This document shows positions 1-64,000 of a stretch of DNA of 64,000 nucleotides, in pieces. The DNA lies in NCBI RefSeq assembly GCF_000372845.1, contig NZ_KB889963.1:930001-994000 (forward strand), given 5' to 3'. The DNA comes from Methylocystis rosea SV97. GTDB lineage: Bacteria; Pseudomonadota; Alphaproteobacteria; Rhizobiales; Beijerinckiaceae. The first letter of the stretch is position 1. Each line of letters begins with the position of its first letter. The notes beneath the pieces were generated by a model. That model did no database searches, was not told where the DNA came from, and was given only the letters and a program-made list of their open reading frames with translations. The position numbers were made by a program, and so were the translations under genes.

Positions 1-1
1 C

Positions 2-712
2 CTTGAGGGCGACGACGAGATCGTCACTCTCCGAACCGACGATCATGCCGCATTGCAGGCGGAAGTCGATGTGAGGACCGCGGCAATTCTGATCGCGCCG
101 GTTAGGACGCAAGCCGGTTTTGAGGTCGTCTCAGGAAGCGTCCTCGCCAGACTGCGCGAGACCGCAGACGAATATGGGCTCATACTCGGTTTCGACGAAA
201 CCTTTTGCGGCCTCGGCCGCTCAGGCATGCTTTGGGCGCACGAATGGACCGGCGTCACCCCGGACCTGATGGTCGCCCGTCATTCGCCTGCGGACGCCCC
301 GCCGCTGGCTGCGCTCGTCGTTACGCAAAGACTGGCGCGAGGGGCGCTCGGCGGCTCGACGCTCGCTGACGGGGCCGCGCTTCTAGCCGGGCACGCCCTT
401 GTCGACGCTCTCTCGACGCCAGGCTTTCAGGAGCGCGTGCAGAACCGAAGCTGGTATCTCGAAGACCAGCTGTCCGCGTTGTTTTATCGGCGTCGTGCAG
501 CCTTTACGGCGCTGGATGGCCTTGGCCTGATGCAGGCGCTAACGCTCGCGGGAGACGCGGAGCCCATGCGCGCGAAATTGGCCGTGCAGGGGCTCCTCAC
601 GCGCGCGATGGGGTCGGTTCTGGGTTTATTTCCGCCGCTCTCAGTTGAGGAAAGCGACATCGATGCGGCGGTATCCTGCATCGAAATCGTTTGCGCGCAG
701 GAGGAACGATGA
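2..712 (+). CDS. Class III aminotransferase-like protein, C-terminal part, catalytic Lys missing (5' truncated by window edge)
   Basis: The reading frame is open from base 2, so the start lies outside the window. The product aligns with the C-terminal half of ArgD-type class III PLP aminotransferases: the DEYGLILGFDETFCGLGRSG segment matches the family FDE-x-Q-x-G-x-GR-x-G region and keeps the Asp that contacts the PLP ring nitrogen. Where the family has an A-K-A-L-G-G-G motif with the Schiff-base lysine, this protein reads DLMVARHSPADAP, so the Lys position holds Arg. Downstream alignment (GST..., TPGFQERVQ) is in register, so the loss is not caused by a frameshift. It is probably not a functional transaminase; role unknown. 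The cysteine-dioxygenase-like gene follows on the same strand after 64 bases. Confidence 0.72.
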   Translation, partial: LEGDDEIVTLRTDDHAALQAEVDVRTAAILIAPVRTQAGFEVVSGSVLARLRETADEYGLILGFDETFCGLGRSGMLWAHEWTGVTPDLMVARHSPADAPPLAALVVTQRLARGALGGSTLADGAALLAGHALVDALSTPGFQERVQNRSWYLEDQLSALFYRRRAAFTALDGLGLMQALTLAGDAEPMRAKLAVQGLLTRAMGSVLGLFPPLSVEESDIDAAVSCIEIVCAQEER

Positions 713-776
713 GCGCGCGAGGCGTTTGCTTCCGCCTCACTGACGCATTCCCTCAAATCGCGGACCGTTCAACATC

Positions 777-1412
777 ATGATCGAGATAAATTCGGCTGAT
801 CCAAATTTGCGAGTCATCGGGCGAGACCCTGTTCCCCCCGCGCTGCGGCGATTCATCTGGGACATTCAGTCCATGGTCGAACTTGCCGAAAGCGAGCGGG
901 AGATTTTGCTGATCGGCCGCGATCTCATGGCCCGACTCTTTACGACTGATGATTGGCTGCCAACGGTCTTCGCCGTCCCAAATCCCGCCGGAGGCCAGCA
1001 ATTCCAGATTTATCGCGACGGGCTAGATCGCTTTTCCGTCGTGAGCACAATTCTGTCGGGCGGCGCCTGTGTGACAATCTCTCAGCCTTCGGTTTGGGAG
1101 ATTGCGGGCGTGTTGCGCGGCGCAATCAACCGCCAGCAACTCGATGGTTCTCCGACGAACAGCGCGCAGGCCGGCGCGTCCCGTCTATTGCAAGCGAGCG
1201 CCGTGGAAGCCGCCCGGTCGACCGCGAGCGGGGAGGTCTTCGAGCTTCGCAACGCGCTGGATGATCAAACATCCATCATTTTCCATGTTTGTGGGGGCGA
1301 CATCGGCCGGATCAGCCGCCGATCTGGCGCATCAGGCGGAAGCGGCGACGCGCCGCCATTGGGCTACGCCAATTCGGACAACGATCCTCCCTACGATATC
1401 TTTTCAATTTAG
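777..1412 (+). CDS. Cysteine dioxygenase-like (cupin) protein lacking the metal-binding histidines
   Basis: 211 residues. Residues about 45-120 resemble the predicted metal-dependent cysteine dioxygenase family: a DDWLP segment, then FSVVS, then VWEIAGVLRG, which matches the family VWG-x-IG-x-LRG. Between them the family has a P-x-HDH metal site; here it reads CVTISQPS, with no histidine. The second half has LRNALDDQTSIIFHVCGGDIG, matching the family RNA-x-DRPSISIHVYG-x-NIG, but the third ligand (family GDIH) is replaced by GEVF. The fold looks kept and the iron site lost. The C-terminal 30 residues are Gly/Ser/Asp rich. The gene lies 64 bases after an aminotransferase-like gene that also lacks its key residue. 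Confidence 0.65.
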   Translation: MIEINSADPNLRVIGRDPVPPALRRFIWDIQSMVELAESEREILLIGRDLMARLFTTDDWLPTVFAVPNPAGGQQFQIYRDGLDRFSVVSTILSGGACVTISQPSVWEIAGVLRGAINRQQLDGSPTNSAQAGASRLLQASAVEAARSTASGEVFELRNALDDQTSIIFHVCGGDIGRISRRSGASGGSGDAPPLGYANSDNDPPYDIFSI

Positions 1413-1529
1413 AACGAGATCCGGGATTGAGGCGGGAACTCTGAAGGTTCTCGCCATCGGTGCTCTCTAGACGCTGCAACGCACGGTGGCCACGCGCGTC
1501 AGATTTAATCCTTGCAGAGAGGGCAATTT

Positions 1530-1784
1530 CTATGAGGGATCGAAATATTCGATTTTTTGGCCTGGATCTCTATTCGGGCAGGGGATTTCCTTGAACAGCA
1601 CTTCGGCGAAGGCCTTCAGGCCGGTGTTCGTGCGCAGAGACAGGCGATTGGGGTCGGACGTCCAGCTTTGATAAGTGACGATCCCACGGGTGATGCTGAT
1701 CACCGTGTACTTTTCCGAGTTGATTTCGCCGCCCTTCGTTCGATAGCACTTCCCGGGCAGAACGCTTTCTTCCTTCATCGGCAT
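1530..1784 (-). CDS. Conserved-looking small protein of unknown function
   Basis: 84 residues, not recognised. It begins MPMKEESVLPGKCYRT and reads like a small beta-rich domain (alternating charged and hydrophobic stretches, one SWTSD turn), with two Cys. It is the third gene of a leftward set after the MtnC-like gene and a 2Fe-2S ferredoxin, so it probably shares their transcript. A second ATG lies two codons downstream and could be the start. Confidence 0.5.
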   Translation of the reverse strand: MPMKEESVLPGKCYRTKGGEINSEKYTVISITRGIVTYQSWTSDPNRLSLRTNTGLKAFAEVLFKEIPCPNRDPGQKIEYFDPS

Positions 1785-1902
1785 GGATGCTCACCCTGCA
1801 TCTTGGCGCTGCGTGCATGGCCGTTGAGCAAGTTCCAGACCATATAGCGTTTCCGCGCGAACGTTCGCTGCAACCATCGACGTTCGAAACCGTGTGGGCG
1901 AA

Positions 1903-2232
1903 TCAAAAGCCGGTCGCATCCTCCGGGGCGATGCGGATCGCCATCCCGTCGAAAATGTCATCGAACCTGATTTGACAGGCGAGACGCGAATTGAGTTTGC
2001 GATGGCTGGCTGTCGCAAGCATCCGGTTTTCTCCGGGTCCAGAGTCGGCCATTTCAATCCCCTGAGGCAAGGTGAGATAGACATGGCAGGTCGCACAAGC
2101 GCAACTGCCGCCGCATTGCGCGACCAGCTCTTCGACGCCGGCGCGCCGGATCAATTTCATCAGCGAGACGCCATTCTTGCCGGTGATTTCCTGTCTGGCG
2201 CCGTCTCTGGTTTCAAGAGTGAACGTGGCCAT
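1903..2232 (-). CDS. [2Fe-2S] ferredoxin, adrenodoxin/plant-type fold
   Basis: 109 residues. The cluster-binding motif CGGSCACATCHVY (residues about 40-52) with a further Cys in RLACQIRF (about residue 86) is the usual four-cysteine set of adrenodoxin-like [2Fe-2S] ferredoxins. The protein would be a cytoplasmic one-electron carrier. It lies 63 bases downstream of the MtnC-like gene on the same strand and probably shares its sigma-54 promoter at 3066-3080. Its redox partner cannot be told from the sequence. Confidence 0.9.
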   Translation of the reverse strand: MATFTLETRDGARQEITGKNGVSLMKLIRRAGVEELVAQCGGSCACATCHVYLTLPQGIEMADSGPGENRMLATASHRKLNSRLACQIRFDDIFDGMAIRIAPEDATGF

Positions 2233-2295
2233 CTTTCTCCATCCGCCCGAAGTCGTCAGCGATATTTTTCCTTTTCGGAGGGAGCGCGGAGCGCG

Positions 2296-2982
2296 TCACG
2301 ATCCCAAATTCAGCGATGCAAAATCAGGGCTAACCGCGTGGCGACTATCCGCAGGACCCTCTCGCCCGATGAGCGTCGTCGCAAGGCCTGCCGACTGGGC
2401 GGCGTCCAATTCCTCCGCATCGCCCGACAGCGTCAGCACCGATCCTGAAGGCAAATCGAGACGCTCACAGATCGCACGGTAGGAGGCGGGTTCGATTTTC
2501 TGACCGATGGACGTGTCGAAGAACTCCTCGAACAAGCCTGTGAGGTCGCCCGAGGCGCTGTGGCTCAGCAAGAGTTGCTGCGCCAATCTCGAATTGGACG
2601 AGTAAACAAACAGGCGACGGCCCGATGAGACCCATGATTTCAGCGATTCCGCAACGTCGGGATAAAGCTCGCCTTTGATCGCGCCTGCCTCAAAACTCTC
2701 GCGCCAGATCAGGCCCTGGATCGTCTTCAGCGGGGTCGCCTTGCGGTTCTGCTTCATCCAGCGCAGCAACAGCGCTTCGGCTTCCTCGAGCTTCAAGTCG
2801 AATCCGCCAAGGAGACGCCCCGTTTCCTCCAAGGCGTCTTCCACATCCGGGTCAGAGGCATGTTCCGCGATGAAGGCGCCAAGCCGCGCCTCCGCGAGCG
2901 GCATGAGAGTCCCGGTCGCGAAAGCCATCGGAACGGCGGCGCCTTCGAGCTCGATCAGGACGGCGCGCACCGGTTCACTCAT
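2296..2982 (-). CDS. Enolase-phosphatase (MtnC)-like HAD protein with lost catalytic Asp
   Basis: 228 residues, the usual length of acireductone synthase MtnC. Matching landmarks are TPLKTIQGLIWR, LYPDV, LFVYSSNS, SGDLTGLFEEFFDT and the IGQK lysine motif. The HAD nucleophile motif, D-x-EGT in MtnC, reads ELEGA (residues about 11-15), so the nucleophile is Glu. The late acidic motif (family LSD-x-x-EELDAA) reads LSGDAEELDAA, losing the Mg-binding Asp. Phosphatase activity is therefore doubtful. It heads a leftward operon with a ferredoxin and a small protein, behind a -24/-12 promoter, which ties it to the nif regulon rather than to methionine salvage. Confidence 0.75.
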   Translation of the reverse strand: MSEPVRAVLIELEGAAVPMAFATGTLMPLAEARLGAFIAEHASDPDVEDALEETGRLLGGFDLKLEEAEALLLRWMKQNRKATPLKTIQGLIWRESFEAGAIKGELYPDVAESLKSWVSSGRRLFVYSSNSRLAQQLLLSHSASGDLTGLFEEFFDTSIGQKIEPASYRAICERLDLPSGSVLTLSGDAEELDAAQSAGLATTLIGREGPADSRHAVSPDFASLNLGS

Positions 2983-3065
2983 CGCGGCTCCGTTTGGTGT
3001 AGAATTGTCGCAGCCGTGGCGCCGGCCGCCTGTGCTTCAGCCGCTCCCAAAGTTGGCTCTGGCAA

Positions 3066-3080
3066 GCATCATATGTGCCG
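3066..3080 (-). promoter_or_regulatory. Probable sigma-54 promoter for the MtnC-like operon
   Basis: Read on the minus strand the site is CGGCACATATGATGC, with GGCAC and TGC elements at -24/-12 spacing. It lies 84 bases before the MtnC-like start codon. No NifA site was found nearby. Confidence 0.5.
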
Positions 3081-3212
3081 TATCCTCCCGCGCGAGGCTC
3101 CAAGGCGATCGTGTCGCTCCCTGCGCCACATCGACGAGGAGCGAACCCAGCGGGGCAGAGCGACGTGTTTGCGGCGTCGGCGATAGCGAGACGATTGTTC
3201 GGAGGCCCCACA

Positions 3213-3839
3213 ATGGCTGCAAGCGCGGACGAGTTGAAAGCGGTCACGGGCGGCACGCTGCAACATTACAATCAGCGCGCCGAGTGGTTCTGGGAGGGAA
3301 CGCGCAGCCACGACGTCACACAAAATATCGCGGCGATGCTCAGCCACATTCGCGGCGAGCCTCCTTTCACCTTGCTCGATTTCGGTTGCGGGCCAGGACG
3401 CGATTTGAAGGCGCTCGCCGAACTCGGCCATGTCGTGATCGGGCTTGATGGAGCGCCGCGCTTCGTCGAAATGGCGCGCATTCACAGCGGTTGCGAGGTG
3501 TGGCTGCAGGATTTTCTCGCGCTCGATTTGCCTGAACGCCACTTTGACGGAGTCTTCGCCAATGCGTCGCTGTTTCATGTGCCGCGCAGCGAATTGCCAC
3601 GCATCCTGCGCGCGCTCCACGCCTCTCTGAAGCCCGGAGGCATTCTGTTCAGCTCCATTCCGCATGGCGCGGATCAAGAAGGATGGAGCAATGGACGCTA
3701 TGGCGTGTTTCACGCCCCTGAAAGCTGGCGCGCTTTCGGGTCGGCGGCCGGCTTCGGCGAGGTCGAGCACTATTACAGGCCCAGCGGGGCGCCGCCGGGC
3801 GAACAGCCATGGCTGGCGAGCGTATGGCGGCGCGAATAG
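3213..3839 (+). CDS. Class I SAM-dependent methyltransferase
   Basis: 208 residues from the ATG at 3213, chosen because GGAGG lies 7 bases upstream; the frame is open further 5'. Motif I, LLDFGCGPGRD (residues about 50-60), is the SAM-binding glycine loop. Later segments FDGVFANASLFHVP and LKPGGILFSSIP match motif II/III and post-I regions of small Methyltransf_11/25 proteins. The substrate is unknown. It is divergent from the MtnC-like operon and convergent with the DUF255 gene. Confidence 0.85.
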   Translation: MAASADELKAVTGGTLQHYNQRAEWFWEGTRSHDVTQNIAAMLSHIRGEPPFTLLDFGCGPGRDLKALAELGHVVIGLDGAPRFVEMARIHSGCEVWLQDFLALDLPERHFDGVFANASLFHVPRSELPRILRALHASLKPGGILFSSIPHGADQEGWSNGRYGVFHAPESWRAFGSAAGFGEVEHYYRPSGAPPGEQPWLASVWRRE

Positions 3840-3863
3840 GCGGCGTCGGATGCGGGAAGCGAG

Positions 3864-5891
3864 TCACGTCTCGCGCAGAGCCGCCGCGAGCGCATCGGGT
3901 TCGACGATCGGCAGCGAGCAGACCATTCCCCGGCAGACATAGGCCGTGGCGCGATCGCCCAGCAAGGTTTTGCCGAAAGCCGGATGCACGCGAGGCAGCG
4001 CGGCGCCCGGCGCGATGACGCTCAAAACCCGACCGGGCCGACTGACGCCGTAAATCACGCGCTTCAGCGCCGCCGTATCCGCGGCGTCTGTTTCGCCAAT
4101 CACGACGATCTGCAACGCCTCTCGCAGCATTTCGATGCCGTTCAGCAATGACGAAAAACCAAGAACGCGCTCGCGAATTGTTCCGGCAAAGTCCTTCGCG
4201 ATCGCCTCGGCGCGTTCGCGGTAGATGCTCTCGCCCGTCAGATAATAGAGCTGCGCCAGCACCTGCAGCATCATGCCATTGCCGGAGGGAAGGGGGGAGT
4301 CCTCGGCGATTTTCACGCGCGCGATCAGCGTATCAGCGTCGTCGGCGGCATAAAAATAGCCGCCAGTTCGATCGCGATAATGATGCTCCACATGCTCGAC
4401 CCAGCGTCGCCCGCATTCGAGATAGGACGGCGCGCCGGTGGCTTCGTAGAGCGCCAGCGCCGCTCGGCACATTGCGCCGTAGTCGTCGAGGACGGCCATA
4501 TGACGTGGGCGCCCGCATCGCCAGGAATGGAGCAGACGACCATCGTCCGTCGTCATCGCGCTCTTGACGAAATCGAAGGCTTCGATGGCGATATCGAGCC
4601 AGTCCCCACGTTCAAACACGCATGCCGCCTTCGCGATGGCCGCGATCGTCAATCCATTCCAATCCGCCAGGACCTTATCGTCGCACCCCGGCCTGACGCG
4701 GCGCTCGCGCACCAAGAACAAGGCGGCGCGGTCTCGCGCCAGCGCCGCCTCGGTCTCCTCATCCAGCAGCTCGATTGAGCCGAGGCGATTGAGGACGGAC
4801 TTGCCGTGTTCCCAGTTGCCTTCGCGGCTGACGCCATAGGCGCGTTCGAAGAACGGCGCGCGCGCGCCCAGCGCTTCCCGTACTTCTGCTTCGCTCCAAC
4901 TGTAGAACTTGCCTTCTTCGCCTTCGCTGTCGGCGTCGAGACTGCTGGCGAACCCGCCGCCTGGCGCGCGCATCTCGCGCGTCATCCACTCGATCGTCTC
5001 TGTCACGCGCAGGCGATACAGTTCGCGACGTTCGTCTTGCCAGACCTCCGTCAGCAGTTCGACCAGCTGCGCGTTGTCGTAGAGCATCTTTTCAAAATGC
5101 GGCACCAGCCATCGATTGTCGGTCGAGTAGCGTGCAAAGCCGCCGCCCAAATGATCGTAGACGCCGCCCTGCGAAATATGATCGAGCGTCAAAACGACGG
5201 CTTGCCGCAATGAGTCGCGGCCCGTTCGCTTCCAGGCCCTCCAGAGAAAGTCGAGGCTGGTCGCCTGCGGGAATTTTGGCGCCGCCCCGAAGCCGCCGTC
5301 GACGTGGTCGAGCCGTTGCTCCAACTGCGCGCAAATGCTCTCGACGAGGTCTGGAGAGACCGGCTCTCCGGGAGTCGTTTCGGACAGGCTGGCCAGTCCT
5401 GCGCTGAGCTCGGCGACATTATGTTCGATCGCATTGGCGCGCGTGCGCCAAAGTTCCGCGATGGTTTTTAGAAGCTCGGCGAAGCCGGGTCTCCCGCCCT
5501 GCGCAGAAGGGGGGAAATATGTTCCGCCCCAGAAGGGCTGGCCCTCCGGCGTCAGAAACATTGTCAAAGGCCAACCGCCGCGCTGACCCATCATCATCAA
5601 AGCTTGCTGATACAGATAGTCGACGTCTGGCCGCTCTTCGCGATCCACCTTCACATTGATGAAAAATTCGTTCATCAACGCCGCGATTTTAGGGTCCTCG
5701 AATGATTCATGGGCCATCACATGGCACCAATGACAGGCGGCGTAGCCAGAGGAGAGCAATATCGGTTTGCCCGTCTGCTTGGCGAGCGCGAGCATGTCCG
5801 CGGTCCATGCCTGCCAGTGCACCGGGTTGTGCTGGTGCTGTAACAAATAGGGGCTGGTCTCTTGACCGAGCCGGTTGCTCTCGACGCTCAT
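3864..5891 (-). CDS. DUF255 thioredoxin-fold protein (YyaL / SPATA20 family)
   Basis: 675 residues, full length for the family. The N-terminal thioredoxin-like domain (about 1-165) carries ETSPYLLQHQHNPVHW, the CHWC motif in AACHWCHVMAHESF, and the VDREERPD and RGGWPLTMFLTP blocks. The rest is an alpha/alpha toroid like glycosidase or epimerase folds (GGGFARYSTD, MLYDNAQL, NGLTIAAI). Biochemical function is not established for the family. It faces the methyltransferase gene; no dedicated promoter was seen in the 204 bases upstream. Confidence 0.92.
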   Translation of the reverse strand: MSVESNRLGQETSPYLLQHQHNPVHWQAWTADMLALAKQTGKPILLSSGYAACHWCHVMAHESFEDPKIAALMNEFFINVKVDREERPDVDYLYQQALMMMGQRGGWPLTMFLTPEGQPFWGGTYFPPSAQGGRPGFAELLKTIAELWRTRANAIEHNVAELSAGLASLSETTPGEPVSPDLVESICAQLEQRLDHVDGGFGAAPKFPQATSLDFLWRAWKRTGRDSLRQAVVLTLDHISQGGVYDHLGGGFARYSTDNRWLVPHFEKMLYDNAQLVELLTEVWQDERRELYRLRVTETIEWMTREMRAPGGGFASSLDADSEGEEGKFYSWSEAEVREALGARAPFFERAYGVSREGNWEHGKSVLNRLGSIELLDEETEAALARDRAALFLVRERRVRPGCDDKVLADWNGLTIAAIAKAACVFERGDWLDIAIEAFDFVKSAMTTDDGRLLHSWRCGRPRHMAVLDDYGAMCRAALALYEATGAPSYLECGRRWVEHVEHHYRDRTGGYFYAADDADTLIARVKIAEDSPLPSGNGMMLQVLAQLYYLTGESIYRERAEAIAKDFAGTIRERVLGFSSLLNGIEMLREALQIVVIGETDAADTAALKRVIYGVSRPGRVLSVIAPGAALPRVHPAFGKTLLGDRATAYVCRGMVCSLPIVEPDALAAALRET

Positions 5892-6095
5892 GGAGCCGTC
5901 CTCCCTGTGCGGATTACATACGGCTGCCGGACGTCAAGCGCCATTCGCTGCTGGCGGATTTCGCCGATGCGCCGCAGGCGAGAAAACTCGCGGGGCGCAA
6001 AGAGCAGAGGGGCGGCTGGGAAGAGGCGTTTCCGGGGAGAGAGTCGCGCGCGGCGCTTGGGTCCGCCTTGATGGTTCGCTGGCGCCGCGCGATGG

Positions 6096-6398
6096 TTAAT
6101 GTGGGGCGGCTTCGTTGCTCGGGAGCACGTCGCGGATGCGCTTGCCTTCCACCCAGACGAAAGCCCCGTCGGGTTCGGCGCATGCGATGTCCTGTTCGGC
6201 GATCAGCTTGTCGCAGAGCATGATGCAAATGGCGTCGATCGGCGCGTCTCTGTCGTTTTCCTCGGTCATGCGGTCGATCGAGATTTCACCCATCTCCTCG
6301 TCGTCGACCAAATGGATAATAAACACTTCCTCATGGCCGGGAGAGCCATGCGCGTTCACCCGGAAGGTTTCCCCCTTGTAGCGGAATTCGCGTATCAT
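6096..6398 (-). CDS. Hypothetical acidic protein behind a sigma-54 promoter
   Basis: 100 residues from MIREFRYKGETF; an AGGGC/AGGA stretch just upstream supports this start over a longer frame that would cover the promoter. The protein is acidic (VDDEEMGEISIDRM, TEENDRD) with three Cys in the C-terminal half (CIMLC, DIAC). Not recognised. The -24/-12 element at 6484-6498 lies about 86 bases upstream, so it is probably expressed with nif. Confidence 0.6.
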   Translation of the reverse strand: MIREFRYKGETFRVNAHGSPGHEEVFIIHLVDDEEMGEISIDRMTEENDRDAPIDAICIMLCDKLIAEQDIACAEPDGAFVWVEGKRIRDVLPSNEAAPH

Positions 6399-6483
6399 TC
6401 CTGGCCCTTTTTTCATTTGCTTGGTTGTGTCCGCGATTGCGCGCCTCTTGGCGTTCGGCGGCTCCCGCGTGCCCGGCGCGCAC

Positions 6484-6498
6484 GCAAACTGCGTGCCA
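6484..6498 (-). promoter_or_regulatory. Sigma-54 promoter, consensus quality
   Basis: Minus-strand sequence TGGCACGCAGTTTGC matches TGGCACG-N4-TTGC exactly. It drives the leftward 100-residue gene starting at 6398. The nearest NifA-like half-matched palindrome is TGT-N10-ACT at 6523-6538. Confidence 0.75.
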
Positions 6499-6704
6499 TT
6501 TGTGCGTCGTGGACCTTGGTTTTGTACGAACATGCACTGAATTGCTTTTGAAGGAGGCAAGAGGCGCTTGGGAGATCGGAAAAGCGCCATGCCGGCCCGT
6601 CCTCGTCGAGCGTCATTTCCGTCTCCTACTCAGCCGTCTCGATAGCGAGCGCAAAAAAATCTCGCCAGGCGTTTTGCGAATGAGGTCCACGACAACTTCC
6701 ATAT

Positions 6705-6719
6705 TGGCTCAGTGATTGC
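6705..6719 (+). promoter_or_regulatory. -24/-12-like element close to the TPR gene start
   Basis: TGGCTCAGTGATTGC has consensus spacing and TTGC. It ends only 12 bases before the ATG at 6732, so a transcript from it would be nearly leaderless, or the true start codon lies further downstream. Confidence 0.4.
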
Positions 6720-6731
6720 TTTGAGCCGACC

Positions 6732-7211
6732 ATGAACACTTCGCGCGCCGACGCTGACGTCGTGAACTTCGGCGAACTCGACCCAAAGACCAACGAACTC
6801 CTGCAGCAGGGCGTCGTCGCCTATCGTACTGACCGTGAGAAGGCCGACAGCCTGTTCAAGCAGGCCTTGGCGCTGACGCCGCAGGAGCTGGCGCCCTATT
6901 ACTGCCTCTACAAAATCCACACCTACATGGGCAGTCTCGACTACGCCGCTGACGTCGCCGCGCAAGGCATGAAGGAGGCCACGCGTCAGGCGGGTTGGCC
7001 AAGCGATCCTATGGCGTGGCCGGCGACGGCCGAGGCGCATGACGGGCCGGCGCGCTTCGCCCTCTATACGCTGAAGGCGCTAAGCTTCATCGAATTGAAG
7101 CGCGGTCGCAACGAAACCGCAAAGGAATATCTCGATATCCTCTCCCGCGCCGATCCGCAGGGCAGCGTCGGCTGGAAGGTGATCGAGGAATTGGCGCAGG
7201 GCAGCGTGTGA
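6732..7211 (+). CDS. nif-associated TPR-like protein (paralogue of 16715-17248)
   Basis: 159 residues of helical repeats: LFKQALALTPQEL and YCLYKIHTYMGSLDYAADVA look like tetratricopeptide units. The C-terminal half (RFALYTLKALSFIELKRG, GWKVIEELAQG) aligns with the gene at 16715-17248, so the two are paralogues. Such TPR proteins recur beside nifB and FdxN genes; they are likely scaffolding or interaction proteins, with no proven role. It precedes nifA on the same strand. No strong ribosome binding site is visible before the ATG; a GTG at codon 11 is an alternative. Confidence 0.75.
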   Translation: MNTSRADADVVNFGELDPKTNELLQQGVVAYRTDREKADSLFKQALALTPQELAPYYCLYKIHTYMGSLDYAADVAAQGMKEATRQAGWPSDPMAWPATAEAHDGPARFALYTLKALSFIELKRGRNETAKEYLDILSRADPQGSVGWKVIEELAQGSV

Positions 7212-7232
7212 TCGATGCGCGTGACACGGCCA

Positions 7233-7248
7233 TGTCGTAACCCCAACA
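7233..7248. promoter_or_regulatory. NifA upstream activator site
   Basis: TGT-CGTAACCCCA-ACA, an exact TGT-N10-ACA motif in the TPR-nifA gap, about 85 bases upstream of the candidate nifA -24/-12 element. Confidence 0.6.
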
Positions 7249-7293
7249 AAACTCCGCGCGAATGTCACGCTTCGGCCGATATCGCGCCGCGCT

Positions 7294-7309
7294 TGTCGCA
7301 AAACCGACA
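7294..7309. promoter_or_regulatory. Second NifA upstream activator site before nifA
   Basis: TGT-CGCAAAACCG-ACA, exact TGT-N10-ACA. Two sites in a 250-base gap suggest autoregulation of nifA. Confidence 0.55.
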
Positions 7310-7331
7310 TTGCGCGCTGCGCTTGGGCGAC

Positions 7332-7346
7332 GGGGCGTTGCTTTGC
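7332..7346 (+). promoter_or_regulatory. Candidate sigma-54 promoter of nifA
   Basis: GGGGCGTTGCTTTGC keeps GG at -24 and TTGC at -12 with correct spacing but is otherwise degenerate. It is supported by the two activator sites upstream. It would put the transcript start just after 7354 and so favours the ATG at 7462. Confidence 0.4.
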
Positions 7347-7461
7347 GTGGTTCTTGCATAAAACAAACTATGAACCGCGTGAGACGATCGGAATCGATCC
7401 TCGCATGTGCGAACGGAAACCGTGGCTTCGTGCTAACGGCGGCTGTTCGAGGAAGGCGGCC

Positions 7462-9246
7462 ATGGACGACGTAGCCACTTCACGCTCTATGCTCACAGAA
7501 GGCATGGCGGCAAAATCGCCGCGGGCGAGACCCCCGTCCGCCGATACGGCGCTGCTCGGCATTTATGAAATCTCAAAAATCCTGACCGCGCCGGCCCGCC
7601 TCGAGCAGACGCTGGGCAATGTCGTCGCCGTGCTCAGCTCCTTCCTCGACATGAAATTGGGGATGATCACGATCCTCGATCAGCAGGGCAATCCGGAGAT
7701 CGTCGCGACCTCGGGTTGGACCAGCCGCGACGGCAGCAAGCCGATTGACACGCTGCCGGCCAAGGTGATCGACCGGCTTGTCGCCACCGCCATGCCCGTC
7801 ATTGTCGAGGACGTGTCCCGCGACGCTTTGTTCGCGACGGCCGCGGAGACGATCACCCGGGCGGTCGGCGCGAAAGTCTCCTTCCTCGCCGTGGCGATCA
7901 AGAGCGATAGCCGCGTCGTCGGGACGTTGTCGATCAATCGCTCGTCAGAAGATTGGATCTCCTACGCTTTCGACGCCGATCTGCGTTTATTGACGATGAT
8001 CGCCAATCTGATCGGCCAAACGGTGAAGCTGCACCGCATGTTTTCGGCCGACCGGCAGCGGTTGCTGAACGAATGCAGCACGCTGGAGAAGGCGCTGGTC
8101 TCCTGCCTGCCGAAGGAGATTCGTGGAGAGCGGCCCGACGTCGCCGGCATCATCGGCGAGAGCCCGGCGATCATGGAAGTGCTCGACACCATCGCCATCG
8201 TCGCGAAGTCCAATTCGACCGTGCTGCTGCGCGGCGAGAGCGGCACAGGCAAGGAGCTTTTTGCACGCGCGGTGCACGACCTGTCGCGCCGCAGCGCCAA
8301 GCCCTTCGTCAAGCTGAACTGCGCCGCGCTGCCGGAAAGCGTTCTTGAATCGGAGCTGTTCGGTCATGAACGCGGCGCCTTCACGGGCGCTGTCGCACAG
8401 CGTGCGGGTCGCTTCGAACTGGCCAACGGCGGCACGCTGCTGCTCGACGAAATCGGCGAAATATCGCCCGCCTTCCAGGCGAAGCTGCTGCGTGTGCTGC
8501 AGGAAGGCGAATTCGAGCGGGTTGGCGGTTCCAAGACCTTGAAAGTCAACGTCCGTTTCGTTTTCGCCACCAACAAAAATCTCGAAGAGGCCGTTGAGAA
8601 GGGCGAGTTCCGCGCCGACCTCTATTACCGCATCAGCGTCGTGCCGGTGTTTCTGCCGCCGTTGCGCGAGCGGCCTGGCGACGTTTCGCTGTTGGCGCAG
8701 AATTTCATTGAGACGTTCAACAGCGAAAACGATCAAAAGCACGAACTCTCGGCGAGCGCCATTGAGACGCTGCAACGCTGCTACTTCCCGGGCAACGTGC
8801 GCGAACTGGAAAATTGCGTGCGCCGCACGGCGACTTTGGCGCGCGACGAAACCATCGTCGATCACGATTTCGCCTGCGCCTCCGGCAAATGTCTCTCGGC
8901 CTTGCTATGGACCAGCAGCGCCAGCGGCGCCTATCCGCATGCGCATCCCGAACCGGCCGGCATGCGCGCCCCCGCTCCGCCTGAGGAGATCGGATCGGCG
9001 AGCCGCGGCGCGGCTGCGTCGGTTCCGACCTTCGTCAAGGAGAACTCGTCGCCGCTGGACGCCGCCGGGGCGGAGGAGAGCGACGGTTTCGCATCCTCCC
9101 GCAAGATGATCGATCGCGAGCGCCTCATCGAAGGCATGGAGAAGGCCGCCTGGGTCCAGGCCAAGGCTGCCCGTCTGCTCGGTCTGTCGCTGCGCCAGGT
9201 CAATTATGCGCTGAAGAAATACAACATAGAAATAAAGCGCATCTGA
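7462..9246 (+). CDS. nifA: Nif-specific transcriptional activator NifA
   Basis: 594 residues from the ATG at 7462, preceded by GAGGAAGG; the frame is also open from 7354. Order: GAF domain (about 30-180), AAA+ domain with Walker A GESGTGKE (about 257-264) and the sigma-54 contact loop GAFTGA (304-309), then a linker, then a Fis-type helix-turn-helix (QAKAARLLGLSLRQVNYAL, near the C-terminus). The linker carries CASGKC (about 472-477) with an upstream ENC, the cysteine pattern of oxygen-sensitive rhizobial-type NifA. It would activate the -24/-12 promoters mapped here. Two TGT-N10-ACA sites upstream suggest autoactivation. Confidence 0.97.
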   Translation: MDDVATSRSMLTEGMAAKSPRARPPSADTALLGIYEISKILTAPARLEQTLGNVVAVLSSFLDMKLGMITILDQQGNPEIVATSGWTSRDGSKPIDTLPAKVIDRLVATAMPVIVEDVSRDALFATAAETITRAVGAKVSFLAVAIKSDSRVVGTLSINRSSEDWISYAFDADLRLLTMIANLIGQTVKLHRMFSADRQRLLNECSTLEKALVSCLPKEIRGERPDVAGIIGESPAIMEVLDTIAIVAKSNSTVLLRGESGTGKELFARAVHDLSRRSAKPFVKLNCAALPESVLESELFGHERGAFTGAVAQRAGRFELANGGTLLLDEIGEISPAFQAKLLRVLQEGEFERVGGSKTLKVNVRFVFATNKNLEEAVEKGEFRADLYYRISVVPVFLPPLRERPGDVSLLAQNFIETFNSENDQKHELSASAIETLQRCYFPGNVRELENCVRRTATLARDETIVDHDFACASGKCLSALLWTSSASGAYPHAHPEPAGMRAPAPPEEIGSASRGAAASVPTFVKENSSPLDAAGAEESDGFASSRKMIDRERLIEGMEKAAWVQAKAARLLGLSLRQVNYALKKYNIEIKRI

Positions 9247-9260
9247 CCGTATCCGGCGAT

Positions 9261-9276
9261 TGTCGCTTTTAGAACA
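9261..9276. promoter_or_regulatory. NifA upstream activator site for the FdxN/LRV/suf operon
   Basis: TGT-CGCTTTTAGA-ACA, exact TGT-N10-ACA, 15 bases after the nifA stop and about 195 bases upstream of the -24 element at 9470. Confidence 0.6.
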
Positions 9277-9469
9277 TTTGTTCAGTTCATGCGGCCAAGC
9301 GGGCTGTTCGTTCCACCCGAAGGGGGTGAGCGAACGCGCCTGGAAGCGAACGGACTAAACCGGGCGGACGGTCCAAACCGACCTTGGCCCGCGAGTTTTC
9401 AGGCGGCACGCGATCGTCGGCTTTCGTTCCGCGGCTTGCCGCTGGCGGCAAACAGGCGTGGTTTGCGAC

Positions 9470-9484
9470 TGGCATGCGATTTGA
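9470..9484 (+). promoter_or_regulatory. Sigma-54 promoter upstream of the FdxN-type ferredoxin
   Basis: TGGCATGCGATTTGA matches TGGCAYG-N4-TTGC except for the last base. It lies 44 bases before the ferredoxin ATG. The 281-base gap after nifA otherwise holds only the activator site. Confidence 0.65.
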
Positions 9485-9527
9485 AAGGAGGGGAAAAGCT
9501 TGCAGTGAATCCATGAGGAATCGCGAC

Positions 9528-9722
9528 ATGGCGTACAAAATCATCGCCTCACAATGCACAGTGTGCGGCGCTTGCGAATTCGAATGTCCGAATGCGGCGA
9601 TCCGCCTCAAGAACGACATGTACATCATCGACCCGAAGAAATGCACCGAGTGCGAGGGGCATTTCGACAAGCCGCAGTGTGCGGTCGTGTGCCCTGTCGA
9701 AAACACATGCGTGCCGGCCTAG
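9528..9722 (+). CDS. fdxN: 2[4Fe-4S] ferredoxin, FdxN type
   Basis: 64 residues. Cluster I is [12 protein letters not shown] (CX2CX2CX3CP) and cluster II is [18 protein letters not shown] (CX2CX8CX3CP), the Alvin/FdxN pattern. It carries low-potential electrons to nitrogenase or NifB-type radical SAM chemistry in related bacteria. A close paralogue lies directly after nifB at 16130. It starts an operon with an LRV protein and sufBCD. Confidence 0.93.
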
Positions 9723-9748
9723 CGCTATAAGTGCGGCCGAGCGGGGCG

Positions 9749-10504
9749 ATGCATCGCATGGATCGCATGGACGCCGTCGACTGGCTTGGAAACTTCCTAT
9801 CCTGCCGCGATTGTCCTCACGGGGAGATTCGCGAGAAAGGCCTTTGCGATCTCGGCCAGGTTTGCGTGCGCGACCGAAGGGCCCGCCGCATTGACAGGTT
9901 CTTCGCCGCGAGTCCGCAAGAAGCTACGAAATATCTCGACCATCCCTATTTTGAACTGCGCGTCGGCGCGGTCAAATATGCGAGCGTCTTTCAGTTGCGC
10001 GCGCTGATCGACGACGAGGAGCCGGACGTCAGAGCCATGGTGGCGCAACGTCTGCCGTTGCGTCTCGCTGAAAAATTGATCGGCGACTCCGACCGCAAAG
10101 TGCGCATGGCGATGGCCCAGCGAGTCGAGGGCGCGGGCCTCGTGAAGCTGCTCTTCGACGAAGACAGCGGCGTCCGCCTGATTGCCGCGCGTCGCGCGCC
10201 GCCCGATATCCTCGCCGGCGCGACCAACGATGACGACTCGCAGGTGCGATGCGAAGCGGCGCGCCGGATCGCCCTCGACAGACTTCCGGCCATGGCGCGC
10301 GATCCCGAACCCCGCGTGCGCATGATTATTGCAGAGCGGTTGGCGCCGGCACAATTGGGACTGCTTGTCGCCGACGAAGATTTACGAGTCCGCTTCCTGG
10401 TGGCGGAGCGATGCGGGACGGAATTGCTGGCGCGTCTGCGCGACGATCCTGATCCGGAAGTGAGGCGCCTCGTCCAGGCGCGCCTGGACGAAGCGCAACA
10501 GTGA
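9749..10504 (+). CDS. 4Fe-4S leucine-rich-repeat-variant (LRV) protein
   Basis: About 251 residues. The N-terminal cysteine cluster CRDCPHGEIREKGLCDLGQVC follows CX2CX10CX5C, the 4Fe-4S domain of the Azotobacter LRV protein. It is followed by about eight short helical repeats (DPEPRVRMIIAERLAP and similar) forming a superhelix. Function unknown, but the gene is regularly nif-linked. The start is uncertain: a GTG at 9731 and ATGs at 9749, 9758 and 9767 are all in frame. A paralogue with the same Cys spacing sits at 17238. Confidence 0.85.
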   Translation: MHRMDRMDAVDWLGNFLSCRDCPHGEIREKGLCDLGQVCVRDRRARRIDRFFAASPQEATKYLDHPYFELRVGAVKYASVFQLRALIDDEEPDVRAMVAQRLPLRLAEKLIGDSDRKVRMAMAQRVEGAGLVKLLFDEDSGVRLIAARRAPPDILAGATNDDDSQVRCEAARRIALDRLPAMARDPEPRVRMIIAERLAPAQLGLLVADEDLRVRFLVAERCGTELLARLRDDPDPEVRRLVQARLDEAQQ

Positions 10505-10516
10505 ACGGAGAGCGAA

Positions 10517-12004
10517 ATGGCGGCGGTGCAAGAGACAGTTGAACAGGTTCGTCGTGTCGGCGCTGATCAATATAAATATGGTTTCATCACCGACATCGAA
10601 TCCGATCTCGCTCCAAAGGGTCTTTCCGAAGAGGTGATCCGCTTCATTTCTGCGAAGAAGGGCGAGCCCGAATGGATGCTCGAATGGCGGCTGGAGGCCT
10701 ATCGCCGCTGGCTGACGATGACCGAGCCGAAATGGGCGCGCGTTGACTACCCGGCGATCGATTATCAGGATCTCTATTATTACGCGGCGCCGAAATCGAC
10801 GGCTGGTCCGAAATCGCTTGACGAAGTGGACCCGGAGTTGCTGCGCACATACGAAAAACTCGGCATTCCGCTGCATGAGCGCGAAATTCTTGCCGGCGTC
10901 GAACGGCCGGAGGGCGAAGAGCGCCCGCGCGTCGCGGTCGATGCGGTATTCGACTCGGTCTCCGTCGCAACGACGTTCAAAGAGGAGCTGAAGAAGTCGG
11001 GCGTGATCTTCTGCCCGATCTCCGAGGCGCTGCGCGAGCACCCCGAACTGGTGCGCAAATATCTCGGGACCGTGGTGCCGACCTCCGACAACTACTTTGC
11101 GACGCTGAACAGCGCGGTGTTTTCGGACGGCTCTTTCGTCTACATCCCGCCGGGCGTGCGCTGCCCGATGGAATTGTCGACCTATTTCCGAATCAACGAA
11201 AAAAACACCGGGCAGTTCGAGCGGACGCTCATCATCGCCGACAAAGGTTCCTACGTCAGTTATCTCGAAGGCTGCACCGCGCCCAAGCGCGACGAGAATC
11301 AGTTGCACGCGGCGGTGGTCGAACTCGTGACGCTCGACGACGCCGAAATCAAATATTCGACCGTGCAGAATTGGTATCCGGGCGACGAGAACGGCAAGGG
11401 CGGAATCTATAATTTCGTCACAAAGCGCGGCGATTGCCGCGGCGCCAATTCGAAGATCAGCTGGACCCAGGTCGAAACCGGTTCGGCGATCACCTGGAAA
11501 TATCCGAGCTGCGTGTTGCGCGGCGATAATTCGCGCGGCGAATTCTACTCGATCGCGATCTCCAACGGTCGCCAGCAAGTCGACTCCGGCACCAAGATGA
11601 TCCATCTCGGCAAGGGCACGACGAGCCGCATCATCTCGAAGGGCATTTCGGCCGGCCGCTCGTCAAACGCCTATCGGGGCCTCGTCTCGGCGCATCGCAA
11701 GGCGGAGGGCGCCCGCAATTTCACGAATTGCGACTCGCTGCTCATCGGCGACGCCTGCAGCGCGCACACAATCCCCTACATCGAAGCGAAGAACCCGTCC
11801 TGCGTGTTCGAACACGAGGCGACGACTTCAAAGATCTCGGAGGACGTCTTGTTCTACTGCATGCAACGTGGCCTATCGCAGGAAGATGCGACCGCGCTGG
11901 TGGTCAATGGGTTCGTGCGCGACGTGTTGCAGCAACTGCCGATGGAATTCGCGGTCGAAGCGCAAAAGCTGATCTCGGTCAGTCTCGAAGGCAGCGTCGG
12001 CTGA
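10517..12004 (+). CDS. sufB: Fe-S scaffold protein SufB
   Basis: 495 residues, the standard SufB length, ATG preceded by GGAGAGCG. Diagnostic blocks include [41 protein letters not shown] and the C-terminal [16 protein letters not shown] segment. SufB forms the SufBC2D scaffold that builds [4Fe-4S] clusters under stress. It sits 12 bases after the LRV gene, inside what looks like the FdxN operon, so it is probably NifA-dependent here. sufS is absent; NifS could supply sulfur. Confidence 0.97.
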
Positions 12005-12030
12005 CGCCTCGATAGAGTGGGAGTGGTGGA

Positions 12031-12789
12031 ATGACGGCGCTACTGGAAATTCGCGACCTCAAGGCCGAGATTGCCGGCAAGCAGATCCTGAATGGCTATG
12101 ACCTCACCGTGAAGGCGGGCGAGGTGCATGCGATCATGGGTCCCAACGGCTCGGGCAAATCGACGCTGTCCTATGTGCTCTCCGGCCGGCCCGGCTATAA
12201 AATCACCGAGGGACAGGCGCTGCTCGCCGGCGCCGATCTGTCGCAGATGAGCGTCGACGAACGCGCTGCGGCGGGGCTGTTCCTCGCGTTTCAATATCCG
12301 CTGGAGGTGCCGGGCGTCGCAACGATGACTTTTTTGCGCGCCGCGCTCAACGCGCAGCGCAAGAAGCGCGGCGAGGAGGAAATGTCTTCGCCCGATCTGA
12401 TCAAGCGCGTCAAGGAACTCGCCAAGATCCTCGACATGGACATGGAGATGCTGCGGCGTCCGGTGAACGTCGGCTTCTCGGGCGGAGAGAAAAAGCGCGC
12501 CGAGACGCTGCAGATGATGCTGCTCGAACCCAAGCTGTGCATCCTCGACGAGACCGACTCGGGACTCGACATCGACGCGCTGAAAGTCGTCTCCAACGGC
12601 GTCAATCAATTGCGCTCGAAGGACCGCGGCATCGTTGTGATCACCCATTATCAGCGGCTGCTCGATTACATCACGCCGGACGTCGTTCATGTGCAGTCTG
12701 CCGGCCGCATCGTGCGGACCGGCGGGAAGGAGCTTGCTCTGGAGCTCGAGGAAACGGGCTACGCGCGCTACCAAAGCGAGGCGGCATAA
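12031..12789 (+). CDS. sufC: SufC ABC-type ATPase
   Basis: 252 residues. Walker A is GPNGSGKST, the ABC signature is FSGGEKKR, and Walker B/D-loop is CILDETDSGLDID. It is the ATPase of the SufBCD scaffold complex, cytoplasmic, without membrane segments. It lies 26 bases after sufB and 3 bases before sufD, consistent with a single transcript and equimolar assembly. Confidence 0.97.
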   Translation: MTALLEIRDLKAEIAGKQILNGYDLTVKAGEVHAIMGPNGSGKSTLSYVLSGRPGYKITEGQALLAGADLSQMSVDERAAAGLFLAFQYPLEVPGVATMTFLRAALNAQRKKRGEEEMSSPDLIKRVKELAKILDMDMEMLRRPVNVGFSGGEKKRAETLQMMLLEPKLCILDETDSGLDIDALKVVSNGVNQLRSKDRGIVVITHYQRLLDYITPDVVHVQSAGRIVRTGGKELALELEETGYARYQSEAA

Positions 12790-12792
12790 GTC

Positions 12793-14112
12793 ATGGGCAA
12801 CGCACCGACCACTCGCAAACTCACCGACGCCGAGGCTCGGCTGGCGGAAATCTTCGCCATGCAGCAAAGCGATGGCGCGCCGCAGCTTGCGAAGCTGCGC
12901 ACCGCCGCCTTCGACGCGTTTTCGAAGACCGGCCTCCCCAACCGACGCGACGAGGCGTGGAAATACACGGATTTGCGCGCCCTGCTGCGCGACGTGAAGC
13001 CCCTGGCGGCGCCGCCGGAAGATAGCGCGAAGGAAAGCGCGCGGAGTGCGGCAGTTCTTGAGGGCGTCGCGGCGCGGCGGCTCGTCTTCGTCGGCGGCTA
13101 TTTCGTCCCGGAGCTTTCCGATCTTGGCGATTTGGAAGCAGGGTTGAGCGTCGTGTCGCTGTCGGAGGCCTTAGCCAAGGGCGACGCCGGGACGACGGCA
13201 CAGATCGGGAATGTGGGCGAGGTCGACGATCCGGCCTTTGCGCTCAACACCGCCTTCATGGGCGAAGGCGTCGTTATTCGGGTCGGCGCCGGCGTATGCG
13301 TGGACAGGCCGATACAATTGGTTTTCGTGGCGGGCGCGCAGCCGGCGACCTATTTCCTGCGCTCGCTTGTCATCGTGGAAAAAGGCGCGCGGGCGACTCT
13401 GATCGAGAGCTTTGAGGGCGAAACGGCGCAGGAATACCATGTGAACGCCGCGACCGAAATTGTGCTGGAAGAGGGCGCGTCCCTCGAGCGACTCAAGATC
13501 AGTCGCGAAGGCGCCGCCGCCATGCATGTCTCGACATTCGTCGCCTCACTCGCCGCCGATGCCCAGCTGAGCGATTTCGGGTTCAATCTCGGCGGAGCCG
13601 TGTTGCGCAACCAGTCCTTCATCAACATTAACGGGCAGGGCGCCCATGCCGGCCTGCGCGGGGCCAACATATTGAAGGGCAAGGAGCACGCCGACGCGAC
13701 CTTGTTCCTCGATCATGCGGCGGAACGTTCGGAAAGCAAGGCGCTGTTCAAATCCGTGCTGGATGACTCGTCGCAGGCGGTGTTTCAGGGGAAGATCCTG
13801 GTTCGGCCCGGCGCGCAAAAGACCGATGCGCGCATGATGGCCCGCACGCTATTATTGTCCGAAGGGGCGCAGGCCAACTGTAAGCCTGAGCTAGAAATCT
13901 TTGCTGACGACGTGCAATGCGCGCATGGGTCGACCGTCGGTGCTTTGGACGAGAACTTGATTTTCTATTTGATGGCGCGGGGGATTCCCCAGGCGGAAGC
14001 CCAATCGCTGCTGACGGAAGCCTTCGTCGGGGAAGTGATCGACGTCGTGGCGAATCGCAGCCTGCGAGAGGCTCTCACCGGCCTCGTTTCCGAGCGGCTG
14101 AGAACGCGATAA
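12793..14112 (+). CDS. sufD: SufD, Fe-S assembly scaffold subunit
   Basis: 439 residues. The N-terminal FSKTGLPNRRDEAWKYTDLR is the SufD hallmark. The beta-helix core and the C-terminal ADDVQCAHGSTVGALDE block, carrying the Cys-x-His pair conserved in SufD, are intact. It partners SufB and SufC. The gene ends this operon; the next 411 bases hold the nifB control region. Confidence 0.96.
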   Translation: MGNAPTTRKLTDAEARLAEIFAMQQSDGAPQLAKLRTAAFDAFSKTGLPNRRDEAWKYTDLRALLRDVKPLAAPPEDSAKESARSAAVLEGVAARRLVFVGGYFVPELSDLGDLEAGLSVVSLSEALAKGDAGTTAQIGNVGEVDDPAFALNTAFMGEGVVIRVGAGVCVDRPIQLVFVAGAQPATYFLRSLVIVEKGARATLIESFEGETAQEYHVNAATEIVLEEGASLERLKISREGAAAMHVSTFVASLAADAQLSDFGFNLGGAVLRNQSFININGQGAHAGLRGANILKGKEHADATLFLDHAAERSESKALFKSVLDDSSQAVFQGKILVRPGAQKTDARMMARTLLLSEGAQANCKPELEIFADDVQCAHGSTVGALDENLIFYLMARGIPQAEAQSLLTEAFVGEVIDVVANRSLREALTGLVSERLRTR

Positions 14113-14310
14113 AGATTCCAAACCTGTGAACGACGCATCATATGACGTCGCGCGGTTTCGTCGTGACGTTCCGATTTGAACGTAAAAATCCACGGTAGCC
14201 GCGAGTCGACCTCGACAACGCGGCGTCGGCGAAAATGCCTCGACATGGATAATGCGGCAGACGCTCGTCCGAGCGGATGAGCCGCCCTGCGTCGCCGAAC
14301 CTGTCGACGA

Positions 14311-14326
14311 TGTTGAATCTGTAACA
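14311..14326. promoter_or_regulatory. NifA upstream activator site (distal) for nifB
   Basis: TGT-TGAATCTGTA-ACA, exact TGT-N10-ACA, about 98 bases upstream of the nifB -24 element. Confidence 0.65.
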
Positions 14327-14353
14327 AGTGTCGTCACACGGATTGTAGGGACG

Positions 14354-14369
14354 TGTTTGAATATTTACA
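14354..14369. promoter_or_regulatory. NifA upstream activator site (proximal) for nifB
   Basis: TGT-TTGAATATTT-ACA, exact TGT-N10-ACA, 43 bases after the distal site (about four helical turns). Confidence 0.7.
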
Positions 14370-14423
14370 TTGTTGGATCGCCATACAGCTTTGAAATATA
14401 ACGTAAAATGTTAGTTCAGGCGC

Positions 14424-14438
14424 TGGCATGGTTGTTGC
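14424..14438 (+). promoter_or_regulatory. Sigma-54 promoter of nifB
   Basis: TGGCATGGTTGTTGC matches the consensus fully; it is 86 bases before the nifB ATG and downstream of two NifA sites. The 411-base gap 14113-14523 holds nothing else I can identify. Confidence 0.85.
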
Positions 14439-14523
14439 GATCCCTCCGGCAAACTGATGCATCGCTCCGTCTCAGCCGAGAGTCGGCAAAGACGACTTTG
14501 CAGCGACAGAAGGAAGCAAAGCC

Positions 14524-16095
14524 ATGACGTCTCTGGATGTTGGAACGGCGGAGGCAGCTGAAGGGGTGAACGCGGCGGTCGCCATGGGCGACGTGATGCA
14601 GAAGATCGCCGAGCACAAGGGGTGCGGCACGTCGGGCGGCAGCGGAAAGGCGAGCTGCGGTTCGGGCGCCGGTGAGGGCGACCTCCCGACGGAGATTTGG
14701 GAGAAGGTCAAGAACCACCCCTGCTACAGCGAAGAGGCGCACCACCATTATGCGCGCATGCATGTCGCCGTCGCGCCCGCTTGCAACATCCAGTGCAACT
14801 ATTGCAACCGCAAATATGATTGCGCCAATGAATCGCGCCCCGGCGTCGTCAGCGAGAAGCTGACCCCGGAGCAGGCCGCGAAGAAAGTTTTGGCCGTCGC
14901 CTCCACCATTCCGCAAATGACGGTTTTGGGCATCGCCGGCCCGGGCGATCCACTCGCCAATCCAGAAAAAACCTTCAAGACATTCGATCTGATCTCGCGC
15001 ACCGCGCCGGATATCAAGCTCTGCCTGTCGACAAATGGCCTGGCGTTGCCGGATCACGTCGACACGATCGCTGGTTACAACGTCGATCACGTCACGATCA
15101 CCATCAACATGGTCGATCCGGAAGTCGGCGCGAAGATCTATCCTTGGGTGTTCTGGAAGCATAAGCGCTACACCGGCGTCGAAGCGGCGAAGCTTCTCAC
15201 CGACCGCCAGCTGCAGGGCCTGGAAATGCTCACCGAGCGCGGCATTCTGTGCAAGGTGAATTCGGTGATGATCCCGGGGGTCAACGACAAGCACCTCGTC
15301 GAAGTGAACAAGGCCGTCAAATCTCGCGGCGCGTTCCTGCACAACATCATGCCGCTGATCTCGGCTCCGGAGCACGGCACGGTGTTTGGCCTTAACGGTC
15401 AGCGCGGTCCGTCGGCGCAAGAGCTGAAGGCGCTGCAGGACAGCTGTGAAGGCGAGATGAACATGATGCGCCACTGTCGCCAGTGCCGCGCCGACGCGGT
15501 CGGCCTGCTCGGCGAAGATCGCAGCGCTGAGTTCACGACCGAAAAGATCATGGCGATGGAGGTCGACTACGATCTTGAGTCCCGCAAGGCCTATCAAGAG
15601 AAGGTCGAAGAAGAGCGCGTCGCCAAGGTGGCCGCGAAACAGGAAGAGCTGGCGACGTTGGCCGGCGCGGCGAGCGACATCAAGTTGTTGATCGCGGTGG
15701 CGACGAAGGGTTCGGGCCTCATCAACGAACATTTCGGTCACGCCAAAGAGTTCCAGGTTTACGAACTCTCGACCTCGGGCGCGAAATTCGTCGGACATCG
15801 CCGCGTCGATCTCTACTGCCAGGGCGGATATGGCGACGAGGACAGTCTGGAGACGGTTATCCGCGCCATCAACGACTGCCATGCGGTGTTCGTCGCGAAG
15901 ATCGGCGGTTGCCCGAAGAACGACCTGATCAAGGCCGGGATCGAGCCCGTCGATCAATTCGCCCATGAGTTCATCGAGAAGTCGGCGATCGCCTGGTTCA
16001 AGGCCTATCTCGACAAGGTGAACAGCGGCGAAATCGAACATCAGGAGCGCGGCGACGCCGAAATCCGACAGGGCGCGCTCATCAACGCGGCTTGA
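14524..16095 (+). CDS. nifB: NifB, radical SAM FeMo-cofactor precursor synthase
   Basis: 523 residues. The radical SAM motif [10 protein letters not shown] places cluster ligands at Cys87, Cys91 and Cys94, followed by [14 protein letters not shown]-terminal NifX-like cofactor-binding domain (about 385-510, starting [11 protein letters not shown] and including [14 protein letters not shown]) is fused, as in many proteobacteria. NifB makes NifB-co (an 8Fe core with carbide) from two [4Fe-4S] clusters. It heads an operon with ferredoxin, IscA-like, TPR and LRV genes. Confidence 0.98.
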
Positions 16096-16129
16096 GACAT
16101 GCGTCAAGGAACCAGCTAGGGAGCAAGAC

Positions 16130-16354
16130 ATGACGCTTAAGATCATTTCCTCGCAGTGCACGAGTTGTTCGGCCTGCGAGCCGGAATGCCCGAATGTGGC
16201 GATCACCGAGAAGAACGGCACATTCGTCATCGATCCGAAGAAATGCACGGAGTGCATCGGCCATTTCGACGCGCCGCAGTGCGCGGCGGTCTGTCCGGTC
16301 GACAACACCTGCGTGATCGACAACGCCTATCCCCGTTACCAAGCACCGGCTTGA
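16130..16354 (+). CDS. fdxN: 2[4Fe-4S] ferredoxin following nifB (FdxN type)
   Basis: 74 residues with [12 protein letters not shown] and [18 protein letters not shown], the same CX2CX2CX3CP / CX2CX8CX3CP pattern as the paralogue at 9528. Its position 34 bases after nifB fits a role as electron donor to NifB. The C-terminal tail is about ten residues longer than in the paralogue. Confidence 0.94.
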
Positions 16355-16364
16355 GGAGGCCGCA

Positions 16365-16703
16365 ATGAAATTTACGCTTACGCCGGCCGCACAAAAATTC
16401 ATCCGGCGAATGATTCAGTTCAGCGCCAACCCAGGCGGAGGCTTTCGCTTGATGGTGTCGCCGGGCGGGTGCTCCGGGCTCAGCGCGCTGTTTGACGTCG
16501 AAGCCGCGCCGCGCGCCGGCGATCAGGAGTTCATCGTCGAAGGCGTGAAGTTTTTCCTGCCGGCCGAAAGCCGCCTGCTGCTTGATGGCGTCACGATTGA
16601 CTTCGCCGATTCCTCTTCAAGCGGGGGGCTCGTCTTTCACGATCCAAAGAACACGGGATCGTGCAAGAGCACCGGCGGGCCCGTCATGGAGCATGTGCAT
16701 TAA
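16365..16703 (+). CDS. IscA/HesB-family Fe-S carrier, nif-type
   Basis: 112 residues. The HesB fold is recognised by VSPGGCSGL (first ligand Cys) and the GLVFHDPKN block. The usual C-terminal CGC pair is reduced to a single Cys in NTGSCKST, as in nifB-linked members of the family. It probably carries or donates Fe-S clusters to nitrogenase maturation proteins. It lies 10 bases after the ferredoxin. Two more IscA-like genes lie at 33346 and 48718, both with two C-terminal Cys. Confidence 0.88.
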   Translation: MKFTLTPAAQKFIRRMIQFSANPGGGFRLMVSPGGCSGLSALFDVEAAPRAGDQEFIVEGVKFFLPAESRLLLDGVTIDFADSSSSGGLVFHDPKNTGSCKSTGGPVMEHVH

Positions 16704-16714
16704 AGGCGCGCGTC

Positions 16715-17248
16715 ATGGTGAATGGCGAGCACGCCACTCTAAGCCCCGACGAGAAGGAACTTCTCGCCGGGGCGCTGCTTGGCGAGGGCCTGCCATCGGA
16801 GGCCGAAGAATTTCTCCATCTCGCCAGCGAAACCTACGCTGACTCTGAAACGGCTGAGCGTTACTTACGCCAGGCCCAGCAATGGGCCCCGGATCACGCG
16901 GCGGTGCTGATCGGCTTCTATCGCTTTTACTTTTACAAAGGCAGATTGCGAGAAGCATTGGAGATCGCCAATCGCTGTCTCGAAAAAGCGGCGCGCGAAA
17001 ACAACATGCCGCGGGACTGGCGACGCGCCTCGGCGCAGGACGCGGTTTTTGACCGCTACGACGAAATTCTGCCGCGCTTCTTTCTCTTTACGTTGAAGGG
17101 CTACGCCTATTTGCAGATGCGCCTTGGCGAGTTCGACGAAAGCCGGGTCGCCATCGCCAAGCTTCTCGAGCTCGACCCAACGGACAAGATCGGCGCCAAG
17201 GTTCTTCTTGGCGTTCTAGACAGAATCGGCTTTGACGATGACGCGTGA
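16715..17248 (+). CDS. nif-associated TPR-like protein
   Basis: 177 residues from the ATG at 16715. Helical repeats are visible (YLRQAQQWAPDHAAVL, FYKGRLREALEIANRCL, MRLGEFDESRVAIAKLLEL). The second half matches the protein at 6732-7211. It follows the IscA-like gene by 11 bases and overlaps the LRV gene by 11, so translation is probably coupled. Probably an interaction scaffold; function unproven. Confidence 0.8.
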   Translation: MVNGEHATLSPDEKELLAGALLGEGLPSEAEEFLHLASETYADSETAERYLRQAQQWAPDHAAVLIGFYRFYFYKGRLREALEIANRCLEKAARENNMPRDWRRASAQDAVFDRYDEILPRFFLFTLKGYAYLQMRLGEFDESRVAIAKLLELDPTDKIGAKVLLGVLDRIGFDDDA

Positions 17249-17996
17249 GATCGACGAAGCGCGCGACTGGCGCGGTCTGGATATCGATTGTGCGAACTGC
17301 GCGCATCGGGACCTGCTGGCCGCGGGGCGGTGCGAATTGCGCAAAGCCTGCGTGCACGACCGATATGCGCGGCGCATCGATCGCTTCTTCAATTGGAATC
17401 CCGAACTCGCCGACGGCTATCTCGCGCATCCCCATTTCGAAGTGCGCGCCATAGCGGCGAAATTCGCCAATCCGTTTCTCTTGCCGCGCTTATTGTCGGA
17501 TCCCGATGAAACCGTGCGCTGGGAAGCGGTGCGCCGATTGCCTGCGCGTTATCAATGCGAATTGCGCAACGATCCGCATCGCGAGGTGCGCATCCGCGTC
17601 GCCACTCTGCTTGATGATCCAGACCTTCTGCCGATGATGCAGGATGAGGATTATTACGTGCGGATCGTGATCGCGCGGAAGGTGGCGCCGGCGCTGCTGG
17701 TGATGATGTTCGATGATCCGGAAGTGGAAGTCCGGCGTATTGTCGCGCAACGGATCGACGCCCAGTGGCTCGGGCGCGTGTGTCGAGATTCGAACGCCGA
17801 TGTGCGCCTTGAGGCGGCGCAAAGGCTGACGCCGGAACAATTGTTGGATTTGAGAGATGACGTCGATTGGCGCGTGCGCCATTACGTCGCGACGAGACTG
17901 AACGTGGATGAAATCGGACATTTGATCAACGACAGCGATCCGCTCGTCGCGGAGGCCGCCCGCGAACGTCTCGCGGGCGAGGCATTGAAGGGATGA
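17238..17996 (+). CDS. 4Fe-4S leucine-rich-repeat-variant (LRV) protein, second copy
   Basis: 252 residues from the ATG at 17238. N-terminal cysteines CANCAHRDLLAAGRCELRKAC repeat the CX2CX10CX5C spacing of the protein at 9749. A run of roughly eight LRV repeats follows (DDPEVEVRRIVAQRID and similar). The pair FdxN-LRV occurs twice in the window, suggesting an old block duplication. It ends the nifB operon. Confidence 0.87.
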   Translation: MTREIDEARDWRGLDIDCANCAHRDLLAAGRCELRKACVHDRYARRIDRFFNWNPELADGYLAHPHFEVRAIAAKFANPFLLPRLLSDPDETVRWEAVRRLPARYQCELRNDPHREVRIRVATLLDDPDLLPMMQDEDYYVRIVIARKVAPALLVMMFDDPEVEVRRIVAQRIDAQWLGRVCRDSNADVRLEAAQRLTPEQLLDLRDDVDWRVRHYVATRLNVDEIGHLINDSDPLVAEAARERLAGEALKG

Positions 17997-18059
17997 AAGC
18001 CTGCCGACGACGTTGCGCCATTGGCGCCGCCGCGTCGCCGCATCAGCCTTAAGCCGGCT

Positions 18060-18896
18060 TCAACTCGCAGCCCGCCCCACGACGAAATCCAAAGACGCGC
18101 CGCCAGCAGTCAGGACTGTTCCGGCCGCCAAAGCGTCGGCAAGCCTGTCCAGGCGGATCAACGCGAGGCCCCTATCGCCGCTGTGTGAGCCGACCACGCC
18201 GATTTCGATCTCGCCCGCCATGACTTTTGTTCCGGGCGCCGGAGCCTCGCCGTCCACGTGGTAAGGCGTCACGCGCTTGCGCACGAGGTTGCGATGTTTC
18301 GTGCGTGAGACCACTTCCTGGCCGATATAGCACCCCTTGGTGAAATCGACGCCGGCGAGCAGGTCCATGTTCGCTTCGTGCGGAAATGCGGCGCCATAGG
18401 CGAAATCAACCCCGCCTTGCGGAACGCCGGCGGCGATGCGCGCCGCTTCATAATCTTCGCGAGCGTCTTCCACCTTCGCGCCGCGCGGCGCGATCAAACG
18501 CCAGCCGAGCGTCTCGGAGCGCGGGTCCCGCGCCATCGCCAGCGCAGGAATTTCCGGTCGCGCCTCCCCGAGAACGGCGAAGGCTGCGAATTCGTCGCTT
18601 TTGGATGTGACGCTCACCGACGCGCGCAATTTGTACATGCCGAGACGGCGCAGGAGATCCGGCTCCAAGCTGCTCGGGCAATCAAGTAAATAGCGGCGCA
18701 TTTCGCCGTCGCCTTCCACAAAGACAAGGAAGTCGACCAATATCTTTCCCTGCGGCGCCAGCAGCGCGCAGAAGCGGGCTTCGCCCGGGACGAGCTTGGA
18801 GATGTCGTTGGTGACGAGATTATGCAAGAATTTCGTCGCGTCGGCCCCGGCAATTTGGACGATGCCGCGATCCTGGAGGCTGATGACTGCTGACAT
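18060..18896 (-). CDS. ygfZ: YgfZ/GcvT-family folate-binding protein
   Basis: 278 residues. The signature KGCYIGQEVVSR (residues about 195-206) is intact, with a GcvT-like N-terminal half (LHNLVTNDI) and RIAAGVPQGGVDF before it. YgfZ helps maintain or repair Fe-S enzymes with a folate-dependent activity. It is divergent from nifH across 508 bases and convergent with the nifB operon. No sigma-54 element was seen in front of it, so it may be a resident housekeeping gene. Confidence 0.9.
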   Translation of the reverse strand: MSAVISLQDRGIVQIAGADATKFLHNLVTNDISKLVPGEARFCALLAPQGKILVDFLVFVEGDGEMRRYLLDCPSSLEPDLLRRLGMYKLRASVSVTSKSDEFAAFAVLGEARPEIPALAMARDPRSETLGWRLIAPRGAKVEDAREDYEAARIAAGVPQGGVDFAYGAAFPHEANMDLLAGVDFTKGCYIGQEVVSRTKHRNLVRKRVTPYHVDGEAPAPGTKVMAGEIEIGVVGSHSGDRGLALIRLDRLADALAAGTVLTAGGASLDFVVGRAAS

Positions 18897-19139
18897 TGTG
18901 TCTTATGCTCCAACCGCGTCTGTAAGCCGCCGCGGTTTGTCGTAAGCGCGCGACTCGCCGGATCGATTCTGAAAGCAATGATCCTGCCATGGCTGCAATC
19001 CATGCCGGAAAGCGCGGCGTGCGTCACGCACCGGGCTCGCCATCGCGCCGCCGCCTCTTCCAAGGAAGCGGACCTTTCAAAACCACCCGTGCGCGGCGAA
19101 AAAGCGCCCAAAAACTTTCGACCGCGTCGGCAATAACTT

Positions 19140-19155
19140 TGTCGCCCACATCACA
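19140..19155. promoter_or_regulatory. NifA upstream activator site 1 of nifHDK
   Basis: TGT-CGCCCACATC-ACA, exact TGT-N10-ACA, about 100 bases upstream of the nifH -24 element. Confidence 0.75.
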
Positions 19156-19159
19156 TGGT

Positions 19160-19175
19160 TGTTAGCTTTTTGACA
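19160..19175. promoter_or_regulatory. NifA upstream activator site 2 of nifHDK
   Basis: TGT-TAGCTTTTTG-ACA, exact TGT-N10-ACA, 20 bases after site 1 (two helical turns), about 79 bases before the -24 element. Confidence 0.75.
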
Positions 19176-19253
19176 TCGAACAACCGGTCGTCGCTCATTC
19201 ACAAATGATTGATTCAAAGCCATGTTCATTCGGCGGTCGCACTCCGCAAGCGC

Positions 19254-19268
19254 TGGCATGGACATTGC
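19254..19268 (+). promoter_or_regulatory. Sigma-54 promoter of nifHDKENX
   Basis: TGGCATGGACATTGC matches the consensus; it is 137 bases before the nifH ATG. In the 508-base gap 18897-19404 I see only this element and the tandem NifA sites. Confidence 0.9.
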
Positions 19269-19380
19269 GAAAGAGGGACCGGCTCGACAGAATCGAGGGC
19301 CGTCGCAGAGAACCTCTTACTGGGAGTCCTTCTCTAACTCGGCAGCGAAGCAAGGCGCCGCGAGAGAGCTGCGGCAATGA

Positions 19381-20292
<912 letters not shown>

Positions 20293-20310
20293 CCCGTCAA
20301 CGCATGAGCG

Positions 20311-20336
20311 TCGACCTCCCGCACGCGGGAGGTCGA
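20311..20336 (+). other. Stem-loop in the nifH-nifD gap
   Basis: TCGACCTCCCG and CGGGAGGTCGA form an 11-bp perfect stem around a CACG loop. No U-run follows, so it is more likely an mRNA-stabilising or processing element that raises nifH over nifDK than a full terminator. Confidence 0.7.
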
Positions 20337-20370
20337 GCTGAAATCCAGAAAGCATTAAAGGAGACATCAA

Positions 20371-21873
20371 ATGAGTGTTTCGCCCACATTGAGCGTTGCG
20401 GAGATCAAGGACCGCAACAAAGCGCTCATCGAAGAAGTTCTGAAGGTTTATCCCGAGAAGACCGCCAAGCGCCGCGCCAAGCACCTCAACGTGCATCAGG
20501 AAGGCAAGCCGGATTGCGGCGTGAAGTCGAACATCAAGTCGATCCCCGGCGTGATGACCATTCGCGGCTGCGCTTACGCCGGCTCGAAGGGCGTTGTCTG
20601 GGGCCCGATCAAGGACATGATCCACATCAGCCATGGCCCGGTGGGCTGCGGCCAATATTCCTGGGCGGCGCGCCGTAACTATTACATCGGCACGACCGGC
20701 ATCGACACTTTCGTCACGATGCAGTTCACGTCCGACTTCCAAGAGAAGGATATCGTCTTCGGCGGCGATAAGAAGCTCGCGAAGATCATGGACGAGATCC
20801 AGGAGCTGTTCCCGCTGAACAACGGCATCACCGTTCAGTCGGAATGCCCGATCGGCCTCATTGGCGACGATATCGAAGCGGTGTCGAAGGCCAAGTCGAA
20901 GGAATATGACGGCAAGACCATCGTCCCGGTGCGTTGCGAAGGCTTCCGCGGCGTTTCTCAGTCGCTCGGCCATCACATCGCCAACGACGCGATCCGTGAT
21001 TGGGTGTTTGACAAGATTGCTCCCGACGCCGCGCCGCGTTTCGAGCCGACGCCTTATGACGTCGCCATCATCGGCGACTACAACATCGGCGGCGACGCCT
21101 GGTCGTCGCGCATCCTGCTTGAGGAAATGGGCCTGCGCGTGATCGCGCAATGGTCGGGCGACGGCAGCCTCGCCGAACTGGAAGCGACGCCGAAGGCGAA
21201 GCTGAACGTTCTGCATTGCTACCGTTCGATGAACTACATTTCGCGCCACATGGAAGAGAAGTACGGTATTCCGTGGTGCGAATATAACTTCTTCGGCCCG
21301 AGCAAGATCGCCGAATCGCTGCGCAAGATCGCCAGCTATTTCGACGACAAGATCAAGGAAGGCGCCGAGCAGGTCATCGCGAAATATCAGCCCCTGATGG
21401 ACGCGGTGATCGCCAAATACCGTCCGCGTCTGGAAGGCAAGACGGTCATGCTGTTCGTCGGCGGCCTCCGCCCGCGTCACGTGATCGGCGCTTACGAAGA
21501 CCTCGGCATGGAAGTCGTCGGCACGGGCTATGAGTTCGGCCACAACGACGACTATCAGCGCACCGCCCAGCATTACGTTAAGGACGGAACGCTGATCTAC
21601 GACGACGTGACCGGCTACGAATTCGAAAAATTCGTCGAGAAGATCCAGCCCGATCTCGTCGGCTCCGGCATCAAGGAAAAATACGTCTTCCAAAAGATGG
21701 GCGTGCCTTTCCGCCAGATGCACAGCTGGGACTATTCGGGCCCCTACCATGGCTATGACGGTTTCGCGATCTTCGCGCGGGACATGGACATGGCGATCAA
21801 CTCGCCGGTCTGGAAAATGACCAAGGCGCCTTGGAAGACCGAGGAACTGCCGCTGCTCCAGGCCGCGGAATAA
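20371..21873 (+). CDS. nifD: Nitrogenase MoFe protein alpha chain NifD
   Basis: 500 residues. P-cluster cysteines lie in [21 protein letters not shown] and [11 protein letters not shown]. FeMo-co is held by the Cys in [10 protein letters not shown] and the His in [12 protein letters not shown]. Both sets are intact, so this is a molybdenum nitrogenase alpha subunit. It follows nifH by 78 bases with a stem-loop between, and AAAGGAG before the ATG. Confidence 0.99.
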
Positions 21874-21879
21874 ATCAGC

Positions 21880-21908
21880 GCCGGCGCGTCGCGAAGGCGC
21901 GCGCCGGC
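21880..21908 (+). other. Stem-loop in the nifD-nifK gap
   Basis: GCCGGCGCG and CGCGCCGGC form a 9-bp stem with an 11-base loop, 7 bases after the nifD stop codon. Confidence 0.55.
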
Positions 21909-21939
21909 TCCCCCCAATGCATGACGCGAGGGTTCGACC

Positions 21940-23499
21940 ATGCCGCAGAGCGCAGAACACGTCCTAGACCATTTCGACCTCTTCAGAGGTCCCGAGTACC
22001 AGCAGATGCTGGCGAACAAGAAGAAGATGTTCGAAAACCCGCGCGATCCGGCCGAGGTGGAACGCGTGCGGGAATGGGCCAAGACCCCCGAATATCGCGA
22101 GAAGAACTTCGCTCGTGAGGCGTTGACGGTCAATCCGGCCAAGGCCTGCCAGCCGCTCGGCGCGGTCTTCGCCGCCGTCGGTTTCGAGCAAACGATTCCC
22201 TTCGTTCATGGATCGCAGGGCTGCGTCGCCTATTACCGCAGCCATCTGTCGAGACACTTCAAGGAGCCGAGCTCCTGCGTGTCCTCGTCGATGACGGAGG
22301 ACGCGGCGGTGTTCGGCGGCCTCAACAACATGATCGACGGCCTGGCCAACACCTACAACATGTACAAGCCGAAGATGATCGCCGTCTCGACCACCTGCAT
22401 GGCGGAAGTCATCGGCGACGATCTGAACGCCTTCATCAAGACCTCGAAGGAAAAGGGCTCGGTTCCGGCGGAATACGACGTTCCCTTCGCTCACACTCCG
22501 GCCTTCGTTGGCAGCCACGTCACCGGCTACGACAATGCGCTGAAGGGCATCATCGAGCACTTCTGGGACGGCAAGGCCGGCACGACGGCCAAGCTCGAGC
22601 GCAAGCCGAATGACAAGATCAACTTCATCGGCGGCTTCGACGGCTACACGGTTGGCAACATGCGCGAAGTCAAGCGCATCTTCGGCTTGATGGGCATCGA
22701 CTACACAATCCTCGCCGACAACAGCGAAGTCTTCGACACGCCGACGGACGGCGAGTTCCGCATGTATGACGGCGGCACGACGCTGGAAGAGGCTGCCGAT
22801 GCGATCAACGCCAAGGCGACGATCTCGATGCAGGAATATTGCACCGAGAAGACGCTGCCGCTGATCGCCGCGCATGGACAGGAAGTCGCCGCCTTCAATC
22901 ACCCGATTGGCGTCTCGGCGACCGACAAGTTTCTCATGACCCTGTCGCGCATCACCGGCAAGCCGATCCCTGAAGAGCTGGCGCGCGAGCGTGGTCGTCT
23001 TGTTGACGCTGTGGCCGATTCAAGCGCCCACATTCACGGCAAGAAATTCGCGATCTACGGCGATCCGGATCTGTGCCTCGGCCTCGCCGGGTTCCTGCTG
23101 GAGCTTGGGGCCGAACCGACGCACGTGCTCGCCACGAATGGCGGCAAGGCTTGGGCGGCAAAAGTGCAGGCGCTGTTCGACTCCTCGCCGTTCGGCCAGA
23201 ATTGCCACGTCTATGCCGGCAAAGATCTTTGGCATATGCGTTCGCTGCTGTTCACCGAGCCGGTGGATTTCCTGATCGGCAACACCTACGGGAAATATCT
23301 CGAGCGCGACACCGGCACGCCGCTGATCCGCATCGGCTTCCCGATCTTCGATCGCCATCACCATCACCGCTATCCAGTGTGGGGCTATCAGGGCGGCTTG
23401 AACGTTCTGGTGTGGGTGCTCGATCGCATTTTCGAATCGATCGACGCCACCACCAACGTGCCGGCGAAGAGCGACTATAGCTTCGACATCATCCGCTAA
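21940..23499 (+). CDS. nifK: Nitrogenase MoFe protein beta chain NifK
   Basis: 519 residues. P-cluster ligands are in [20 protein letters not shown] and [11 protein letters not shown]; the beta-chain signature [20 protein letters not shown] is near the C-terminus. It forms the alpha2-beta2 tetramer with NifD. Normal length for alphaproteobacteria. The start follows a GC-rich stem-loop. Confidence 0.99.
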
Positions 23500-23504
23500 G
23501 ACGA

Positions 23505-23536
23505 TGTGGCTCCCGCCCCGAGCGGCGGGAGCCACA
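23505..23536 (+). other. Strong stem-loop after nifK
   Basis: TGTGGCTCCCGCC and GGCGGGAGCCACA form a 13-bp perfect stem with a 6-base loop, followed by ACTTGCTC rather than a U-run. It could attenuate transcription into nifEN or protect the 3' end of nifHDK mRNA. Confidence 0.7.
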
Positions 23537-23579
23537 ACTTGCTCGCAGTAACGCTGTCGCAACGTGAAGGAGAAGAGGC

Positions 23580-25250
23580 ATGAGTTCGCTTTCGGCCACG
23601 ATCCAGGACGTTTTCAACGAGCCGGGCTGCGGTAAGAACGCGAACAAATCAGAAGCCGAACGCAAGAAGGGGTGCACCAAGCAATTGCAGCCCGGCGGCG
23701 CGGCTGGCGGTTGCGCCTTCGATGGCGCCAAGATCGCCCTTCAACCACTCACGGACGTCGCCCACCTCGTGCATGGCCCGATCGCCTGCGAGGGCAATAG
23801 CTGGGACAATCGCGGCGCGAAGTCTTCCGGCTCCAATCTGTGGCGCACCGGCTTCACGACCGACATCAACGAGACCGACGTGGTCTTCGGCGGCGAGAAG
23901 CGGCTGTTCAAATCCATCCGCGAGATCATCGAAAAATACGATCCGCCCGCGATCTTCGTCTATCAGACCTGCGTTCCCGCGATGATCGGCGATGATATCG
24001 ACGCTGTATGCAAAGCGGCGCGCGAGAAATTCAACAAGCCGGTCATTCCGATCAACTCCCCGGGCTTCGTGGGGCCGAAAAATCTCGGCAACAAGCTTGC
24101 GGGCGAGGCGCTGCTGCAACATGTGATCGGCACGGAAGAGCCGGAGTATACGACGCCCTACGACCTCAATATCATTGGCGAATACAATCTGTCCGGAGAA
24201 TTGTGGCAGGTGAAGCCGCTGCTCGACGAGCTCGGCATTCGCATCATGGCCTGCATCTCCGGCGACGGAAAATATAAGGAGGTCGCCTCCTCACATCGCG
24301 CCAAGGCCGCGATGATGGTGTGCTCCAAGGCGATGATCAATGTTGCGCGCAAGATGGAGGAGCGCTACGGCATCCCCTTCTTCGAAGGCTCCTTCTACGG
24401 CATCGAGGATAGCAGCGACTCGCTGCGCGAGATCGCGCGCATGCTGATCGAACGCGGCGCGCCCGCTGAATTGATGGATCGAACCGAGGCGCTGATCGCG
24501 CGGGAAGAGGCCAAGGCCTGGGCGGCGATCGCCAAATACAAGCCGCGCTTCGAAGGCAAAAAGGTGCTGCTGATCACCGGCGGGGTCAAATCCTGGTCGG
24601 TCGTCGCCGCGCTGCAAGAGGCGGGTCTCGAACTTGTCGGCACGTCCGTCAAGAAGTCGACGAAGGAAGACAAGGAGCGCATCAAGGAGCTGATGGGCCA
24701 GGACGCCCATATGATCGAGGATATGACGCCGCGCGAAATGTACAAGATGCTCAAGGATGCGCGCGCCGACATCATGCTCTCGGGCGGCCGCTCGCAGTTC
24801 ATCGCGCTGAAAGCCTCGATGCCCTGGCTCGACATCAACCAGGAGCGACATCACGCCTATATGGGCTATGTCGGCATGGTGAAGCTCGTCGAAGAGATCG
24901 ACAAGGCGCTTTACAATCCCGTTTGGGCGCAGGTGCGCAAGCCGGCGCCTTGGGAAAAGGCCGGAGAAAATTGGCAAAGCCGCGCGATGGCGCAGGCGGA
25001 AGCCGAGGCGGCGGCGCTCGCCGCCGATCCCGTGAAGGCGGAAGAGGCTCGCCGCGCGAAAAAGATCTGCAATTGCAAGAGCGTCGAACTCGGGGTGATC
25101 GAGGATGCGATCCTCGCGAACAATCTCTCGACGGTCGAGGGCGTGCGCGAGAAGACGAACGCCTCTGGCGGCTGCGGCGCCTGCGCCGTGCGCATCGAGG
25201 AAATTCTCGCGCAGATGGTCTCGGCCTCTCACGCGATCGCGGCGGAGTAA
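23580..25250 (+). CDS. nifE: NifE, FeMo-co scaffold subunit with C-terminal BFD-type [2Fe-2S] domain
   Basis: 556 residues. The N-terminal 475 or so are NifE (CAFDGAKIALQPL, HGPIACEGNSW, CVPAMIGDDIDAVC). The extra C-terminus (about 490-556) reads CNCKSVELGVIEDAI, NNLSTVEGVREKT and GGCGACAVRIEEIL, the CXC...CX2C pattern of the BFD-like [2Fe-2S] domain found in the middle of NifU. NifEN receives NifB-co and matures it. NifE of this length is known in rhizobia; the fused domain may feed electrons or clusters to the scaffold. Confidence 0.98.
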   Translation: MSSLSATIQDVFNEPGCGKNANKSEAERKKGCTKQLQPGGAAGGCAFDGAKIALQPLTDVAHLVHGPIACEGNSWDNRGAKSSGSNLWRTGFTTDINETDVVFGGEKRLFKSIREIIEKYDPPAIFVYQTCVPAMIGDDIDAVCKAAREKFNKPVIPINSPGFVGPKNLGNKLAGEALLQHVIGTEEPEYTTPYDLNIIGEYNLSGELWQVKPLLDELGIRIMACISGDGKYKEVASSHRAKAAMMVCSKAMINVARKMEERYGIPFFEGSFYGIEDSSDSLREIARMLIERGAPAELMDRTEALIAREEAKAWAAIAKYKPRFEGKKVLLITGGVKSWSVVAALQEAGLELVGTSVKKSTKEDKERIKELMGQDAHMIEDMTPREMYKMLKDARADIMLSGGRSQFIALKASMPWLDINQERHHAYMGYVGMVKLVEEIDKALYNPVWAQVRKPAPWEKAGENWQSRAMAQAEAEAAALAADPVKAEEARRAKKICNCKSVELGVIEDAILANNLSTVEGVREKTNASGGCGACAVRIEEILAQMVSASHAIAAE

Positions 25251-25254
25251 CGCA

Positions 25255-26631
25255 ATGGCGACCGTCTCCGTCAGCAAGAAGGCCTGCTCGGTCAATCCGC
25301 TCAAGATGAGCCAGCCGATCGGCGGCGCCTTGGCCTTCATGGGCTTGCGGGGCGCCATGCCGCTCCTGCATGGCTCGCAAGGCTGCACGTCTTTTGGCCT
25401 GGTGCTGTTCACACGGCACTTCAAAGAAGCCATTCCGATGCAGACGACCGCGATGAGCGAAGTCGCGACGGTCCTCGGCGGTTACGACAATGTCGAGCAA
25501 GCGGTGCTCAACATCTACAACCGAACGAAGCCCGAGATCATCGGCATTTGCTCGACGGGGGTCACCGAGACGAAGGGCGACGACGTCGACGGCTACATCA
25601 AGCTCATTCGCGAGAAGAACGCGGCGGTCGCGCATCTGCCGATCGTCTATGTGTCGACGCCTGACTTTAAAGACGCCTTCCAGGATGGCTGGGAAAAGAC
25701 GGTGACGCGCATCGTCGAAACGATGGTCGAGGCGCCAAAGAGCGCCTCACGCCGCGATCCGACAAAAATCAATGTGCTGCCAGGCTGCCATCTGACGCCG
25801 GGCGACCTCGATGAATTGCGCACGATCATCGAGGATTTCGGCTTGGAGCCGACTTTCCTGCCCGATCTCGCCGGTTCGCTTGACGGCCACATACCGGATG
25901 ATTTCACCCCGACGACGATCGGCGGCGTCGGCGTCGAAGAAATTTCGATGATGGGTCAGGCCGGCTGGACGATTGCCATTGGCGCGCAAATGCGGCGGGC
26001 CGCCGAAGCCATGCAAAAGAAGACCGGCGTTCCGTTCCGGATGTTCGAGCGGCTTTGCGGGCTTGAGGCCAATGACGCGCTCATGGCGTTCCTGACGGAC
26101 ATCAGCGGCCGCCCGGCGCCGATGAAATATCGTCGCCAGCGCGGCCAGCTTGTCGACGCGATGCTGGACGGTCATTTCCACATTGGCGGCCGCAAACTTG
26201 CGGTCGGCGCCGAACCGGATCTGCTCAACGAGATCGGCGGTCTGCTGACCGAAATGGGCGCGCAACTTCTTGTCGCGGTGACGACCACGCAATCGCCGGT
26301 GCTCGAACGACTGCCGACCGAAGAGGTGCTGATCGGCGATCTCGAAGACCTCGAGAATTTGGCGAAGGCCAAGGACTGCGATCTGATGGTCACCCATTCG
26401 CACGGCAGGCAAGCGGCCTCTCGCTTGAAGATTCCCTTCTTTCGCATGGGTATTCCGATGTTCGACCGCCTCGGCGGCGGGCATCAGTTGATGGTCGGCT
26501 ATCGCGGCGGTCGCGATTTGATCTTTGACATCAGCAATCTGTTGATGGCCGATCACGAAGACAACCACGAACCGACACCTGACAGCTGGCGCGATGGCGT
26601 CGGCCCGTCACACGCCGCAACCTCGCACTAG
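25255..26631 (+). CDS. nifN: NifN, FeMo-co scaffold subunit
   Basis: 458 residues from the ATG at 25255, four bases after the nifE stop; an open frame extends upstream inside nifE but is not used. KACSVNPLKMSQPIGG, HGSQGCTSFG and STGVTETKGDD are the NifN counterparts of NifK blocks. With NifE it forms the scaffold on which NifB-co is converted to FeMo-co. Confidence 0.98.
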   Translation: MATVSVSKKACSVNPLKMSQPIGGALAFMGLRGAMPLLHGSQGCTSFGLVLFTRHFKEAIPMQTTAMSEVATVLGGYDNVEQAVLNIYNRTKPEIIGICSTGVTETKGDDVDGYIKLIREKNAAVAHLPIVYVSTPDFKDAFQDGWEKTVTRIVETMVEAPKSASRRDPTKINVLPGCHLTPGDLDELRTIIEDFGLEPTFLPDLAGSLDGHIPDDFTPTTIGGVGVEEISMMGQAGWTIAIGAQMRRAAEAMQKKTGVPFRMFERLCGLEANDALMAFLTDISGRPAPMKYRRQRGQLVDAMLDGHFHIGGRKLAVGAEPDLLNEIGGLLTEMGAQLLVAVTTTQSPVLERLPTEEVLIGDLEDLENLAKAKDCDLMVTHSHGRQAASRLKIPFFRMGIPMFDRLGGGHQLMVGYRGGRDLIFDISNLLMADHEDNHEPTPDSWRDGVGPSHAATSH

Positions 26632-26650
26632 GGGCGAAAAAGGAGGCGCT

Positions 26651-27046
26651 ATGAAAGTCGCATTCGCAACCCAGGATTTGAAACGCGTCGACGCGCATTT
26701 CGGCTGGGCCAAGAACATCGCGATCTACGAGATCGGACCGGAAGGTCACGAATTCGTCGAGGCCATCCAATTTGACGGCGATCTCAAGGAAGATGGCAAT
26801 GAGGACAAGCTCGCGCCGAAGATCGACGCGATCAAGAATTGCGCCATTCTTTACGTCGCTGCGATCGGCGGCTCTGGCGCGGCGCGAGTCGTCGCCAACA
26901 ACATTCATCCGATGAAGGTCAATCAGCCGGAAGCCATCTCAGACCTCCTGGACAAGCTCCAGGAAGTGTTGAGAGGCGTGCCGCCGCCATGGCTGCGCAA
27001 AGCATTGACCAAGGGAAAAGAGCGCGTGCTCGATTTCGAAGAGTGA
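26651..27046 (+). CDS. nifX: NifX, FeMo-co/NifB-co carrier
   Basis: 131 residues, start at the ATG after AAAGGAGGCG. It has the single NifX/NifB C-terminal fold: MKVAFATQDLKRVDAHFGWAK, then YVAAIGGSGAARVV. NifX binds and shuttles cofactor precursors between NifB and NifEN. The C-terminal PWLRKAL helix is as in alphaproteobacterial NifX. Confidence 0.97.
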   Translation: MKVAFATQDLKRVDAHFGWAKNIAIYEIGPEGHEFVEAIQFDGDLKEDGNEDKLAPKIDAIKNCAILYVAAIGGSGAARVVANNIHPMKVNQPEAISDLLDKLQEVLRGVPPPWLRKALTKGKERVLDFEE

Positions 27047-27055
27047 GGAATGCTC

Positions 27056-27526
27056 ATGACTGAACCTACCGCCGTGCTCGAAAAAACTCCGGTCTCCGAG
27101 CTTCCGTTCATGAAGGAGCTCATCAAGGTCTGGCGCGCCCAGGACACGCACGGGACCTGGGAGACGAAGGGCGACCTCGAACTCTTGGCTCCCTATGTCC
27201 TCGACAAAGAGGCGCGCCGCGCGCTGCCGATCATCGGCGATCCCGACCCCGAGACGATCTGGCGCATGGAGCTCTTCTTCAACGCCATCGCTCTCTCCAT
27301 CGAACGCGCCACGGGCGTCATGATCTCGCCCATGCTGAAGATGAGCCACGAGGGGTTCGGCCGCATGGTGCTGATCGGCGGACGTTTGATCGTCGTGAAC
27401 AAGCAACTGCGCGACGTGCATCGCTTCGGATTCGACAGTTTCGAGAAGCTCGCGTCAGAAGGCGACAAATATGTTCAGTCCGGCGTCGAGATGATCGAAA
27501 AATACCCTGACGTCGCAAAATACTGA
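27056..27526 (+). CDS. NifX-associated protein (DUF269)
   Basis: 156 residues from the ATG at 27056 (another ATG two codons upstream is possible). [18 protein letters not shown] and [18 protein letters not shown] are characteristic of the nifX-linked DUF269 family. The precise role is unknown; the gene almost always follows nifX. GAGG precedes the start by about 8 bases. Confidence 0.95.
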
Positions 27527-27534
27527 GGTCAGTG

Positions 27535-27735
27535 ATGAGCGAGATCGACGATCTGAAGCAGGAAATCAAAAAGCTTTCAGCAAAGGCCATGCAGGCCAAA
27601 ATGGATCTGCATGATCTTTCGGAAGAGCTGCCGATCAATTGGCCCGCGATCCCCGAGATTGCGCAAAAGGCGCATGAAGCTTTCGCGGAGCTGGAGAAGA
27701 AGCGCGCGAAGTTGAAGTCCCTGGAGACGGTCTAA
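27535..27735 (+). CDS. DUF683 / CCE_0567-type small metalloprotein
   Basis: 66 residues, a helical hairpin: IDDLKQEIKKLSAKAMQAKMDLHDLSEELP followed by AHEAFAELEKKRAKL. The family binds metal through His residues and is nif-specific; role unproven. A GTG one codon earlier could be used. It lies between the DUF269 gene and fdxB. Confidence 0.9.
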   Translation: MSEIDDLKQEIKKLSAKAMQAKMDLHDLSEELPINWPAIPEIAQKAHEAFAELEKKRAKLKSLETV

Positions 27736-27759
27736 CTCGAGAAAAGAAAGTATACGGCC

Positions 27760-28059
27760 ATGTCACAAGCGACGCGCGATGGGCGCGATTGGTGTCCAGA
27801 ATACCTTGTTGCGATCGATCCCGGTAAATGCATCGGTTGCGGACGCTGTTTCAAGGTGTGCGGTCGCGACGTGATGACGCTTAAAGGTTTGAACGAGGAC
27901 GGCGAACTGGTTGCGCTGGACGACGATGAGGACGAAGAAGTCGAAAAGAAAATTATGGTGATGAATGATACCGGCGCCTGCATCGGCTGCGGCGCCTGCG
28001 CGCGCGTGTGTCCGACCAATTGTCAAACGCATGCAGCGGAAGATGTCGCGCTGGTTTGA
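27760..28059 (+). CDS. fdxB: Ferredoxin III, nif-specific (FdxB)
   Basis: 99 residues. Two [4Fe-4S] motifs, CIGCGRCFKVCGRD and CIGCGACARVCPTNC, are separated by an acidic insert (LDDDEDEEVEKK) typical of FdxB. Probable electron donor in FeMo-co synthesis or to nitrogenase. It ends the nifHDKENX operon, which runs into a bidirectional hairpin. Confidence 0.96.
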   Translation: MSQATRDGRDWCPEYLVAIDPGKCIGCGRCFKVCGRDVMTLKGLNEDGELVALDDDEDEEVEKKIMVMNDTGACIGCGACARVCPTNCQTHAAEDVALV

Positions 28060-28070
28060 GTAGAAAAAAT

Positions 28071-28095
28071 GCGAGCCTCCGTCCAGGAGGCTCGC
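28071..28095. terminator. Convergent terminator between fdxB and the leftward operon
   Basis: GCGAGCCTCC and GGAGGCTCGC form a 10-bp stem with a GTCCA loop. On the minus strand the hairpin is followed by ATTTTTT, a proper intrinsic terminator for the leftward operon; on the plus strand there is no U-run. Confidence 0.85.
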
Positions 28096-28115
28096 AACGC
28101 CAAGCCTGAATTATG

Positions 28116-28430
28116 CTACTCGATGCCCTGTTCGCGCGCCTTCCACATGGCGGCGATGCGAAAGCGCTCAGCGATCGCGATTGGATCGGCCAGCATCATC
28201 GCCTGAGCGTCGGCGAGCGCTTTCCTGACGGTTGCGGTCTCTTCCGCGTTCAGCGCCACGCGGCCGGCGACATGCGTCGCGTCCGGCATGATCGACCAGA
28301 TTTTTCGCTTCGCGGGGTGCATCTTCACCTCGGTGAGATCGACCGCTTCGAGAGCGCCGTCAAGATAGAGCGCAAAGCCTTTCACTTCGAGTTTTCGTCC
28401 ATCTTCAGTGATCTTCACGAGAGTCGTCAT
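28116..28430 (-). CDS. Hypothetical protein, last gene of the leftward sulfurtransferase operon
   Basis: 104 residues from MTTLVKITEDG. Not recognised. It has a beta-rich N-terminal half (VKGFALYLDGALEAVDLTEV) and a helical C-terminal half with a run ADAQAMMLADPIAIAERFR. It begins 2 bases after the stop of the 84-residue gene, so translation is coupled. Confidence 0.7.
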   Translation of the reverse strand: MTTLVKITEDGRKLEVKGFALYLDGALEAVDLTEVKMHPAKRKIWSIMPDATHVAGRVALNAEETATVRKALADAQAMMLADPIAIAERFRIAAMWKAREQGIE

Positions 28431-28432
28431 CG

Positions 28433-28687
28433 TCACTCTTCCTGTTGCGCGAGCCAGCCATAGCCGCCCTGATCCCAAAGTTGGGCGAGCAGCTTATCTG
28501 CATTCCAATCGGGAAACTGGAGCTTCAATTCGTCGTAATCCTTGAGAAAGCGCGCGGCGTCGTCGCCGTGCAATTCAGCGATCATTCCGTCGGCTTTGTT
28601 GTGGAGCGTGAAGCGCGTCCGATCGGCCGCGGTGGAGAGAGCATATTCGTCTCCCGTTTCGAGCTCATGGTCATCGCGAACGCTCAC
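28433..28687 (-). CDS. Hypothetical protein in the sulfurtransferase operon
   Basis: 84 residues from a GTG at 28687, chosen because AAGGAG lies 8 bases upstream; another GTG at 28696 overlaps that site. Not recognised. The sequence has RTRFTLHNKADGMIAELHG, then a C-terminal WNADKLLAQLWDQGGYGWL rich in aromatics. It lies between the sulfurtransferase and the 104-residue unknown. Confidence 0.7.
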   Translation of the reverse strand: MSVRDDHELETGDEYALSTAADRTRFTLHNKADGMIAELHGDDAARFLKDYDELKLQFPDWNADKLLAQLWDQGGYGWLAQQEE

Positions 28688-28702
28688 GCGCTGCACTCCT
28701 TC

Positions 28703-29557
28703 TTAAGCCGCCACCGCCGCTTGTTCGGCGCGCTCCCACTCCGCCCACGATCCGTCGTAGACGGCGACATCGCCCCGTCCGAGGAGATAGAGCGCCAGGG
28801 CGTCCATGCAGGACGTCATGCCCGAAGCACAGGTGGCCACGATCGGCTTGCTCAGATCGACGCCGGCTGCTTCGAACCGCGCGCGCAGCCCTTTGGAATC
28901 TACGAGCACGCCTGTCTGCGGATCGACCAGATCGGCCCAAGGCACGTTCACGGCGCCCGGAATATGTCCGAGTTTCTTGAAGGCAAAGACGTCGGTTTGC
29001 GAGCCGTCGAATTTGCCCGGCCCGCGTCCGTCGACAATCTGCTCGCCGCCGTTCGCGACAGCGCCTTTCATTTGATCGAAATTGCGGACGAGTTCCGGCC
29101 TGAAGTTCGGCGTGAAGGTCCTGGGCTGCGGACGTACCGGCGACATTTCGGTTGGATGTTTGGCGGCGACCCATTGGTTGAATCCGCCGTCGAGCATCGC
29201 GACGTTGTCGTGACCGAAAACACGGAACATCCACCACACACGCGCCGCCGCCGAACCGCCGAAGAGCCGGTCGTAGACGATCACGCGGTCGCCGTCTCCA
29301 ATCCCGAGCAGTCCGACTTTTTTGGCGAAGTCCGCCGCATCCGGCAACATGTGCGGCAGATCGGAATTCGGATCGGCGATGTGATCGACGTCGAAATGAA
29401 CGGAGCCCGGCAAATGCCGGCCGCGATATTGATTGCGGCCGTCGAGATTGGTGCTCGGATGATGCCAGGTGCAGTCGAGAATGCGAATGTCGCCGTCGCT
29501 CAGATGCTCGGCTAGCCATGCCGCGCTGACGAGCGCGCCGGTCAGGGTTTCAGCCAT
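28703..29557 (-). CDS. sseA: 3-mercaptopyruvate / thiosulfate sulfurtransferase (tandem rhodanese)
   Basis: 284 residues, two rhodanese domains. The first has the inactive-domain blocks HLPGSVHFDVDHI and YDRLFGGSAAARVWW; the second has the active loop CASGMTSC, with the catalytic Cys in the position of the family CGSGVTA loop. It transfers sulfane sulfur and could feed Fe-S assembly. Second gene of the leftward operon controlled from 30101-30115. Confidence 0.93.
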   Translation of the reverse strand: MAETLTGALVSAAWLAEHLSDGDIRILDCTWHHPSTNLDGRNQYRGRHLPGSVHFDVDHIADPNSDLPHMLPDAADFAKKVGLLGIGDGDRVIVYDRLFGGSAAARVWWMFRVFGHDNVAMLDGGFNQWVAAKHPTEMSPVRPQPRTFTPNFRPELVRNFDQMKGAVANGGEQIVDGRGPGKFDGSQTDVFAFKKLGHIPGAVNVPWADLVDPQTGVLVDSKGLRARFEAAGVDLSKPIVATCASGMTSCMDALALYLLGRGDVAVYDGSWAEWERAEQAAVAA

Positions 29558-29607
29558 CGGTCGGACCTCTTGTCTGCAAGTTCACAATAGTCGCGCGTCG
29601 CCAAGCG

Positions 29608-30063
29608 TCACGGAGCGACGGGAAGCGGATAGCCGGAGCGGGGACGCGTGCCGTAATAGTCGGGCCGCTCCGGCCAGTCGCCCTGCTTGATGGTGAATTT
29701 GACAACCTTCACCGGAGCGCCGGGCGAGCAGGAGACCTCGGCGAATTTGATTTCACGATCGCCGCTGCCTGCGGAAAAATCCGCGACCACCGTGCCGTCG
29801 GCCTTGCGTGCGCGCGCAAATCCGGGCGTGCCGGTCGTGGACGCCGGAACGGAATCGGCGACGAACAAGGGCGTCTCAACGCCGTCGGTGGAGGGACCAA
29901 ACGCCGGCGAGGCGAACGTAAAGGCCGCCAGCACGCCACTGCGGTCGACCGCTATGTTCGCCGTCGCGGGGCGCGCGACGGAGTAGACGGTCAACGTGCC
30001 GCCGCTCAGCAATTCCTTCAACTCGTCCGGCGAGCAGTTAGCGAATTCGGTGGCCAGATTCAT
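29608..30063 (-). CDS. Hypothetical protein resembling phage-associated structural proteins
   Basis: 151 residues. The middle reads GVLAAFTFASPAFG, TGTPGFARARKADGTVVADF and GSGDREI, which resembles a family of small proteins often found in prophage structural modules (TL-x-F-x-x-PAF ... TGT-x-W-x-R-x-x-KADGTTV). No other phage genes are nearby. It is the first gene behind a sigma-54 promoter and precedes the sulfurtransferase, so it is likely domesticated. The family call rests on remembered pattern only. Confidence 0.55.
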   Translation of the reverse strand: MNLATEFANCSPDELKELLSGGTLTVYSVARPATANIAVDRSGVLAAFTFASPAFGPSTDGVETPLFVADSVPASTTGTPGFARARKADGTVVADFSAGSGDREIKFAEVSCSPGAPVKVVKFTIKQGDWPERPDYYGTRPRSGYPLPVAP

Positions 30064-30100
30064 CTTCGACTCCTTAGCTGTGCAACTCCAGCCGGGAGGT

Positions 30101-30115
30101 TCAAGTTTCGTGCCA
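30101..30115 (-). promoter_or_regulatory. Sigma-54 promoter of the leftward sulfurtransferase operon
   Basis: Minus strand TGGCACGAAACTTGA: perfect -24 element and TTGA at -12 (last base off). 38 bases before the ATG at 30063. Confidence 0.65.
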
Positions 30116-30156
30116 TGACGTCCGATAGATCAGCCGTTCGCGCGTCGCCGAGAATC

Positions 30157-30171
30157 TTGCACACAAATTGC
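30157..30171 (+). promoter_or_regulatory. Candidate sigma-54 promoter of the amine oxidase-Rieske pair
   Basis: TTGCACACAAATTGC has the -12 TTGC and -24 GCAC at correct spacing, but the -24 GG is TG. It lies 36 bases before the ATG at 30207 and is divergent from 30101-30115. Confidence 0.4.
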
Positions 30172-30206
30172 TATCCCTGCATCGAACAGGGAGCGGACGA
30201 CGCAAC

Positions 30207-31814
30207 ATGTTGGACGTGGCGATCATCGGCGGCGGGTTATGCGGTTTGGCGCTGGCGCGAAAGCTCCACCTGCGCGGACAAGACATTGCGATCTTCGAGG
30301 CGCGCGATCGCCTTGGGGGACGCATTCTCACGGCGCCGCGCGGCGACGGCGGCGGTTTGGACCTTGGCCCAACTTGGTTTTGGCCGAAAACGCAGCCGCT
30401 GATCGCGCAACTCGTCAAAGAACTGGCGCTGCCTGACTTCGCCCAGCACGACGAAGGCGCCGTGCTGCATTTGCGCGAAGGCGAAAAAAGCGCCGAGCGC
30501 ATCGAAGACAAGCGCCTTTACGACGACGCGCGGCGTTTGCACGGCGGGATGACGGTCTTGGTGGAGGCTTTGGCCCGCGCACTGCCGGCGGCGTCAATGC
30601 ATCTCGGTCACGAGCTGGCGAGCCTGCGCGACTGCGGCGACCACGTGATGCTCGCATTCAAGACCGGCGAAGAACCCATGGAGATTGCGGCGCGCCGCGT
30701 CGTTCTCGCTCTGCCGCCGCGCTTGCTGTGCGAGGCCGTTCTCTTCACGCCGCCTTTGGACGAGGCGACGGACCAAGCCATGCTTGGCGCCGAGACCTGG
30801 ATGGCGGCGCAGGCGAAGGTCGCAATGGAATATCGCGACGCCTTTTGGCGCGAGCAGAATCTCTCCGGTTCCGCCTTCGTCACGCATGAGCAAGCCGTGA
30901 TCGGCGAAATCTTCGACGCCTGCGACATGGCGGCGGGTCTTCATGCGCTCGGCGGCTTTCTTGCCCTCAACGCCGACTTGCGCGAGTCCTTCGGCGTGGG
31001 TCTGCCGGTGTTGCTTGAGAGCCAAATCTGCAATGTGTTCGGCCTTAATGTCGAACCACTGCACATTCACTATCAGGATTGGGCGAAAGAGCGACTGACG
31101 TGCAGCGCGGCCGACCGCGCGCAGCAGGGCGGCGACGGTTCGCACGATGTGGCGAACCCTCTATTGCGCCAAGCGCTGTGGGATAAGAAACTGTTTCTCG
31201 GCGGCTCGGAAACCGCGGCGCGCAACGCCGGCTATCTGGAAGGCGCTTTGGACGCCGCGAGACGCATCGAGCGGGTCTTGGCGGTGCTCGAGGCGAAAAA
31301 GGCGACCTCCGGCGACGCCCTCTTCGACGATATGCCGGTGAACGAGGCGAGTCTCGCGCGTTTCTCCGCTTGGGTGGACGCGCGCGCCGACGATGTTTTC
31401 GAAAATTATCGCCGGCGGCTCAATCGCGCCCTGGCGTTGCAAGAGCGCGACAATCTCACGCAGGTGGCTGTGCTCGGGGCGATGGAGGAGGTGTTCCAAC
31501 AGGCGCTGAGCCAGTTGGCGACGCTGCCCTTCGACATGGACGACGTCGCGATCGAACGCGGCCGCACCGCGCTGACGCCGCGCATCCAAAAACCTTTTGG
31601 CGACTTGCTGCAGTCGATCATGGACGACGTGGTCGCCTTCAACCAGACGTCCTGCGCCCTTTCCAACTTCCCGGACGAACATAAATTGTCTCAAGAGTAC
31701 ACCCGGGTCATCATGCAGGACATCGCGGCGGCCTGGCGGGAATTTTCGCTTGCGGCGAATGGACTGTTGCTGGCGAAGCGGCGCGAAGCGCAGGAGCAGG
31801 AGATGTCGCGATGA
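30207..31814 (+). CDS. FAD-dependent amine oxidase-like protein with helical C-terminal extension
   Basis: 535 residues from the ATG at 30207 (an in-frame start at 30168 is possible). The N-terminal dinucleotide fold VAIIGGGLCGLALARKL and ARDRLGGRILT are intact, and LFLGGSETAARNAGYLEGAL marks the C-terminal FAD contact. This is a flavin amine oxidase core of about 380 residues. The last 150 residues are helical and charged (LNRALALQERDNLTQVAVL and after) and do not look like the oxidase. Its stop overlaps the Rieske gene start by 4 bases, suggesting an oxidoreductase pair. Confidence 0.85.
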   Translation: MLDVAIIGGGLCGLALARKLHLRGQDIAIFEARDRLGGRILTAPRGDGGGLDLGPTWFWPKTQPLIAQLVKELALPDFAQHDEGAVLHLREGEKSAERIEDKRLYDDARRLHGGMTVLVEALARALPAASMHLGHELASLRDCGDHVMLAFKTGEEPMEIAARRVVLALPPRLLCEAVLFTPPLDEATDQAMLGAETWMAAQAKVAMEYRDAFWREQNLSGSAFVTHEQAVIGEIFDACDMAAGLHALGGFLALNADLRESFGVGLPVLLESQICNVFGLNVEPLHIHYQDWAKERLTCSAADRAQQGGDGSHDVANPLLRQALWDKKLFLGGSETAARNAGYLEGALDAARRIERVLAVLEAKKATSGDALFDDMPVNEASLARFSAWVDARADDVFENYRRRLNRALALQERDNLTQVAVLGAMEEVFQQALSQLATLPFDMDDVAIERGRTALTPRIQKPFGDLLQSIMDDVVAFNQTSCALSNFPDEHKLSQEYTRVIMQDIAAAWREFSLAANGLLLAKRREAQEQEMSR

Positions 31815-32269
31815 GCGAGCAGGGAACGACGATCGAGCAGGACGATGCGGCGCCGGAAGTGGTCGTCTACGCCTTTTGTGCGATGAGCGACATTCCGAGC
31901 CAGAAGGCGCGCGGCTTCAACCTCGTGCGGCTCGACGACAATGGCGAAGAGAAGCCGTTTCCGATCGTCGTCGTGCGCTGGGGCAAGCAAGTGTTCGGCT
32001 ATCTGAACAAATGCCCGCACGACGGCGTCAATCTCGACTGGGAGCGAAATACGTTTCTCGAGCCCAATTACGGGCTGCGCCTAATGTGCGGCAAGCACGG
32101 CGCGCTGTTCGAGCTCGGCACCGGCATGTGCATTGAGGGCCCGTGCAAGGGACGCGGCCTCGTTCCGGTGCCTCTCGCGATCATCGACAATGACATCTGC
32201 GTCGTCGGCGTCAAACTGGCGGAAGATGTCGACGAAGACGCCGAAGAAGGGGAATGCGCCGGCGAATGA
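31811..32269 (+). CDS. Rieske [2Fe-2S] protein (first of the nif-linked set)
   Basis: 152 residues. The Rieske boxes are KCPHDG (C-x-H) and MCGKHG (C-x2-H), followed by GMCIEGPC. The tail is acidic (EDVDEDAEEGE). It is probably a soluble ferredoxin-like electron carrier that pairs with the overlapping flavoprotein. The same architecture recurs at 40314 and 42684. Confidence 0.92.
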   Translation: MSEQGTTIEQDDAAPEVVVYAFCAMSDIPSQKARGFNLVRLDDNGEEKPFPIVVVRWGKQVFGYLNKCPHDGVNLDWERNTFLEPNYGLRLMCGKHGALFELGTGMCIEGPCKGRGLVPVPLAIIDNDICVVGVKLAEDVDEDAEEGECAGE

Positions 32270-32400
32270 AGCGGACGCGATCCGCTTCCGCCTCGCCCTT
32301 CCGACTCAGCGGAAAGTTCGCGCGGAAGCTGTGGGCTTGCGGAGGTAAAGATCGGACGTCCGCGGCGTTGTCCCTCAAATAGCATCGCGATTGAACCGCT

Positions 32401-32443
32401 CTCTAGAGCGCGCTCCAATTCCATCTCTTGGCGCGCTCTAGAG
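32401..32443. repeat. Long intergenic palindrome
   Basis: CTCTAGAGCGCGC and GCGCGCTCTAGAG form a 13-bp perfect inverted repeat with a 17-base spacer. It sits between convergent genes (Rieske and the 196-residue unknown). It may be a bidirectional terminator or a member of an extragenic palindrome family; no U-run is evident. Confidence 0.75.
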
Positions 32444-32489
32444 CAGGGGCAGTGGCGGTCAAATCCGATATACGGCCGACCTCACCGGA

Positions 32490-33080
32490 TCAAACCGGCC
32501 GGTTTTCGTTGCGGTTCTTGACGGGCTCCATGCGCTCGACGCCCTGTTGATACGCGATGACTTCGTAGGCGTCGTTGAACTTCTGCGCGGTGTCGAGAAG
32601 AACGTCGAGCTTGCCGCCGGTGTCGAGCTTCTTGATGTCATTCTTGTCGACCATGGCGAGATCCATCATCTCCTTCCAAACGGTCGATTCATCGCAGGGC
32701 AGCACGTTGTAAGTGATCTCGCCGAGCTTGACGCGGAATTTCGCGAGCAGGTCGATATTGTTGCAGAACATGAAGTAGGCGCCCGTGGGCGAGAGAAGGT
32801 CGCCGATCACTTCATGGGCCGCTTCGAGATAGGCGAAATTGTGCAGGTAGCCGGCGAGAATCGGGATCGTCGCTTCGCCTTCGTTCGCGTAGGTGAGCAC
32901 CTGCTCGATGCTAAACTCCGGCGGCCGCTTCTCGTCGGCCAGCTGCGCCTGGAATTTTAGCGCGATATCGCCCCGAAAACCGAAACGTCCCGGCTTGCCG
33001 GTCGGCCCCTTAAGCACTGCGTTGAGCAGGCGGCCCTCCCGATCCAGCCGAGCAAGGGCAGTCTTCTCAATTTGAGTCAT
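32490..33080 (-). CDS. Conserved-looking protein of unknown function, 196 residues
   Basis: Start MTQIEKTALARLD. Features seen: FRGDIALKFQAQLADEKRPPEF, a hydrophobic helical middle (ILAGYLHNFAYLEAAHEVIG), and CNNIDLLAKFRVKLGE. Two Cys only. I do not recognise the family. It is divergent from the iscA-nfu-nifS operon, whose NifA site at 33226 could serve both directions; a weak minus-strand -12 element (TTGC at 33098-33101) is present. Confidence 0.65.
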   Translation of the reverse strand: MTQIEKTALARLDREGRLLNAVLKGPTGKPGRFGFRGDIALKFQAQLADEKRPPEFSIEQVLTYANEGEATIPILAGYLHNFAYLEAAHEVIGDLLSPTGAYFMFCNNIDLLAKFRVKLGEITYNVLPCDESTVWKEMMDLAMVDKNDIKKLDTGGKLDVLLDTAQKFNDAYEVIAYQQGVERMEPVKNRNENRPV

Positions 33081-33225
33081 CGACAGTTCTCCGCTTTGCA
33101 ATCCGTACGCAGCATCCGCGCGGGGGATCCTTCGTTACGCCGCGCCCCATGCAAAAACTTCGCCGCAGTTTCGAAGCCTCGATGGTGGGATCGGCGCGAC
33201 GGAACCGACACGGAGCGGTTGGCAA

Positions 33226-33241
33226 TGTACGAAACAAGACA
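33226..33241. promoter_or_regulatory. NifA upstream activator site of the iscA-nfu-nifS operon
   Basis: TGT-ACGAAACAAG-ACA, exact TGT-N10-ACA, 50 bases upstream of the -24 element at 33291. Confidence 0.7.
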
Positions 33242-33290
33242 AAACCTCCCGAAATTCCGGGCTCCCGCGCTGTTTAGCCCGCAATTGTCG

Positions 33291-33305
33291 CGGCACATGA
33301 ATTGC
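33291..33305 (+). promoter_or_regulatory. Sigma-54 promoter of the iscA-nfu-nifS-nifT operon
   Basis: CGGCACATGAATTGC, near-consensus with GGCAC and TTGC; 41 bases before the iscA-like ATG. Confidence 0.8.
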
Positions 33306-33345
33306 TTTGAGTGAGGCAGCCGCATTTGGATACTGGAAGAGCGAC

Positions 33346-33666
33346 ATGATCAACCTGACCGACAGCGCCCTGAATGCAGTGCAGACGGCTATTTCCAGCG
33401 CCGCCGATCCCGTCGATGGGCTAAGGATCATGGTGGAGGCCGGCGGCTGTGCTGGCTATCAGTACAAAATGGGTCTTGTGCGCGAAGCCAGTCCCGACGA
33501 CACGGTGATTGAGCGCAGCGGGGTCAAGGTGTTCATCGACAACACCAGCCACGAACTCCTGACAGGCACCACCATCGACTATGTCGTCGCGGTGCAGGGC
33601 TCGGGGTTCACCTTCGACAATCCGAACGCGCAATCGAGCTGCTCCTGCGGCAAGTCTTTCGGATAA
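33346..33666 (+). CDS. IscA/HesB-family A-type Fe-S carrier
   Basis: 106 residues from MINLTDSAL. The three-Cys pattern of A-type carriers is complete: EAGGCAGYQY and the C-terminal SSCSCGKSFG. It should carry Fe-S clusters from NifS/Nfu to nitrogenase proteins. First gene of an operon with nfu, nifS, nifT and a SIR2-like gene. Confidence 0.93.
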   Translation: MINLTDSALNAVQTAISSAADPVDGLRIMVEAGGCAGYQYKMGLVREASPDDTVIERSGVKVFIDNTSHELLTGTTIDYVVAVQGSGFTFDNPNAQSSCSCGKSFG

Positions 33667-33725
33667 GCCCGACTTCACAATTCATGCGAGCGCGTCCGCG
33701 GGACTGCGTTGCGGAGGACGAAGCT

Positions 33726-34025
33726 ATGTTGCACGACAACCAGAAGAACGAAGAGGCTGGCCAGATCGAAACGGCTCCGTCGCCGGAGCGCGAGCAGGTC
33801 ATTCGCGCCGTCATCGACGAGATTCGCCCCAATCTGCGCCGCGACGGCGGCGACTGTGAACTCATCGAAATCTGCGGCAACAAAATCATGGTGCGACTCA
33901 CCGGGGCTTGCGTGCTCTGCAAGTTGAGCAGCGCCACGCTCGAAGGAATCCAGGCCAAGCTGATCGAAGAGCTCGGCGAGTTCGTGCGGCTGGTGCCCGT
34001 GCCGGGTGCTGCGGCGCGTCTTTGA
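33726..34025 (+). CDS. nifU: NifU C-terminal (Nfu) domain protein
   Basis: 99 residues. Only the Nfu domain of NifU is present: IRPNLRRDGGDCELIEI and the cluster motif ACVLCKLS (CX2C). The IscU-like and BFD-like domains of full NifU are missing; no IscU scaffold is seen in the window, and a BFD-like domain is instead fused to NifE. It binds and transfers [4Fe-4S] clusters. It is adjacent to nifS, as NifU normally is. Confidence 0.92.
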   Translation: MLHDNQKNEEAGQIETAPSPEREQVIRAVIDEIRPNLRRDGGDCELIEICGNKIMVRLTGACVLCKLSSATLEGIQAKLIEELGEFVRLVPVPGAAARL

Positions 34026-34037
34026 GCGAGAGTGTCG

Positions 34038-35225
34038 ATGCGGCGCGTCTATCTCGACAATAACGCGACGACGCGCACCGACCCTGAGGTCGTGGCGAAG
34101 ATGCTGCCGTTTTTCAGCGAGGAATTCGGCAACGCCTCGTCATCACACGGCTTCGGCGTCGAGGTCTCGGGCGCGGTTCGAGAGGCGCGGCGCAGCGTGC
34201 AGGCGCTGCTCGGCGCGGCGCATGATCACGAGATCGTGTTCACCTCAGGCGGTACGGAATCGGACAATGCGGCGATCTTGGCCGGGCTCGCGGCGCGCGA
34301 GGGTCGCGACGAGATCGTGACCACTGCCGTCGAGCACCCCGCCATCCTGTCGCTCGTCGAACATCTACAAAAGACGCGTGGCGTCGCCGTTCATCTCATT
34401 GGCGTCGACACGCGCGGGCGCATCGATCTCGACGCTTTTCGCGCCGCGGTGGGGCCGAAGACGGCGATCGTCTCGGCAATGTGGGCGAACAACGAAACCG
34501 GCACGCTGTTTCCTGTCGAAGAACTGGCGCATCTCGCGCATGAGGCAGGCGCGTTGTTTCATACCGACGCTGTGCAGGCGGTCGGCAAGATTCCGATCGA
34601 TCTGAAAGCGACGCAGATCGATTTCCTTTCGCTTTCCGGACATAAGCTGCACGGCCCGAAGGGAATCGGCGCGCTCTATGTGCGTAAGGGAACGAAATTC
34701 GCCCCTTTCCTTCGCGGCGGCCATCAGGAACGGGCGCGTCGCGGCGGGACGGAGAATACGCCGGGGATCGTCGGACTTGGCGCCGCCGCCGAATTGGCGC
34801 GATTGCGCCTGCAAGAAGACGCCGTCCATATCGCGGCCTTGCGTGACAGGCTCGAAGCCGGCGTGACGCAGCGGATCGGCGAATGTCAGATTTCCGGCGA
34901 CGTCGACAATCGGCTCGTCAACACGTCCAACATCGCCTTTTCCGACATAGAGGGCGAAGCGATATTGACCCATTTGGATCGCGCCGGCATCGCCGCCTCA
35001 ACCGGTTCGGCCTGCACGGCGGGATCGACCGAGCCTTCGCATGTGCTGCGCGCGATGAACGTGCCGGAGGAGGCGTTGCATGGCGCGATACGCTTCTCCC
35101 TGTCGCGAGAAAACACGATTAATGAGATCGACGATGTGCTGGAGACGCTGCCCGGCATCGTCGCCAAGTTGAGGGAAATCGCGCGGGCGTCGCGCCACAC
35201 GGAAGCGCAGCTGCTCACGAACTAG
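34038..35225 (+). CDS. nifS: Cysteine desulfurase NifS
   Basis: 395 residues from the ATG at 34038 (GTG at 34032 also possible). The PLP lysine lies in SGHKLHGPKG and the catalytic Cys in TGSACTAGST, with YLDNNATTR at the N-terminus. It removes sulfur from cysteine for Fe-S assembly and is the only such enzyme in the window, so it could serve both Nfu and SufBCD/SufE. Confidence 0.97.
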   Translation: MRRVYLDNNATTRTDPEVVAKMLPFFSEEFGNASSSHGFGVEVSGAVREARRSVQALLGAAHDHEIVFTSGGTESDNAAILAGLAAREGRDEIVTTAVEHPAILSLVEHLQKTRGVAVHLIGVDTRGRIDLDAFRAAVGPKTAIVSAMWANNETGTLFPVEELAHLAHEAGALFHTDAVQAVGKIPIDLKATQIDFLSLSGHKLHGPKGIGALYVRKGTKFAPFLRGGHQERARRGGTENTPGIVGLGAAAELARLRLQEDAVHIAALRDRLEAGVTQRIGECQISGDVDNRLVNTSNIAFSDIEGEAILTHLDRAGIAASTGSACTAGSTEPSHVLRAMNVPEEALHGAIRFSLSRENTINEIDDVLETLPGIVAKLREIARASRHTEAQLLTN

Positions 35226-35261
35226 CGCGGGCGCGATGACCGCGCCAAAGGAGTCAATGTA

Positions 35262-35477
35262 ATGAAGATCATGATCCGCCGTTCGCCAGAGACCGGCCTG
35301 TCGATCTACGTCCCCAAAAAGGACCTGGAAGAGCCGATCGTTGAAACCGAGCACGAGAGTTTGTGGGGCGGCTGGATCAAGATCGCCAACGGCTGGGTTC
35401 TCGATCTGCCCGAGATGGCGGCCGGCACTTCGCTTCCGATCACAGTCAATGCGCGCAAGCGCGGCGAAGGGGAGTGA
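35262..35477 (+). CDS. nifT: NifT/FixU
   Basis: 71 residues. MIRRSPETGLSIYVPKKDLEE and WGGWIKIANGWVLDLPEM are the whole-length NifT signature. Function unknown; the gene is not essential in model diazotrophs. AAAGGAG precedes the start. Confidence 0.95.
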   Translation: MKIMIRRSPETGLSIYVPKKDLEEPIVETEHESLWGGWIKIANGWVLDLPEMAAGTSLPITVNARKRGEGE

Positions 35478-35482
35478 ACGCG

Positions 35483-36346
35483 ATGAACGCGCCATTTGAC
35501 AGCTATGTCCTCCTTGAAGGCGAGAAGGCCGAGGAAGCGCTCGGCAAAATCGCCGCTGAGCTGAAGACGGGGACCGTGATTCCCTATATCGGTCCTGGGT
35601 TGACGCAGCTCTCGCCAACCGAGGTGCCGATGACGCCCGAGGCGCTCGCCGCGTTTTTCGGGACCAAGGTGGCGCTGCCAAAACGCGCCAAAGGCAACTG
35701 CTGGGCAAGCGCGCAGCACATCGAGAACATGAAGCATCGTTCGACCGTCTCGACGTTAATGTCGCAGGCCTTCAACGACAGCATCGCGCCGACGCAGCTG
35801 CATTTCTACCTTGCATCGCTGCAGCTGCCGATGATCGTTGACAGCTGGTACGACGCGACGATGCGTTCGGCCCTCGAAGGGCGTAGCGACTGGGGCGAGA
35901 TCCAGGGCATCACCCGCGCCGGCATCGGCGAGGACCGCTGGTACCGGTTCTACGAAGCGGACGGAACGGAAACCACCAAGGAAAAAGCCGACGCCTGGAA
36001 GACCGTCCTCTACAAGCCGCATGGCAGCATCGCCCCCGCCAAGAATTTTCTGATTTCTGACGCGGACTACGTCGAGGTGCTGACTGAGATCGACATTCAG
36101 ACGCCCTTGCCGGAGGCGGTAAAGAATCGCCGGTCCGAGCGCAGCTTCCTGTTTGTCGGCTGTCGCTTCCACGATCAGTTGTTGCGCACGTACGCCCGGC
36201 AGATCATGAAGCGTTCGACGACGACGCATCACGCCATCGTCGATCCGGCGGTGCTGACGAAAAACGAGCTGAAGTTTCTCACCATCCAGGGCATCATACC
36301 GATCGCGCTTCCCATCGATCGCGCTTGCGAGATCCTGATCCGCTAA
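35483..36346 (+). CDS. SIR2-like domain protein in the nifS-nifT operon
   Basis: 287 residues. The N-terminal TGTVIPYIGPGLTQL (about 28-42) resembles the nucleotide-binding loop of SIR2_2-type domains, and FLFVGCRFHDQLLRTYARQI with HHAIVDP near the C-terminus matches the SIR2_2 pattern (VGxSFxDxxLR). The substrate is unknown; SIR2_2 proteins may be NAD hydrolases or deacylases. It starts 5 bases after nifT, so it is co-transcribed with nif. The family call is moderate. Confidence 0.65.
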   Translation: MNAPFDSYVLLEGEKAEEALGKIAAELKTGTVIPYIGPGLTQLSPTEVPMTPEALAAFFGTKVALPKRAKGNCWASAQHIENMKHRSTVSTLMSQAFNDSIAPTQLHFYLASLQLPMIVDSWYDATMRSALEGRSDWGEIQGITRAGIGEDRWYRFYEADGTETTKEKADAWKTVLYKPHGSIAPAKNFLISDADYVEVLTEIDIQTPLPEAVKNRRSERSFLFVGCRFHDQLLRTYARQIMKRSTTTHHAIVDPAVLTKNELKFLTIQGIIPIALPIDRACEILIR

Positions 36347-36492
36347 GAGATCGCTACTTTACTTTCGCGCCTGGCGCGGCGGCGGGCGAGCTGACCAAAG
36401 CGCTCGGTGATTCTGCGCGTCGGCGGAAGATGCATGGCCGAAACTGTCGTCGCGCCTTCAACGCAGAAGCGTAGCCAAACATTTTCGACCGA

Positions 36493-36508
36493 TGTTGCTT
36501 TTTTTACA
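36493..36508. promoter_or_regulatory. NifA upstream activator site (distal) for the nifZ operon
   Basis: TGT-TGCTTTTTTT-ACA, exact TGT-N10-ACA, 100 bases before the -24 element. Confidence 0.65.
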
Positions 36509-36534
36509 TTCATTCTTGACTGCCATGTCTCGCT

Positions 36535-36550
36535 TGTCGGCAAAGGTACA
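36535..36550. promoter_or_regulatory. NifA upstream activator site (proximal) for the nifZ operon
   Basis: TGT-CGGCAAAGGT-ACA, exact TGT-N10-ACA, 42 bases after the distal site, mirroring the spacing seen at nifB. Confidence 0.7.
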
Positions 36551-36592
36551 AGCCCGCCCCCCTGTTTCGCTCGGCCTCTTTACTGCGCAGCG

Positions 36593-36607
36593 TGGCACGC
36601 ATGTTGC
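36593..36607 (+). promoter_or_regulatory. Sigma-54 promoter of the nifZ operon
   Basis: TGGCACGCATGTTGC, perfect consensus. It lies 142 bases before nifZ, a longer leader than elsewhere. The 402-base gap 36347-36748 contains otherwise nothing I can identify. Confidence 0.9.
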
Positions 36608-36748
36608 CTCTTGTCCGGCGAAGCGAAAAACGGGGCTTTGCGGTTCCGTCACGCAGTTCGACGGCGCCGACTCAGGTCGATGACGAGAAGATTCCCGGCG
36701 GCTTGAGCAGCGCGCAACTGCAGGCCGACACCATGGAAGAAGACAGCG

Positions 36749-37051
36749 ATGAGCAACATCGTTCGCGACAGTGAAGTTTGTGAACTGACTGCGCCGCCCG
36801 TCTTTTCCTTCGGCGAGAAAGTGAAGGCGAAGCGTACGATCCGCAATGACGGGACATACGCCGGTAAGGAGATCGGCGAGGTTCTCGCCAAGAAAGGCGA
36901 GGAAGGCTACGTCGTGAGCATCGGCACCTTTCTCCAACAATTCTATATCTACGGGATTGAGTTCACCGAAAGCGGCAATCGCGTCGGCATGAAGCGCAAG
37001 GAACTCGAGTCGGCTAATCCGCGCGATGACGTCGATCTCCCGCTGCCTTGA
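36749..37051 (+). CDS. nifZ: NifZ
   Basis: 100 residues. FSFGEKVKAKRTIRNDGTYAG, then GEEGYVVSIGTFLQQFYIYG and a GMKRKELE end are NifZ hallmarks. NifZ assists P-cluster formation in the MoFe protein. It is followed after 11 bases by a second NifZ-domain gene. Confidence 0.95.
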   Translation: MSNIVRDSEVCELTAPPVFSFGEKVKAKRTIRNDGTYAGKEIGEVLAKKGEEGYVVSIGTFLQQFYIYGIEFTESGNRVGMKRKELESANPRDDVDLPLP

Positions 37052-37062
37052 GGAGTGTGAAC

Positions 37063-37302
37063 GTGTTCGAACCACGAATGCCGAAATATCAATGGGGTCA
37101 GCGAGTGAAGACGCTCGTCGATCTGGTCAACGATGGGAGTTATCCCGACGAGAAACCGGAGGCGCTGCTCGTCGCCAACGGCGGTTTGGGCGAAATCGTG
37201 CAGGTCGGATCGCATACTGATACGAATACGCCGATCTATCTCGTTGAATTTCCCGACGGCCGTGTCGTCGGTTGTCTCGAGGAAGAGATCGCGCCCTTGT
37301 AA
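37063..37302 (+). CDS. Second NifZ-domain protein
   Basis: 79 residues from a GTG at 37063 placed 7 bases after GAGGAG; an ATG at codon 6 is an alternative. YQWGQRVKTLVDLVNDGSYPD and GGLGEIVQVGSHTDTNTPIYLVEFPDG repeat the NifZ fold (beta-barrel). It may act with NifZ as a split or duplicated form. Confidence 0.85.
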   Translation: MFEPRMPKYQWGQRVKTLVDLVNDGSYPDEKPEALLVANGGLGEIVQVGSHTDTNTPIYLVEFPDGRVVGCLEEEIAPL

Positions 37303-37310
37303 GAGGAGCG

Positions 37311-37676
37311 ATGGCGAGCATGCGATCGACGGTCACGACACTCGGTGGGGCCGCGTCGGCTCAGCCGAATGAATTCGACTACAAGCGCATCGTGCGCGCC
37401 TTGGAACAACGGCGTCGCTATCGCTATGTCACGCCAGTCGTGACGAAAACTGCGAACGGCTATCGCATTCAGAGCCCGTGTTGTTCGCGGAACGTCGATC
37501 CGGACGGCGGCGTCATCGATATCGCCTTAGTGCTCTTCGACGAGCGCAAAGGCAATTGGCGCCTTCTTCGCAAGGACCATGCAATCGGCGTGTGGGAGCT
37601 GGACAGCGAGTTTTCACGTCTTGCCGAGTTGCTCGACCATCTCAAGGAAGACGCCGAGCGGCGCTTCTGGCAGTGA
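37311..37676 (+). CDS. Conserved hypothetical protein (DUF3024-like)
   Basis: 121 residues. The core is RYRYVTPVVTKTANGYRIQ, SPCCSRNVDPDGG, IDIALVLFDE and WRLLRKDHAIGVWEL. I recall this pattern from a family of small proteins (DUF3024-like) without known function; the adjacent Cys pair may bind metal. AAGAGGAG precedes the ATG. Located inside the nifZ operon. Confidence 0.65.
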   Translation: MASMRSTVTTLGGAASAQPNEFDYKRIVRALEQRRRYRYVTPVVTKTANGYRIQSPCCSRNVDPDGGVIDIALVLFDERKGNWRLLRKDHAIGVWELDSEFSRLAELLDHLKEDAERRFWQ

Positions 37677-37701
37677 GTTTGATCTCGACAGAGGATAGAT
37701 G

Positions 37702-37965
37702 ATGGCGATCAGCGACGTGGAACTGACGGAGATCGAAAGACTGCTCGGGGCCGAGGCGACGCCGGCGCTTTCGGAGCTGCGCGCGAAATTCTCACATCTC
37801 TCCTGGACGCGCTGCGACGTGTCGGACGTGATCGAAACGCCTTTCCGCAGCTTTACGACCTGCGACGTGCATTTGCTCGACGGCGCCGATCATTGCGTGA
37901 CGGTTACCGACGATCCGGCGCGCGCCACTGGCGTTATCGTCGCCTTTCGGGGGAGTTTGCGATGA
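37702..37965 (+). CDS. Small protein, DUF6129-like
   Basis: 87 residues. ISDVELTEIERLLG, WTRCDVSDVIETPFRSF and LLDGADHCVTVTDDPARATG resemble a nif-linked DUF6129-type family; function unknown. An ATG one codon upstream is equally possible. Its stop overlaps the DegT-like gene start (ATGA). Confidence 0.65.
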   Translation: MAISDVELTEIERLLGAEATPALSELRAKFSHLSWTRCDVSDVIETPFRSFTTCDVHLLDGADHCVTVTDDPARATGVIVAFRGSLR

Positions 37966-39173
37966 ATGCGCGGGCCGAAGTGAACGATAAATTCGAAGCA
38001 AAGCCGCCTGCGCCCGGTGAGGCGTTGGGCGGGGATCTCATTCCGCTCTCTGACCCCGACATCACGCTCGACGACATTGCCGCGGTCGAGGCGGTGCTGC
38101 GCTCCAGCCGCTTGTCCAGCGGCCCGGTGATGGAGGCTTTCGAAGCCGCCTTCGCCGCCTATCTCGGGCGCAAATACGCGGTGGCTGCGCCGAGCGGCAC
38201 GATGGGGCTGCTGCTCGCGCTCGCCGCGTACGAGATCGGTCCGGGCGATGAAGTGATCGCCTCTCCGCATTCCTTCCGCGAAACCGTGCATGCGATCGCA
38301 CTTGCCGGCGCCAAGCCGGTGTTCGCCGACATCGACTATTGGTCTGGCGTCATCGCGAGCGGAAAGATCGAGGCGCTGATCACCGACAAAACGCGCGCGA
38401 TCGTGGCGAGCAACACCAACGGCCATCCGGCGCAATGGGCGGAGCTGCGCGACATCGCAACTAAGCATCGGCTCATCCTGCTCGAAGATTCCACCGAAGC
38501 AATCGGCTCCAAATACAAGGGCGTGCTTGTCGGCACCTTCGGCGACGCGTCGGTGTTCGATTTCTCGCAGCCCGGGCCGCTGGTCTGCGGCGAAGGCGGG
38601 ATGGTGGTCACCGACGACATCGACGTCGCGGTGGCGATGCGGCGCTTTCGCGCGCATAGACCGAGCGAGCGAGCATCGGTCGTGGTTGGCTCCAGCGCGC
38701 CCTATCAGGCGGCGATGAGCGACATGAGCGCGGCGCTGGGCATGGCGCAGCTGCGAAGGCTCGAAGAAATTCTCGAGAAGCGTAAGCTCATCGAGCACTA
38801 CTACTTCAAGCACGTCAAATCCTTCGAAGGCATCAAGGATCCCTTCATCGGGCCAGAAGTCGACGAGGTGCACTGGTTTCTTTACGTCGTTCATCTCGGC
38901 ACACGCTTCAGCAAATCCAGCCGCGACTCGATCGTCGAGGATTTGCTGGTCGAAAAGGTGGAAGCCGCCGCTTACAGCAATCCCTTGCATACGCAGCGGC
39001 GCTATTTCGATTACGGCTATCGTCGCGGCAGTTTTCTCGTCGCCGAAAAGGTTTCGGACCGCGCCGTCGCAATGCCTTTCCACGTCCATCTGCAAGAGCG
39101 CCAAATCGCATTCATCGTGCAGACGATGAAGGAGGCGTCGATCAATGTCGGCGCGGGCGCCGCCATTTACTAA
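37962..39173 (+). CDS. DegT/DnrJ/EryC1-family aminotransferase-like protein without the PLP lysine
   Basis: 403 residues, full family length. The fold markers are present: RLSSGPVMEAFEAAFAAYLG, AAPSGTMGLLLAL, GDEVIASPHSF, VFADIDYW, LLEDSTEAIGSKYKG, and the GEGGMVVTDD motif. The Schiff-base Lys, normally six residues before EGG (family FS-x-x-x-x-K-x-x-x-x-GEGG), is Gly in VFDFSQPGPLVCGEGG. PLP may still bind through the Asp of LLEDSTEA, but transamination would be blocked. It lies in the nifZ operon before a ferredoxin. Confidence 0.82.
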   Translation: MNARAEVNDKFEAKPPAPGEALGGDLIPLSDPDITLDDIAAVEAVLRSSRLSSGPVMEAFEAAFAAYLGRKYAVAAPSGTMGLLLALAAYEIGPGDEVIASPHSFRETVHAIALAGAKPVFADIDYWSGVIASGKIEALITDKTRAIVASNTNGHPAQWAELRDIATKHRLILLEDSTEAIGSKYKGVLVGTFGDASVFDFSQPGPLVCGEGGMVVTDDIDVAVAMRRFRAHRPSERASVVVGSSAPYQAAMSDMSAALGMAQLRRLEEILEKRKLIEHYYFKHVKSFEGIKDPFIGPEVDEVHWFLYVVHLGTRFSKSSRDSIVEDLLVEKVEAAAYSNPLHTQRRYFDYGYRRGSFLVAEKVSDRAVAMPFHVHLQERQIAFIVQTMKEASINVGAGAAIY

Positions 39174-39202
39174 TCGACTAGATCCCAACCAGGAGTATCG
39201 AA

Positions 39203-39511
39203 ATGCCGACCGTAACCATCATGCCCTCCGGAAAGACGGTGGACGCCGCCGAGGGCGCGACCTTGCTGCAGATCATCATGTCGAGCGGCGAGGAGATCAA
39301 TCACAAGTGCGAAGGAAAAGCGCAGTGCGGCTCTTGTCACATCTACGTGCATGAAGGCCGCAAGGGCATTTCGAAGATCGCGCGCGAAGAGAACGAAAGG
39401 CTCGACACCATCGTCGGCATCGGCTCGAAGTCGCGCCTGGCGTGCCAGGCGAAGATTCTCGGCACGGAAAACGTCAAGATCGAACTGCTCGGCTTCGCGT
39501 CGGGCTTATAA
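39203..39511 (+). CDS. [2Fe-2S] ferredoxin, adrenodoxin-like
   Basis: 102 residues. Cluster motif HKCEGKAQCGSCHIYV plus a later RLACQAKI Cys gives the four ligands. It belongs to the ferredoxins commonly found in nifZ regions of alphaproteobacteria. Located 29 bases after the DegT-like gene. Confidence 0.92.
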   Translation: MPTVTIMPSGKTVDAAEGATLLQIIMSSGEEINHKCEGKAQCGSCHIYVHEGRKGISKIAREENERLDTIVGIGSKSRLACQAKILGTENVKIELLGFASGL

Positions 39512-39525
39512 GGGAGGAGGGAGAA

Positions 39526-39756
39526 ATGTCTTCCGACATCGTCATGCTTCATGTCCGCTTTGCGCCTGACGGCGGCGTCGTTGAAATCAGCGAGCGGCCG
39601 ACGCCGAATTCTGCGCAGGCCTGGTTCGACTGGGTCAGTCTGAACGCGCCCGACGCCTATCAGGCGCTTTCCGGCGGTCGTGGCGTTTTCCGCATTACCC
39701 GCGACAAGCTCGAAGAACTGCGCGCGAGCATCGCCGCCAACACTGCGGCGGCCTGA
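39526..39756 (+). CDS. Small hypothetical protein ending the nifZ operon
   Basis: 76 residues from the ATG after GGAGGAGGG. MLHVRFAPDGGVVEISERP, then AQAWFDWVSLNAPDAYQALSG. Not recognised. Followed by a hairpin terminator. Confidence 0.75.
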   Translation: MSSDIVMLHVRFAPDGGVVEISERPTPNSAQAWFDWVSLNAPDAYQALSGGRGVFRITRDKLEELRASIAANTAAA

Positions 39757-39784
39757 TCCGGCCGATCGCGTCGCGTAAAAGGAT

Positions 39785-39814
39785 CCCTTCCGCGAAGCAC
39801 GCATTGCGGAAGGG
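39785..39814. terminator. Convergent hairpin after the nifZ operon
   Basis: CCCTTCCGC and GCGGAAGGG form a 9-bp stem with a 12-base loop between convergent genes. No strong U-run on either side. Confidence 0.6.
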
Positions 39815-39824
39815 AAGCTTGGTT

Positions 39825-40106
39825 TCAGGTCAGGAAAGTTTCGGCGAAACGGGCGCGTTTTTCGGCCGTATCGAGCCCATTCGCGATGGGCCATTTGTTG
39901 TCGTAAAATAGTGAATTGACGGCGCGGCTGACTTCCTTGCCGCGCAAATACCAGCGCACCACGCCATCGGGAAAAATCACCGCGGGTCCGTCTTCGCGAT
40001 GCACGATGCCGTCTTCGACGCTGATGTGCGTTCCCGCGTAGAGATAGCAGCCGGCAAGGCGCGAAAGATCGTCTTGATTGCGTTCGTCAACCTGGAGCAT
40101 GACCAC
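39825..40106 (-). CDS. Hypothetical protein
   Basis: About 93 residues from a GTG at 40106 that follows GGAGG by 6 bases; an ATG two codons later is an alternative. The segment GIVHREDGPAVIFPDGVVRWYLRGKEV resembles MORN-like repeats. A longer frame continues upstream through the Rieske region but is judged spurious. Confidence 0.55.
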   Translation of the reverse strand: MVMLQVDERNQDDLSRLAGCYLYAGTHISVEDGIVHREDGPAVIFPDGVVRWYLRGKEVSRAVNSLFYDNKWPIANGLDTAEKRARFAETFLT

Positions 40107-40145
40107 TTTTCGCCTCCGCGGATAGCCATCGATTCCCACGACGAA

Positions 40146-40160
40146 GCAATAATCGCGCTT
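40146..40160 (-). promoter_or_regulatory. Weak -24/-12 element before the 93-residue gene
   Basis: Minus strand AAGCGCGATTATTGC keeps TTGC at -12 and one G at -24; about 40 bases before the GTG. Confidence 0.3.
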
Positions 40161-40219
40161 GGCGCAGGGTTCGGCAAGAATAATGCTTGTTCGCGCCCTG
40201 GACGCTGCGCGAGGAAGAT

Positions 40220-40235
40220 TGTTGTCTTTCAGACA
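40220..40235. promoter_or_regulatory. Possible NifA upstream activator site
   Basis: TGT-TGTCTTTCAG-ACA, exact TGT-N10-ACA in the gap between the 93-residue gene and the Rieske gene; supports either direction. No good plus-strand -24/-12 follows. Confidence 0.4.
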
Positions 40236-40313
40236 CTGTCGCGCGCCGAAATTTCCGCTCTCGCGCGCGATGCGCCTACGCGAGAGCGGATAGACGACGA
40301 CGGGGATTTTGGC

Positions 40314-40754
40314 ATGCAGGGCGATGTGAGTCTCTACGTCATTTGCGCGCTCGACAGTCTGGAGCGCGGCCAAGCGGCGCCCTTCAGTCTGTCGCGCGTC
40401 ACGGATGAAGGAGAAACGCGCCCCTTTTCGATTTTCGTCGTTCGGACCGAAAACGATCAATGTGTGGGCTATGTAAACATCTGCCCGCACCAAGGCTCCT
40501 GGCTCAACATCGGCGACGGCAAATTTTTTAGCGAGGACGGTCAAAGATTGCGTTGCGGCAGGCACAAGGCCGAATTCGACATAGAAACGGGTGTGTGCGT
40601 CACGGGACCCTGCGCGGATAAAATGATCGAGCCCGTCGCGCTCGTCGTCATGGATGGCGACGTGTGCCTGTGCGGCGTCAAACTCGCCGAAGAAGAGATT
40701 TCCGACGACGACGATCTGGACGAAACGATGGAGATCATGATCCATCCAGGCTGA
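40314..40754 (+). CDS. Rieske [2Fe-2S] protein (second of the nif-linked set)
   Basis: 146 residues from the ATG at 40314. Rieske boxes NICPHQGSW (C-x-H) and LRCGRHKAEF (C-x2-H), then TGVCVTGPC. The C-terminal half has VCLCGVKLAEEE, closely like VCLTGVELAEED of the gene at 42684. Acidic tail. Probably a soluble electron carrier; partner unknown. Confidence 0.9.
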   Translation: MQGDVSLYVICALDSLERGQAAPFSLSRVTDEGETRPFSIFVVRTENDQCVGYVNICPHQGSWLNIGDGKFFSEDGQRLRCGRHKAEFDIETGVCVTGPCADKMIEPVALVVMDGDVCLCGVKLAEEEISDDDDLDETMEIMIHPG

Positions 40755-40789
40755 GTGGCGCAGCGGATGGCACGTATGAAAGGCGCACG

Positions 40790-40957
40790 ATGACCGTGGC
40801 TGAATTGATCGTGAAATTGGCGGAGTTGCCACAGGAGGCCGTTGTGCTGATCGACAGCGACGGCGGGCTTTCTCGCGTCAGCGGATTGGACTTCGTCGAA
40901 AGCCAGGGGCCAGGCGCGCCGGCGGAAGTCATCCTCGCGCCGAGTCTCGACGAATGA
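40790..40957 (+). CDS. Very small protein
   Basis: 55 residues: MTVAELIVKLAELPQEAVVLID and a short acidic tail. The start resembles small modules of the form TV-x-EL-x-x-L-x-x-LP that describe a stored or regulated quantity, but no function can be assigned. AAAGG lies about 8 bases upstream. Confidence 0.5.
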   Translation: MTVAELIVKLAELPQEAVVLIDSDGGLSRVSGLDFVESQGPGAPAEVILAPSLDE

Positions 40958-40987
40958 AGTTTGGCCTCCCGGCTGTCGCCTGAGGTT

Positions 40988-41254
40988 TCACTCGGGGGCC
41001 GCTGAAGTTTGTCCGTGCAGCGGTATCCCAAAGAATGCCTCGTCGTCGCCGCCCCATGCCTTATGCAGCGCGAAAGCTTCGCGCCACCGGATCTGCTCGG
41101 CTTCCGTCGCCGCGCGATGCGTCACTTTCCCGGCCGGCTTTTCGGCGAGTAGAAACGCCTTACCGTTGCGCAAGAATCGATTGAGATCCTTGGTGTCGAT
41201 CGGGCGGACTACGCAGCGCGGGTCTTCATCGATTAGAATGGTCGTCGGCAGCAT
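40988..41254 (-). CDS. Small hypothetical protein
   Basis: 88 residues: MLPTTILIDEDPRCVVRPIDTKDL, with a helical EAEQIRWREAFALHKAWGG. Not recognised. Second gene of a leftward pair behind the promoter at 41565. Confidence 0.6.
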   Translation of the reverse strand: MLPTTILIDEDPRCVVRPIDTKDLNRFLRNGKAFLLAEKPAGKVTHRAATEAEQIRWREAFALHKAWGGDDEAFFGIPLHGQTSAAPE

Positions 41255-41278
41255 GAGCGCAGCTCCCGTTGCGATGGA

Positions 41279-41521
41279 TCAAAAGCCTTCCGCCTTGCTT
41301 CCCCAGGGATGCGAACCGGGGACCAGCGACGCCTTGATGCCGGCTTTTTCAATGTCGGCGAGGGTTTTGTAATAGGTGCCTTCATGCATGAGCGCGCCGC
41401 TCTTGGTCATGATCGCCACATAGCGCGCTACTGTATCGGCTTCGCATAAATAGCCGCCGCCTGGATCGCTCGTGCTGCGCGCGTTGCCGTCCCAGTCGAT
41501 AAAAAAGCCTTCGACAGCCAT
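41279..41521 (-). CDS. Small hypothetical protein behind a sigma-54 promoter
   Basis: 80 residues: MAVEGFFIDWDGNARSTSDPGG, then YVAIMTKSGALMHEGTYYKTLADIEKAG. Not recognised. One Cys. A near-consensus -24/-12 element lies 44 bases upstream, so it is likely co-regulated with nif. Confidence 0.65.
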   Translation of the reverse strand: MAVEGFFIDWDGNARSTSDPGGGYLCEADTVARYVAIMTKSGALMHEGTYYKTLADIEKAGIKASLVPGSHPWGSKAEGF

Positions 41522-41564
41522 GTTCCCTCTCGCGTTGATGTTTGAATTCTCACACTGGAGGGCA

Positions 41565-41579
41565 GCAAGTTTCTTGCCA
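41565..41579 (-). promoter_or_regulatory. Sigma-54 promoter of the leftward small-gene pair
   Basis: Minus strand TGGCAAGAAACTTGC, consensus spacing with GGCA and TTGC. Confidence 0.7.
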
Positions 41580-41672
41580 ATGCCTTCGGCGCTGCAGCGG
41601 GAACGAGACTTGCTTCCAAGAAGGCAATGTTCGCGCGCAATGCACGCAAGCGCGCAATCGAAGGAGAAACCG

Positions 41673-42155
41673 GTGGCTGACCTCGCGCATAGAAGTGCGT
41701 CGCTTGACGACATGAAAGACCTTTGGGCCTTGATGCGGCAGACGGCTGCCGACATTCCGTGTTCGATCGAAAGCGAAAGCGATCAGGAGCGGGCGCTGAC
41801 GGAAATCATGAAGTGCTGCACGGCCGAATTCTCGCCGGTTGTTCTCGATGCGAAGCGCAATGTCGTCGGCGCGTTGTTGGCGCGTCGCGATGAACTCGAT
41901 TGGGGTCTGCGGAACATTGAAACGATTAACGTGTCGCTGGCGGCGGTGTCCGCCGACCATCGCGGCAATGGCGCATTCAAAGTGCTGATCGATGCGATAT
42001 TGAAGCGCAATGCGCCGGTCTATGTCGAAGTGAAGGCCGGTGAGGCGCAGGGGTTAGCTGCGGAACTCAAAGGCTGCGGTTTCTCCTTGACGAAGACGGA
42101 AGACGGCGCAGAACTCTACAAATGGGAGCCGGCGGCGGAAGCCAAAGCCGCCTGA
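41673..42155 (+). CDS. GNAT-like acetyltransferase
   Basis: 160 residues from a GTG 6 bases after AAGGAG. The acetyl-CoA region resembles GNAT motif A (SLAAVSADHRGNGAFKVLID), followed by VYVEVKAGEAQGLAAELKGCGF. The family Q/R-x-x-G-x-G/A loop reads DHRGNGA. Substrate unknown. Divergent from the small-gene pair; only a weak GG-N-GC element (AGGCAATGTTCGCGC, 41622-41636) is in front. Confidence 0.7.
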   Translation: MADLAHRSASLDDMKDLWALMRQTAADIPCSIESESDQERALTEIMKCCTAEFSPVVLDAKRNVVGALLARRDELDWGLRNIETINVSLAAVSADHRGNGAFKVLIDAILKRNAPVYVEVKAGEAQGLAAELKGCGFSLTKTEDGAELYKWEPAAEAKAA

Positions 42156-42198
42156 GATTGCTTTCAAAGCGTGGTGCGGGCGCGTCTCGCGCCGCGCT

Positions 42199-42522
42199 TC
42201 AGGCGCTCTCGTCTTGCGCTCCATAATCGGCGTAGGCTTTTTCCAGCAAGGCGACACAGGTCTTCAGACGCTGATACTCCGCCTTGTCGACTAGGACATT
42301 CTCCGCATCCGACGCTGGGCCGGGCGTTGGCGGCTTGGCGGCCTGGATCGCCTCGAACATGGCGGCTTGCAGGCGGAAGATGCGCTCGCTGGCGCGTTCG
42401 AGATAGGGCAGCGGATTCGCGCGAATATTCGCCTCATGCAGCGCGTCGAGTTCCAGCAATTGGCCGAAGCGCCGCTCCGTGAGGCGGTTTGACAAGCCGA
42501 AATCATGTTCGATGACGCTCAT
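42199..42522 (-). CDS. Hypothetical helical protein
   Basis: 107 residues, mainly helical: LTERRFGQLLELDALHEANIR, RASERIFRLQAAMFEAIQAA, YQRLKTCVALLEKAYADYG. Not recognised. Convergent with the GNAT gene and divergent from the Rieske gene at 42684. Confidence 0.6.
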   Translation of the reverse strand: MSVIEHDFGLSNRLTERRFGQLLELDALHEANIRANPLPYLERASERIFRLQAAMFEAIQAAKPPTPGPASDAENVLVDKAEYQRLKTCVALLEKAYADYGAQDESA

Positions 42523-42602
42523 GATCGTCGCTCCTTGTTGGCCGGATCTTTTGGCCAGAAGTTCTGATGGGCTTCAATCCTTGCATCACAGCGCGCAACG
42601 CA

Positions 42603-42617
42603 TGGCTCGTCAATTGC
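42603..42617 (+). promoter_or_regulatory. Sigma-54 promoter of the third Rieske gene
   Basis: TGGCTCGTCAATTGC, followed by A; 67 bases before the ATG at 42684. No NifA site found upstream. Confidence 0.7.
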
Positions 42618-42683
42618 ACGGGCAGGGCGCGTCGCTGAGACAGCGTGGTTTTGCAAGGCGCGCGCCAAATGAGGAGCCGGCGG

Positions 42684-43112
42684 ATGAACGAACTCTATGC
42701 GATTTGTCAGACGGGGGAGATCGAGGACGGCGACGCCACCGGCTTCATTCTGATGCGGATCGAGGAGACTGGCGAGCCAAAGCCCTGGCCGATCCTGATC
42801 ACGCGCAAAGGAAATAATTTCTATGGTTTCGAGAACGCCTGTCCGCATAAGGGCGAGCGTCTCGACGCGGAGGCAGGGCATTTTCTCGATGAAGAGGGGA
42901 ATTTCCTCACCTGCGGCCATCACCAGGCGCAGTTCGATCTCGACACGGGACATTGCTTCATCGGTCCCTGCCAGGGCAAGAAGTTGCAATCCATTCAAAT
43001 CGTGATTGACGACGGCGACGTTTGCCTTACCGGCGTGGAGCTCGCGGAGGAGGATGGGCTGGGTCTCGAAGAGCCGGACGAGGCTCCCGAAGTCATGATC
43101 ACGTCTGACTGA
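42684..43112 (+). CDS. Rieske [2Fe-2S] protein (third of the nif-linked set)
   Basis: 142 residues. Rieske boxes NACPHKGERL and LTCGHHQAQF, then TGHCFIGPC, VCLTGVELAEED and an acidic tail ending EVMITSD, comparable to EIMIHPG at 40754. The three Rieske genes are clearly paralogous. The 220 bases that follow, up to the hydrolase-like gene, hold no gene I can support. Confidence 0.92.
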   Translation: MNELYAICQTGEIEDGDATGFILMRIEETGEPKPWPILITRKGNNFYGFENACPHKGERLDAEAGHFLDEEGNFLTCGHHQAQFDLDTGHCFIGPCQGKKLQSIQIVIDDGDVCLTGVELAEEDGLGLEEPDEAPEVMITSD

Positions 43113-43333
43113 GGCAAGACCGCCAGCTTCGATCATGTGTCTTGACGGAGCCTTCGAAAAGGCGCCGGCTTCCTGACTCACATCGGGGACAATGCGCGGA
43201 GGTTTGCGATGTTTCAAACCAACCGCGCAACGATGAACCCTTCGTCGCCAATCTCGAAATCAAAAGCTTGTCTGACGCTGGACGTTGGACAATGGCGCCG
43301 CATGCGCCAAGGCGCGTGCGGCGAAGCGCGTCC

Positions 43334-44047
43334 TCACGCGTCCGGCGGACCCATGTCGTCGCCGCTCTTCTTCTTTTTCTTGTCGACCTTGGCCTGCGCA
43401 TAGGAGCCGGAGTTCTTCAGCGCGATCGGCTTCTGACCCTCGACATATTGCGAGATCCAAAACAAAGTGCGCTCGCGCGCCGATTGCGCGGCGGCTTCGT
43501 TGAAACTTTCCGCGGCATCGAAATTGAAGCCGTTGCGGGCTTCGGGATAGGAGAAGGCGCTTACGTCGGGTCGTTGGGCGCGGAATTGGACGATTTCTTC
43601 CATCGGCAACGACGGATCATTCTCAGGCAGGTGCAGCAGCGTCGGAATTTTCCGCTTCACCCAGCGTTCCTCTGAAATTCCGGCCGGATAATAGCTGATC
43701 GCACAGGCGACGTCGCTGAGGCTATTGGCCGAAACATAGGCGAGATAGCCGCCCCAATCATAGCCGACGATCGCCACCTTGCCGACGCCCTTGACGGCGT
43801 CGACAGTAGCCTGAATGTCCTGCAGGGCCGTCGTGACGGAAGGACCGTCGCTCTCGCCTTCCTGAGACGCAAGCGCTGGCGCGATCGCGACATAACCCTC
43901 AGCCGCGAAGCTTTCGACTTCCTTTTGCAGATGTGGCGTGACGCCGTAGACGTCCGGCAGCACAACGACGGCGCCCTTGGGAGCCTCAGTGGGTTCGGCT
44001 CGATAGGCGGAAAAACTGCGTCCGTCTCCGGAAGTAAGTTCGATCAT
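43334..44047 (-). CDS. Dienelactone hydrolase-like alpha/beta protein with altered catalytic triad
   Basis: 237 residues with the dienelactone hydrolase layout: VVVLPDVYGVTPH, GYVAIAPAL, VAIVGYDWGGYLAY, ENDPSLP, YPEARNGFNFD. The nucleophile elbow, GYC-x-GG in the family, is GYDWGG (Cys to Asp). The catalytic His (family AGHGF) is Asn in ARNGF. The third member, Asp in ENDP, remains. GYDWGG also resembles the Asp elbow of haloalkane dehalogenases and epoxide hydrolases, but these need the His. The C-terminus is a Lys-rich tail (DKKKKKSGDD). Confidence 0.8.
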   Translation of the reverse strand: MIELTSGDGRSFSAYRAEPTEAPKGAVVVLPDVYGVTPHLQKEVESFAAEGYVAIAPALASQEGESDGPSVTTALQDIQATVDAVKGVGKVAIVGYDWGGYLAYVSANSLSDVACAISYYPAGISEERWVKRKIPTLLHLPENDPSLPMEEIVQFRAQRPDVSAFSYPEARNGFNFDAAESFNEAAAQSARERTLFWISQYVEGQKPIALKNSGSYAQAKVDKKKKKSGDDMGPPDA

Positions 44048-44126
44048 GACGGCCTCGATGTGCAGGAAGATTACGGAAGCTCTCGAAGAGAGACGGCGGA
44101 ATCATCTCGCGCCTGCACATCCCATT

Positions 44127-44141
44127 GCGAATATCATGCCT
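44127..44141 (-). promoter_or_regulatory. Candidate sigma-54 promoter of the hydrolase-like gene
   Basis: Minus strand AGGCATGATATTCGC: GG and GC spaced correctly, -12 element TCGC. 80 bases before the ATG. Confidence 0.4.
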
Positions 44142-44187
44142 GCATGACGCGACGCATCGTTCAACGTTTAGGCAAGCGACTCTCGAC

Positions 44188-44574
44188 TTAGGAGTCGAAA
44201 AATCCCAGTTCCAGCTTGGCTTCGTCGCTCATCATGCTCTGATGCCACGGCGGATCGAACACGAGATTGATTTTTACGCTCGCGACTCCATCGACCGCGT
44301 CGACAGCCTTCTTCGTCATCCCGACCATTTCGCCGGCGACGGGGCAACCTGGCGCCGTCAACGTCATGTCGATGTCGATATCGCGTCGATCGATAACGTC
44401 GATGCGATAGATTAGTCCCAGATCGTATATGTTCACCGGAATTTCCGGGTCGAACACGGTCCGCAGCGCAAGGACGACTTCTTCATAGAGCGCTTGCGCC
44501 TCGGGCGAGGAATCGGTGCGGCCGCCGCGACTGTTCGGCTCCGAGACCTGTGTCATGTCGCTTCGTGGTTCCAT
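44188..44574 (-). CDS. DUF59/MIP18-family Fe-S assembly protein (SufT-like)
   Basis: 128 residues from the ATG at 44574, which follows AGGA by 7 bases; ATGs at 44589 and 44556 are possible. VFDPEIPVNIYDLGLIYRI and LTAPGCPVAGEM, then VKINLVFDPPWHQSMMSDEAK, form the DUF59 signature with its Cys. Such proteins help mature Fe-S enzymes. A consensus -24/-12 element lies 53 bases upstream, so it is likely part of the nif regulon. Confidence 0.92.
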   Translation of the reverse strand: MEPRSDMTQVSEPNSRGGRTDSSPEAQALYEEVVLALRTVFDPEIPVNIYDLGLIYRIDVIDRRDIDIDMTLTAPGCPVAGEMVGMTKKAVDAVDGVASVKINLVFDPPWHQSMMSDEAKLELGFFDS

Positions 44575-44626
44575 CTGAGTATCCTGCATGGCGAGAGTCG
44601 AATTCTCCACTGCTCGTAGTCGACCA

Positions 44627-44641
44627 GCAAGTAAGGCGCCA
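44627..44641 (-). promoter_or_regulatory. Sigma-54 promoter of the DUF59 gene
   Basis: Minus strand TGGCGCCTTACTTGC, followed by T. The NifA site at 44751 is 110 bases upstream. Confidence 0.75.
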
Positions 44642-44658
44642 TTCATCTTTGCTGAGGC

Positions 44659-44673
44659 TGGACTGAAATTTGC
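44659..44673 (+). promoter_or_regulatory. Sigma-54 promoter of the thioredoxin-like ferredoxin gene
   Basis: TGGACTGAAATTTGC, followed by A; correct spacing. 109 bases before the ATG at 44782, divergent from 44627-44641. Confidence 0.6.
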
Positions 44674-44750
44674 AATCATTCCACGTCCACGGTCCGCGGC
44701 GTCATGGTTGAGCGCCTTCGTTTACGAAGCGCATTTCTCACAGAGCGCCG

Positions 44751-44766
44751 TGTTACAATCCTCACA
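44751..44766. promoter_or_regulatory. NifA upstream activator site
   Basis: TGT-TACAATCCTC-ACA, exact TGT-N10-ACA. Positioned correctly for the leftward DUF59 promoter; it lies downstream of the rightward one. Confidence 0.55.
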
Positions 44767-44781
44767 AAGGCTCGGTACAGT

Positions 44782-45132
44782 ATGTCGGAAGCGCCTGAAG
44801 AAGAATTTGAGCTACCTCAACTTTACAAGCGACATGTCTTTGCTTGTTTCACGCAGCGGCCGCCGAACCATCCGCGCGGCAGCTGCGGCTCGCTCGGCGC
44901 GCAGCCGCTTTGGGATCGGCTCGGCAAGCGCGTCGAAGCGGACGGCGGCGGTGAGATCGGTTTCACCTCCGCGGGGTGCATGGGCTTTTGCTCGGCGGGG
45001 CCCCTGATGGTGGTTTACCCCGAGGGCGTCTGGTATCGGCCGACGACGGCCGAAGACATTGACGAGATTTACGACTCGCATCTCAAAGGCGGCAAACGCG
45101 TCGACCGCCTGGTGATGATCTTGTCGCGCTGA
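44782..45132 (+). CDS. Thioredoxin-like [2Fe-2S] ferredoxin
   Basis: 116 residues. The cluster Cys pattern of Shethna-I/NuoE-like ferredoxins is seen: HVFACFTQRP, GSCGSLGA, SAGCMGFCSAGP, then MVVYPEGVWY. These dimeric ferredoxins are nif-linked in several diazotrophs and may serve as electron carriers or protective proteins. Start MSEAPEEEFELP. Confidence 0.93.
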   Translation: MSEAPEEEFELPQLYKRHVFACFTQRPPNHPRGSCGSLGAQPLWDRLGKRVEADGGGEIGFTSAGCMGFCSAGPLMVVYPEGVWYRPTTAEDIDEIYDSHLKGGKRVDRLVMILSR

Positions 45133-45146
45133 GCATTGCCGAGCAT

Positions 45147-45587
45147 TCAAGACACCGCGCTGGAGGCCGCGAGCAACTCGCGCGCCTCCGCGTGGATGCG
45201 TCCCACCATCGACTTGAAACCGTTGGAGCGCTGCGGCGTCAGATGTTCGCGTAGGCCAAGACGCTCGAATAGCGCGACAGGATCCGCCTTCAAGATTTCC
45301 GCGCCGGTCTTGCCGGAGCAGAGCGCCAGCAAGATTGCAACGAGGCCGCGGACAATATGCGCGTCGCTGTCGCCGCGGATCATCAACGCCGGTTCGCCGC
45401 CGTTAGCGTCGGAAATCGTCGTCGCCAGCCAGACTTGGCTGGCGCAGCCCGAGACTTTATTCTGATCGTTCTTCAACGCATCGGGAAGCGGCTCGAGCAT
45501 TTTGCCGAGCTCGATGACATAGCGGTAGCGGTCCTCCCAATCGTCGAGCAGGGAGAAATTTTCGATGATGTCGTCGATCGTCGTCAT
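45147..45587 (-). CDS. sufE: SufE sulfur-transfer protein
   Basis: 146 residues. LLDDWEDRYRYVIELGKML and KVSGCASQVWL with the sulfur-accepting Cys identify SufE. It would pass sulfur from a cysteine desulfurase to SufB. It overlaps the ankyrin gene by 4 bases, so it is translated with it, and forms an operon with the pseudo-receiver upstream. sufBCD lies 31 kb away. Confidence 0.95.
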   Translation of the reverse strand: MTTIDDIIENFSLLDDWEDRYRYVIELGKMLEPLPDALKNDQNKVSGCASQVWLATTISDANGGEPALMIRGDSDAHIVRGLVAILLALCSGKTGAEILKADPVALFERLGLREHLTPQRSNGFKSMVGRIHAEARELLAASSAVS

Positions 45588-46054
45588 GTTTCGACCATTC
45601 CTTCAGCTTTGAGCCGCTCGCGGCGCTGGCGCGACGCGACGCGCAAGACTTGGAGGCATTCGACGTTAGACGCCAGATCAAGCGCCGAAAATCCATCGAC
45701 GTTCTCTTCCAGGGGATCTGCGCCAAGCGCCAGCAAGAGCGTCACGACCGCAGTCTTGCCCGCCGACGCCGCATAGATCAGCGCCGTCGAGCCGTCGGGA
45801 TTGCGATGGTGAAGGTTGGCCCCGGCGGCGGAGAGCAAGTCGATGGCCTCCACGCTGTCCTGCTTGCACGCCAACCAAACCGCGTTGTTGCCGTCGCGCG
45901 TCAGGGCGTCGAGATCCCCGCCCTCAGCAATGATTTCGCGCAACGCCTCGACGTTCGCCTCTGCCGCCGCTCGAAGAAGCGGCGTGAGGCCGTCGGCGCC
46001 GACGGCGGTCACGCCTTTCGCCGGAAAGCCTTGCGTCGTCAACCATTGCGTCAA
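45584..46054 (-). CDS. Ankyrin-repeat protein
   Basis: 156 residues from a TTG at 46054; the frame is open up to the stop of the receiver gene but has no ATG, so the start is uncertain. Four ankyrin repeats are visible: DGLTPLLRAAAEANVEAL, DGNNAVWLACKQDSVEAI, DGSTALIYAASAGKTAVV, DGFSALDLASNVECLQVL. A protein-interaction scaffold, coupled to sufE. Confidence 0.85.
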   Translation of the reverse strand: MTQWLTTQGFPAKGVTAVGADGLTPLLRAAAEANVEALREIIAEGGDLDALTRDGNNAVWLACKQDSVEAIDLLSAAGANLHHRNPDGSTALIYAASAGKTAVVTLLLALGADPLEENVDGFSALDLASNVECLQVLRVASRQRRERLKAEGMVET

Positions 46055-46113
46055 CTGCGGGGTGATGCCGTCGCTCCATCGCAGCGCCGACGAGACGTCG
46101 GCGTTTATTGAAT

Positions 46114-46545
46114 TTAAAGTAGCCCCAACTGCACGAGCGGCTTGGCGCCGCCGCGCCCGAGGACAGTGTCAACCTTCTGCCGCACATTCTCGATCTTCAG
46201 CGGTTTCACTAATATTCCATGCGCGCCGTGTTTCATGGCGTCGACCGCGAGCGCCTCGTCGGCTTTATCGCAGACGATTAATATGCGCACGCCGGCGAAA
46301 CGCTCCGCCAATTCCTTAAGGACCGAGACGCCATTGCTCTTTAGAAAAGAAGCCCCGAGCAGAACGACATCGGGCTTCAGCCAGCCGACGCCCTTTTCAT
46401 AGGCTTCTTGGATGCTGGCGATTTCATGGGTCTCGATCTCGTCGTGCAGCATGAACTGGAGCGCGGCGCGCACGATCTCGTCTTCGTCGAGGACGAACAC
46501 CCGCCGTTGATCGACCGCCTTCGCGGTTTCGACGCCAATCTGCAT
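46114..46545 (-). CDS. Response-regulator receiver domain lacking the phospho-acceptor Asp
   Basis: 143 residues from MQIGVETAKA, preceded by AAAGGAG. The single domain is a CheY fold: VFVLDEDEIVRAAL (acidic pair), PDVVLLGASFLKSNGVSVL, RILIVCDKADEALAVDAM, GILVKPL with the conserved Lys. The phosphorylation site, Asp in family DLVLLD, is Gly here (VVLLG). The Thr/Ser switch residue is also changed (VCDK). So it is a pseudo-receiver. It heads the operon with ankyrin and sufE, behind a sigma-54 promoter that shares a NifA site with nifH2. Confidence 0.85.
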   Translation of the reverse strand: MQIGVETAKAVDQRRVFVLDEDEIVRAALQFMLHDEIETHEIASIQEAYEKGVGWLKPDVVLLGASFLKSNGVSVLKELAERFAGVRILIVCDKADEALAVDAMKHGAHGILVKPLKIENVRQKVDTVLGRGGAKPLVQLGLL

Positions 46546-46593
46546 CCCTGCTCCTTTCGAATACGCCGCTAAATGCCGTGCGGATATAATGAA

Positions 46594-46608
46594 GCAAGCT
46601 CTGTTCCA
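46594..46608 (-). promoter_or_regulatory. Sigma-54 promoter of the receiver-ankyrin-sufE operon
   Basis: Minus strand TGGAACAGAGCTTGC, followed by T; 49 bases before the receiver ATG. Confidence 0.65.
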
Positions 46609-46636
46609 AATGTCGGGGATCAACGACGGCGTGCGA

Positions 46637-46652
46637 TGTTCTGTTCACAACA
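46637..46652. promoter_or_regulatory. NifA upstream activator site shared by two divergent promoters
   Basis: TGT-TCTGTTCACA-ACA, exact TGT-N10-ACA, about 30 bases from the leftward -24 and 105 bases from the nifH2 -24. Confidence 0.7.
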
Positions 46653-46756
46653 AATGTCGTGACTGTCGGCTTCCCTCACATAAGCGGCCGATGTGGGCTG
46701 CGCTCATCGATTGATCAAATCACAAGAAAACAATCGACTAGCAACAATTGCCGCAC

Positions 46757-46771
46757 TGGCATGACGGTTGC
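46757..46771 (+). promoter_or_regulatory. Sigma-54 promoter of nifH copy 2
   Basis: TGGCATGACGGTTGC, consensus; 148 bases before the ATG. The 373-base gap 46546-46918 otherwise carries only the leftward promoter and the NifA site. Confidence 0.85.
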
Positions 46772-46798
46772 TAACAGTTGAGCGCGAGTGAGGGCTGA

Positions 46799-47850
<1,052 letters not shown>

Positions 47851-47878
47851 CGTTATGTTGTCAGCGGAGCGTGACGTG

Positions 47879-48580
47879 ATGGTGCACGCCTTCCCCAATA
47901 TCGAGAGCGGCGGCGCCGTATCCACGGCGACGGAGAACGGGCCAGGCGTTCGTGACGCTGAGAGCGCCTATCGCGAGCTGACTGGCGTTTTGCCCGAAGC
48001 GGCGAATATCGACGCCGATGCGCATTTCGACCGCCACGTTCTGGCGTCGATCCTCGCCTTAGCGTCGAGCGAGGGCGGAAGTCTCGCGGCGCAAGCCGGT
48101 CTGACGGACACTGAACTCGGTGATCTCTTTTCTCACTACTTCGCTGCGCGAAGCATCGAATCCTCCGGCGACCGCGAGACGAGTCTCGTCGACGCGGACG
48201 AAATAGAAATCGTGCGGGATCTCCTTCTCGAGAATCGCTCCAGCGATGGCGAATTAGGACGCTGGCTCGCCGCCATGATCGCGCGCCGCGCCATGGAACC
48301 CAACCATCTGTGGGAGGACCTCGGTCTTCGCGACAGATCCGAATTGACGCGGCTAATCGCGCGCCATTTCGCGCCGCTCGCCCGACGCAACGACAAGAAC
48401 ATGCGCTGGAAGCGGTTCATCTACCGCATGATGTGCGAGAACGACGGTTTCGTCATGTGCAGCACGCCCGTGTGCTCGAACTGCGCCGATTACGCGCTCT
48501 GCTATGGCGCGGAAACCGGGACGAGCCGCGTCGCATCGGCGGCGCAAGCGCCCGCGACGCCCGCCGAACAGACAGTGTAA
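47879..48580 (+). CDS. nifQ: NifQ, molybdenum donor for FeMo-co
   Basis: 233 residues from the ATG at 47879, which has GGAG 9 bases upstream (an ATG at 47855 is possible). The C-terminal MRWKRFIYRMMCENDGFVMC leads into CSTPVCSNCADYALC, the CX4CX2CX5C motif that binds the Mo-Fe-S cluster. NifQ delivers Mo to NifEN. Lies behind nifH copy 2 and probably shares its transcript. Confidence 0.95.
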   Translation: MVHAFPNIESGGAVSTATENGPGVRDAESAYRELTGVLPEAANIDADAHFDRHVLASILALASSEGGSLAAQAGLTDTELGDLFSHYFAARSIESSGDRETSLVDADEIEIVRDLLLENRSSDGELGRWLAAMIARRAMEPNHLWEDLGLRDRSELTRLIARHFAPLARRNDKNMRWKRFIYRMMCENDGFVMCSTPVCSNCADYALCYGAETGTSRVASAAQAPATPAEQTV

Positions 48581-48598
48581 GTTCATTCGAACAACTTT

Positions 48599-48614
48599 TG
48601 TCGAGTTTTCGACA
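48599..48614. promoter_or_regulatory. NifA upstream activator site of the iscA-nifV-fix operon
   Basis: TGT-CGAGTTTTCG-ACA inside the longer palindrome TTGTCGAGTTTTCGACAA; 49 bases before the -24 element. Confidence 0.75.
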
Positions 48615-48662
48615 ATCTCACAATTTGCTGGTCGGACTGGCGGTTTTTGCCCGCACTGGGGA

Positions 48663-48677
48663 TGGCATGTCGATTGC
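48663..48677 (+). promoter_or_regulatory. Sigma-54 promoter of the iscA-nifV-cysE-nifW-fixABCX operon
   Basis: TGGCATGTCGATTGC, consensus, followed by T; 41 bases before the iscA-like ATG. Confidence 0.85.
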
Positions 48678-48717
48678 TTGATACAGGCATAGGCAAGTTC
48701 ATCTCGGAGGCTCCAGT

Positions 48718-49038
48718 ATGATCACGGTCTCGCAGGCAGCCGTCGCCGCGGTAAAGGATGCGATGGCGCGGGCCTCTCAACGAGAGGGTGGTCTGCGCAT
48801 TCTGGTCAAGGAAGGCGGCTGCGCCGGCTACGAGTATGTCGTCGATCTCGATCCGCAGCAGAAAAACGACGACATCGTCGTCGAGGCGGACGGCATACGC
48901 GTGCTGATTGATCCGGCCTCGCGTCCGCGCCTTGAAGGCATGACGCTCGGCTTTCGCCAGGATCTCGCCGGATCCGGATTCACCTTTGAGAATCCCAACG
49001 CAAGCTCCACCTGCGGCTGTCAAAAATCCTTCAACTGA
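48718..49038 (+). CDS. IscA/HesB-family A-type Fe-S carrier (third copy)
   Basis: 106 residues. VKEGGCAGYEYVVDLD and the C-terminal SSTCGCQKSFN supply the three ligand cysteines. Closely similar to the protein at 33346. First gene of the nifV-cysE-nifW-fix operon. GGAG precedes the ATG. Confidence 0.93.
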   Translation: MITVSQAAVAAVKDAMARASQREGGLRILVKEGGCAGYEYVVDLDPQQKNDDIVVEADGIRVLIDPASRPRLEGMTLGFRQDLAGSGFTFENPNASSTCGCQKSFN

Positions 49039-49121
49039 AGGAGAGCCCGGATGTGTGAAGCGTTTGTGCGGTTGTTCCTTGGTTGCATGGAAGCGGGCGC
49101 CTCGAGCGTTCGTATGAGTCG

Positions 49122-50321
49122 ATGACGACATATGCGCCCCGAAAGAGTTCGCTTCCTCCCGTCGCTTCGCTGACGCAAAGAGCGCTGGATGTGGTGTTGA
49201 ACGACACCACGCTTCGGGACGGCGAACAGGCCCCGGGCGTCGCTTTCACCTGCGAAGAAAAACTCGAAATCGCACGCGCCTTGGCGCGCGCCGGCGTTAC
49301 TGAACTCGAGGCCGGAACGCCGGCGATGGGCGGCGTGGAGATCGCGATGATTCGAGCGATCGTCGACGTCCAATTGCCGTTGCGCGCGATCGCCTGGTGC
49401 CGGATGCGCGTCGAGGACGTCGATGCGGCGCTGGCGTCGGGCGTCTCCATGGTCAATCTCTCTGTGCCCGTCTCCGAGACTCAAATCAGAGCGAAATTGC
49501 GCGGCGGGCGCGCCCAGGCGCTGGAGATGACGCGGCGCGTCGTCGCTTACGCGCGCGACAAGGGTCTCGACGTCGCGGTCGGCGGCGAAGACTCTTCGCG
49601 GGCCGAACCCGAATTCCTGATGGAGACGATGGCGGTCGCGCAAGCCGCCGGCGCTCGCCGATTCCGGGTCGCCGATACGTTGAGCGTGCTTGATCCTTTC
49701 GCCGCGTTCGATCTGATCGCTAAACTGCGCGCGCAGAGCGATCTCGAAATCGAAATCCACTGTCACGACGATCTGGGCCTCGCCACCGCCAATACCCTGG
49801 CGGGCATCAAGGCAGGCGCGACGCATGCTTCGGTCACCGTGATGGGTCTCGGAGAGCGCGCCGGCAATGCGCCGCTCGAAGAAGTCGCGGTGGCGGCGCG
49901 TCAGTTGCACGGATATGAAACCGGCATTGTGCTCACCGAATTGCGGAACGTCGCGGCGCTCGTCTCCGCAGCGGCGCGCCGGCCGATCCCGCTCAACAAA
50001 TCCATCGTCGGCGAGCACGTCTTCACACATGAATCCGGCATTCACGTCGACGGTCTGCTCAAGGACCCGCGTACCTATGAAGCCTTCGATCCGAGCATGC
50101 TCGGCCGCGCGCATGAGATCGTGATCGGCAAACATTCCGGTTCAGCGGCCGTCACCGCGATGCTGCGGCGACTGGATCTGTCGGTCAGCGTCGAGGAGCT
50201 CGGCGAGATCGTCTCCTGCGTGCGCGCACATGCGCTTGATCACAAGGGACCGGTCAGCGGCGAAGCCTTGACTTCGATCTGGCGCAATGTCTGCGCGAGC
50301 ACTCATGCGAGAGGCATGTGA
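49122..50321 (+). CDS. nifV: Homocitrate synthase NifV
   Basis: 399 residues from the ATG at 49122. The LeuA/HCS signature [17 protein letters not shown] and the metal motif [14 protein letters not shown], plus [12 protein letters not shown], are intact. It condenses acetyl-CoA with 2-oxoglutarate to homocitrate, the organic ligand of FeMo-co. Its stop overlaps the GTG of cysE. Confidence 0.97.
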
Positions 50322-51124
50322 GCGTCATGCTCGAACGAGTCGCCACGATGACGAACCAGGCAGCGCAGCCCAAGGCAGCGACTGCGGCGCCTGCGCCGAC
50401 GCGGTTGCAACTGATCCGCGAGGATCTGGCGTGCGTGGCGACGCGCGATCCCGCCGCCCGCGGACGTTTCGAGACGCTGCTGACATATCCCGGGCTGCAC
50501 GCCGTCATCTGGCACCGCCTCGCCAATTGGCTGTGGATCAGTGATCATCGCTTCTGGGCGCGCCTGCTCTCCTGGTTCGCGCGCTTTCTGACCAATGTGG
50601 ACATTCATCCCGGCGCGACGATTGGCCGACGCTTTTTTATCGACCATGGCGCCGGCGTCGTCATCGGCGAGACGGCGGTCGTCGGCGACGACGTGACGCT
50701 CTATCACGGCGTGACGCTCGGCGGCGTCTCCTGGTCGCCGGGCAAGCGCCATCCGACTCTCGAGGACGAAGTCATCGTCGGCGCCGGCGCAAAGATTCTC
50801 GGTCCGATCACGATCGGCCGCAATGCGCGTGTCGGCGCCAATTCCGTCGTGATCGAAAGTGTGATGCGCGACGCGACGGTGGTCGGAATCCCGGCGAAGA
50901 TCGTGCACCGCGACGTCGGCCGTTGCACATTCGATGGCCGCATCAACCTCAATCACCATCTGATGCCGGATCCGGTCGGTGAGGCATTCTCGGTCCTGCT
51001 CGATCGCGTCGAGTTCTTGGAGACGCGCGTATCGCATCTGCAAAGGCGTCTGCGGGAACGACAATCGACCATCAAGGCCCCTGATGGCGCCGCGCCAAAG
51101 GCGGAGCCGGCGGAAATCACATGA
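50318..51124 (+). CDS. cysE: Serine O-acetyltransferase CysE
   Basis: 268 residues from a GTG that overlaps the nifV stop; ATGs at 50327 and 50348 are alternatives. The hexapeptide beta-helix is clear: [42 protein letters not shown], then VGANSVV and VVGIPAKIV. It makes O-acetylserine for cysteine, the sulfur source for NifS. Nif-linked cysE is common in alphaproteobacteria and Azotobacter. Confidence 0.95.
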
Positions 51125-51135
51125 AGGAGACCAAA

Positions 51136-51462
51136 ATGTCGGAGCCCGCCGTTCTGGAGCAATTGAAAAAGGCGTCCTGCGCCGAAGAGTTCTTCTCGCT
51201 GCTTGGCGTCGAATATGATCCGAAAGTGGTCAATGTCGCGCGCCTGCATATTCTGCGGCGCATGGGACAATATCTCTTCAGCGAGGATCTAGCCGAGCTG
51301 GACGACGCGGCGGTGACTGAGCGCTGCAAGGATTTTTTGGAGCGCGCCTATCAAGACTTCCTGAAATCGACGCCGATCGACGAGCGCCTGTTCAAAGTTC
51401 ACAAAGACGCCGTCAAGCCGGCGGCGCCGCCGTCATTGGTGCAGCTCAACGTTCTGAAGTGA
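51136..51462 (+). CDS. nifW: NifW
   Basis: 108 residues from the ATG after GAAGGAG (five codons inside the longer frame). FFSLLGVEYDPKVVNVARLHILRRMGQ and the ERAYQDFLKST block are the NifW/NifO pattern. It binds and protects apo-MoFe protein against oxygen damage. Sits between cysE and fixA. Confidence 0.95.
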   Translation: MSEPAVLEQLKKASCAEEFFSLLGVEYDPKVVNVARLHILRRMGQYLFSEDLAELDDAAVTERCKDFLERAYQDFLKSTPIDERLFKVHKDAVKPAAPPSLVQLNVLK

Positions 51463-51491
51463 ACGCTTAAGGATCAACGGGGACAACTCGA

Positions 51492-52334
51492 ATGCATATC
51501 GTCGTCTGCATGAAGCAAGTGCCCGACTCGGCGCAGATCCGCGTTCACCCGGTGACCAACACGATCATGCGCCAGGGCGTTCCGACGATCATCAATCCAT
51601 ATGATCTGTTCGCGATCGAAGAAGCGTTGCGGCTGCGCCAAAAATTCGGCGGCGCGGTCACCATCCTCACCATGGGTCCGCCTTCCGCCGAGGACAGTCT
51701 GCGCAAGGCGCTGACCTTTGGCGCCGATCGCGCGGTGCTGTTGACCGACCGCTTCTTCGCCGGCGCCGACACGCTCGCGACGACATATGCGCTGGCGACG
51801 GCGATCCGCAAGATCGGCGTGGAGTTTGGTCCGCCTCACGTCGTCTTCACCGGCAAGCAGACGATCGACGGCGACACCGCGCAGGTCGGCCCCGGCGTCG
51901 CCAAGCGGCTCGGGCTGATGCAGCTCACTTATGTCTCGCATATCGACAACGTCGACCTTGAGGCGGGAACGATCGACGTCGAGCGGCGCAGCGAAGGCGG
52001 CGTTCAGAAACTGCGCAGTAAGATGCCCTGCCTGATTTCCGTCCTCGAAGGCGTCAACGAGATGCGCATTGGTTCGCTGAGCGACGCGTTGGCGGCGGCG
52101 CGCGCGACGATCATCAAATGGAGCGCGCAGGACGCCGGCGTCGAGGACATCACCAAATGCGGACTGCGCGGTTCGCCGACGATCGTCAAGCGCGTCTTCG
52201 CGCCGAAGCCGCGTGCGGAAAAGGCCCAGTTCATTGAACTCGGCGACAAGCCGGGGGACGCCTTCGTCGACGAATTGTTCAAGCGCCGGCCGAAACTGGA
52301 ATCCGAGCTCGAACAATTGACGCGCGGTTATTGA
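51492..52334 (+). CDS. fixA: FixA, electron-transfer flavoprotein beta-like subunit
   Basis: 280 residues. [17 protein letters not shown] and [25 protein letters not shown] identify FixA (ETF beta). FixABCX bifurcates electrons from NADH to quinone and to low-potential ferredoxin, which supplies nitrogenase in aerobic and phototrophic alphaproteobacteria. Confidence 0.97.
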
Positions 52335-52356
52335 TCTTGAAACAGGAGCGCGACAC

Positions 52357-53460
52357 ATGAACGATACGGCAAAGGCTCCTGCTGCGGCGGGGCGCGCGGC
52401 GGCGAAAAAAGAGCTGCCCGAACATCTCAAAGCCTACAAACACGTCTGGGTCTTCATCGAGCAGGAGCGGGGACAAGCGCACCCCGTGTCTTGGGAGCTC
52501 ATGGGCGCGGGGCGGATTCTCGCCGATAAGCTCGGCGTCAATCTCGCCGCGGTCGTCGTCGGCGCGCGCAACGAGGCGACGCAGGCGGTCGTGCGCGAAA
52601 GCTTCAACTATGGCGCAGATCTCGCCTATCTTGTCGCGGACGACATCCTCACGGATTACCGCAATGAGAGCTACACCAAGGCGATGACCGATCTCGTCAA
52701 CGCCTATCAGCCGGAAATCCTGCTGCTGGGCGCGACGATTTTGGGTCGCGATCTTGCCGGCTCGGTGGCGACGACGCTGCTGACCGGTCTCACCGCCGAT
52801 TGTACGGAACTCGACGTCGATGCGGAAGGTTCGCTCGCCGCGACGCGTCCGACGTTTGGCGGCTCGCTGCTCTGCACGATCTTCACGCTGAACTATCGCC
52901 CGCAGATGGCGACCGTGCGCCCGCGCGTGATGCCGATGCCGGAGCGCGTCGAAAAGCCGATCGGCCGCGTGATCGAACATCCGCTCGGCCTTGTGGAAGA
53001 CGACATTGTCACGAAAGTATTGTCGTTTCTGCCCGATCGCGATTCGACAAAGTCCAACCTGGCTTTCGCCGACGTGGTCGTCGCGGGCGGCCTCGGCCTC
53101 GGCTCTCCGGAAAACTTCCAGCTCATCCGTCAGCTGGCGAGCACGATCGGCGCGGAATTCGGCTGTTCGCGCCCGCTGGTGCAAAAGGGATGGGTCAGCT
53201 CTGACCGGCAAATCGGCCAGACTGGTAAGACCATCCGACCCAAGCTTTATATCGCCGCGGGCATTTCCGGCGCGATCCAGCATCGCGTCGGCGTCGAGGG
53301 CGCGGATTACATCGTCGCGATCAACACCGACAAGAATGCGCCAATCTTCGATTTCGCGCATGTTGGAATCGTCACCGACGCGGTACGGCTTTTGCCTGCA
53401 CTCACGGAAGCGTTCTCGAAACGATTGTCTCCGCATCAGCGCGACCGTCTAGCGAGCTAG
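52357..53460 (+). CDS. fixB: FixB, electron-transfer flavoprotein alpha-like subunit
   Basis: 367 residues. The ETF-alpha FAD domain is seen at the C-terminus: [49 protein letters not shown]. An Ala-rich N-terminal tail (about 20 residues) precedes [11 protein letters not shown]. Forms the FixAB bifurcating flavoprotein; 22 bases after fixA. Confidence 0.97.
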
Positions 53461-53471
53461 GGGAGATAGGC

Positions 53472-54779
53472 ATGATCGAAGAAAGATTCGACGCGATCGT
53501 AGTTGGCGCCGGCATGGCCGGCAACGCCGCCGCCCTGACCCTGGCGCGCAAGGGCCTCAAAGTCCTGCAGTTGGAGCGCGGCGAATATTCCGGCTCCAAG
53601 AATGTGCAGGGCGCGATCCTCTATTCCGACATGCTCGAGAAGCTTGTCCCGGATTTCCGTGAGGACGCGCCGCTTGAGCGTCATCTCGTCGAGCAGCGCT
53701 TTTGGATGATGGACGACAACTCCCATACGGGACTCCATTATCGCTCGGACGAATTCAACGAGGAGCGTCCCAACCGCTACACGATCATCCGCGCGCAATT
53801 CGACAAATGGTTCTCCAAGAAGGTTCAGGAGGCCGGCGCGGTCGTGCTGTGCGAAACCACGGTCCTGGAGTTGCTGCAGGACGCCTATGGAAAAGTCATC
53901 GGCGTGCGCACGGACCGCAAGAACGGACAGGTCGGCGCTGATGTCGTCGTGCTGGCGGAAGGCGTGAGCGGGCTGCTCGGCACAAGAGCCGGCCTGCGCA
54001 AGACGCCCGACAAGAGTAATGTCGCTCTGGCGGTGAAGGAAATGCACTTCCTCCCGCAGGAAACTCTGGAAGCCCGCTTCAATCTGCGCGGCGACGAAGG
54101 CGCGGTCATCGAGGCGGTCGGCACCATCTCGCAAGGCATGACCGGGATGGGCTTCATTTACACCAACAAGGAGTCGATCTCGCTTGGCATCGGCTGTCTC
54201 GTCGCGGACTTCGAGAAAACGGGACAGACGCCGTACGGACTGTTGGAAAAGTTCAAGCAGCATCCATCGGTGGCGGCGCTCATCGCAGGCTCGGAAGTCA
54301 AGGAATACGCCGCGCATCTGATCCCCGAAGGCGGCTTCAAGGCGATCCCACAGCTTTATGGCGACGGCTGGGTCGTCGTTGGCGACGCCGCGCAGTTGAA
54401 CAACGCCATACATCGCGAAGGCTCAAATCTGGCGATGACCTCCGGACGGATCGCCGCGGAAGCGATCTTCCAAATCAAATCGCGCCGCGATCCGATGACG
54501 AAGGAGAATCTGGCGCTCTACAAGAAGATGCTCGACGAGTCCTTCGTCATGAAGGATTTGAAGAAATATCGCGACATGCCGGATCTGCTTCACATTCAGG
54601 CGCAGAACTTCTTCCTGACCTATCCGCAGCTTGTCTCGAAGGCGATGACGAATTTCCTGCGCGTCGACGGCACGCCGAAGCGGGAAAAAGAGAAGACCAC
54701 GTTCCGCTCCTTCCTGGCGGCGCGTTCGCTGACCGGACTGGTCGGCGACGCCTTTCGGCTGGCGCGCGCGTGGAGGTAG
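53472..54779 (+). CDS. fixC: FixC, flavoprotein quinone oxidoreductase
   Basis: 435 residues. The FAD-binding loop [32 protein letters not shown] and [19 protein letters not shown] match FixC / ETF-QO. It passes electrons from FixAB to the quinone pool together with FixX and associates with the membrane. Confidence 0.97.
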
Positions 54780-54814
54780 TTGGGCGCGATGCCCTCTAGC
54801 AACGGAGTAGGACA

Positions 54815-55111
54815 ATGAGCGCAGAAGCAGCGGTCCGGGTGGAGGACAAGCTTTACCTCAATCGCTATCTCGTCGACGCCGGCCGCGCCCACATCAAGGT
54901 GCGTCCGCACACCACGCCTTCGCCGCAACTGCTCAGTCTGGTGAACGTCTGTCCGGCGCACTGCTATGAAATGAACTCGACCGGGCAAGTCGAGATCACG
55001 ACCGACGGCTGCGTCGAATGCGGCACGTGCCGGATCATCGCCGAGCCGAGCGGCGACATCGAATGGAACTATCCGCGCGGCGGTTACGGCGTGCTGTTCA
55101 AATTCGGCTAA
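54815..55111 (+). CDS. fixX: FixX, ferredoxin-like protein
   Basis: 98 residues. [18 protein letters not shown] and [11 protein letters not shown] give the ligands of a [4Fe-4S] ferredoxin of the FixX type, with [15 protein letters not shown] at the C-terminus. It completes the fixABCX set. Confidence 0.96.
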
Positions 55112-55150
55112 ATCAATCGACGCCGATCAGCTGCGCAAGGCGAGCCGGGA

Positions 55151-55768
55151 ATGAAATTCTACATGACGCCCGGATCCTGCTCCACGGGCATACACATCCT
55201 GCTCGAAGAGATCGGGCTGGTTTTCGAGGCTTATATCGTCAATCTGGTCAAGGGCGATCACCTCAAGCCGGACTATCTGGCGATCAACCCGAATGGGACG
55301 ATTCCGACTCTGTTGCGCGACGACGGCGTCGCGCTGACAGATTTTTACTCCATCGCCCTATGGCTTGCGCAGACCTATCCGCGCCGCAAGCTCCTGCCGG
55401 AGAGCGCGGATGCGCGCGAGTCGGCGCTGGCCGCGATGCATTTTTGCGTTCAGCATATTCACGGCGAAGGCTTTCGACGCGTGTTCACGCCGGAGCGCTA
55501 CGCCGGGCGGCAAGCCGACGTCGAGGCGATCAAGGCCGAAGGACGCGAAATCGTCGTGGCGGCGCTGATCGCGATCGATACGGAACTTGCGGGCAAGGAC
55601 TATGTCGCCGGCGGCTTTTCGATCGCCGACGCGGCGCTGTTCTATGTGGAGTTTTGGGCCGACAAGACGGGCATGACGCTGCCGCGCAATTGCCAGGCGC
55701 ATTACGCGCTTATGAAAACGCGCCCGGCCGTGCGTCAGGTGCTCGCTGAAGAAGGCTATCGCAGCTGA
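55151..55768 (+). CDS. Glutathione S-transferase (beta-like)
   Basis: 205 residues. N-terminal thioredoxin fold MKFYMTPGSCSTGIHILLEE with Cys10 as in beta-class GSTs, then NPNGTIPTLL with the cis-Pro, and the C-terminal helical domain (VAGGFSIADAALFYVEFW). It may protect against oxidative or electrophilic stress; nif-linked GSTs occur in other diazotrophs. Follows fixX by 39 bases. Confidence 0.9.
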   Translation: MKFYMTPGSCSTGIHILLEEIGLVFEAYIVNLVKGDHLKPDYLAINPNGTIPTLLRDDGVALTDFYSIALWLAQTYPRRKLLPESADARESALAAMHFCVQHIHGEGFRRVFTPERYAGRQADVEAIKAEGREIVVAALIAIDTELAGKDYVAGGFSIADAALFYVEFWADKTGMTLPRNCQAHYALMKTRPAVRQVLAEEGYRS

Positions 55769-55854
55769 TTCGAGGCGCGCGCTTCAGCCGATAGGCCGGA
55801 TGAGAGGCGCGTAAGCGCATCGGCCTCAACATTGACGGATGCGCCACTCCGCGC

Positions 55855-56280
55855 TCAATGGCGCTTATCATGCGCATTATCCGGATCATTGCGCATCCAA
55901 TCGGCCAGCTTTGCGAGATTTTCGCGCAGGCTTTCGCGTATGCCGACGTCTTCGATCGTCGCATCCAGCGCGCCGTTGATGCACAGCATCCAGGCGTCGC
56001 GCTCGGCCGGACCGATGCGCAAATGGCCATGCCGCATGCGCAGGCGCGGATGCCCCTTCTTGGCGGAATAATCCTTGGGGCCGCCGAGCCATTCGGCCAG
56101 ATACACCTTCAAAATGGCGCGCGTCGGTCCAAGATCGTCCGCGTGAACGGCGCGTATGCCGCGCGCTTCCGGTAGTTCGTCCATGTTGCGGTAGAAGGTT
56201 TCGACGAGCCGGTCGACCGTGTCGAAGCCGCCGATGCGATCGTATATGGATACGGTATAGTCGATAGTGGTCGTCGTCAC
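55855..56280 (-). CDS. Truncated hemoglobin, group II
   Basis: 141 residues from a GTG at 56280. SIYDRIGGFDTVDRLVETFYRNM, then GGPKDYSAKKGHPRLRMRH with the proximal His, and ERDAWMLCINGAL are the trHb-II pattern. It may bind O2 or NO and so protect nitrogenase. Last gene of a leftward operon starting with a Rieske gene behind a sigma-54 promoter. Confidence 0.93.
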   Translation of the reverse strand: MTTTTIDYTVSIYDRIGGFDTVDRLVETFYRNMDELPEARGIRAVHADDLGPTRAILKVYLAEWLGGPKDYSAKKGHPRLRMRHGHLRIGPAERDAWMLCINGALDATIEDVGIRESLRENLAKLADWMRNDPDNAHDKRH

Positions 56281-56291
56281 GGACTCGAGCC

Positions 56292-57161
56292 TCAGTGATA
56301 ACTTACGGTAATGGGCCGCGCCCAATGGCGTGCGTGAGCCGCTTTGGCGATCACGCGATAGGCCGCGTCCGCTATGGCGCGCCCATATTCGTCGGTGCCT
56401 GTCCAAGTCGAGGCGCGCCCGCGCGGATCGACCTCGACGAGTTTCACATTTTGCGGCACGACGACCCCGTCGCGCGCAATGCCGCGCAGGAAGCCGTCCA
56501 TCGGCGAAAGGACGCGGTGACCGTCGAGGAGGCCAAGGAGGTAATCCTTGAAGATTCTGGCGCCAACGTCGAGCGGCGTGCGCCAAACGCCATCTCGGGC
56601 GGAATAAACGAAACGGCCGCGGCCAACGCCGCCAAGATAGCGTGGAACATGGTCGTTGGGCCGAGTTTCGCCGGTTTCGACGAGGTCGCCGGCGTGGTCG
56701 GGATGCGTCTCGATGGCGATGTCGCAGTTCAAGCCGGCGGCGAAATGCGGGCCGAGGCCGATGGCGAGATTGGCGATCTTGCGCAGATTGGTCGTCATGC
56801 GGTTCTTTTGCATTCGCGCGTCGATCAACACGTCAGGCGTGCGGAGCGCGAGGAGATCGGTCAGTTGCAGCGAGGTCACCGCGACGACGCCGGTTACCGT
56901 CAACACCCGTACGATTTCCAGCGCAGTCTCGCTGCGGTAGCCCTGAATGCCGTCGACCTCGGCGCGATCTTGGAATAGAGCGTCGTGGAACGACATGCCG
57001 CGCCGAATGACCGGCGGGTAAGGGTCGTGACTGAGCACGACGCGGTAGCCCTCCCGCGTCAGACGCGCCGCAACTGCCGAAGCAATCTCATTCGCGCCCA
57101 AAACGATCACGAAGGGGGCGCTTCGCTTGGACAGAAATTCGCAGAATCGCACGTGTGTCAT
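56292..57161 (-). CDS. YqeB-like protein (Mo-hydroxylase accessory / XdhC-related family)
   Basis: 289 residues from the ATG at 57161. The Rossmann-like start APFVIVLGANEIASAVAARLTR and then VIRRGMSFHDALFQD, VLIDARMQKNRMTTNLR and IGLGPHFAAGLNCDIAIET fit the YqeB family (selenium-dependent molybdenum hydroxylase maturation), which resembles XdhC. Here it lies beside a truncated hemoglobin and Rieske, with no molybdenum hydroxylase in view, so it may act in Mo handling for nitrogenase; that is inference. Confidence 0.8.
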   Translation of the reverse strand: MTHVRFCEFLSKRSAPFVIVLGANEIASAVAARLTREGYRVVLSHDPYPPVIRRGMSFHDALFQDRAEVDGIQGYRSETALEIVRVLTVTGVVAVTSLQLTDLLALRTPDVLIDARMQKNRMTTNLRKIANLAIGLGPHFAAGLNCDIAIETHPDHAGDLVETGETRPNDHVPRYLGGVGRGRFVYSARDGVWRTPLDVGARIFKDYLLGLLDGHRVLSPMDGFLRGIARDGVVVPQNVKLVEVDPRGRASTWTGTDEYGRAIADAAYRVIAKAAHARHWARPITVSYH

Positions 57162-57241
57162 CGTCCCCCCGCGCCCCAGCGAAAGCAAGACGCACGCCAG
57201 CGACTGAAGCGACGCGCGTCTTCGCTGCGTCGCCGAATGCG

Positions 57242-57556
57242 CTACAAAGCCACGTAAACGAACTTCCCCGCCTTCAGTCCGGGATAATTCTCGCGCAAGG
57301 CGTTCGCGATCTTTCCGACGAGCGTCTTGTCGGCGGCGGCCGAGGCGCCGACGAAATCAGTTCCCTGCATCCAGGTTTCGAAGAAACAATGCAGCGTCTC
57401 GTCATAATCGGCGCCGGTGGGATTGGCGGTCTTGTCGCTAAGATCGGCGACTCCCGCGGCGCTGACCTCGAGGCGCCAGTCGCGGTCGTCTTCGACGGAC
57501 CCCATCAGCCTGGCGAGATCTTCATTCGTCCACTCGGTCTTCAGATCCACCGCCAT
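57242..57556 (-). CDS. Hypothetical protein in the Rieske-hemoglobin operon
   Basis: 104 residues from MAVDLKTEWTNEDLARLMG. Not recognised. Contains DYDETLHCFFETWMQGTDFVG and a C-terminal KIANALRENYPGLKAGKFVYV. Placed between the Rieske and YqeB-like genes; the operon order suggests a common function. Confidence 0.7.
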   Translation of the reverse strand: MAVDLKTEWTNEDLARLMGSVEDDRDWRLEVSAAGVADLSDKTANPTGADYDETLHCFFETWMQGTDFVGASAAADKTLVGKIANALRENYPGLKAGKFVYVAL

Positions 57557-57611
57557 GCTCGCCCACCTTCCTTGCGTGATCGCGGTCTCGCAATATGCGG
57601 ACCAGCGTTGT

Positions 57612-57944
57612 TCAGGGTTCTGCGAAGATCGGCGCGACGCCTTCGGCGTCGATATAGACGACGCCGTCTTCGATCCGCACCGGATATTCGGCGAGCGGCG
57701 TCGCATGCTCGTGGGTGGGTTGACCGCTGTTCATGTCCCACGACCAGAAATGCAGCGGACAGGTCAGCGTCGTCCCATCGAAATCGGCGTCCGCCAAGGG
57801 AACGTTGGTGTGCGGACAGACTCCCTGAAACGCCTTTACGACGCCGTCTTCCGGCCAGGCGAGAACGATGAGTTGCGCGTCGGCGATGACCACGCGCATT
57901 CCGCCCTCCATGAGGGTGTCTTCCTTGCAGACGCGAACAAACAT
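57612..57944 (-). CDS. Rieske-type [2Fe-2S] ferredoxin
   Basis: 110 residues from MFVRVCKEDTL. The boxes are VCPHTNVPLADADF (C-x-H) and TCPLHFWSWDMNSG (C-x2-H), like the ferredoxin of toluene monooxygenase (TmoC) or NirD-type Rieske. Different subgroup from the three nif-linked Rieske proteins upstream (no GPC after box II). First gene of the leftward operon. Confidence 0.9.
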   Translation of the reverse strand: MFVRVCKEDTLMEGGMRVVIADAQLIVLAWPEDGVVKAFQGVCPHTNVPLADADFDGTTLTCPLHFWSWDMNSGQPTHEHATPLAEYPVRIEDGVVYIDAEGVAPIFAEP

Positions 57945-57962
57945 GAAGGCGCTCCGTGCTGC

Positions 57963-57977
57963 TGGCTGCGAATTTGC
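57963..57977 (+). promoter_or_regulatory. Sigma-54 promoter in front of the HicA-like gene
   Basis: TGGCTGCGAATTTGC, followed by A; correct spacing. 48 bases before the GTG at 58025. Confidence 0.65.
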
Positions 57978-57988
57978 ATCGACGGCGA

Positions 57989-58003
57989 GCAAGATTCGAG
58001 CCG
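57989..58003 (-). promoter_or_regulatory. Sigma-54 promoter of the Rieske-YqeB-hemoglobin operon
   Basis: Minus strand CGGCTCGAATCTTGC, followed by T; 45 bases before the Rieske ATG, divergent from and only 11 bases apart from 57963-57977. Confidence 0.65.
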
Positions 58004-58024
58004 TGACCGACGGGAGGCGACGCC

Positions 58025-58267
58025 GTGCATAACAAGCGCTTGGAGGCGTTTCGCAATGATCCGGGCGGCGCCTGGACGCCCGCCGATTTTGAAATCACCG
58101 CCTCGCAATATGCGATCAAGTTCCGCAAGGTGACGGGAACGCATGTCGTGTTCACGCATCCTTCCGTGCCCAATTGCGTCGCCATCCCCATGAAGGCGAA
58201 GGTGAGAAGCGTTCACGTGAAGGCCTTCGTCGCGATGGTGGACCTCATGGATGAGTTAGACAAATGA
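58025..58267 (+). CDS. HicA-like small protein (possible mRNA interferase toxin)
   Basis: 80 residues from a GTG preceded by GGGAGG. The C-terminal half GTHVVFTHPSVPNCVAIPMK resembles the HicA dsRBD-like fold (G-S/T-H-x-x-F-x-HP) with its catalytic His; the N-terminal helix is longer than usual. It overlaps the next gene by 4 bases. If real, it is the toxin of a HicAB pair. Confidence 0.6.
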   Translation: MHNKRLEAFRNDPGGAWTPADFEITASQYAIKFRKVTGTHVVFTHPSVPNCVAIPMKAKVRSVHVKAFVAMVDLMDELDK

Positions 58268-58482
58268 GCGAGGCGCCCGTCTATCGAACCGAGCTGGGCC
58301 GCGGACCGCCAGAGGAGGGCGGCTATTACGTGCTGTCGTATCCAGAGATTCCCGGCTGCTTTGGCGTCGGCGGCACCGAGGCGGAGGCGGTGGAGGATGG
58401 GCGCCGGGCGCTGATCGCCGTGCTCGATGCGCTAAAGGCCGTCGACCGGCCGCCGCCCGAGGCGCGGGGGGAGAGCGCGTGA
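58264..58482 (+). CDS. HicB-like antitoxin-type small protein
   Basis: 72 residues. GGYYVLSYPEIPGCFGVGGTEAEAVEDGRRAL matches the HicB N-terminal domain (G-x-x-V-x-F-PDLPGC-x-x-G-x-T-x-x-EA). No DNA-binding domain is attached, as in short HicB forms. Overlaps the HicA-like gene (ATGA). Confidence 0.7.
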   Translation: MSEAPVYRTELGRGPPEEGGYYVLSYPEIPGCFGVGGTEAEAVEDGRRALIAVLDALKAVDRPPPEARGESA

Positions 58483-58940
58483 GGACGGAAAATCATGGTT
58501 CCGACACGGCGGCGCTGCAGGAGTCTGCGGGATGCGTCAACGCTGTGCCGGCGCTTTCCGTTCCGATGGGGTTCCGGCTTTTGGCGCTGCGTTGCTATCA
58601 CAATGATCCTGATCCGCCTGCCTTCGCCTGGCTCAATCAGCGCATCTTTCGCACGCCCGACCGCATGGGTCGGCACGGGCTGTTCTTTGGCGCCGCCTTT
58701 CGGCCGGAGATCATGGATTGGCTGATTGCGCGCGTCGGCCGGCCGTCGTCGCGCGAGAGCGGCAAGCCGCAGCGCAATCCCGACTGGCCAAACATCATCT
58801 GGCGTAGCACGGAACGGGCGTGGCCCGACGACACGCGCACCACGGAATGGTCGATCGAGGTCGTCTTTGCGAGCGCGGATGTGGCGAACGCCTTTCGCGA
58901 GCGCTGGCGCGAGCGACTGTCCGGCGGATTCGACGACTGA
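58479..58940 (+). CDS. Hypothetical protein following the HicB-like gene
   Basis: 153 residues from a GTG overlapping the HicB-like stop by 4 bases. FGAAFRPEIMDWLIARVGRP and WSIEVVFASADVANAFRERW can be seen; no family recognised. Coupled to the HicAB-like pair. Confidence 0.6.
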   Translation: MRTENHGSDTAALQESAGCVNAVPALSVPMGFRLLALRCYHNDPDPPAFAWLNQRIFRTPDRMGRHGLFFGAAFRPEIMDWLIARVGRPSSRESGKPQRNPDWPNIIWRSTERAWPDDTRTTEWSIEVVFASADVANAFRERWRERLSGGFDD

Positions 58941-58945
58941 ATCTG

Positions 58946-60643
58946 CTACGCCGCATGCGCCGTGTCGAGGCCGCGGAAGATCGCGCAGCGGCGGAAAACG
59001 GCGACGCTCGGCGGCACATTCTTCTGGTGGCAGAACTTCGCCGTGAGCTTCGCCAACCCCTTTATGTCGCGGCCCGTGGCGGCGGGGAAAATCTCGACGA
59101 GGTCGTCGATGAGCGCGTCATCGACTTTGAGCGCGAATTGCTCGGTCATCACGCGCCAGATCCGGCGCTTCGCGTCAGCGTCGGGCGGGTTGTATTTGAT
59201 CAGCGCGATGCAGCGCGAGACGATCGCCTCGTCGATGTCGTCGACGCGGTTCGTCGTCAGGAAGAGCAGACCATTAAAATATTCGAGCACGCGCAGGAAA
59301 ACGCCGACGACGGCGTTCATGGCGATGTTGTCGTCGCGGCGCTTGATGTAGACGTCCGCCTCGTCGATCAGCATCACCGCTCCCCAGCGCTGAGCGCGCG
59401 TCAAAATCTCTTTTAGCGCCGTCTCCATCGTCCCGACATTGAGGCCCAGTTGCCCCGAATGCACGCGGTACAAGGGACGCTGGATGATTTCTGAATAGAC
59501 TTCCGCCGTCAGCGTTTTGCCAACGCCGGGCGGGCCGGCGCAAAGCACCGTGGTGCCGCCGGATTTGCCCTGGACGATGTCATCCATCAGCACGTCCATT
59601 TCGGCGGTCAGAATGTCGATGAGATCCGTCTGCTCCTCCGGCAGCACCAGCTTGCTCTTCAATTCGGGCTGATAGCGATATAGCCGCATCTCGTCGACAT
59701 GCACCCAGACGTGATGATGCAGATCGAGATGAAACATCAGAATGTAGGGATGCACGGGAACTTGCGTGAAGAGTCCCGGCGGAATTTGTTCGCGCAGCTC
59801 GGCGATTTCGTCCTCGCCGGAGAAATTGTTGCTCTTTCCCGCCTTGCGCAGGAAGTGCCCGAGCACGTCGCCTGGCGCCTCCAGCGTCAGGTTGCGCGCC
59901 GAGAGCACCGCCTCGTCGTTGACGAGGCGCGCCTCGCCGCCGCTCGTCGAGAGCACGATGACGTCCTTGCGCGTCCAGTCCGTGTCGCGATGCGTGGCGT
60001 TGGGGTCTTCGGCGTGAAAGCCGGAGCCCTTGCCGGAAAATTGCGCGCCATAGCGGCCGCGCCAATCGAAATAGGTCTCGCTCGCCGCGTCGAAGGCCTC
60101 GATCAAGGCCGGCGTTTCGCGCAGAAAGCCTTTGGCGGCGAGGATTTCGCTGATTGTTTGGCCGACGATGTCGGGCGCCATGATGCGCATGAGATTGGTT
60201 TGCAGCGTGCCCTTGGCGTTGGCCTTCAGTTCCACCAGGATCTTGCCGGCCTCGTCGTTGGAAGTCGGCACATAGTCGAAACGCGTCACGACATAGGGCA
60301 GCGCCTTGGCGGCGACGCTGGCTGTGAACAGCCAGCCGCGTAGCGCGTCGGTCGTCATGTATTTGACCAGCGCCGGCAATACGTCTTCGAGATCGCCGGC
60401 TTCGAAGCGCTTGCCCTGCGACTCCAGCGCCGAGCGCAGCGTCGCAAGCTGCGCGGCTCTGGCGCGCAATTCGGGACCCGATTGCTGATACAGCTCCTCG
60501 AGGAAATCGAATTCGGCGCCGGAGAGATGCGCAAGATCGAGTTCAACTCTGTCGCCGAAGCGCAGTTGCGACGAGAGCCCCGAATGGGCGGGAAAGCGCG
60601 CAATCAGCGCCTCGACATGCGGTCTTTCGATTTGGATGTTCAT
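58946..60643 (-). CDS. AAA-family ATPase
   Basis: 565 residues from the ATG at 60643. The AAA core has Walker A GPPGVGKT, Walker B AVMLIDEADVYI, sensor-1 FLTTNRVDDIDEAIVSRC and R-finger region in the C-terminal 250 residues. The N-terminal 300 residues are a helical region without a known domain. The ATG overlaps the SagB-type stop codon (ATGA), so the two are coupled. An unfoldase or remodelling role is inferred, substrate unknown. Confidence 0.85.
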   Translation of the reverse strand: MNIQIERPHVEALIARFPAHSGLSSQLRFGDRVELDLAHLSGAEFDFLEELYQQSGPELRARAAQLATLRSALESQGKRFEAGDLEDVLPALVKYMTTDALRGWLFTASVAAKALPYVVTRFDYVPTSNDEAGKILVELKANAKGTLQTNLMRIMAPDIVGQTISEILAAKGFLRETPALIEAFDAASETYFDWRGRYGAQFSGKGSGFHAEDPNATHRDTDWTRKDVIVLSTSGGEARLVNDEAVLSARNLTLEAPGDVLGHFLRKAGKSNNFSGEDEIAELREQIPPGLFTQVPVHPYILMFHLDLHHHVWVHVDEMRLYRYQPELKSKLVLPEEQTDLIDILTAEMDVLMDDIVQGKSGGTTVLCAGPPGVGKTLTAEVYSEIIQRPLYRVHSGQLGLNVGTMETALKEILTRAQRWGAVMLIDEADVYIKRRDDNIAMNAVVGVFLRVLEYFNGLLFLTTNRVDDIDEAIVSRCIALIKYNPPDADAKRRIWRVMTEQFALKVDDALIDDLVEIFPAATGRDIKGLAKLTAKFCHQKNVPPSVAVFRRCAIFRGLDTAHAA

Positions 60644-62295
60644 GTTCGCTCGCGCATCTCTTCGGGGTAGGCGGGGAGCGTCAGCATGCGCGGGTCTTCC
60701 AGCGCGGCGCCGACGGTGAAGTGGTAGACGTCCTGAAAGGCGTATTGCTCTGGCGACAGACCGAGCATCGCGTGGATCTCGTCGTCGAAGAAGCAACCGA
60801 TCCCCGTGCCGGAGAGGCCGATGGCGCTGGCCCAGAGATAGAGCGCCTGGCCGATCGCGCCGGCCTCCCAGTGCAACCGGCGATAGCCGAAGCCGCCGTC
60901 CTCCTGAAGCGTGCGATCGAAATCGGCGATCATCGCGACGGCGAAACAGCCCTTGCCGGCGATCGCCTGTCGGCAGGCGTTCATGCTCGCCTCGCGTTCG
61001 ACGGCGCCGCGCCGCAGACGAAAAAGTTTAAGCGGCCCGATCTCGATCGGCGTCCAAAGCAACGCCAGCGCCGACATCTCGCGCAGCCGCGCCGTTGTTT
61101 CGGCGTCGCGCTGCAGCAGATAGAGACCCGGCTCCACGCCCTCGACGCGATGCACGAAGAGCAGCAGATTCAGGCGCGGCGGCCAGGGGTAAGGCGCCAG
61201 GCAAGGCTCGGCGCCGGGAAGCGTCGACGTCAGCATCGCGCAAAACGCCTCCTGCGAGAGGCGGGCGATCCCGTCCATGCGTTGCGCGCTGCGCCGACGC
61301 CGCACCACGCGCCCGATGTCCGGCAGCGGGAACGGGAAGGCGGGTTTCGGCGCCATCCGTGACAAGGGCTCCACTGTCGGCGTGTGCGGCTTGACGCAGA
61401 ACCGCGCCGCCCGGTCAACGAGCGGCCAGCCGTCGTGATCTTCGCTCAAGCGATTGGCCGCGCCCGTCCACGTTCGCGGCGCGCGCGCAAGGTTGGAGAC
61501 GTCGATGGCGGGGGGGGCGTTCCCATCAGCGGCGATCCACAAGAGCGCATCAGGATGTTCTTCTTCGCGCCGATGAGAAGCGTCCGGCCGATCGAGTCCG
61601 AGCAGCGCCGCGACGTCGGCGTCGCCCGGTTCGCACAAAAGATGCGCGCGCCAGCCCAGCGCGGCGGCGGCCTGAGCGGCGGCGCCGATCGCATGGCCGA
61701 CATCGAGTTGGCAATAGCGAAACGCCCGCTCGCCATATTTCCAGCTCTCGCGCCAGGGGACGGAACTCAGACCAAGCAGAAAGCCGCCCTCGGGCAGAAC
61801 CAGCGGCGTTTCAAAATCAGCGCGCCGCTCCAGCGCATGATCTTCCTGCGCGTAGTGATAAAGCGCGGCGGTCTCGCCGAGTCCCTCGGCGGCGTTGGCG
61901 AGGAGATAGGTTTCGGTCGGATGCAGATTGCCGGACGACGGATTGTTGCGAAGCGCCCACGTCGAGCCTTCGTAACTTTTCCAGGCGCTGATCCCGAAGC
62001 CGAGCTCCAGGAACAGGCCGAGCGCCATGCGGTCGAGCGGCGCGGATCGCAGCGCCGGGCCGGGGAAAGGCGCGGTCTCTTCGCGATCGCGTAACGGCAG
62101 TTCGATCCGCGGCGCGCCGTCGAAGCGCCGGAAAGGCGAAGGCTGCGAGGTCCAGTCGAGAAAGGCCGGCCCAAGCGCATAGCGCGTCGGGGCATGTTTC
62201 GTGCGCCGGTGATAGCCGCGGATGTCGCTTGGCAGAGCGTCGGCGTCCTGCGGGCGTTCTTTCAGGCTCTGAATTTCGGTTTCGGCGTCAGCCAT
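60640..62295 (-). CDS. SagB/ThcOx-type nitroreductase-family oxidoreductase (double domain)
   Basis: 551 residues from the ATG at 62295, 5 bases after GGAGG. Two FMN nitroreductase-like halves: NNPSSGNLHPTETYLL and AFRYCQLDVGHAIGAAAQAAA in the first, GCFAVAMIADF and YRRLHWEAGAIGQALYLWA with GCFFDDEIHAMLGL in the second. The SSGNLHPTE box is the SagB signature. SagB proteins oxidise azoline rings in RiPPs or act on other substrates; no YcaO or precursor gene is present. It is transcribed with the AAA gene. Confidence 0.85.
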   Translation of the reverse strand: MADAETEIQSLKERPQDADALPSDIRGYHRRTKHAPTRYALGPAFLDWTSQPSPFRRFDGAPRIELPLRDREETAPFPGPALRSAPLDRMALGLFLELGFGISAWKSYEGSTWALRNNPSSGNLHPTETYLLANAAEGLGETAALYHYAQEDHALERRADFETPLVLPEGGFLLGLSSVPWRESWKYGERAFRYCQLDVGHAIGAAAQAAAALGWRAHLLCEPGDADVAALLGLDRPDASHRREEEHPDALLWIAADGNAPPAIDVSNLARAPRTWTGAANRLSEDHDGWPLVDRAARFCVKPHTPTVEPLSRMAPKPAFPFPLPDIGRVVRRRRSAQRMDGIARLSQEAFCAMLTSTLPGAEPCLAPYPWPPRLNLLLFVHRVEGVEPGLYLLQRDAETTARLREMSALALLWTPIEIGPLKLFRLRRGAVEREASMNACRQAIAGKGCFAVAMIADFDRTLQEDGGFGYRRLHWEAGAIGQALYLWASAIGLSGTGIGCFFDDEIHAMLGLSPEQYAFQDVYHFTVGAALEDPRMLTLPAYPEEMRERT

Positions 62296-62518
62296 GCGGC
62301 CTCCTCGTCGACTTCTTAATTCAAGAAGGGCGCCCAGTTTTGTGGGTTGAGAATAGCCAACGAGATCAATGACCTCTACAGGCCCGGGAAGGAGTGCGCC
62401 CAGATAGCGAGGAAGAATGTCGCACAAGACCGCGACGACAGTGGAGACGCAACGCGGGGCTTTTGGCCGATAGGTGACATTGTCGGTTCGCCGCGGCTCG
62501 GGTCTGCGGCGACCCCAA

Positions 62519-62533
62519 GGGTATGCTTCTTGC
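62519..62533 (+). promoter_or_regulatory. Sigma-54-like promoter of the ferredoxin reductase gene
   Basis: GGGTATGCTTCTTGC: GG at -24, TTGC at -12, correct spacing, followed by T; 42 bases before the ATG at 62575. No NifA site found. Confidence 0.5.
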
Positions 62534-62574
62534 TACTTTCTGCGCTCTGTTCCGCATCTTGATCGGACGACGCG

Positions 62575-63537
62575 ATGGACGAAACTCTGCGTGAAGTGAT
62601 TGTGGCCAAGAAGAGCGAGGAGGCCCACAATATGGCCTCGTTCGAACTGGTCGATCCCACCGGTGCTGAACTGCCGACCTTCTCGCCTGGCGCGCATGTC
62701 GACGTCACGCTTCCCGGCGGTTTGGTGCGGCAATATTCCTTGTGCAACAGCGCCACGGAACGCCATCGCTACGTCATTGGCGTGTGGAACGACGCCAACA
62801 GTCGCGGCGGCTCCAAGGCGCTGCATACGCAGGTGAATGTCGGCGACAAATTGCAGGTGGGCTTGCCGAGAAATCGGTTTCGCGTGCCGCGGCAAACGAA
62901 GCGCGCGATCTTGATGGCGCGAGGCATCGGCGTGACGCCGATCCTGAGCATCGCCGACCATCTCAAGCGCCAGGACATTCCCTTCGATCTGCACTACGTC
63001 TACGCAATGATGTCGCCGGGTTCATTCAGCGAGATGATCGCGACATCGAATTTCGCGGAGAATTCGAAATTTTATTTTGAGGCGAGCGAGCTCAATCAGC
63101 TGCTCAATCCAGTGACACTTCTGCAGGACCAACCAGAAGAGACGCAGCTCTTCATCTGCGGCGTGGATTGGTGGCAGGATCCGATCATCCACCTCGCCGA
63201 GCAGAAAGGTTGGGCGAAGGAGCGGATTCACGTCGAAAGATTCACCGCGAAAGTGCCGCCCGCTGTGCTCGACAAGGTCTTCGAAGTCAAGATCGCCAGC
63301 ACCGGCGCCGTTTATAAAGTCCCCGGTGACAAGACCGTCACGGCTTTCCTCGAGGAGCAGGGCGTGAAGATTCCGACGTCCTGCGAACAGGGCATGTGCG
63401 GAACCTGCAAGATCCAGGTCATCGAAGGCGAGGCGGACCATCGCGACAAGCGTCTCTCGGATCAGGAAAAGGCGGACGGCTTTTTCCTGGCCTGCGTCTC
63501 GCGCGCCAAGAGCGACCTGCTGGTGCTGAATTTGTAA
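62575..63537 (+). CDS. FMN/FAD- and [2Fe-2S]-containing oxidoreductase (phthalate dioxygenase reductase family)
   Basis: 320 residues. Order: flavin domain (about 1-95, RQYSLCNS), NAD(P) domain (100-225, MARGIGVTPILSIADHL, LFICG), C-terminal [2Fe-2S] ferredoxin domain (235-320, TSCEQGMCGTCKIQV with a later ACVS). It could pass electrons from NADH to the Rieske or other ferredoxins of the island. The dedicated partner is unknown. Confidence 0.9.
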   Translation: MDETLREVIVAKKSEEAHNMASFELVDPTGAELPTFSPGAHVDVTLPGGLVRQYSLCNSATERHRYVIGVWNDANSRGGSKALHTQVNVGDKLQVGLPRNRFRVPRQTKRAILMARGIGVTPILSIADHLKRQDIPFDLHYVYAMMSPGSFSEMIATSNFAENSKFYFEASELNQLLNPVTLLQDQPEETQLFICGVDWWQDPIIHLAEQKGWAKERIHVERFTAKVPPAVLDKVFEVKIASTGAVYKVPGDKTVTAFLEEQGVKIPTSCEQGMCGTCKIQVIEGEADHRDKRLSDQEKADGFFLACVSRAKSDLLVLNL

Positions 63538-63606
63538 GGCTGCCGGCGGGCGCTCTATGGCGTAGACGCGGCCCATCGCACACCCTTGATCGTTGCGCCT
63601 GACCGC

Positions 63607-63634
63607 GCTAGTGTCTACTTATGTTGACACTAGC
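63607..63634 (+). promoter_or_regulatory. TGT-N12-ACA palindrome with TTGACA at the crtI start (PpsR/CrtJ-like operator)
   Basis: GCTAGTGTC and GACACTAGC are a 9-bp perfect inverted repeat with a 10-base spacer. It contains TGT-N12-ACA (63612-63629) and, overlapping its 3' arm, TTGACA, the usual arrangement of PpsR/CrtJ sites over a -35 box. It overlaps the ATG at 63621, so either the true start is further downstream or the site acts on translation-proximal DNA. Confidence 0.5.
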
Positions 63635-64000
63635 TGAGCGACCCCGCTTGGCGGCGGCCACCGGGAGGAAGCCCCGCGCCGTCGTGATCGGCAGCGGCTT
63701 TGGGGGCCTTGCCGCCGCGATCCGGCTGGGCGCGCGCGGCTACAGCGTCACCGTTCTGGAAAAGCGCGATGCCCCCGGCGGCCGCGCCTCTGTCTATCGT
63801 CAAGATGGATTTACGTTCGACGCCGGGCCGACGATCATCACGGCGCCCTTCCTTTTCGAAGAGCTTTGGACGCTCTGCGGGCGCCAGATGGCCGACGATA
63901 TCGAATTGCGGCCGATGTCGCCCTTTTATCGCATCCGTTTCGACGACGGCGCCTGCTTCAACTACAGCGGCGATATGGATGCGATGCGGGCCGAGGTCGC
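63621..64000 (+). CDS. crtI: Phytoene desaturase CrtI, N-terminal part (runs off the window)
   Basis: At least 126 residues are visible. The FAD loop AVVIGSGFGGLAAAIRLG (about 20-37), then VTVLEKRDAPGGRASV and FDAGPTIIT, identify bacterial CrtI-type desaturase. The start is uncertain: ATG 63621 sits within a palindrome, and TTG 63648 or GTG 63684 are alternatives. It would begin a carotenoid cluster. Confidence 0.85.
   Translation, partial: MLTLAERPRLAAATGRKPRAVVIGSGFGGLAAAIRLGARGYSVTVLEKRDAPGGRASVYRQDGFTFDAGPTIITAPFLFEELWTLCGRQMADDIELRPMSPFYRIRFDDGACFNYSGDMDAMRAEV

Follow-up and report, generated by a model that had tools for sequence, protein, structure and literature searches.

Enzyme and signalling folds that have lost their usual working residues in a Methylocystis nif island

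Pseudoenzymes commonly end up as the regulatory partner of an active enzyme, and atypical receivers that lack the phospho-accepting Asp, such as FrzS and the KaiA pseudo-receiver, act by binding. In the DegT family, the Asp of the EDS motif binds the pyridine ring; in ColD and E1 a His replaces the Lys, and the E1-type dehydratases (RfbH/AscC) carry a set of cluster Cys and have an iron-sulphur redox partner. Genes of the kinds discussed here are recorded in public databases as aminotransferase, response regulator and SIR2 family protein. The nitrogen-fixation gene list of Bradyrhizobium ORS278, in the portion of the paper considered, includes BRADO5396 (CheY homologue), 5403 (DLH), 5410 (2Fe-2S ferredoxin), 5411 (DegT) and 5414 (NifZ), and labels such genes aminotransferase, CheY homologue and hydrolase (PMC3899966). 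The same portion describes BRADO5414, 5416, 5418 and 5424 as conserved with Azorhizobium and not conserved in rhizobia without free-living nitrogen fixation (PMC3899966).

The window analysed here, the whole stretch of 64,000 nucleotides from Methylocystis rosea SV97 (contig NZ_KB889963.1, positions 930,001 to 994,000), is by gene content a Methylocystis-type nif island; an Rfam scan of it gave no match and PADLOC gave weak matches only. An earlier note had proposed that six of its proteins, all without key residues, form one pseudoenzyme set recruited for nitrogenase assembly. All six genes are present with open frames (a complete aminotransferase gene is found in relative L089) and all six proteins lack a key family residue, yet they fall into two groups, and the residue named for the aminotransferase and the number of promoters had to be corrected. 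The DegT-like, receiver and DLH-like proteins are nif-linked, and a candidate role in nitrogenase assembly fits them. The class III aminotransferase, the cupin and the MtnC-like protein are not convincingly nif-linked and speak against such a role; because these three fail the linkage test, a single six-member set was rejected. The check that the note had called for, on orthologues, fixation and selection, favours a conserved nif-linked pseudoenzyme group for DegT and the receiver, less strictly for DLH, and goes against a nif role for the other three.

DegT and the receiver occur together in an identical 22 of 149 family genomes, every one of them nifD-positive (match at E <= 1e-150). This corresponds to 22 of 27 nifD-positive genomes versus none of the 122 without a nifD match (Fisher p 7e-22), both genes being missing from the other five nifD-positive genomes. 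The note had taken a dN/dS near 1 as the sign of decay; every usable pair among close relatives gave 0.46 or less, with 0-0.15 for DegT, receiver and DLH and 0.12-0.46 for the aminotransferase, cupin and MtnC-like genes. No value was obtained for the DegT pair with L015, the receiver pairs with L011 and L016 or the DLH pair with L016, and the SIR2 pairs were limited by their length, at 28 codons (L011), 8 codons (L016; 0.83, too short to count) and 108 codons (L017).

The three genes without convincing nif linkage form a block at the left edge. The ArgD-like class III aminotransferase, whose C-terminal part lies in the window (2..712, plus strand; PF00202, 109.5 bits), has His at the PLP-lysine column, as do 13 of 15 relatives, the other two having Tyr, so that none of the 16 rows has Lys. 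Loss of the Lys thus stands, and the proposed change to Arg was rejected, since that Arg lies one residue earlier and is unconserved. Alignment agrees that the cupin-like protein (777..1412, plus strand), which belongs to a methanotroph subfamily, lacks the HxH and H metal ligands. They are missing in 9/9 Methylocystis rows and present in the distant relatives L091, L092 and L111-L113, a kinship that rests on 28-40% matches; the protein matches nothing in Pfam or NCBIfam and does not qualify as a cysteine dioxygenase-type cupin. The MtnC-like HAD protein (2296..2982, minus strand) passes the acireductone synthase equivalog score (TIGR01691, 180 bits against a cutoff of 128), and loss of its Asp nucleophile was borne out as Glu in 9/9 Methylocystis rows, the Asp being intact in 4/4 Methylosinus-like orthologues. 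All three genes are present in a genome without a nifD match at the same threshold (G188), and in the remaining genomes of the family-level sample their distance to nifD ranges from 41 kb to 3.7 Mb, or nifD is on a different contig. Each is statistically enriched in nifD-positive genomes, which are few and closely related.

The DegT/DnrJ/EryC1-type pseudo-aminotransferase (37962..39173, plus strand; 403 aa) matches the DegT/DnrJ/EryC1/StrS family over its full length and in fold. Its PLP lysine is replaced by Gly in the motif FDFSQPGPLVCGEGG, as the note had read it; with the column set by alignment to 3bn1 (Lys) and the K186A mutant 3dr4, the Lys is missing in 94/94 aligned rows. Judging by record titles, such Lys-less proteins are spread over alpha-, beta- and gammaproteobacteria. 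Among the best 80 of 202 relatives the frame is open in 77/80 loci and holds an in-frame stop in 3/80, and a NifZ-domain gene lies at most 2.2 kb upstream in 80/80 (the structure alignment took 47 of these 80 loci plus the window). On a nodule Bradyrhizobium plasmid the match is split into two unannotated pieces. In the family search, whose loci have short flanks, NifZ was near DegT in 17/22; the five 4-kb loci without it have a SIR2 neighbour (5/5) and mostly a NifS-like neighbour (4/5). In the window, DegT follows two overlapping NifZ-domain genes (36749..37302, plus strand; PF04319, 108.7 and 90.4 bits) and a DUF3024 gene (37272..37676, plus strand; PF11225, 63.9 bits) and precedes the ferredoxin gene fdx2 (39203..39511, plus strand). 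A predicted sigma-54 type promoter, TGGCACGCATGTTGC (36593..36607, plus strand), matches exactly ahead of these genes, with NifA-type sites at 36493 and 36535. A nifT label for the gene at 36749 was discarded, as both genes upstream of DegT and DUF3024 encode NifZ domains.

A SIR2-like protein (35480..36346, plus strand; PF13289, 80.7 bits) was absent from the note's six. In an alignment with PDB SIR2 domains, the column of the NADase Asn of TTNYD holds Trp in 61/61 rows, and the window protein likewise has Trp there, so that the catalytic Asn is gone throughout. By eye, a nifT-like frame precedes this gene.

The stand-alone pseudo-receiver (46114..46545, minus strand; 143 aa from the MQIGV start; PF00072, 53 bits) is divergent from a second nifH copy (46826..47806, plus strand); receiver and nifH are divergent in 27/27 loci carrying both genes. 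As the note had stated, its phospho-Asp is replaced by Gly (Gly64). The column holds Gly in 33, Ala in 10, Ser in 6 and Asp in none of 49 scorable rows; the 50 rows count the window gene twice (WIN and L202) and include partial copies, L157 and the unscorable L160, of genomes already represented. The AlphaFold model (pLDDT 80.9) has the (beta/alpha)5 receiver fold, the top Foldseek matches listed are receivers, and the structure alignment comprised 17 receivers plus the window. As a control, 41 of 45 receiver domains in this genome keep the Asp, and the window receiver and its paralogue account for two of the four that do not; the genome gave 47 matches, of which two were weak, fell under the cut-off and were left out. 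The protein carries an invariant HDExExHE stretch; a metal site there was considered and dropped, since the model places the stretch at helix 1/strand 2. A receiver-globin operon, seen at 7/54 loci plus EFPC2, was dismissed as a general rule and is for that reason called lineage-dependent. Receiver relics occur in some Bradyrhizobium. A predicted sigma-54-like site (46594..46608, minus strand; one mismatch) lies ahead of the receiver with a NifA-type site at 46637, and another lies on the nifH side (46757, plus strand).

The DLH-like alpha/beta hydrolase (43334..44047, minus strand; PF01738, 99.7 bits) lies downstream of a SufT-like Fe-S assembly gene (44188..44679, minus strand; TIGR02945, 146 bits; PF01883). 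Alignment agrees with the note that Cys has become Asp and His has become Asn, giving D-D-N with the Asp of the triad kept. In the nif clade 3/30 rows have the C-D-H triad, versus 27/27 rows outside it; the comparison drew on the best 30 of 42 matches. Of 28 DegT-linked rows, 10 have the Cys and 2 have all three triad residues, and a DLH with the triad (L191) sits about 25 kb from DegT in a nifD-positive genome (G261). Loss in this family is lineage-dependent. A sigma-54-like site inside the listed SufT frame (44627, minus strand) perhaps serves SufT-DLH. The note had put four of the six behind sigma-54 promoters or in nif operons; the number is three at most, because no sigma-54-like site lies near MtnC, the nearest upstream minus-strand site in a window scan allowing at most one mismatch being at 6484.

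Taken together, we moderately favour a reading in two parts: that DegT with Fdx2, the SIR2-like, the DLH-like and the receiver proteins belong to a NifA/sigma-54-controlled group that kept enzyme or signalling folds and lost the usual chemistry, and that the aminotransferase, cupin and MtnC-like genes are a separate methanotroph block, near nif by chance in the window's lineage. Across diazotrophs, residue loss is fixed for DegT, receiver and SIR2 and frequent for DLH and the ferredoxin. Close relatives show purifying selection on these genes, which are linked to NifZ-domain genes or to nifH. Since the working residues are gone and selection nevertheless keeps the proteins in many diazotrophs, they are probably binding or regulatory parts. 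The exact roles we infer are that the group would work by binding, that DegT-Fdx2 may be a cofactor-independent scaffold and partner of the NifZ proteins in nitrogenase maturation, and that the receiver, tied to nifHDK, could serve as an adaptor that needs no phosphorylation, mainly for fixation outside the legume host. A bolder version, which we offer tentatively and think rather unlikely, is an unnamed cofactor-stripped module of free-living and photosynthetic diazotrophs: a Lys-less DegT paired with a ferredoxin able to dispense with its Fe-S cluster, a SIR2 without its Asn and, by nifH, a receiver without its Asp would contribute to the maturation or protection of nitrogenase through protein binding alone, parts being dropped when nitrogen is fixed only inside a legume.

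It is possible, if on the whole unlikely, that there is no common theme, each protein having been recruited separately and the odd ones merely gathered from one island. Three of the six are not convincingly nif-linked, DLH loss depends on lineage, and the spreads of SIR2 and DegT differ: the Zymomonas nif gene list, in the part considered, names a SIR2-like gene and no DegT (PMC8594446), which shows that the group does not always occur as a single unit. However, DegT, receiver and SIR2 are each nif-bound with the lost state fixed in all rows examined, and the great majority of receivers in this genome are normal.

A doubtful alternative is changed chemistry, in which the DegT-like protein binds PLP or PMP without a Schiff base, like ColD/E1, or uses Fdx2 to supply electrons for a different reaction in an E1/E3-like manner. 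Its EDS Asp is retained in 94/94 rows and the SGT loop mostly; the family dehydratases 3bb8, 3bcx, 2gms and 3gr9 (ColD) are among the PDB sequence matches; and by their PDB titles the Lys->Ala mutants 3nys and 4oca of relatives hold PLP, so loss of the Lys need not abolish cofactor binding. A [2Fe-2S] ferredoxin also follows DegT in 81/102 loci. Against this, the Lys column holds G, S, L, F, M, V, A or C, with no conserved base and no His, and the Ser of the FSF motif is Asp in all rows. Cys232 is the sole near-invariant Cys (91/94 rows), hence no E1-type cluster set; the idea that it has a conserved function in redox or persulfide chemistry was rejected, as it is Ala in Methylococcus EFPC2 and shifted in P. 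sprentiae. The ISC-type Fdx2 has all four cluster Cys in the window and in 63/82 rows, so it may still be redox-active in most lineages. One Cys is missing in 5 rows and two to four in 13 rows of two clades, Xanthobacter and a second Methylocystis cluster type, in both of which DegT persists (a 25-aa fragment, L062, was excluded from this count); such ligand loss was absent from the earlier note. Fdx2 was not found in many Bradyrhizobium loci with intact DegT, and among the 21 DegT loci without detected Fdx2, L015, L076, L078 and L242 gave a match in other searches.

It is quite improbable that the proteins are silent subunits that pair with and regulate an active paralogue, as in heteromeric pseudoenzyme/enzyme pairs: NifS (Lys and Cys motifs present) and SufE (Cys present) do share the island with intact motifs, but the annotation of two plasmid neighbourhoods shows no active paralogue of DegT, DLH or SIR2. 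Decay or mis-alignment, to which the off-by-one aminotransferase residue, the faster left-edge genes and the Bradyrhizobium relics might point, is very improbable overall and largely refuted for DegT, receiver and SIR2, given the open DegT frames, losses across three proteobacterial classes, dN/dS well under 1 and PDB alignments that give the same columns.

If the favoured reading is true, current gene names mislead, because the proteins would be chemically dead and kept by selection, and attempts to move nitrogen fixation to new hosts may overlook binding proteins. Bradyrhizobium clusters with and without receiver and ferredoxin, even within one genome, amount to a natural experiment on when each part is required.

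Among described systems, the ORS278 accessory genes appear, as matched by annotation, to be the same gene set; the parts of PMC3899966 examined do not mention loss of catalytic residues, and searches of one open literature library found no mention of it. From the DegT/DnrJ/EryC1/StrS sugar aminotransferases (perosamine synthase, ArnB, PseC) the window type differs in its missing PLP Lys, the FSF change and its nif-operon location. With the PMP dehydratases ColD and E1 (AscC, RfbH) it shares the family and the Lys-less state, but it has neither the His replacement nor the E1-type Cys set, and its ferredoxin partner loses ligands in two lineages. The SIR2-like family resembles SIR2-domain NADases such as ThsA in a weak similarity across the SIR2 core (<=24.5 bits) and departs from them in the TTNYD position and in keeping the HG-motif His in only 31/61 rows. 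Finally, the receiver resembles FrzS and KaiA in combining a receiver fold with loss of the phospho-Asp, and is set apart from them as a stand-alone protein of 143 aa that is divergent from nifH and bears the HDExExHE stretch.

Alignments bore out the loss of key residues that the earlier note had described in six proteins of the nif island, except that the Lys column of the class III aminotransferase holds His and not Arg. In relatives, this column is His in 13/15 and Tyr in 2/15. The aminotransferase is ArgD-like and truncated by the window start; the whole gene is present in locus L089. Profile scores were 180 bits for the MtnC-like HAD protein (TIGR01691), 296.8 bits for DegT, 99.7 bits for the dienelactone hydrolase (DLH)-like protein and 53 bits for the receiver, while no Pfam or NCBIfam model matched the cupin-like protein.

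The window (C1:930001-994000 of a 3.9 Mb genome) has Methylocystis as its closest named relatives, with 97% DegT identity to M. silviterrae in a sequence search. It encodes a nifA-like activator, nifB, two nifH, nifD/K/E/N-type and nifX-type genes, a NifU domain, a nifS-type desulfurase, two NifZ-domain genes, nifQ and nifV; single letters, for instance D or K, and the suf identities were called by eye. Both sigma-54-type sites (16 at ≤1 mismatch versus 4.2 expected) and NifA-type sites (19 versus 4.3 expected) are enriched. The two nifH copies (19405-20292 and 46826-47806) encode proteins that are identical from MSSLRQ on, judged by eye and by equal scores. An A-type Fe-S carrier behind nifB (16365-16703) is without the usual C-x-C, which about 10/49 aligned rows keep by eye. 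A truncated-hemoglobin-like sequence lies at 55888-56244 on the minus strand, and similar genes occur at many DegT loci.

A link between nif and all six proteins, as proposed previously, was not convincingly borne out for three of them. Among 149 genomes of the family, the aminotransferase, cupin and MtnC-like protein had close homologues in 6, 8 and 5, of which 5 (p 0.0007), 7 (p 0.00002) and 4 (p 0.004) have a nifD match, by tests that ignore phylogeny; this enrichment favours the earlier proposal. These nifD-bearing genomes are few and related. Against the enrichment, one genome (G188) has the whole trio but no nifD match, and in the rest, of which two carry the genus label Methylocystis, the distance of the genes to nifD is 41 kb to 3.7 Mb, or they are on other contigs. 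The aminotransferase occurs in 12/39 genomes of the genus, and the three genes occur together in 8/11 relatives, one of the other three being cut by a contig end. The MtnC nucleophile position is Glu in 9/9 Methylocystis rows and Asp in 4/4 Methylosinus-like rows. Pairwise dN/dS (Nei-Gojobori, uncorrected for codon bias, here and below) was 0.24-0.41 for the aminotransferase, 0.12-0.46 for the cupin and 0.15-0.33 for MtnC.

DegT and the receiver track nifD closely. At the cut-offs used, nifD was found in 27 of the 149 genomes, and DegT and the receiver in the same 22, all inside the 27 (Fisher p 7e-22, ignoring phylogeny); in 22/22, one small locus holds both nifH and the receiver. At 27/30 receiver loci nifH was also detected, and at all 27 the two genes are divergently arranged. 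The receiver is 143 aa long from its conserved MQIGV start and lacks the phospho-Asp in 49/49 scorable rows, whereas Asp is kept in 41/45 receiver domains read from the window's genome as a control. The four Asp-less domains are the window receiver, a paralogue (Ala), a further one with Gly and one with Glu whose frame is interrupted. Across 18 aligned rows there is no variation in MQIGV, in the six named residues of HDExExHE (46423-46446) or in KPL, and the predicted structure (pLDDT 80.9) has a receiver fold with strand 3 ending at the Gly. The paralogue, at 920 kb, has a globin gene beside it and a GAF/sigma-54 activator close by; all three lie on the minus strand, some 9-13 kb to the left of the window (L318:11764-15543), and the activator resembles a second NifA. 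A globin gene follows the receiver at 7/54 loci, and in Methylococcus EFPC2 a truncated hemoglobin does so.

Loss of the DLH Cys-Asp-His triad is frequent, yet not fixed, because the triad persists in some nif-linked rows and in L191, a row outside the nif side of the tree that lies about 25 kb from DegT in genome G261. It is kept in 2/28 rows from DegT-linked loci versus 28/30 other rows, the two exceptions being the window's own copy (L172) and one from a nifD-bearing genome (L173 in G280); L174, among the 28, adjoins nif-cluster genes. On the tree, a single branch (support 100) separates the 30 nif rows from the others, with at least two changes at Cys and at least six at His over the whole tree.

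The [2Fe-2S] ferredoxin directly behind DegT (Fdx2), which the earlier note did not list, keeps all four Cys, scored within two columns, in 63/82 rows. None is left in eight Xanthobacter rows, two in X. tagetidis, one in four rows belonging to a second type of Methylocystis cluster and three in five rows; the one row left over (L062) is a fragment. Rows with all or three of the four gone are L022-L026, L035, L039 and L040, and L018-L020 and L227. The 13 rows with two to four gone form two clades (SH-aLRT 93 and 99), with dN/dS of 0.03-0.37 for Xanthobacter and 0.06-0.42 for the other clade. TIGR02007 continues to recognise two cluster-less examples as ferredoxin-like (41 bits, below its cut-off); Pfam Fer2 was not detected in them.

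The residue losses, how widely they occur, the selection on the genes and their linkage are established here; from these patterns we infer binding roles, and a binding or accessory explanation is, overall, the one we consider probable. DegT and Fdx2 follow the NifZ-domain genes in what looks like a single sigma-54 operon, and most simply would be a scaffold pair in nitrogenase maturation. Both proteins persist where Fdx2 has lost its ligands, which argues against an obligate redox enzyme. The stricter proposal of a cofactor-stripped module of free-living and photosynthetic diazotrophs, acting purely by protein binding, is doubtful. Changed chemistry in DegT, rather than none, is unlikely, but Lys-less mutants of DegT relatives retain PLP, which raises its likelihood somewhat and slightly lowers that of both the binding explanation and the stricter proposal. 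The receiver may, most simply, be an adaptor that works with the Fe protein or its regulation.

Receiver loss was counted at 37 loci with a nifH match >80%. It was undetected at 10/37, with weak relics at the expected place in three of the ten, and broken at 2/37 (L037 and L050). All 12 loci are Bradyrhizobium, which we take from strain names to be nodule symbionts, and Fdx2 was found at 0/12. Related genes, according to PMC3899966, are conserved in strains that fix nitrogen outside the host; rhizobia that do not fix there lack them. Broken or weak relics lie upstream of nifH in Bradyrhizobium clusters at L037, L050, L047, L068 and L071. Bradyrhizobium CCBAU 51765 offers a built-in comparison inside one genome, with one nif cluster that has receiver and ferredoxin (L080) and one without (L055). 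Within the adaptor reading, the receiver would most simply be dispensable in some Bradyrhizobium. On a peanut-nodule Bradyrhizobium plasmid (L322, NZ_CP136627.1), the DegT match is in two pieces with no gene annotated there, so a symbiont may be losing DegT as well.

A SIR2-like protein (35480-36346), likewise not in the earlier note's list, is found at 71/80 DegT loci (best 80 of 202 DegT relatives). Its WYD aligns to TTNYD of PDB SIR2 domains (7uxt, 6lhx), at which position 8bto has Ala, and Trp replaces the NADase Asn in 61/61 rows. With dN/dS of 0.02-0.08 (7 usable pairs of 9), it is a possible pseudo-NADase of nif clusters. The Zymomonas nif cluster, as described in PMC8594446, includes a SIR2-like gene.
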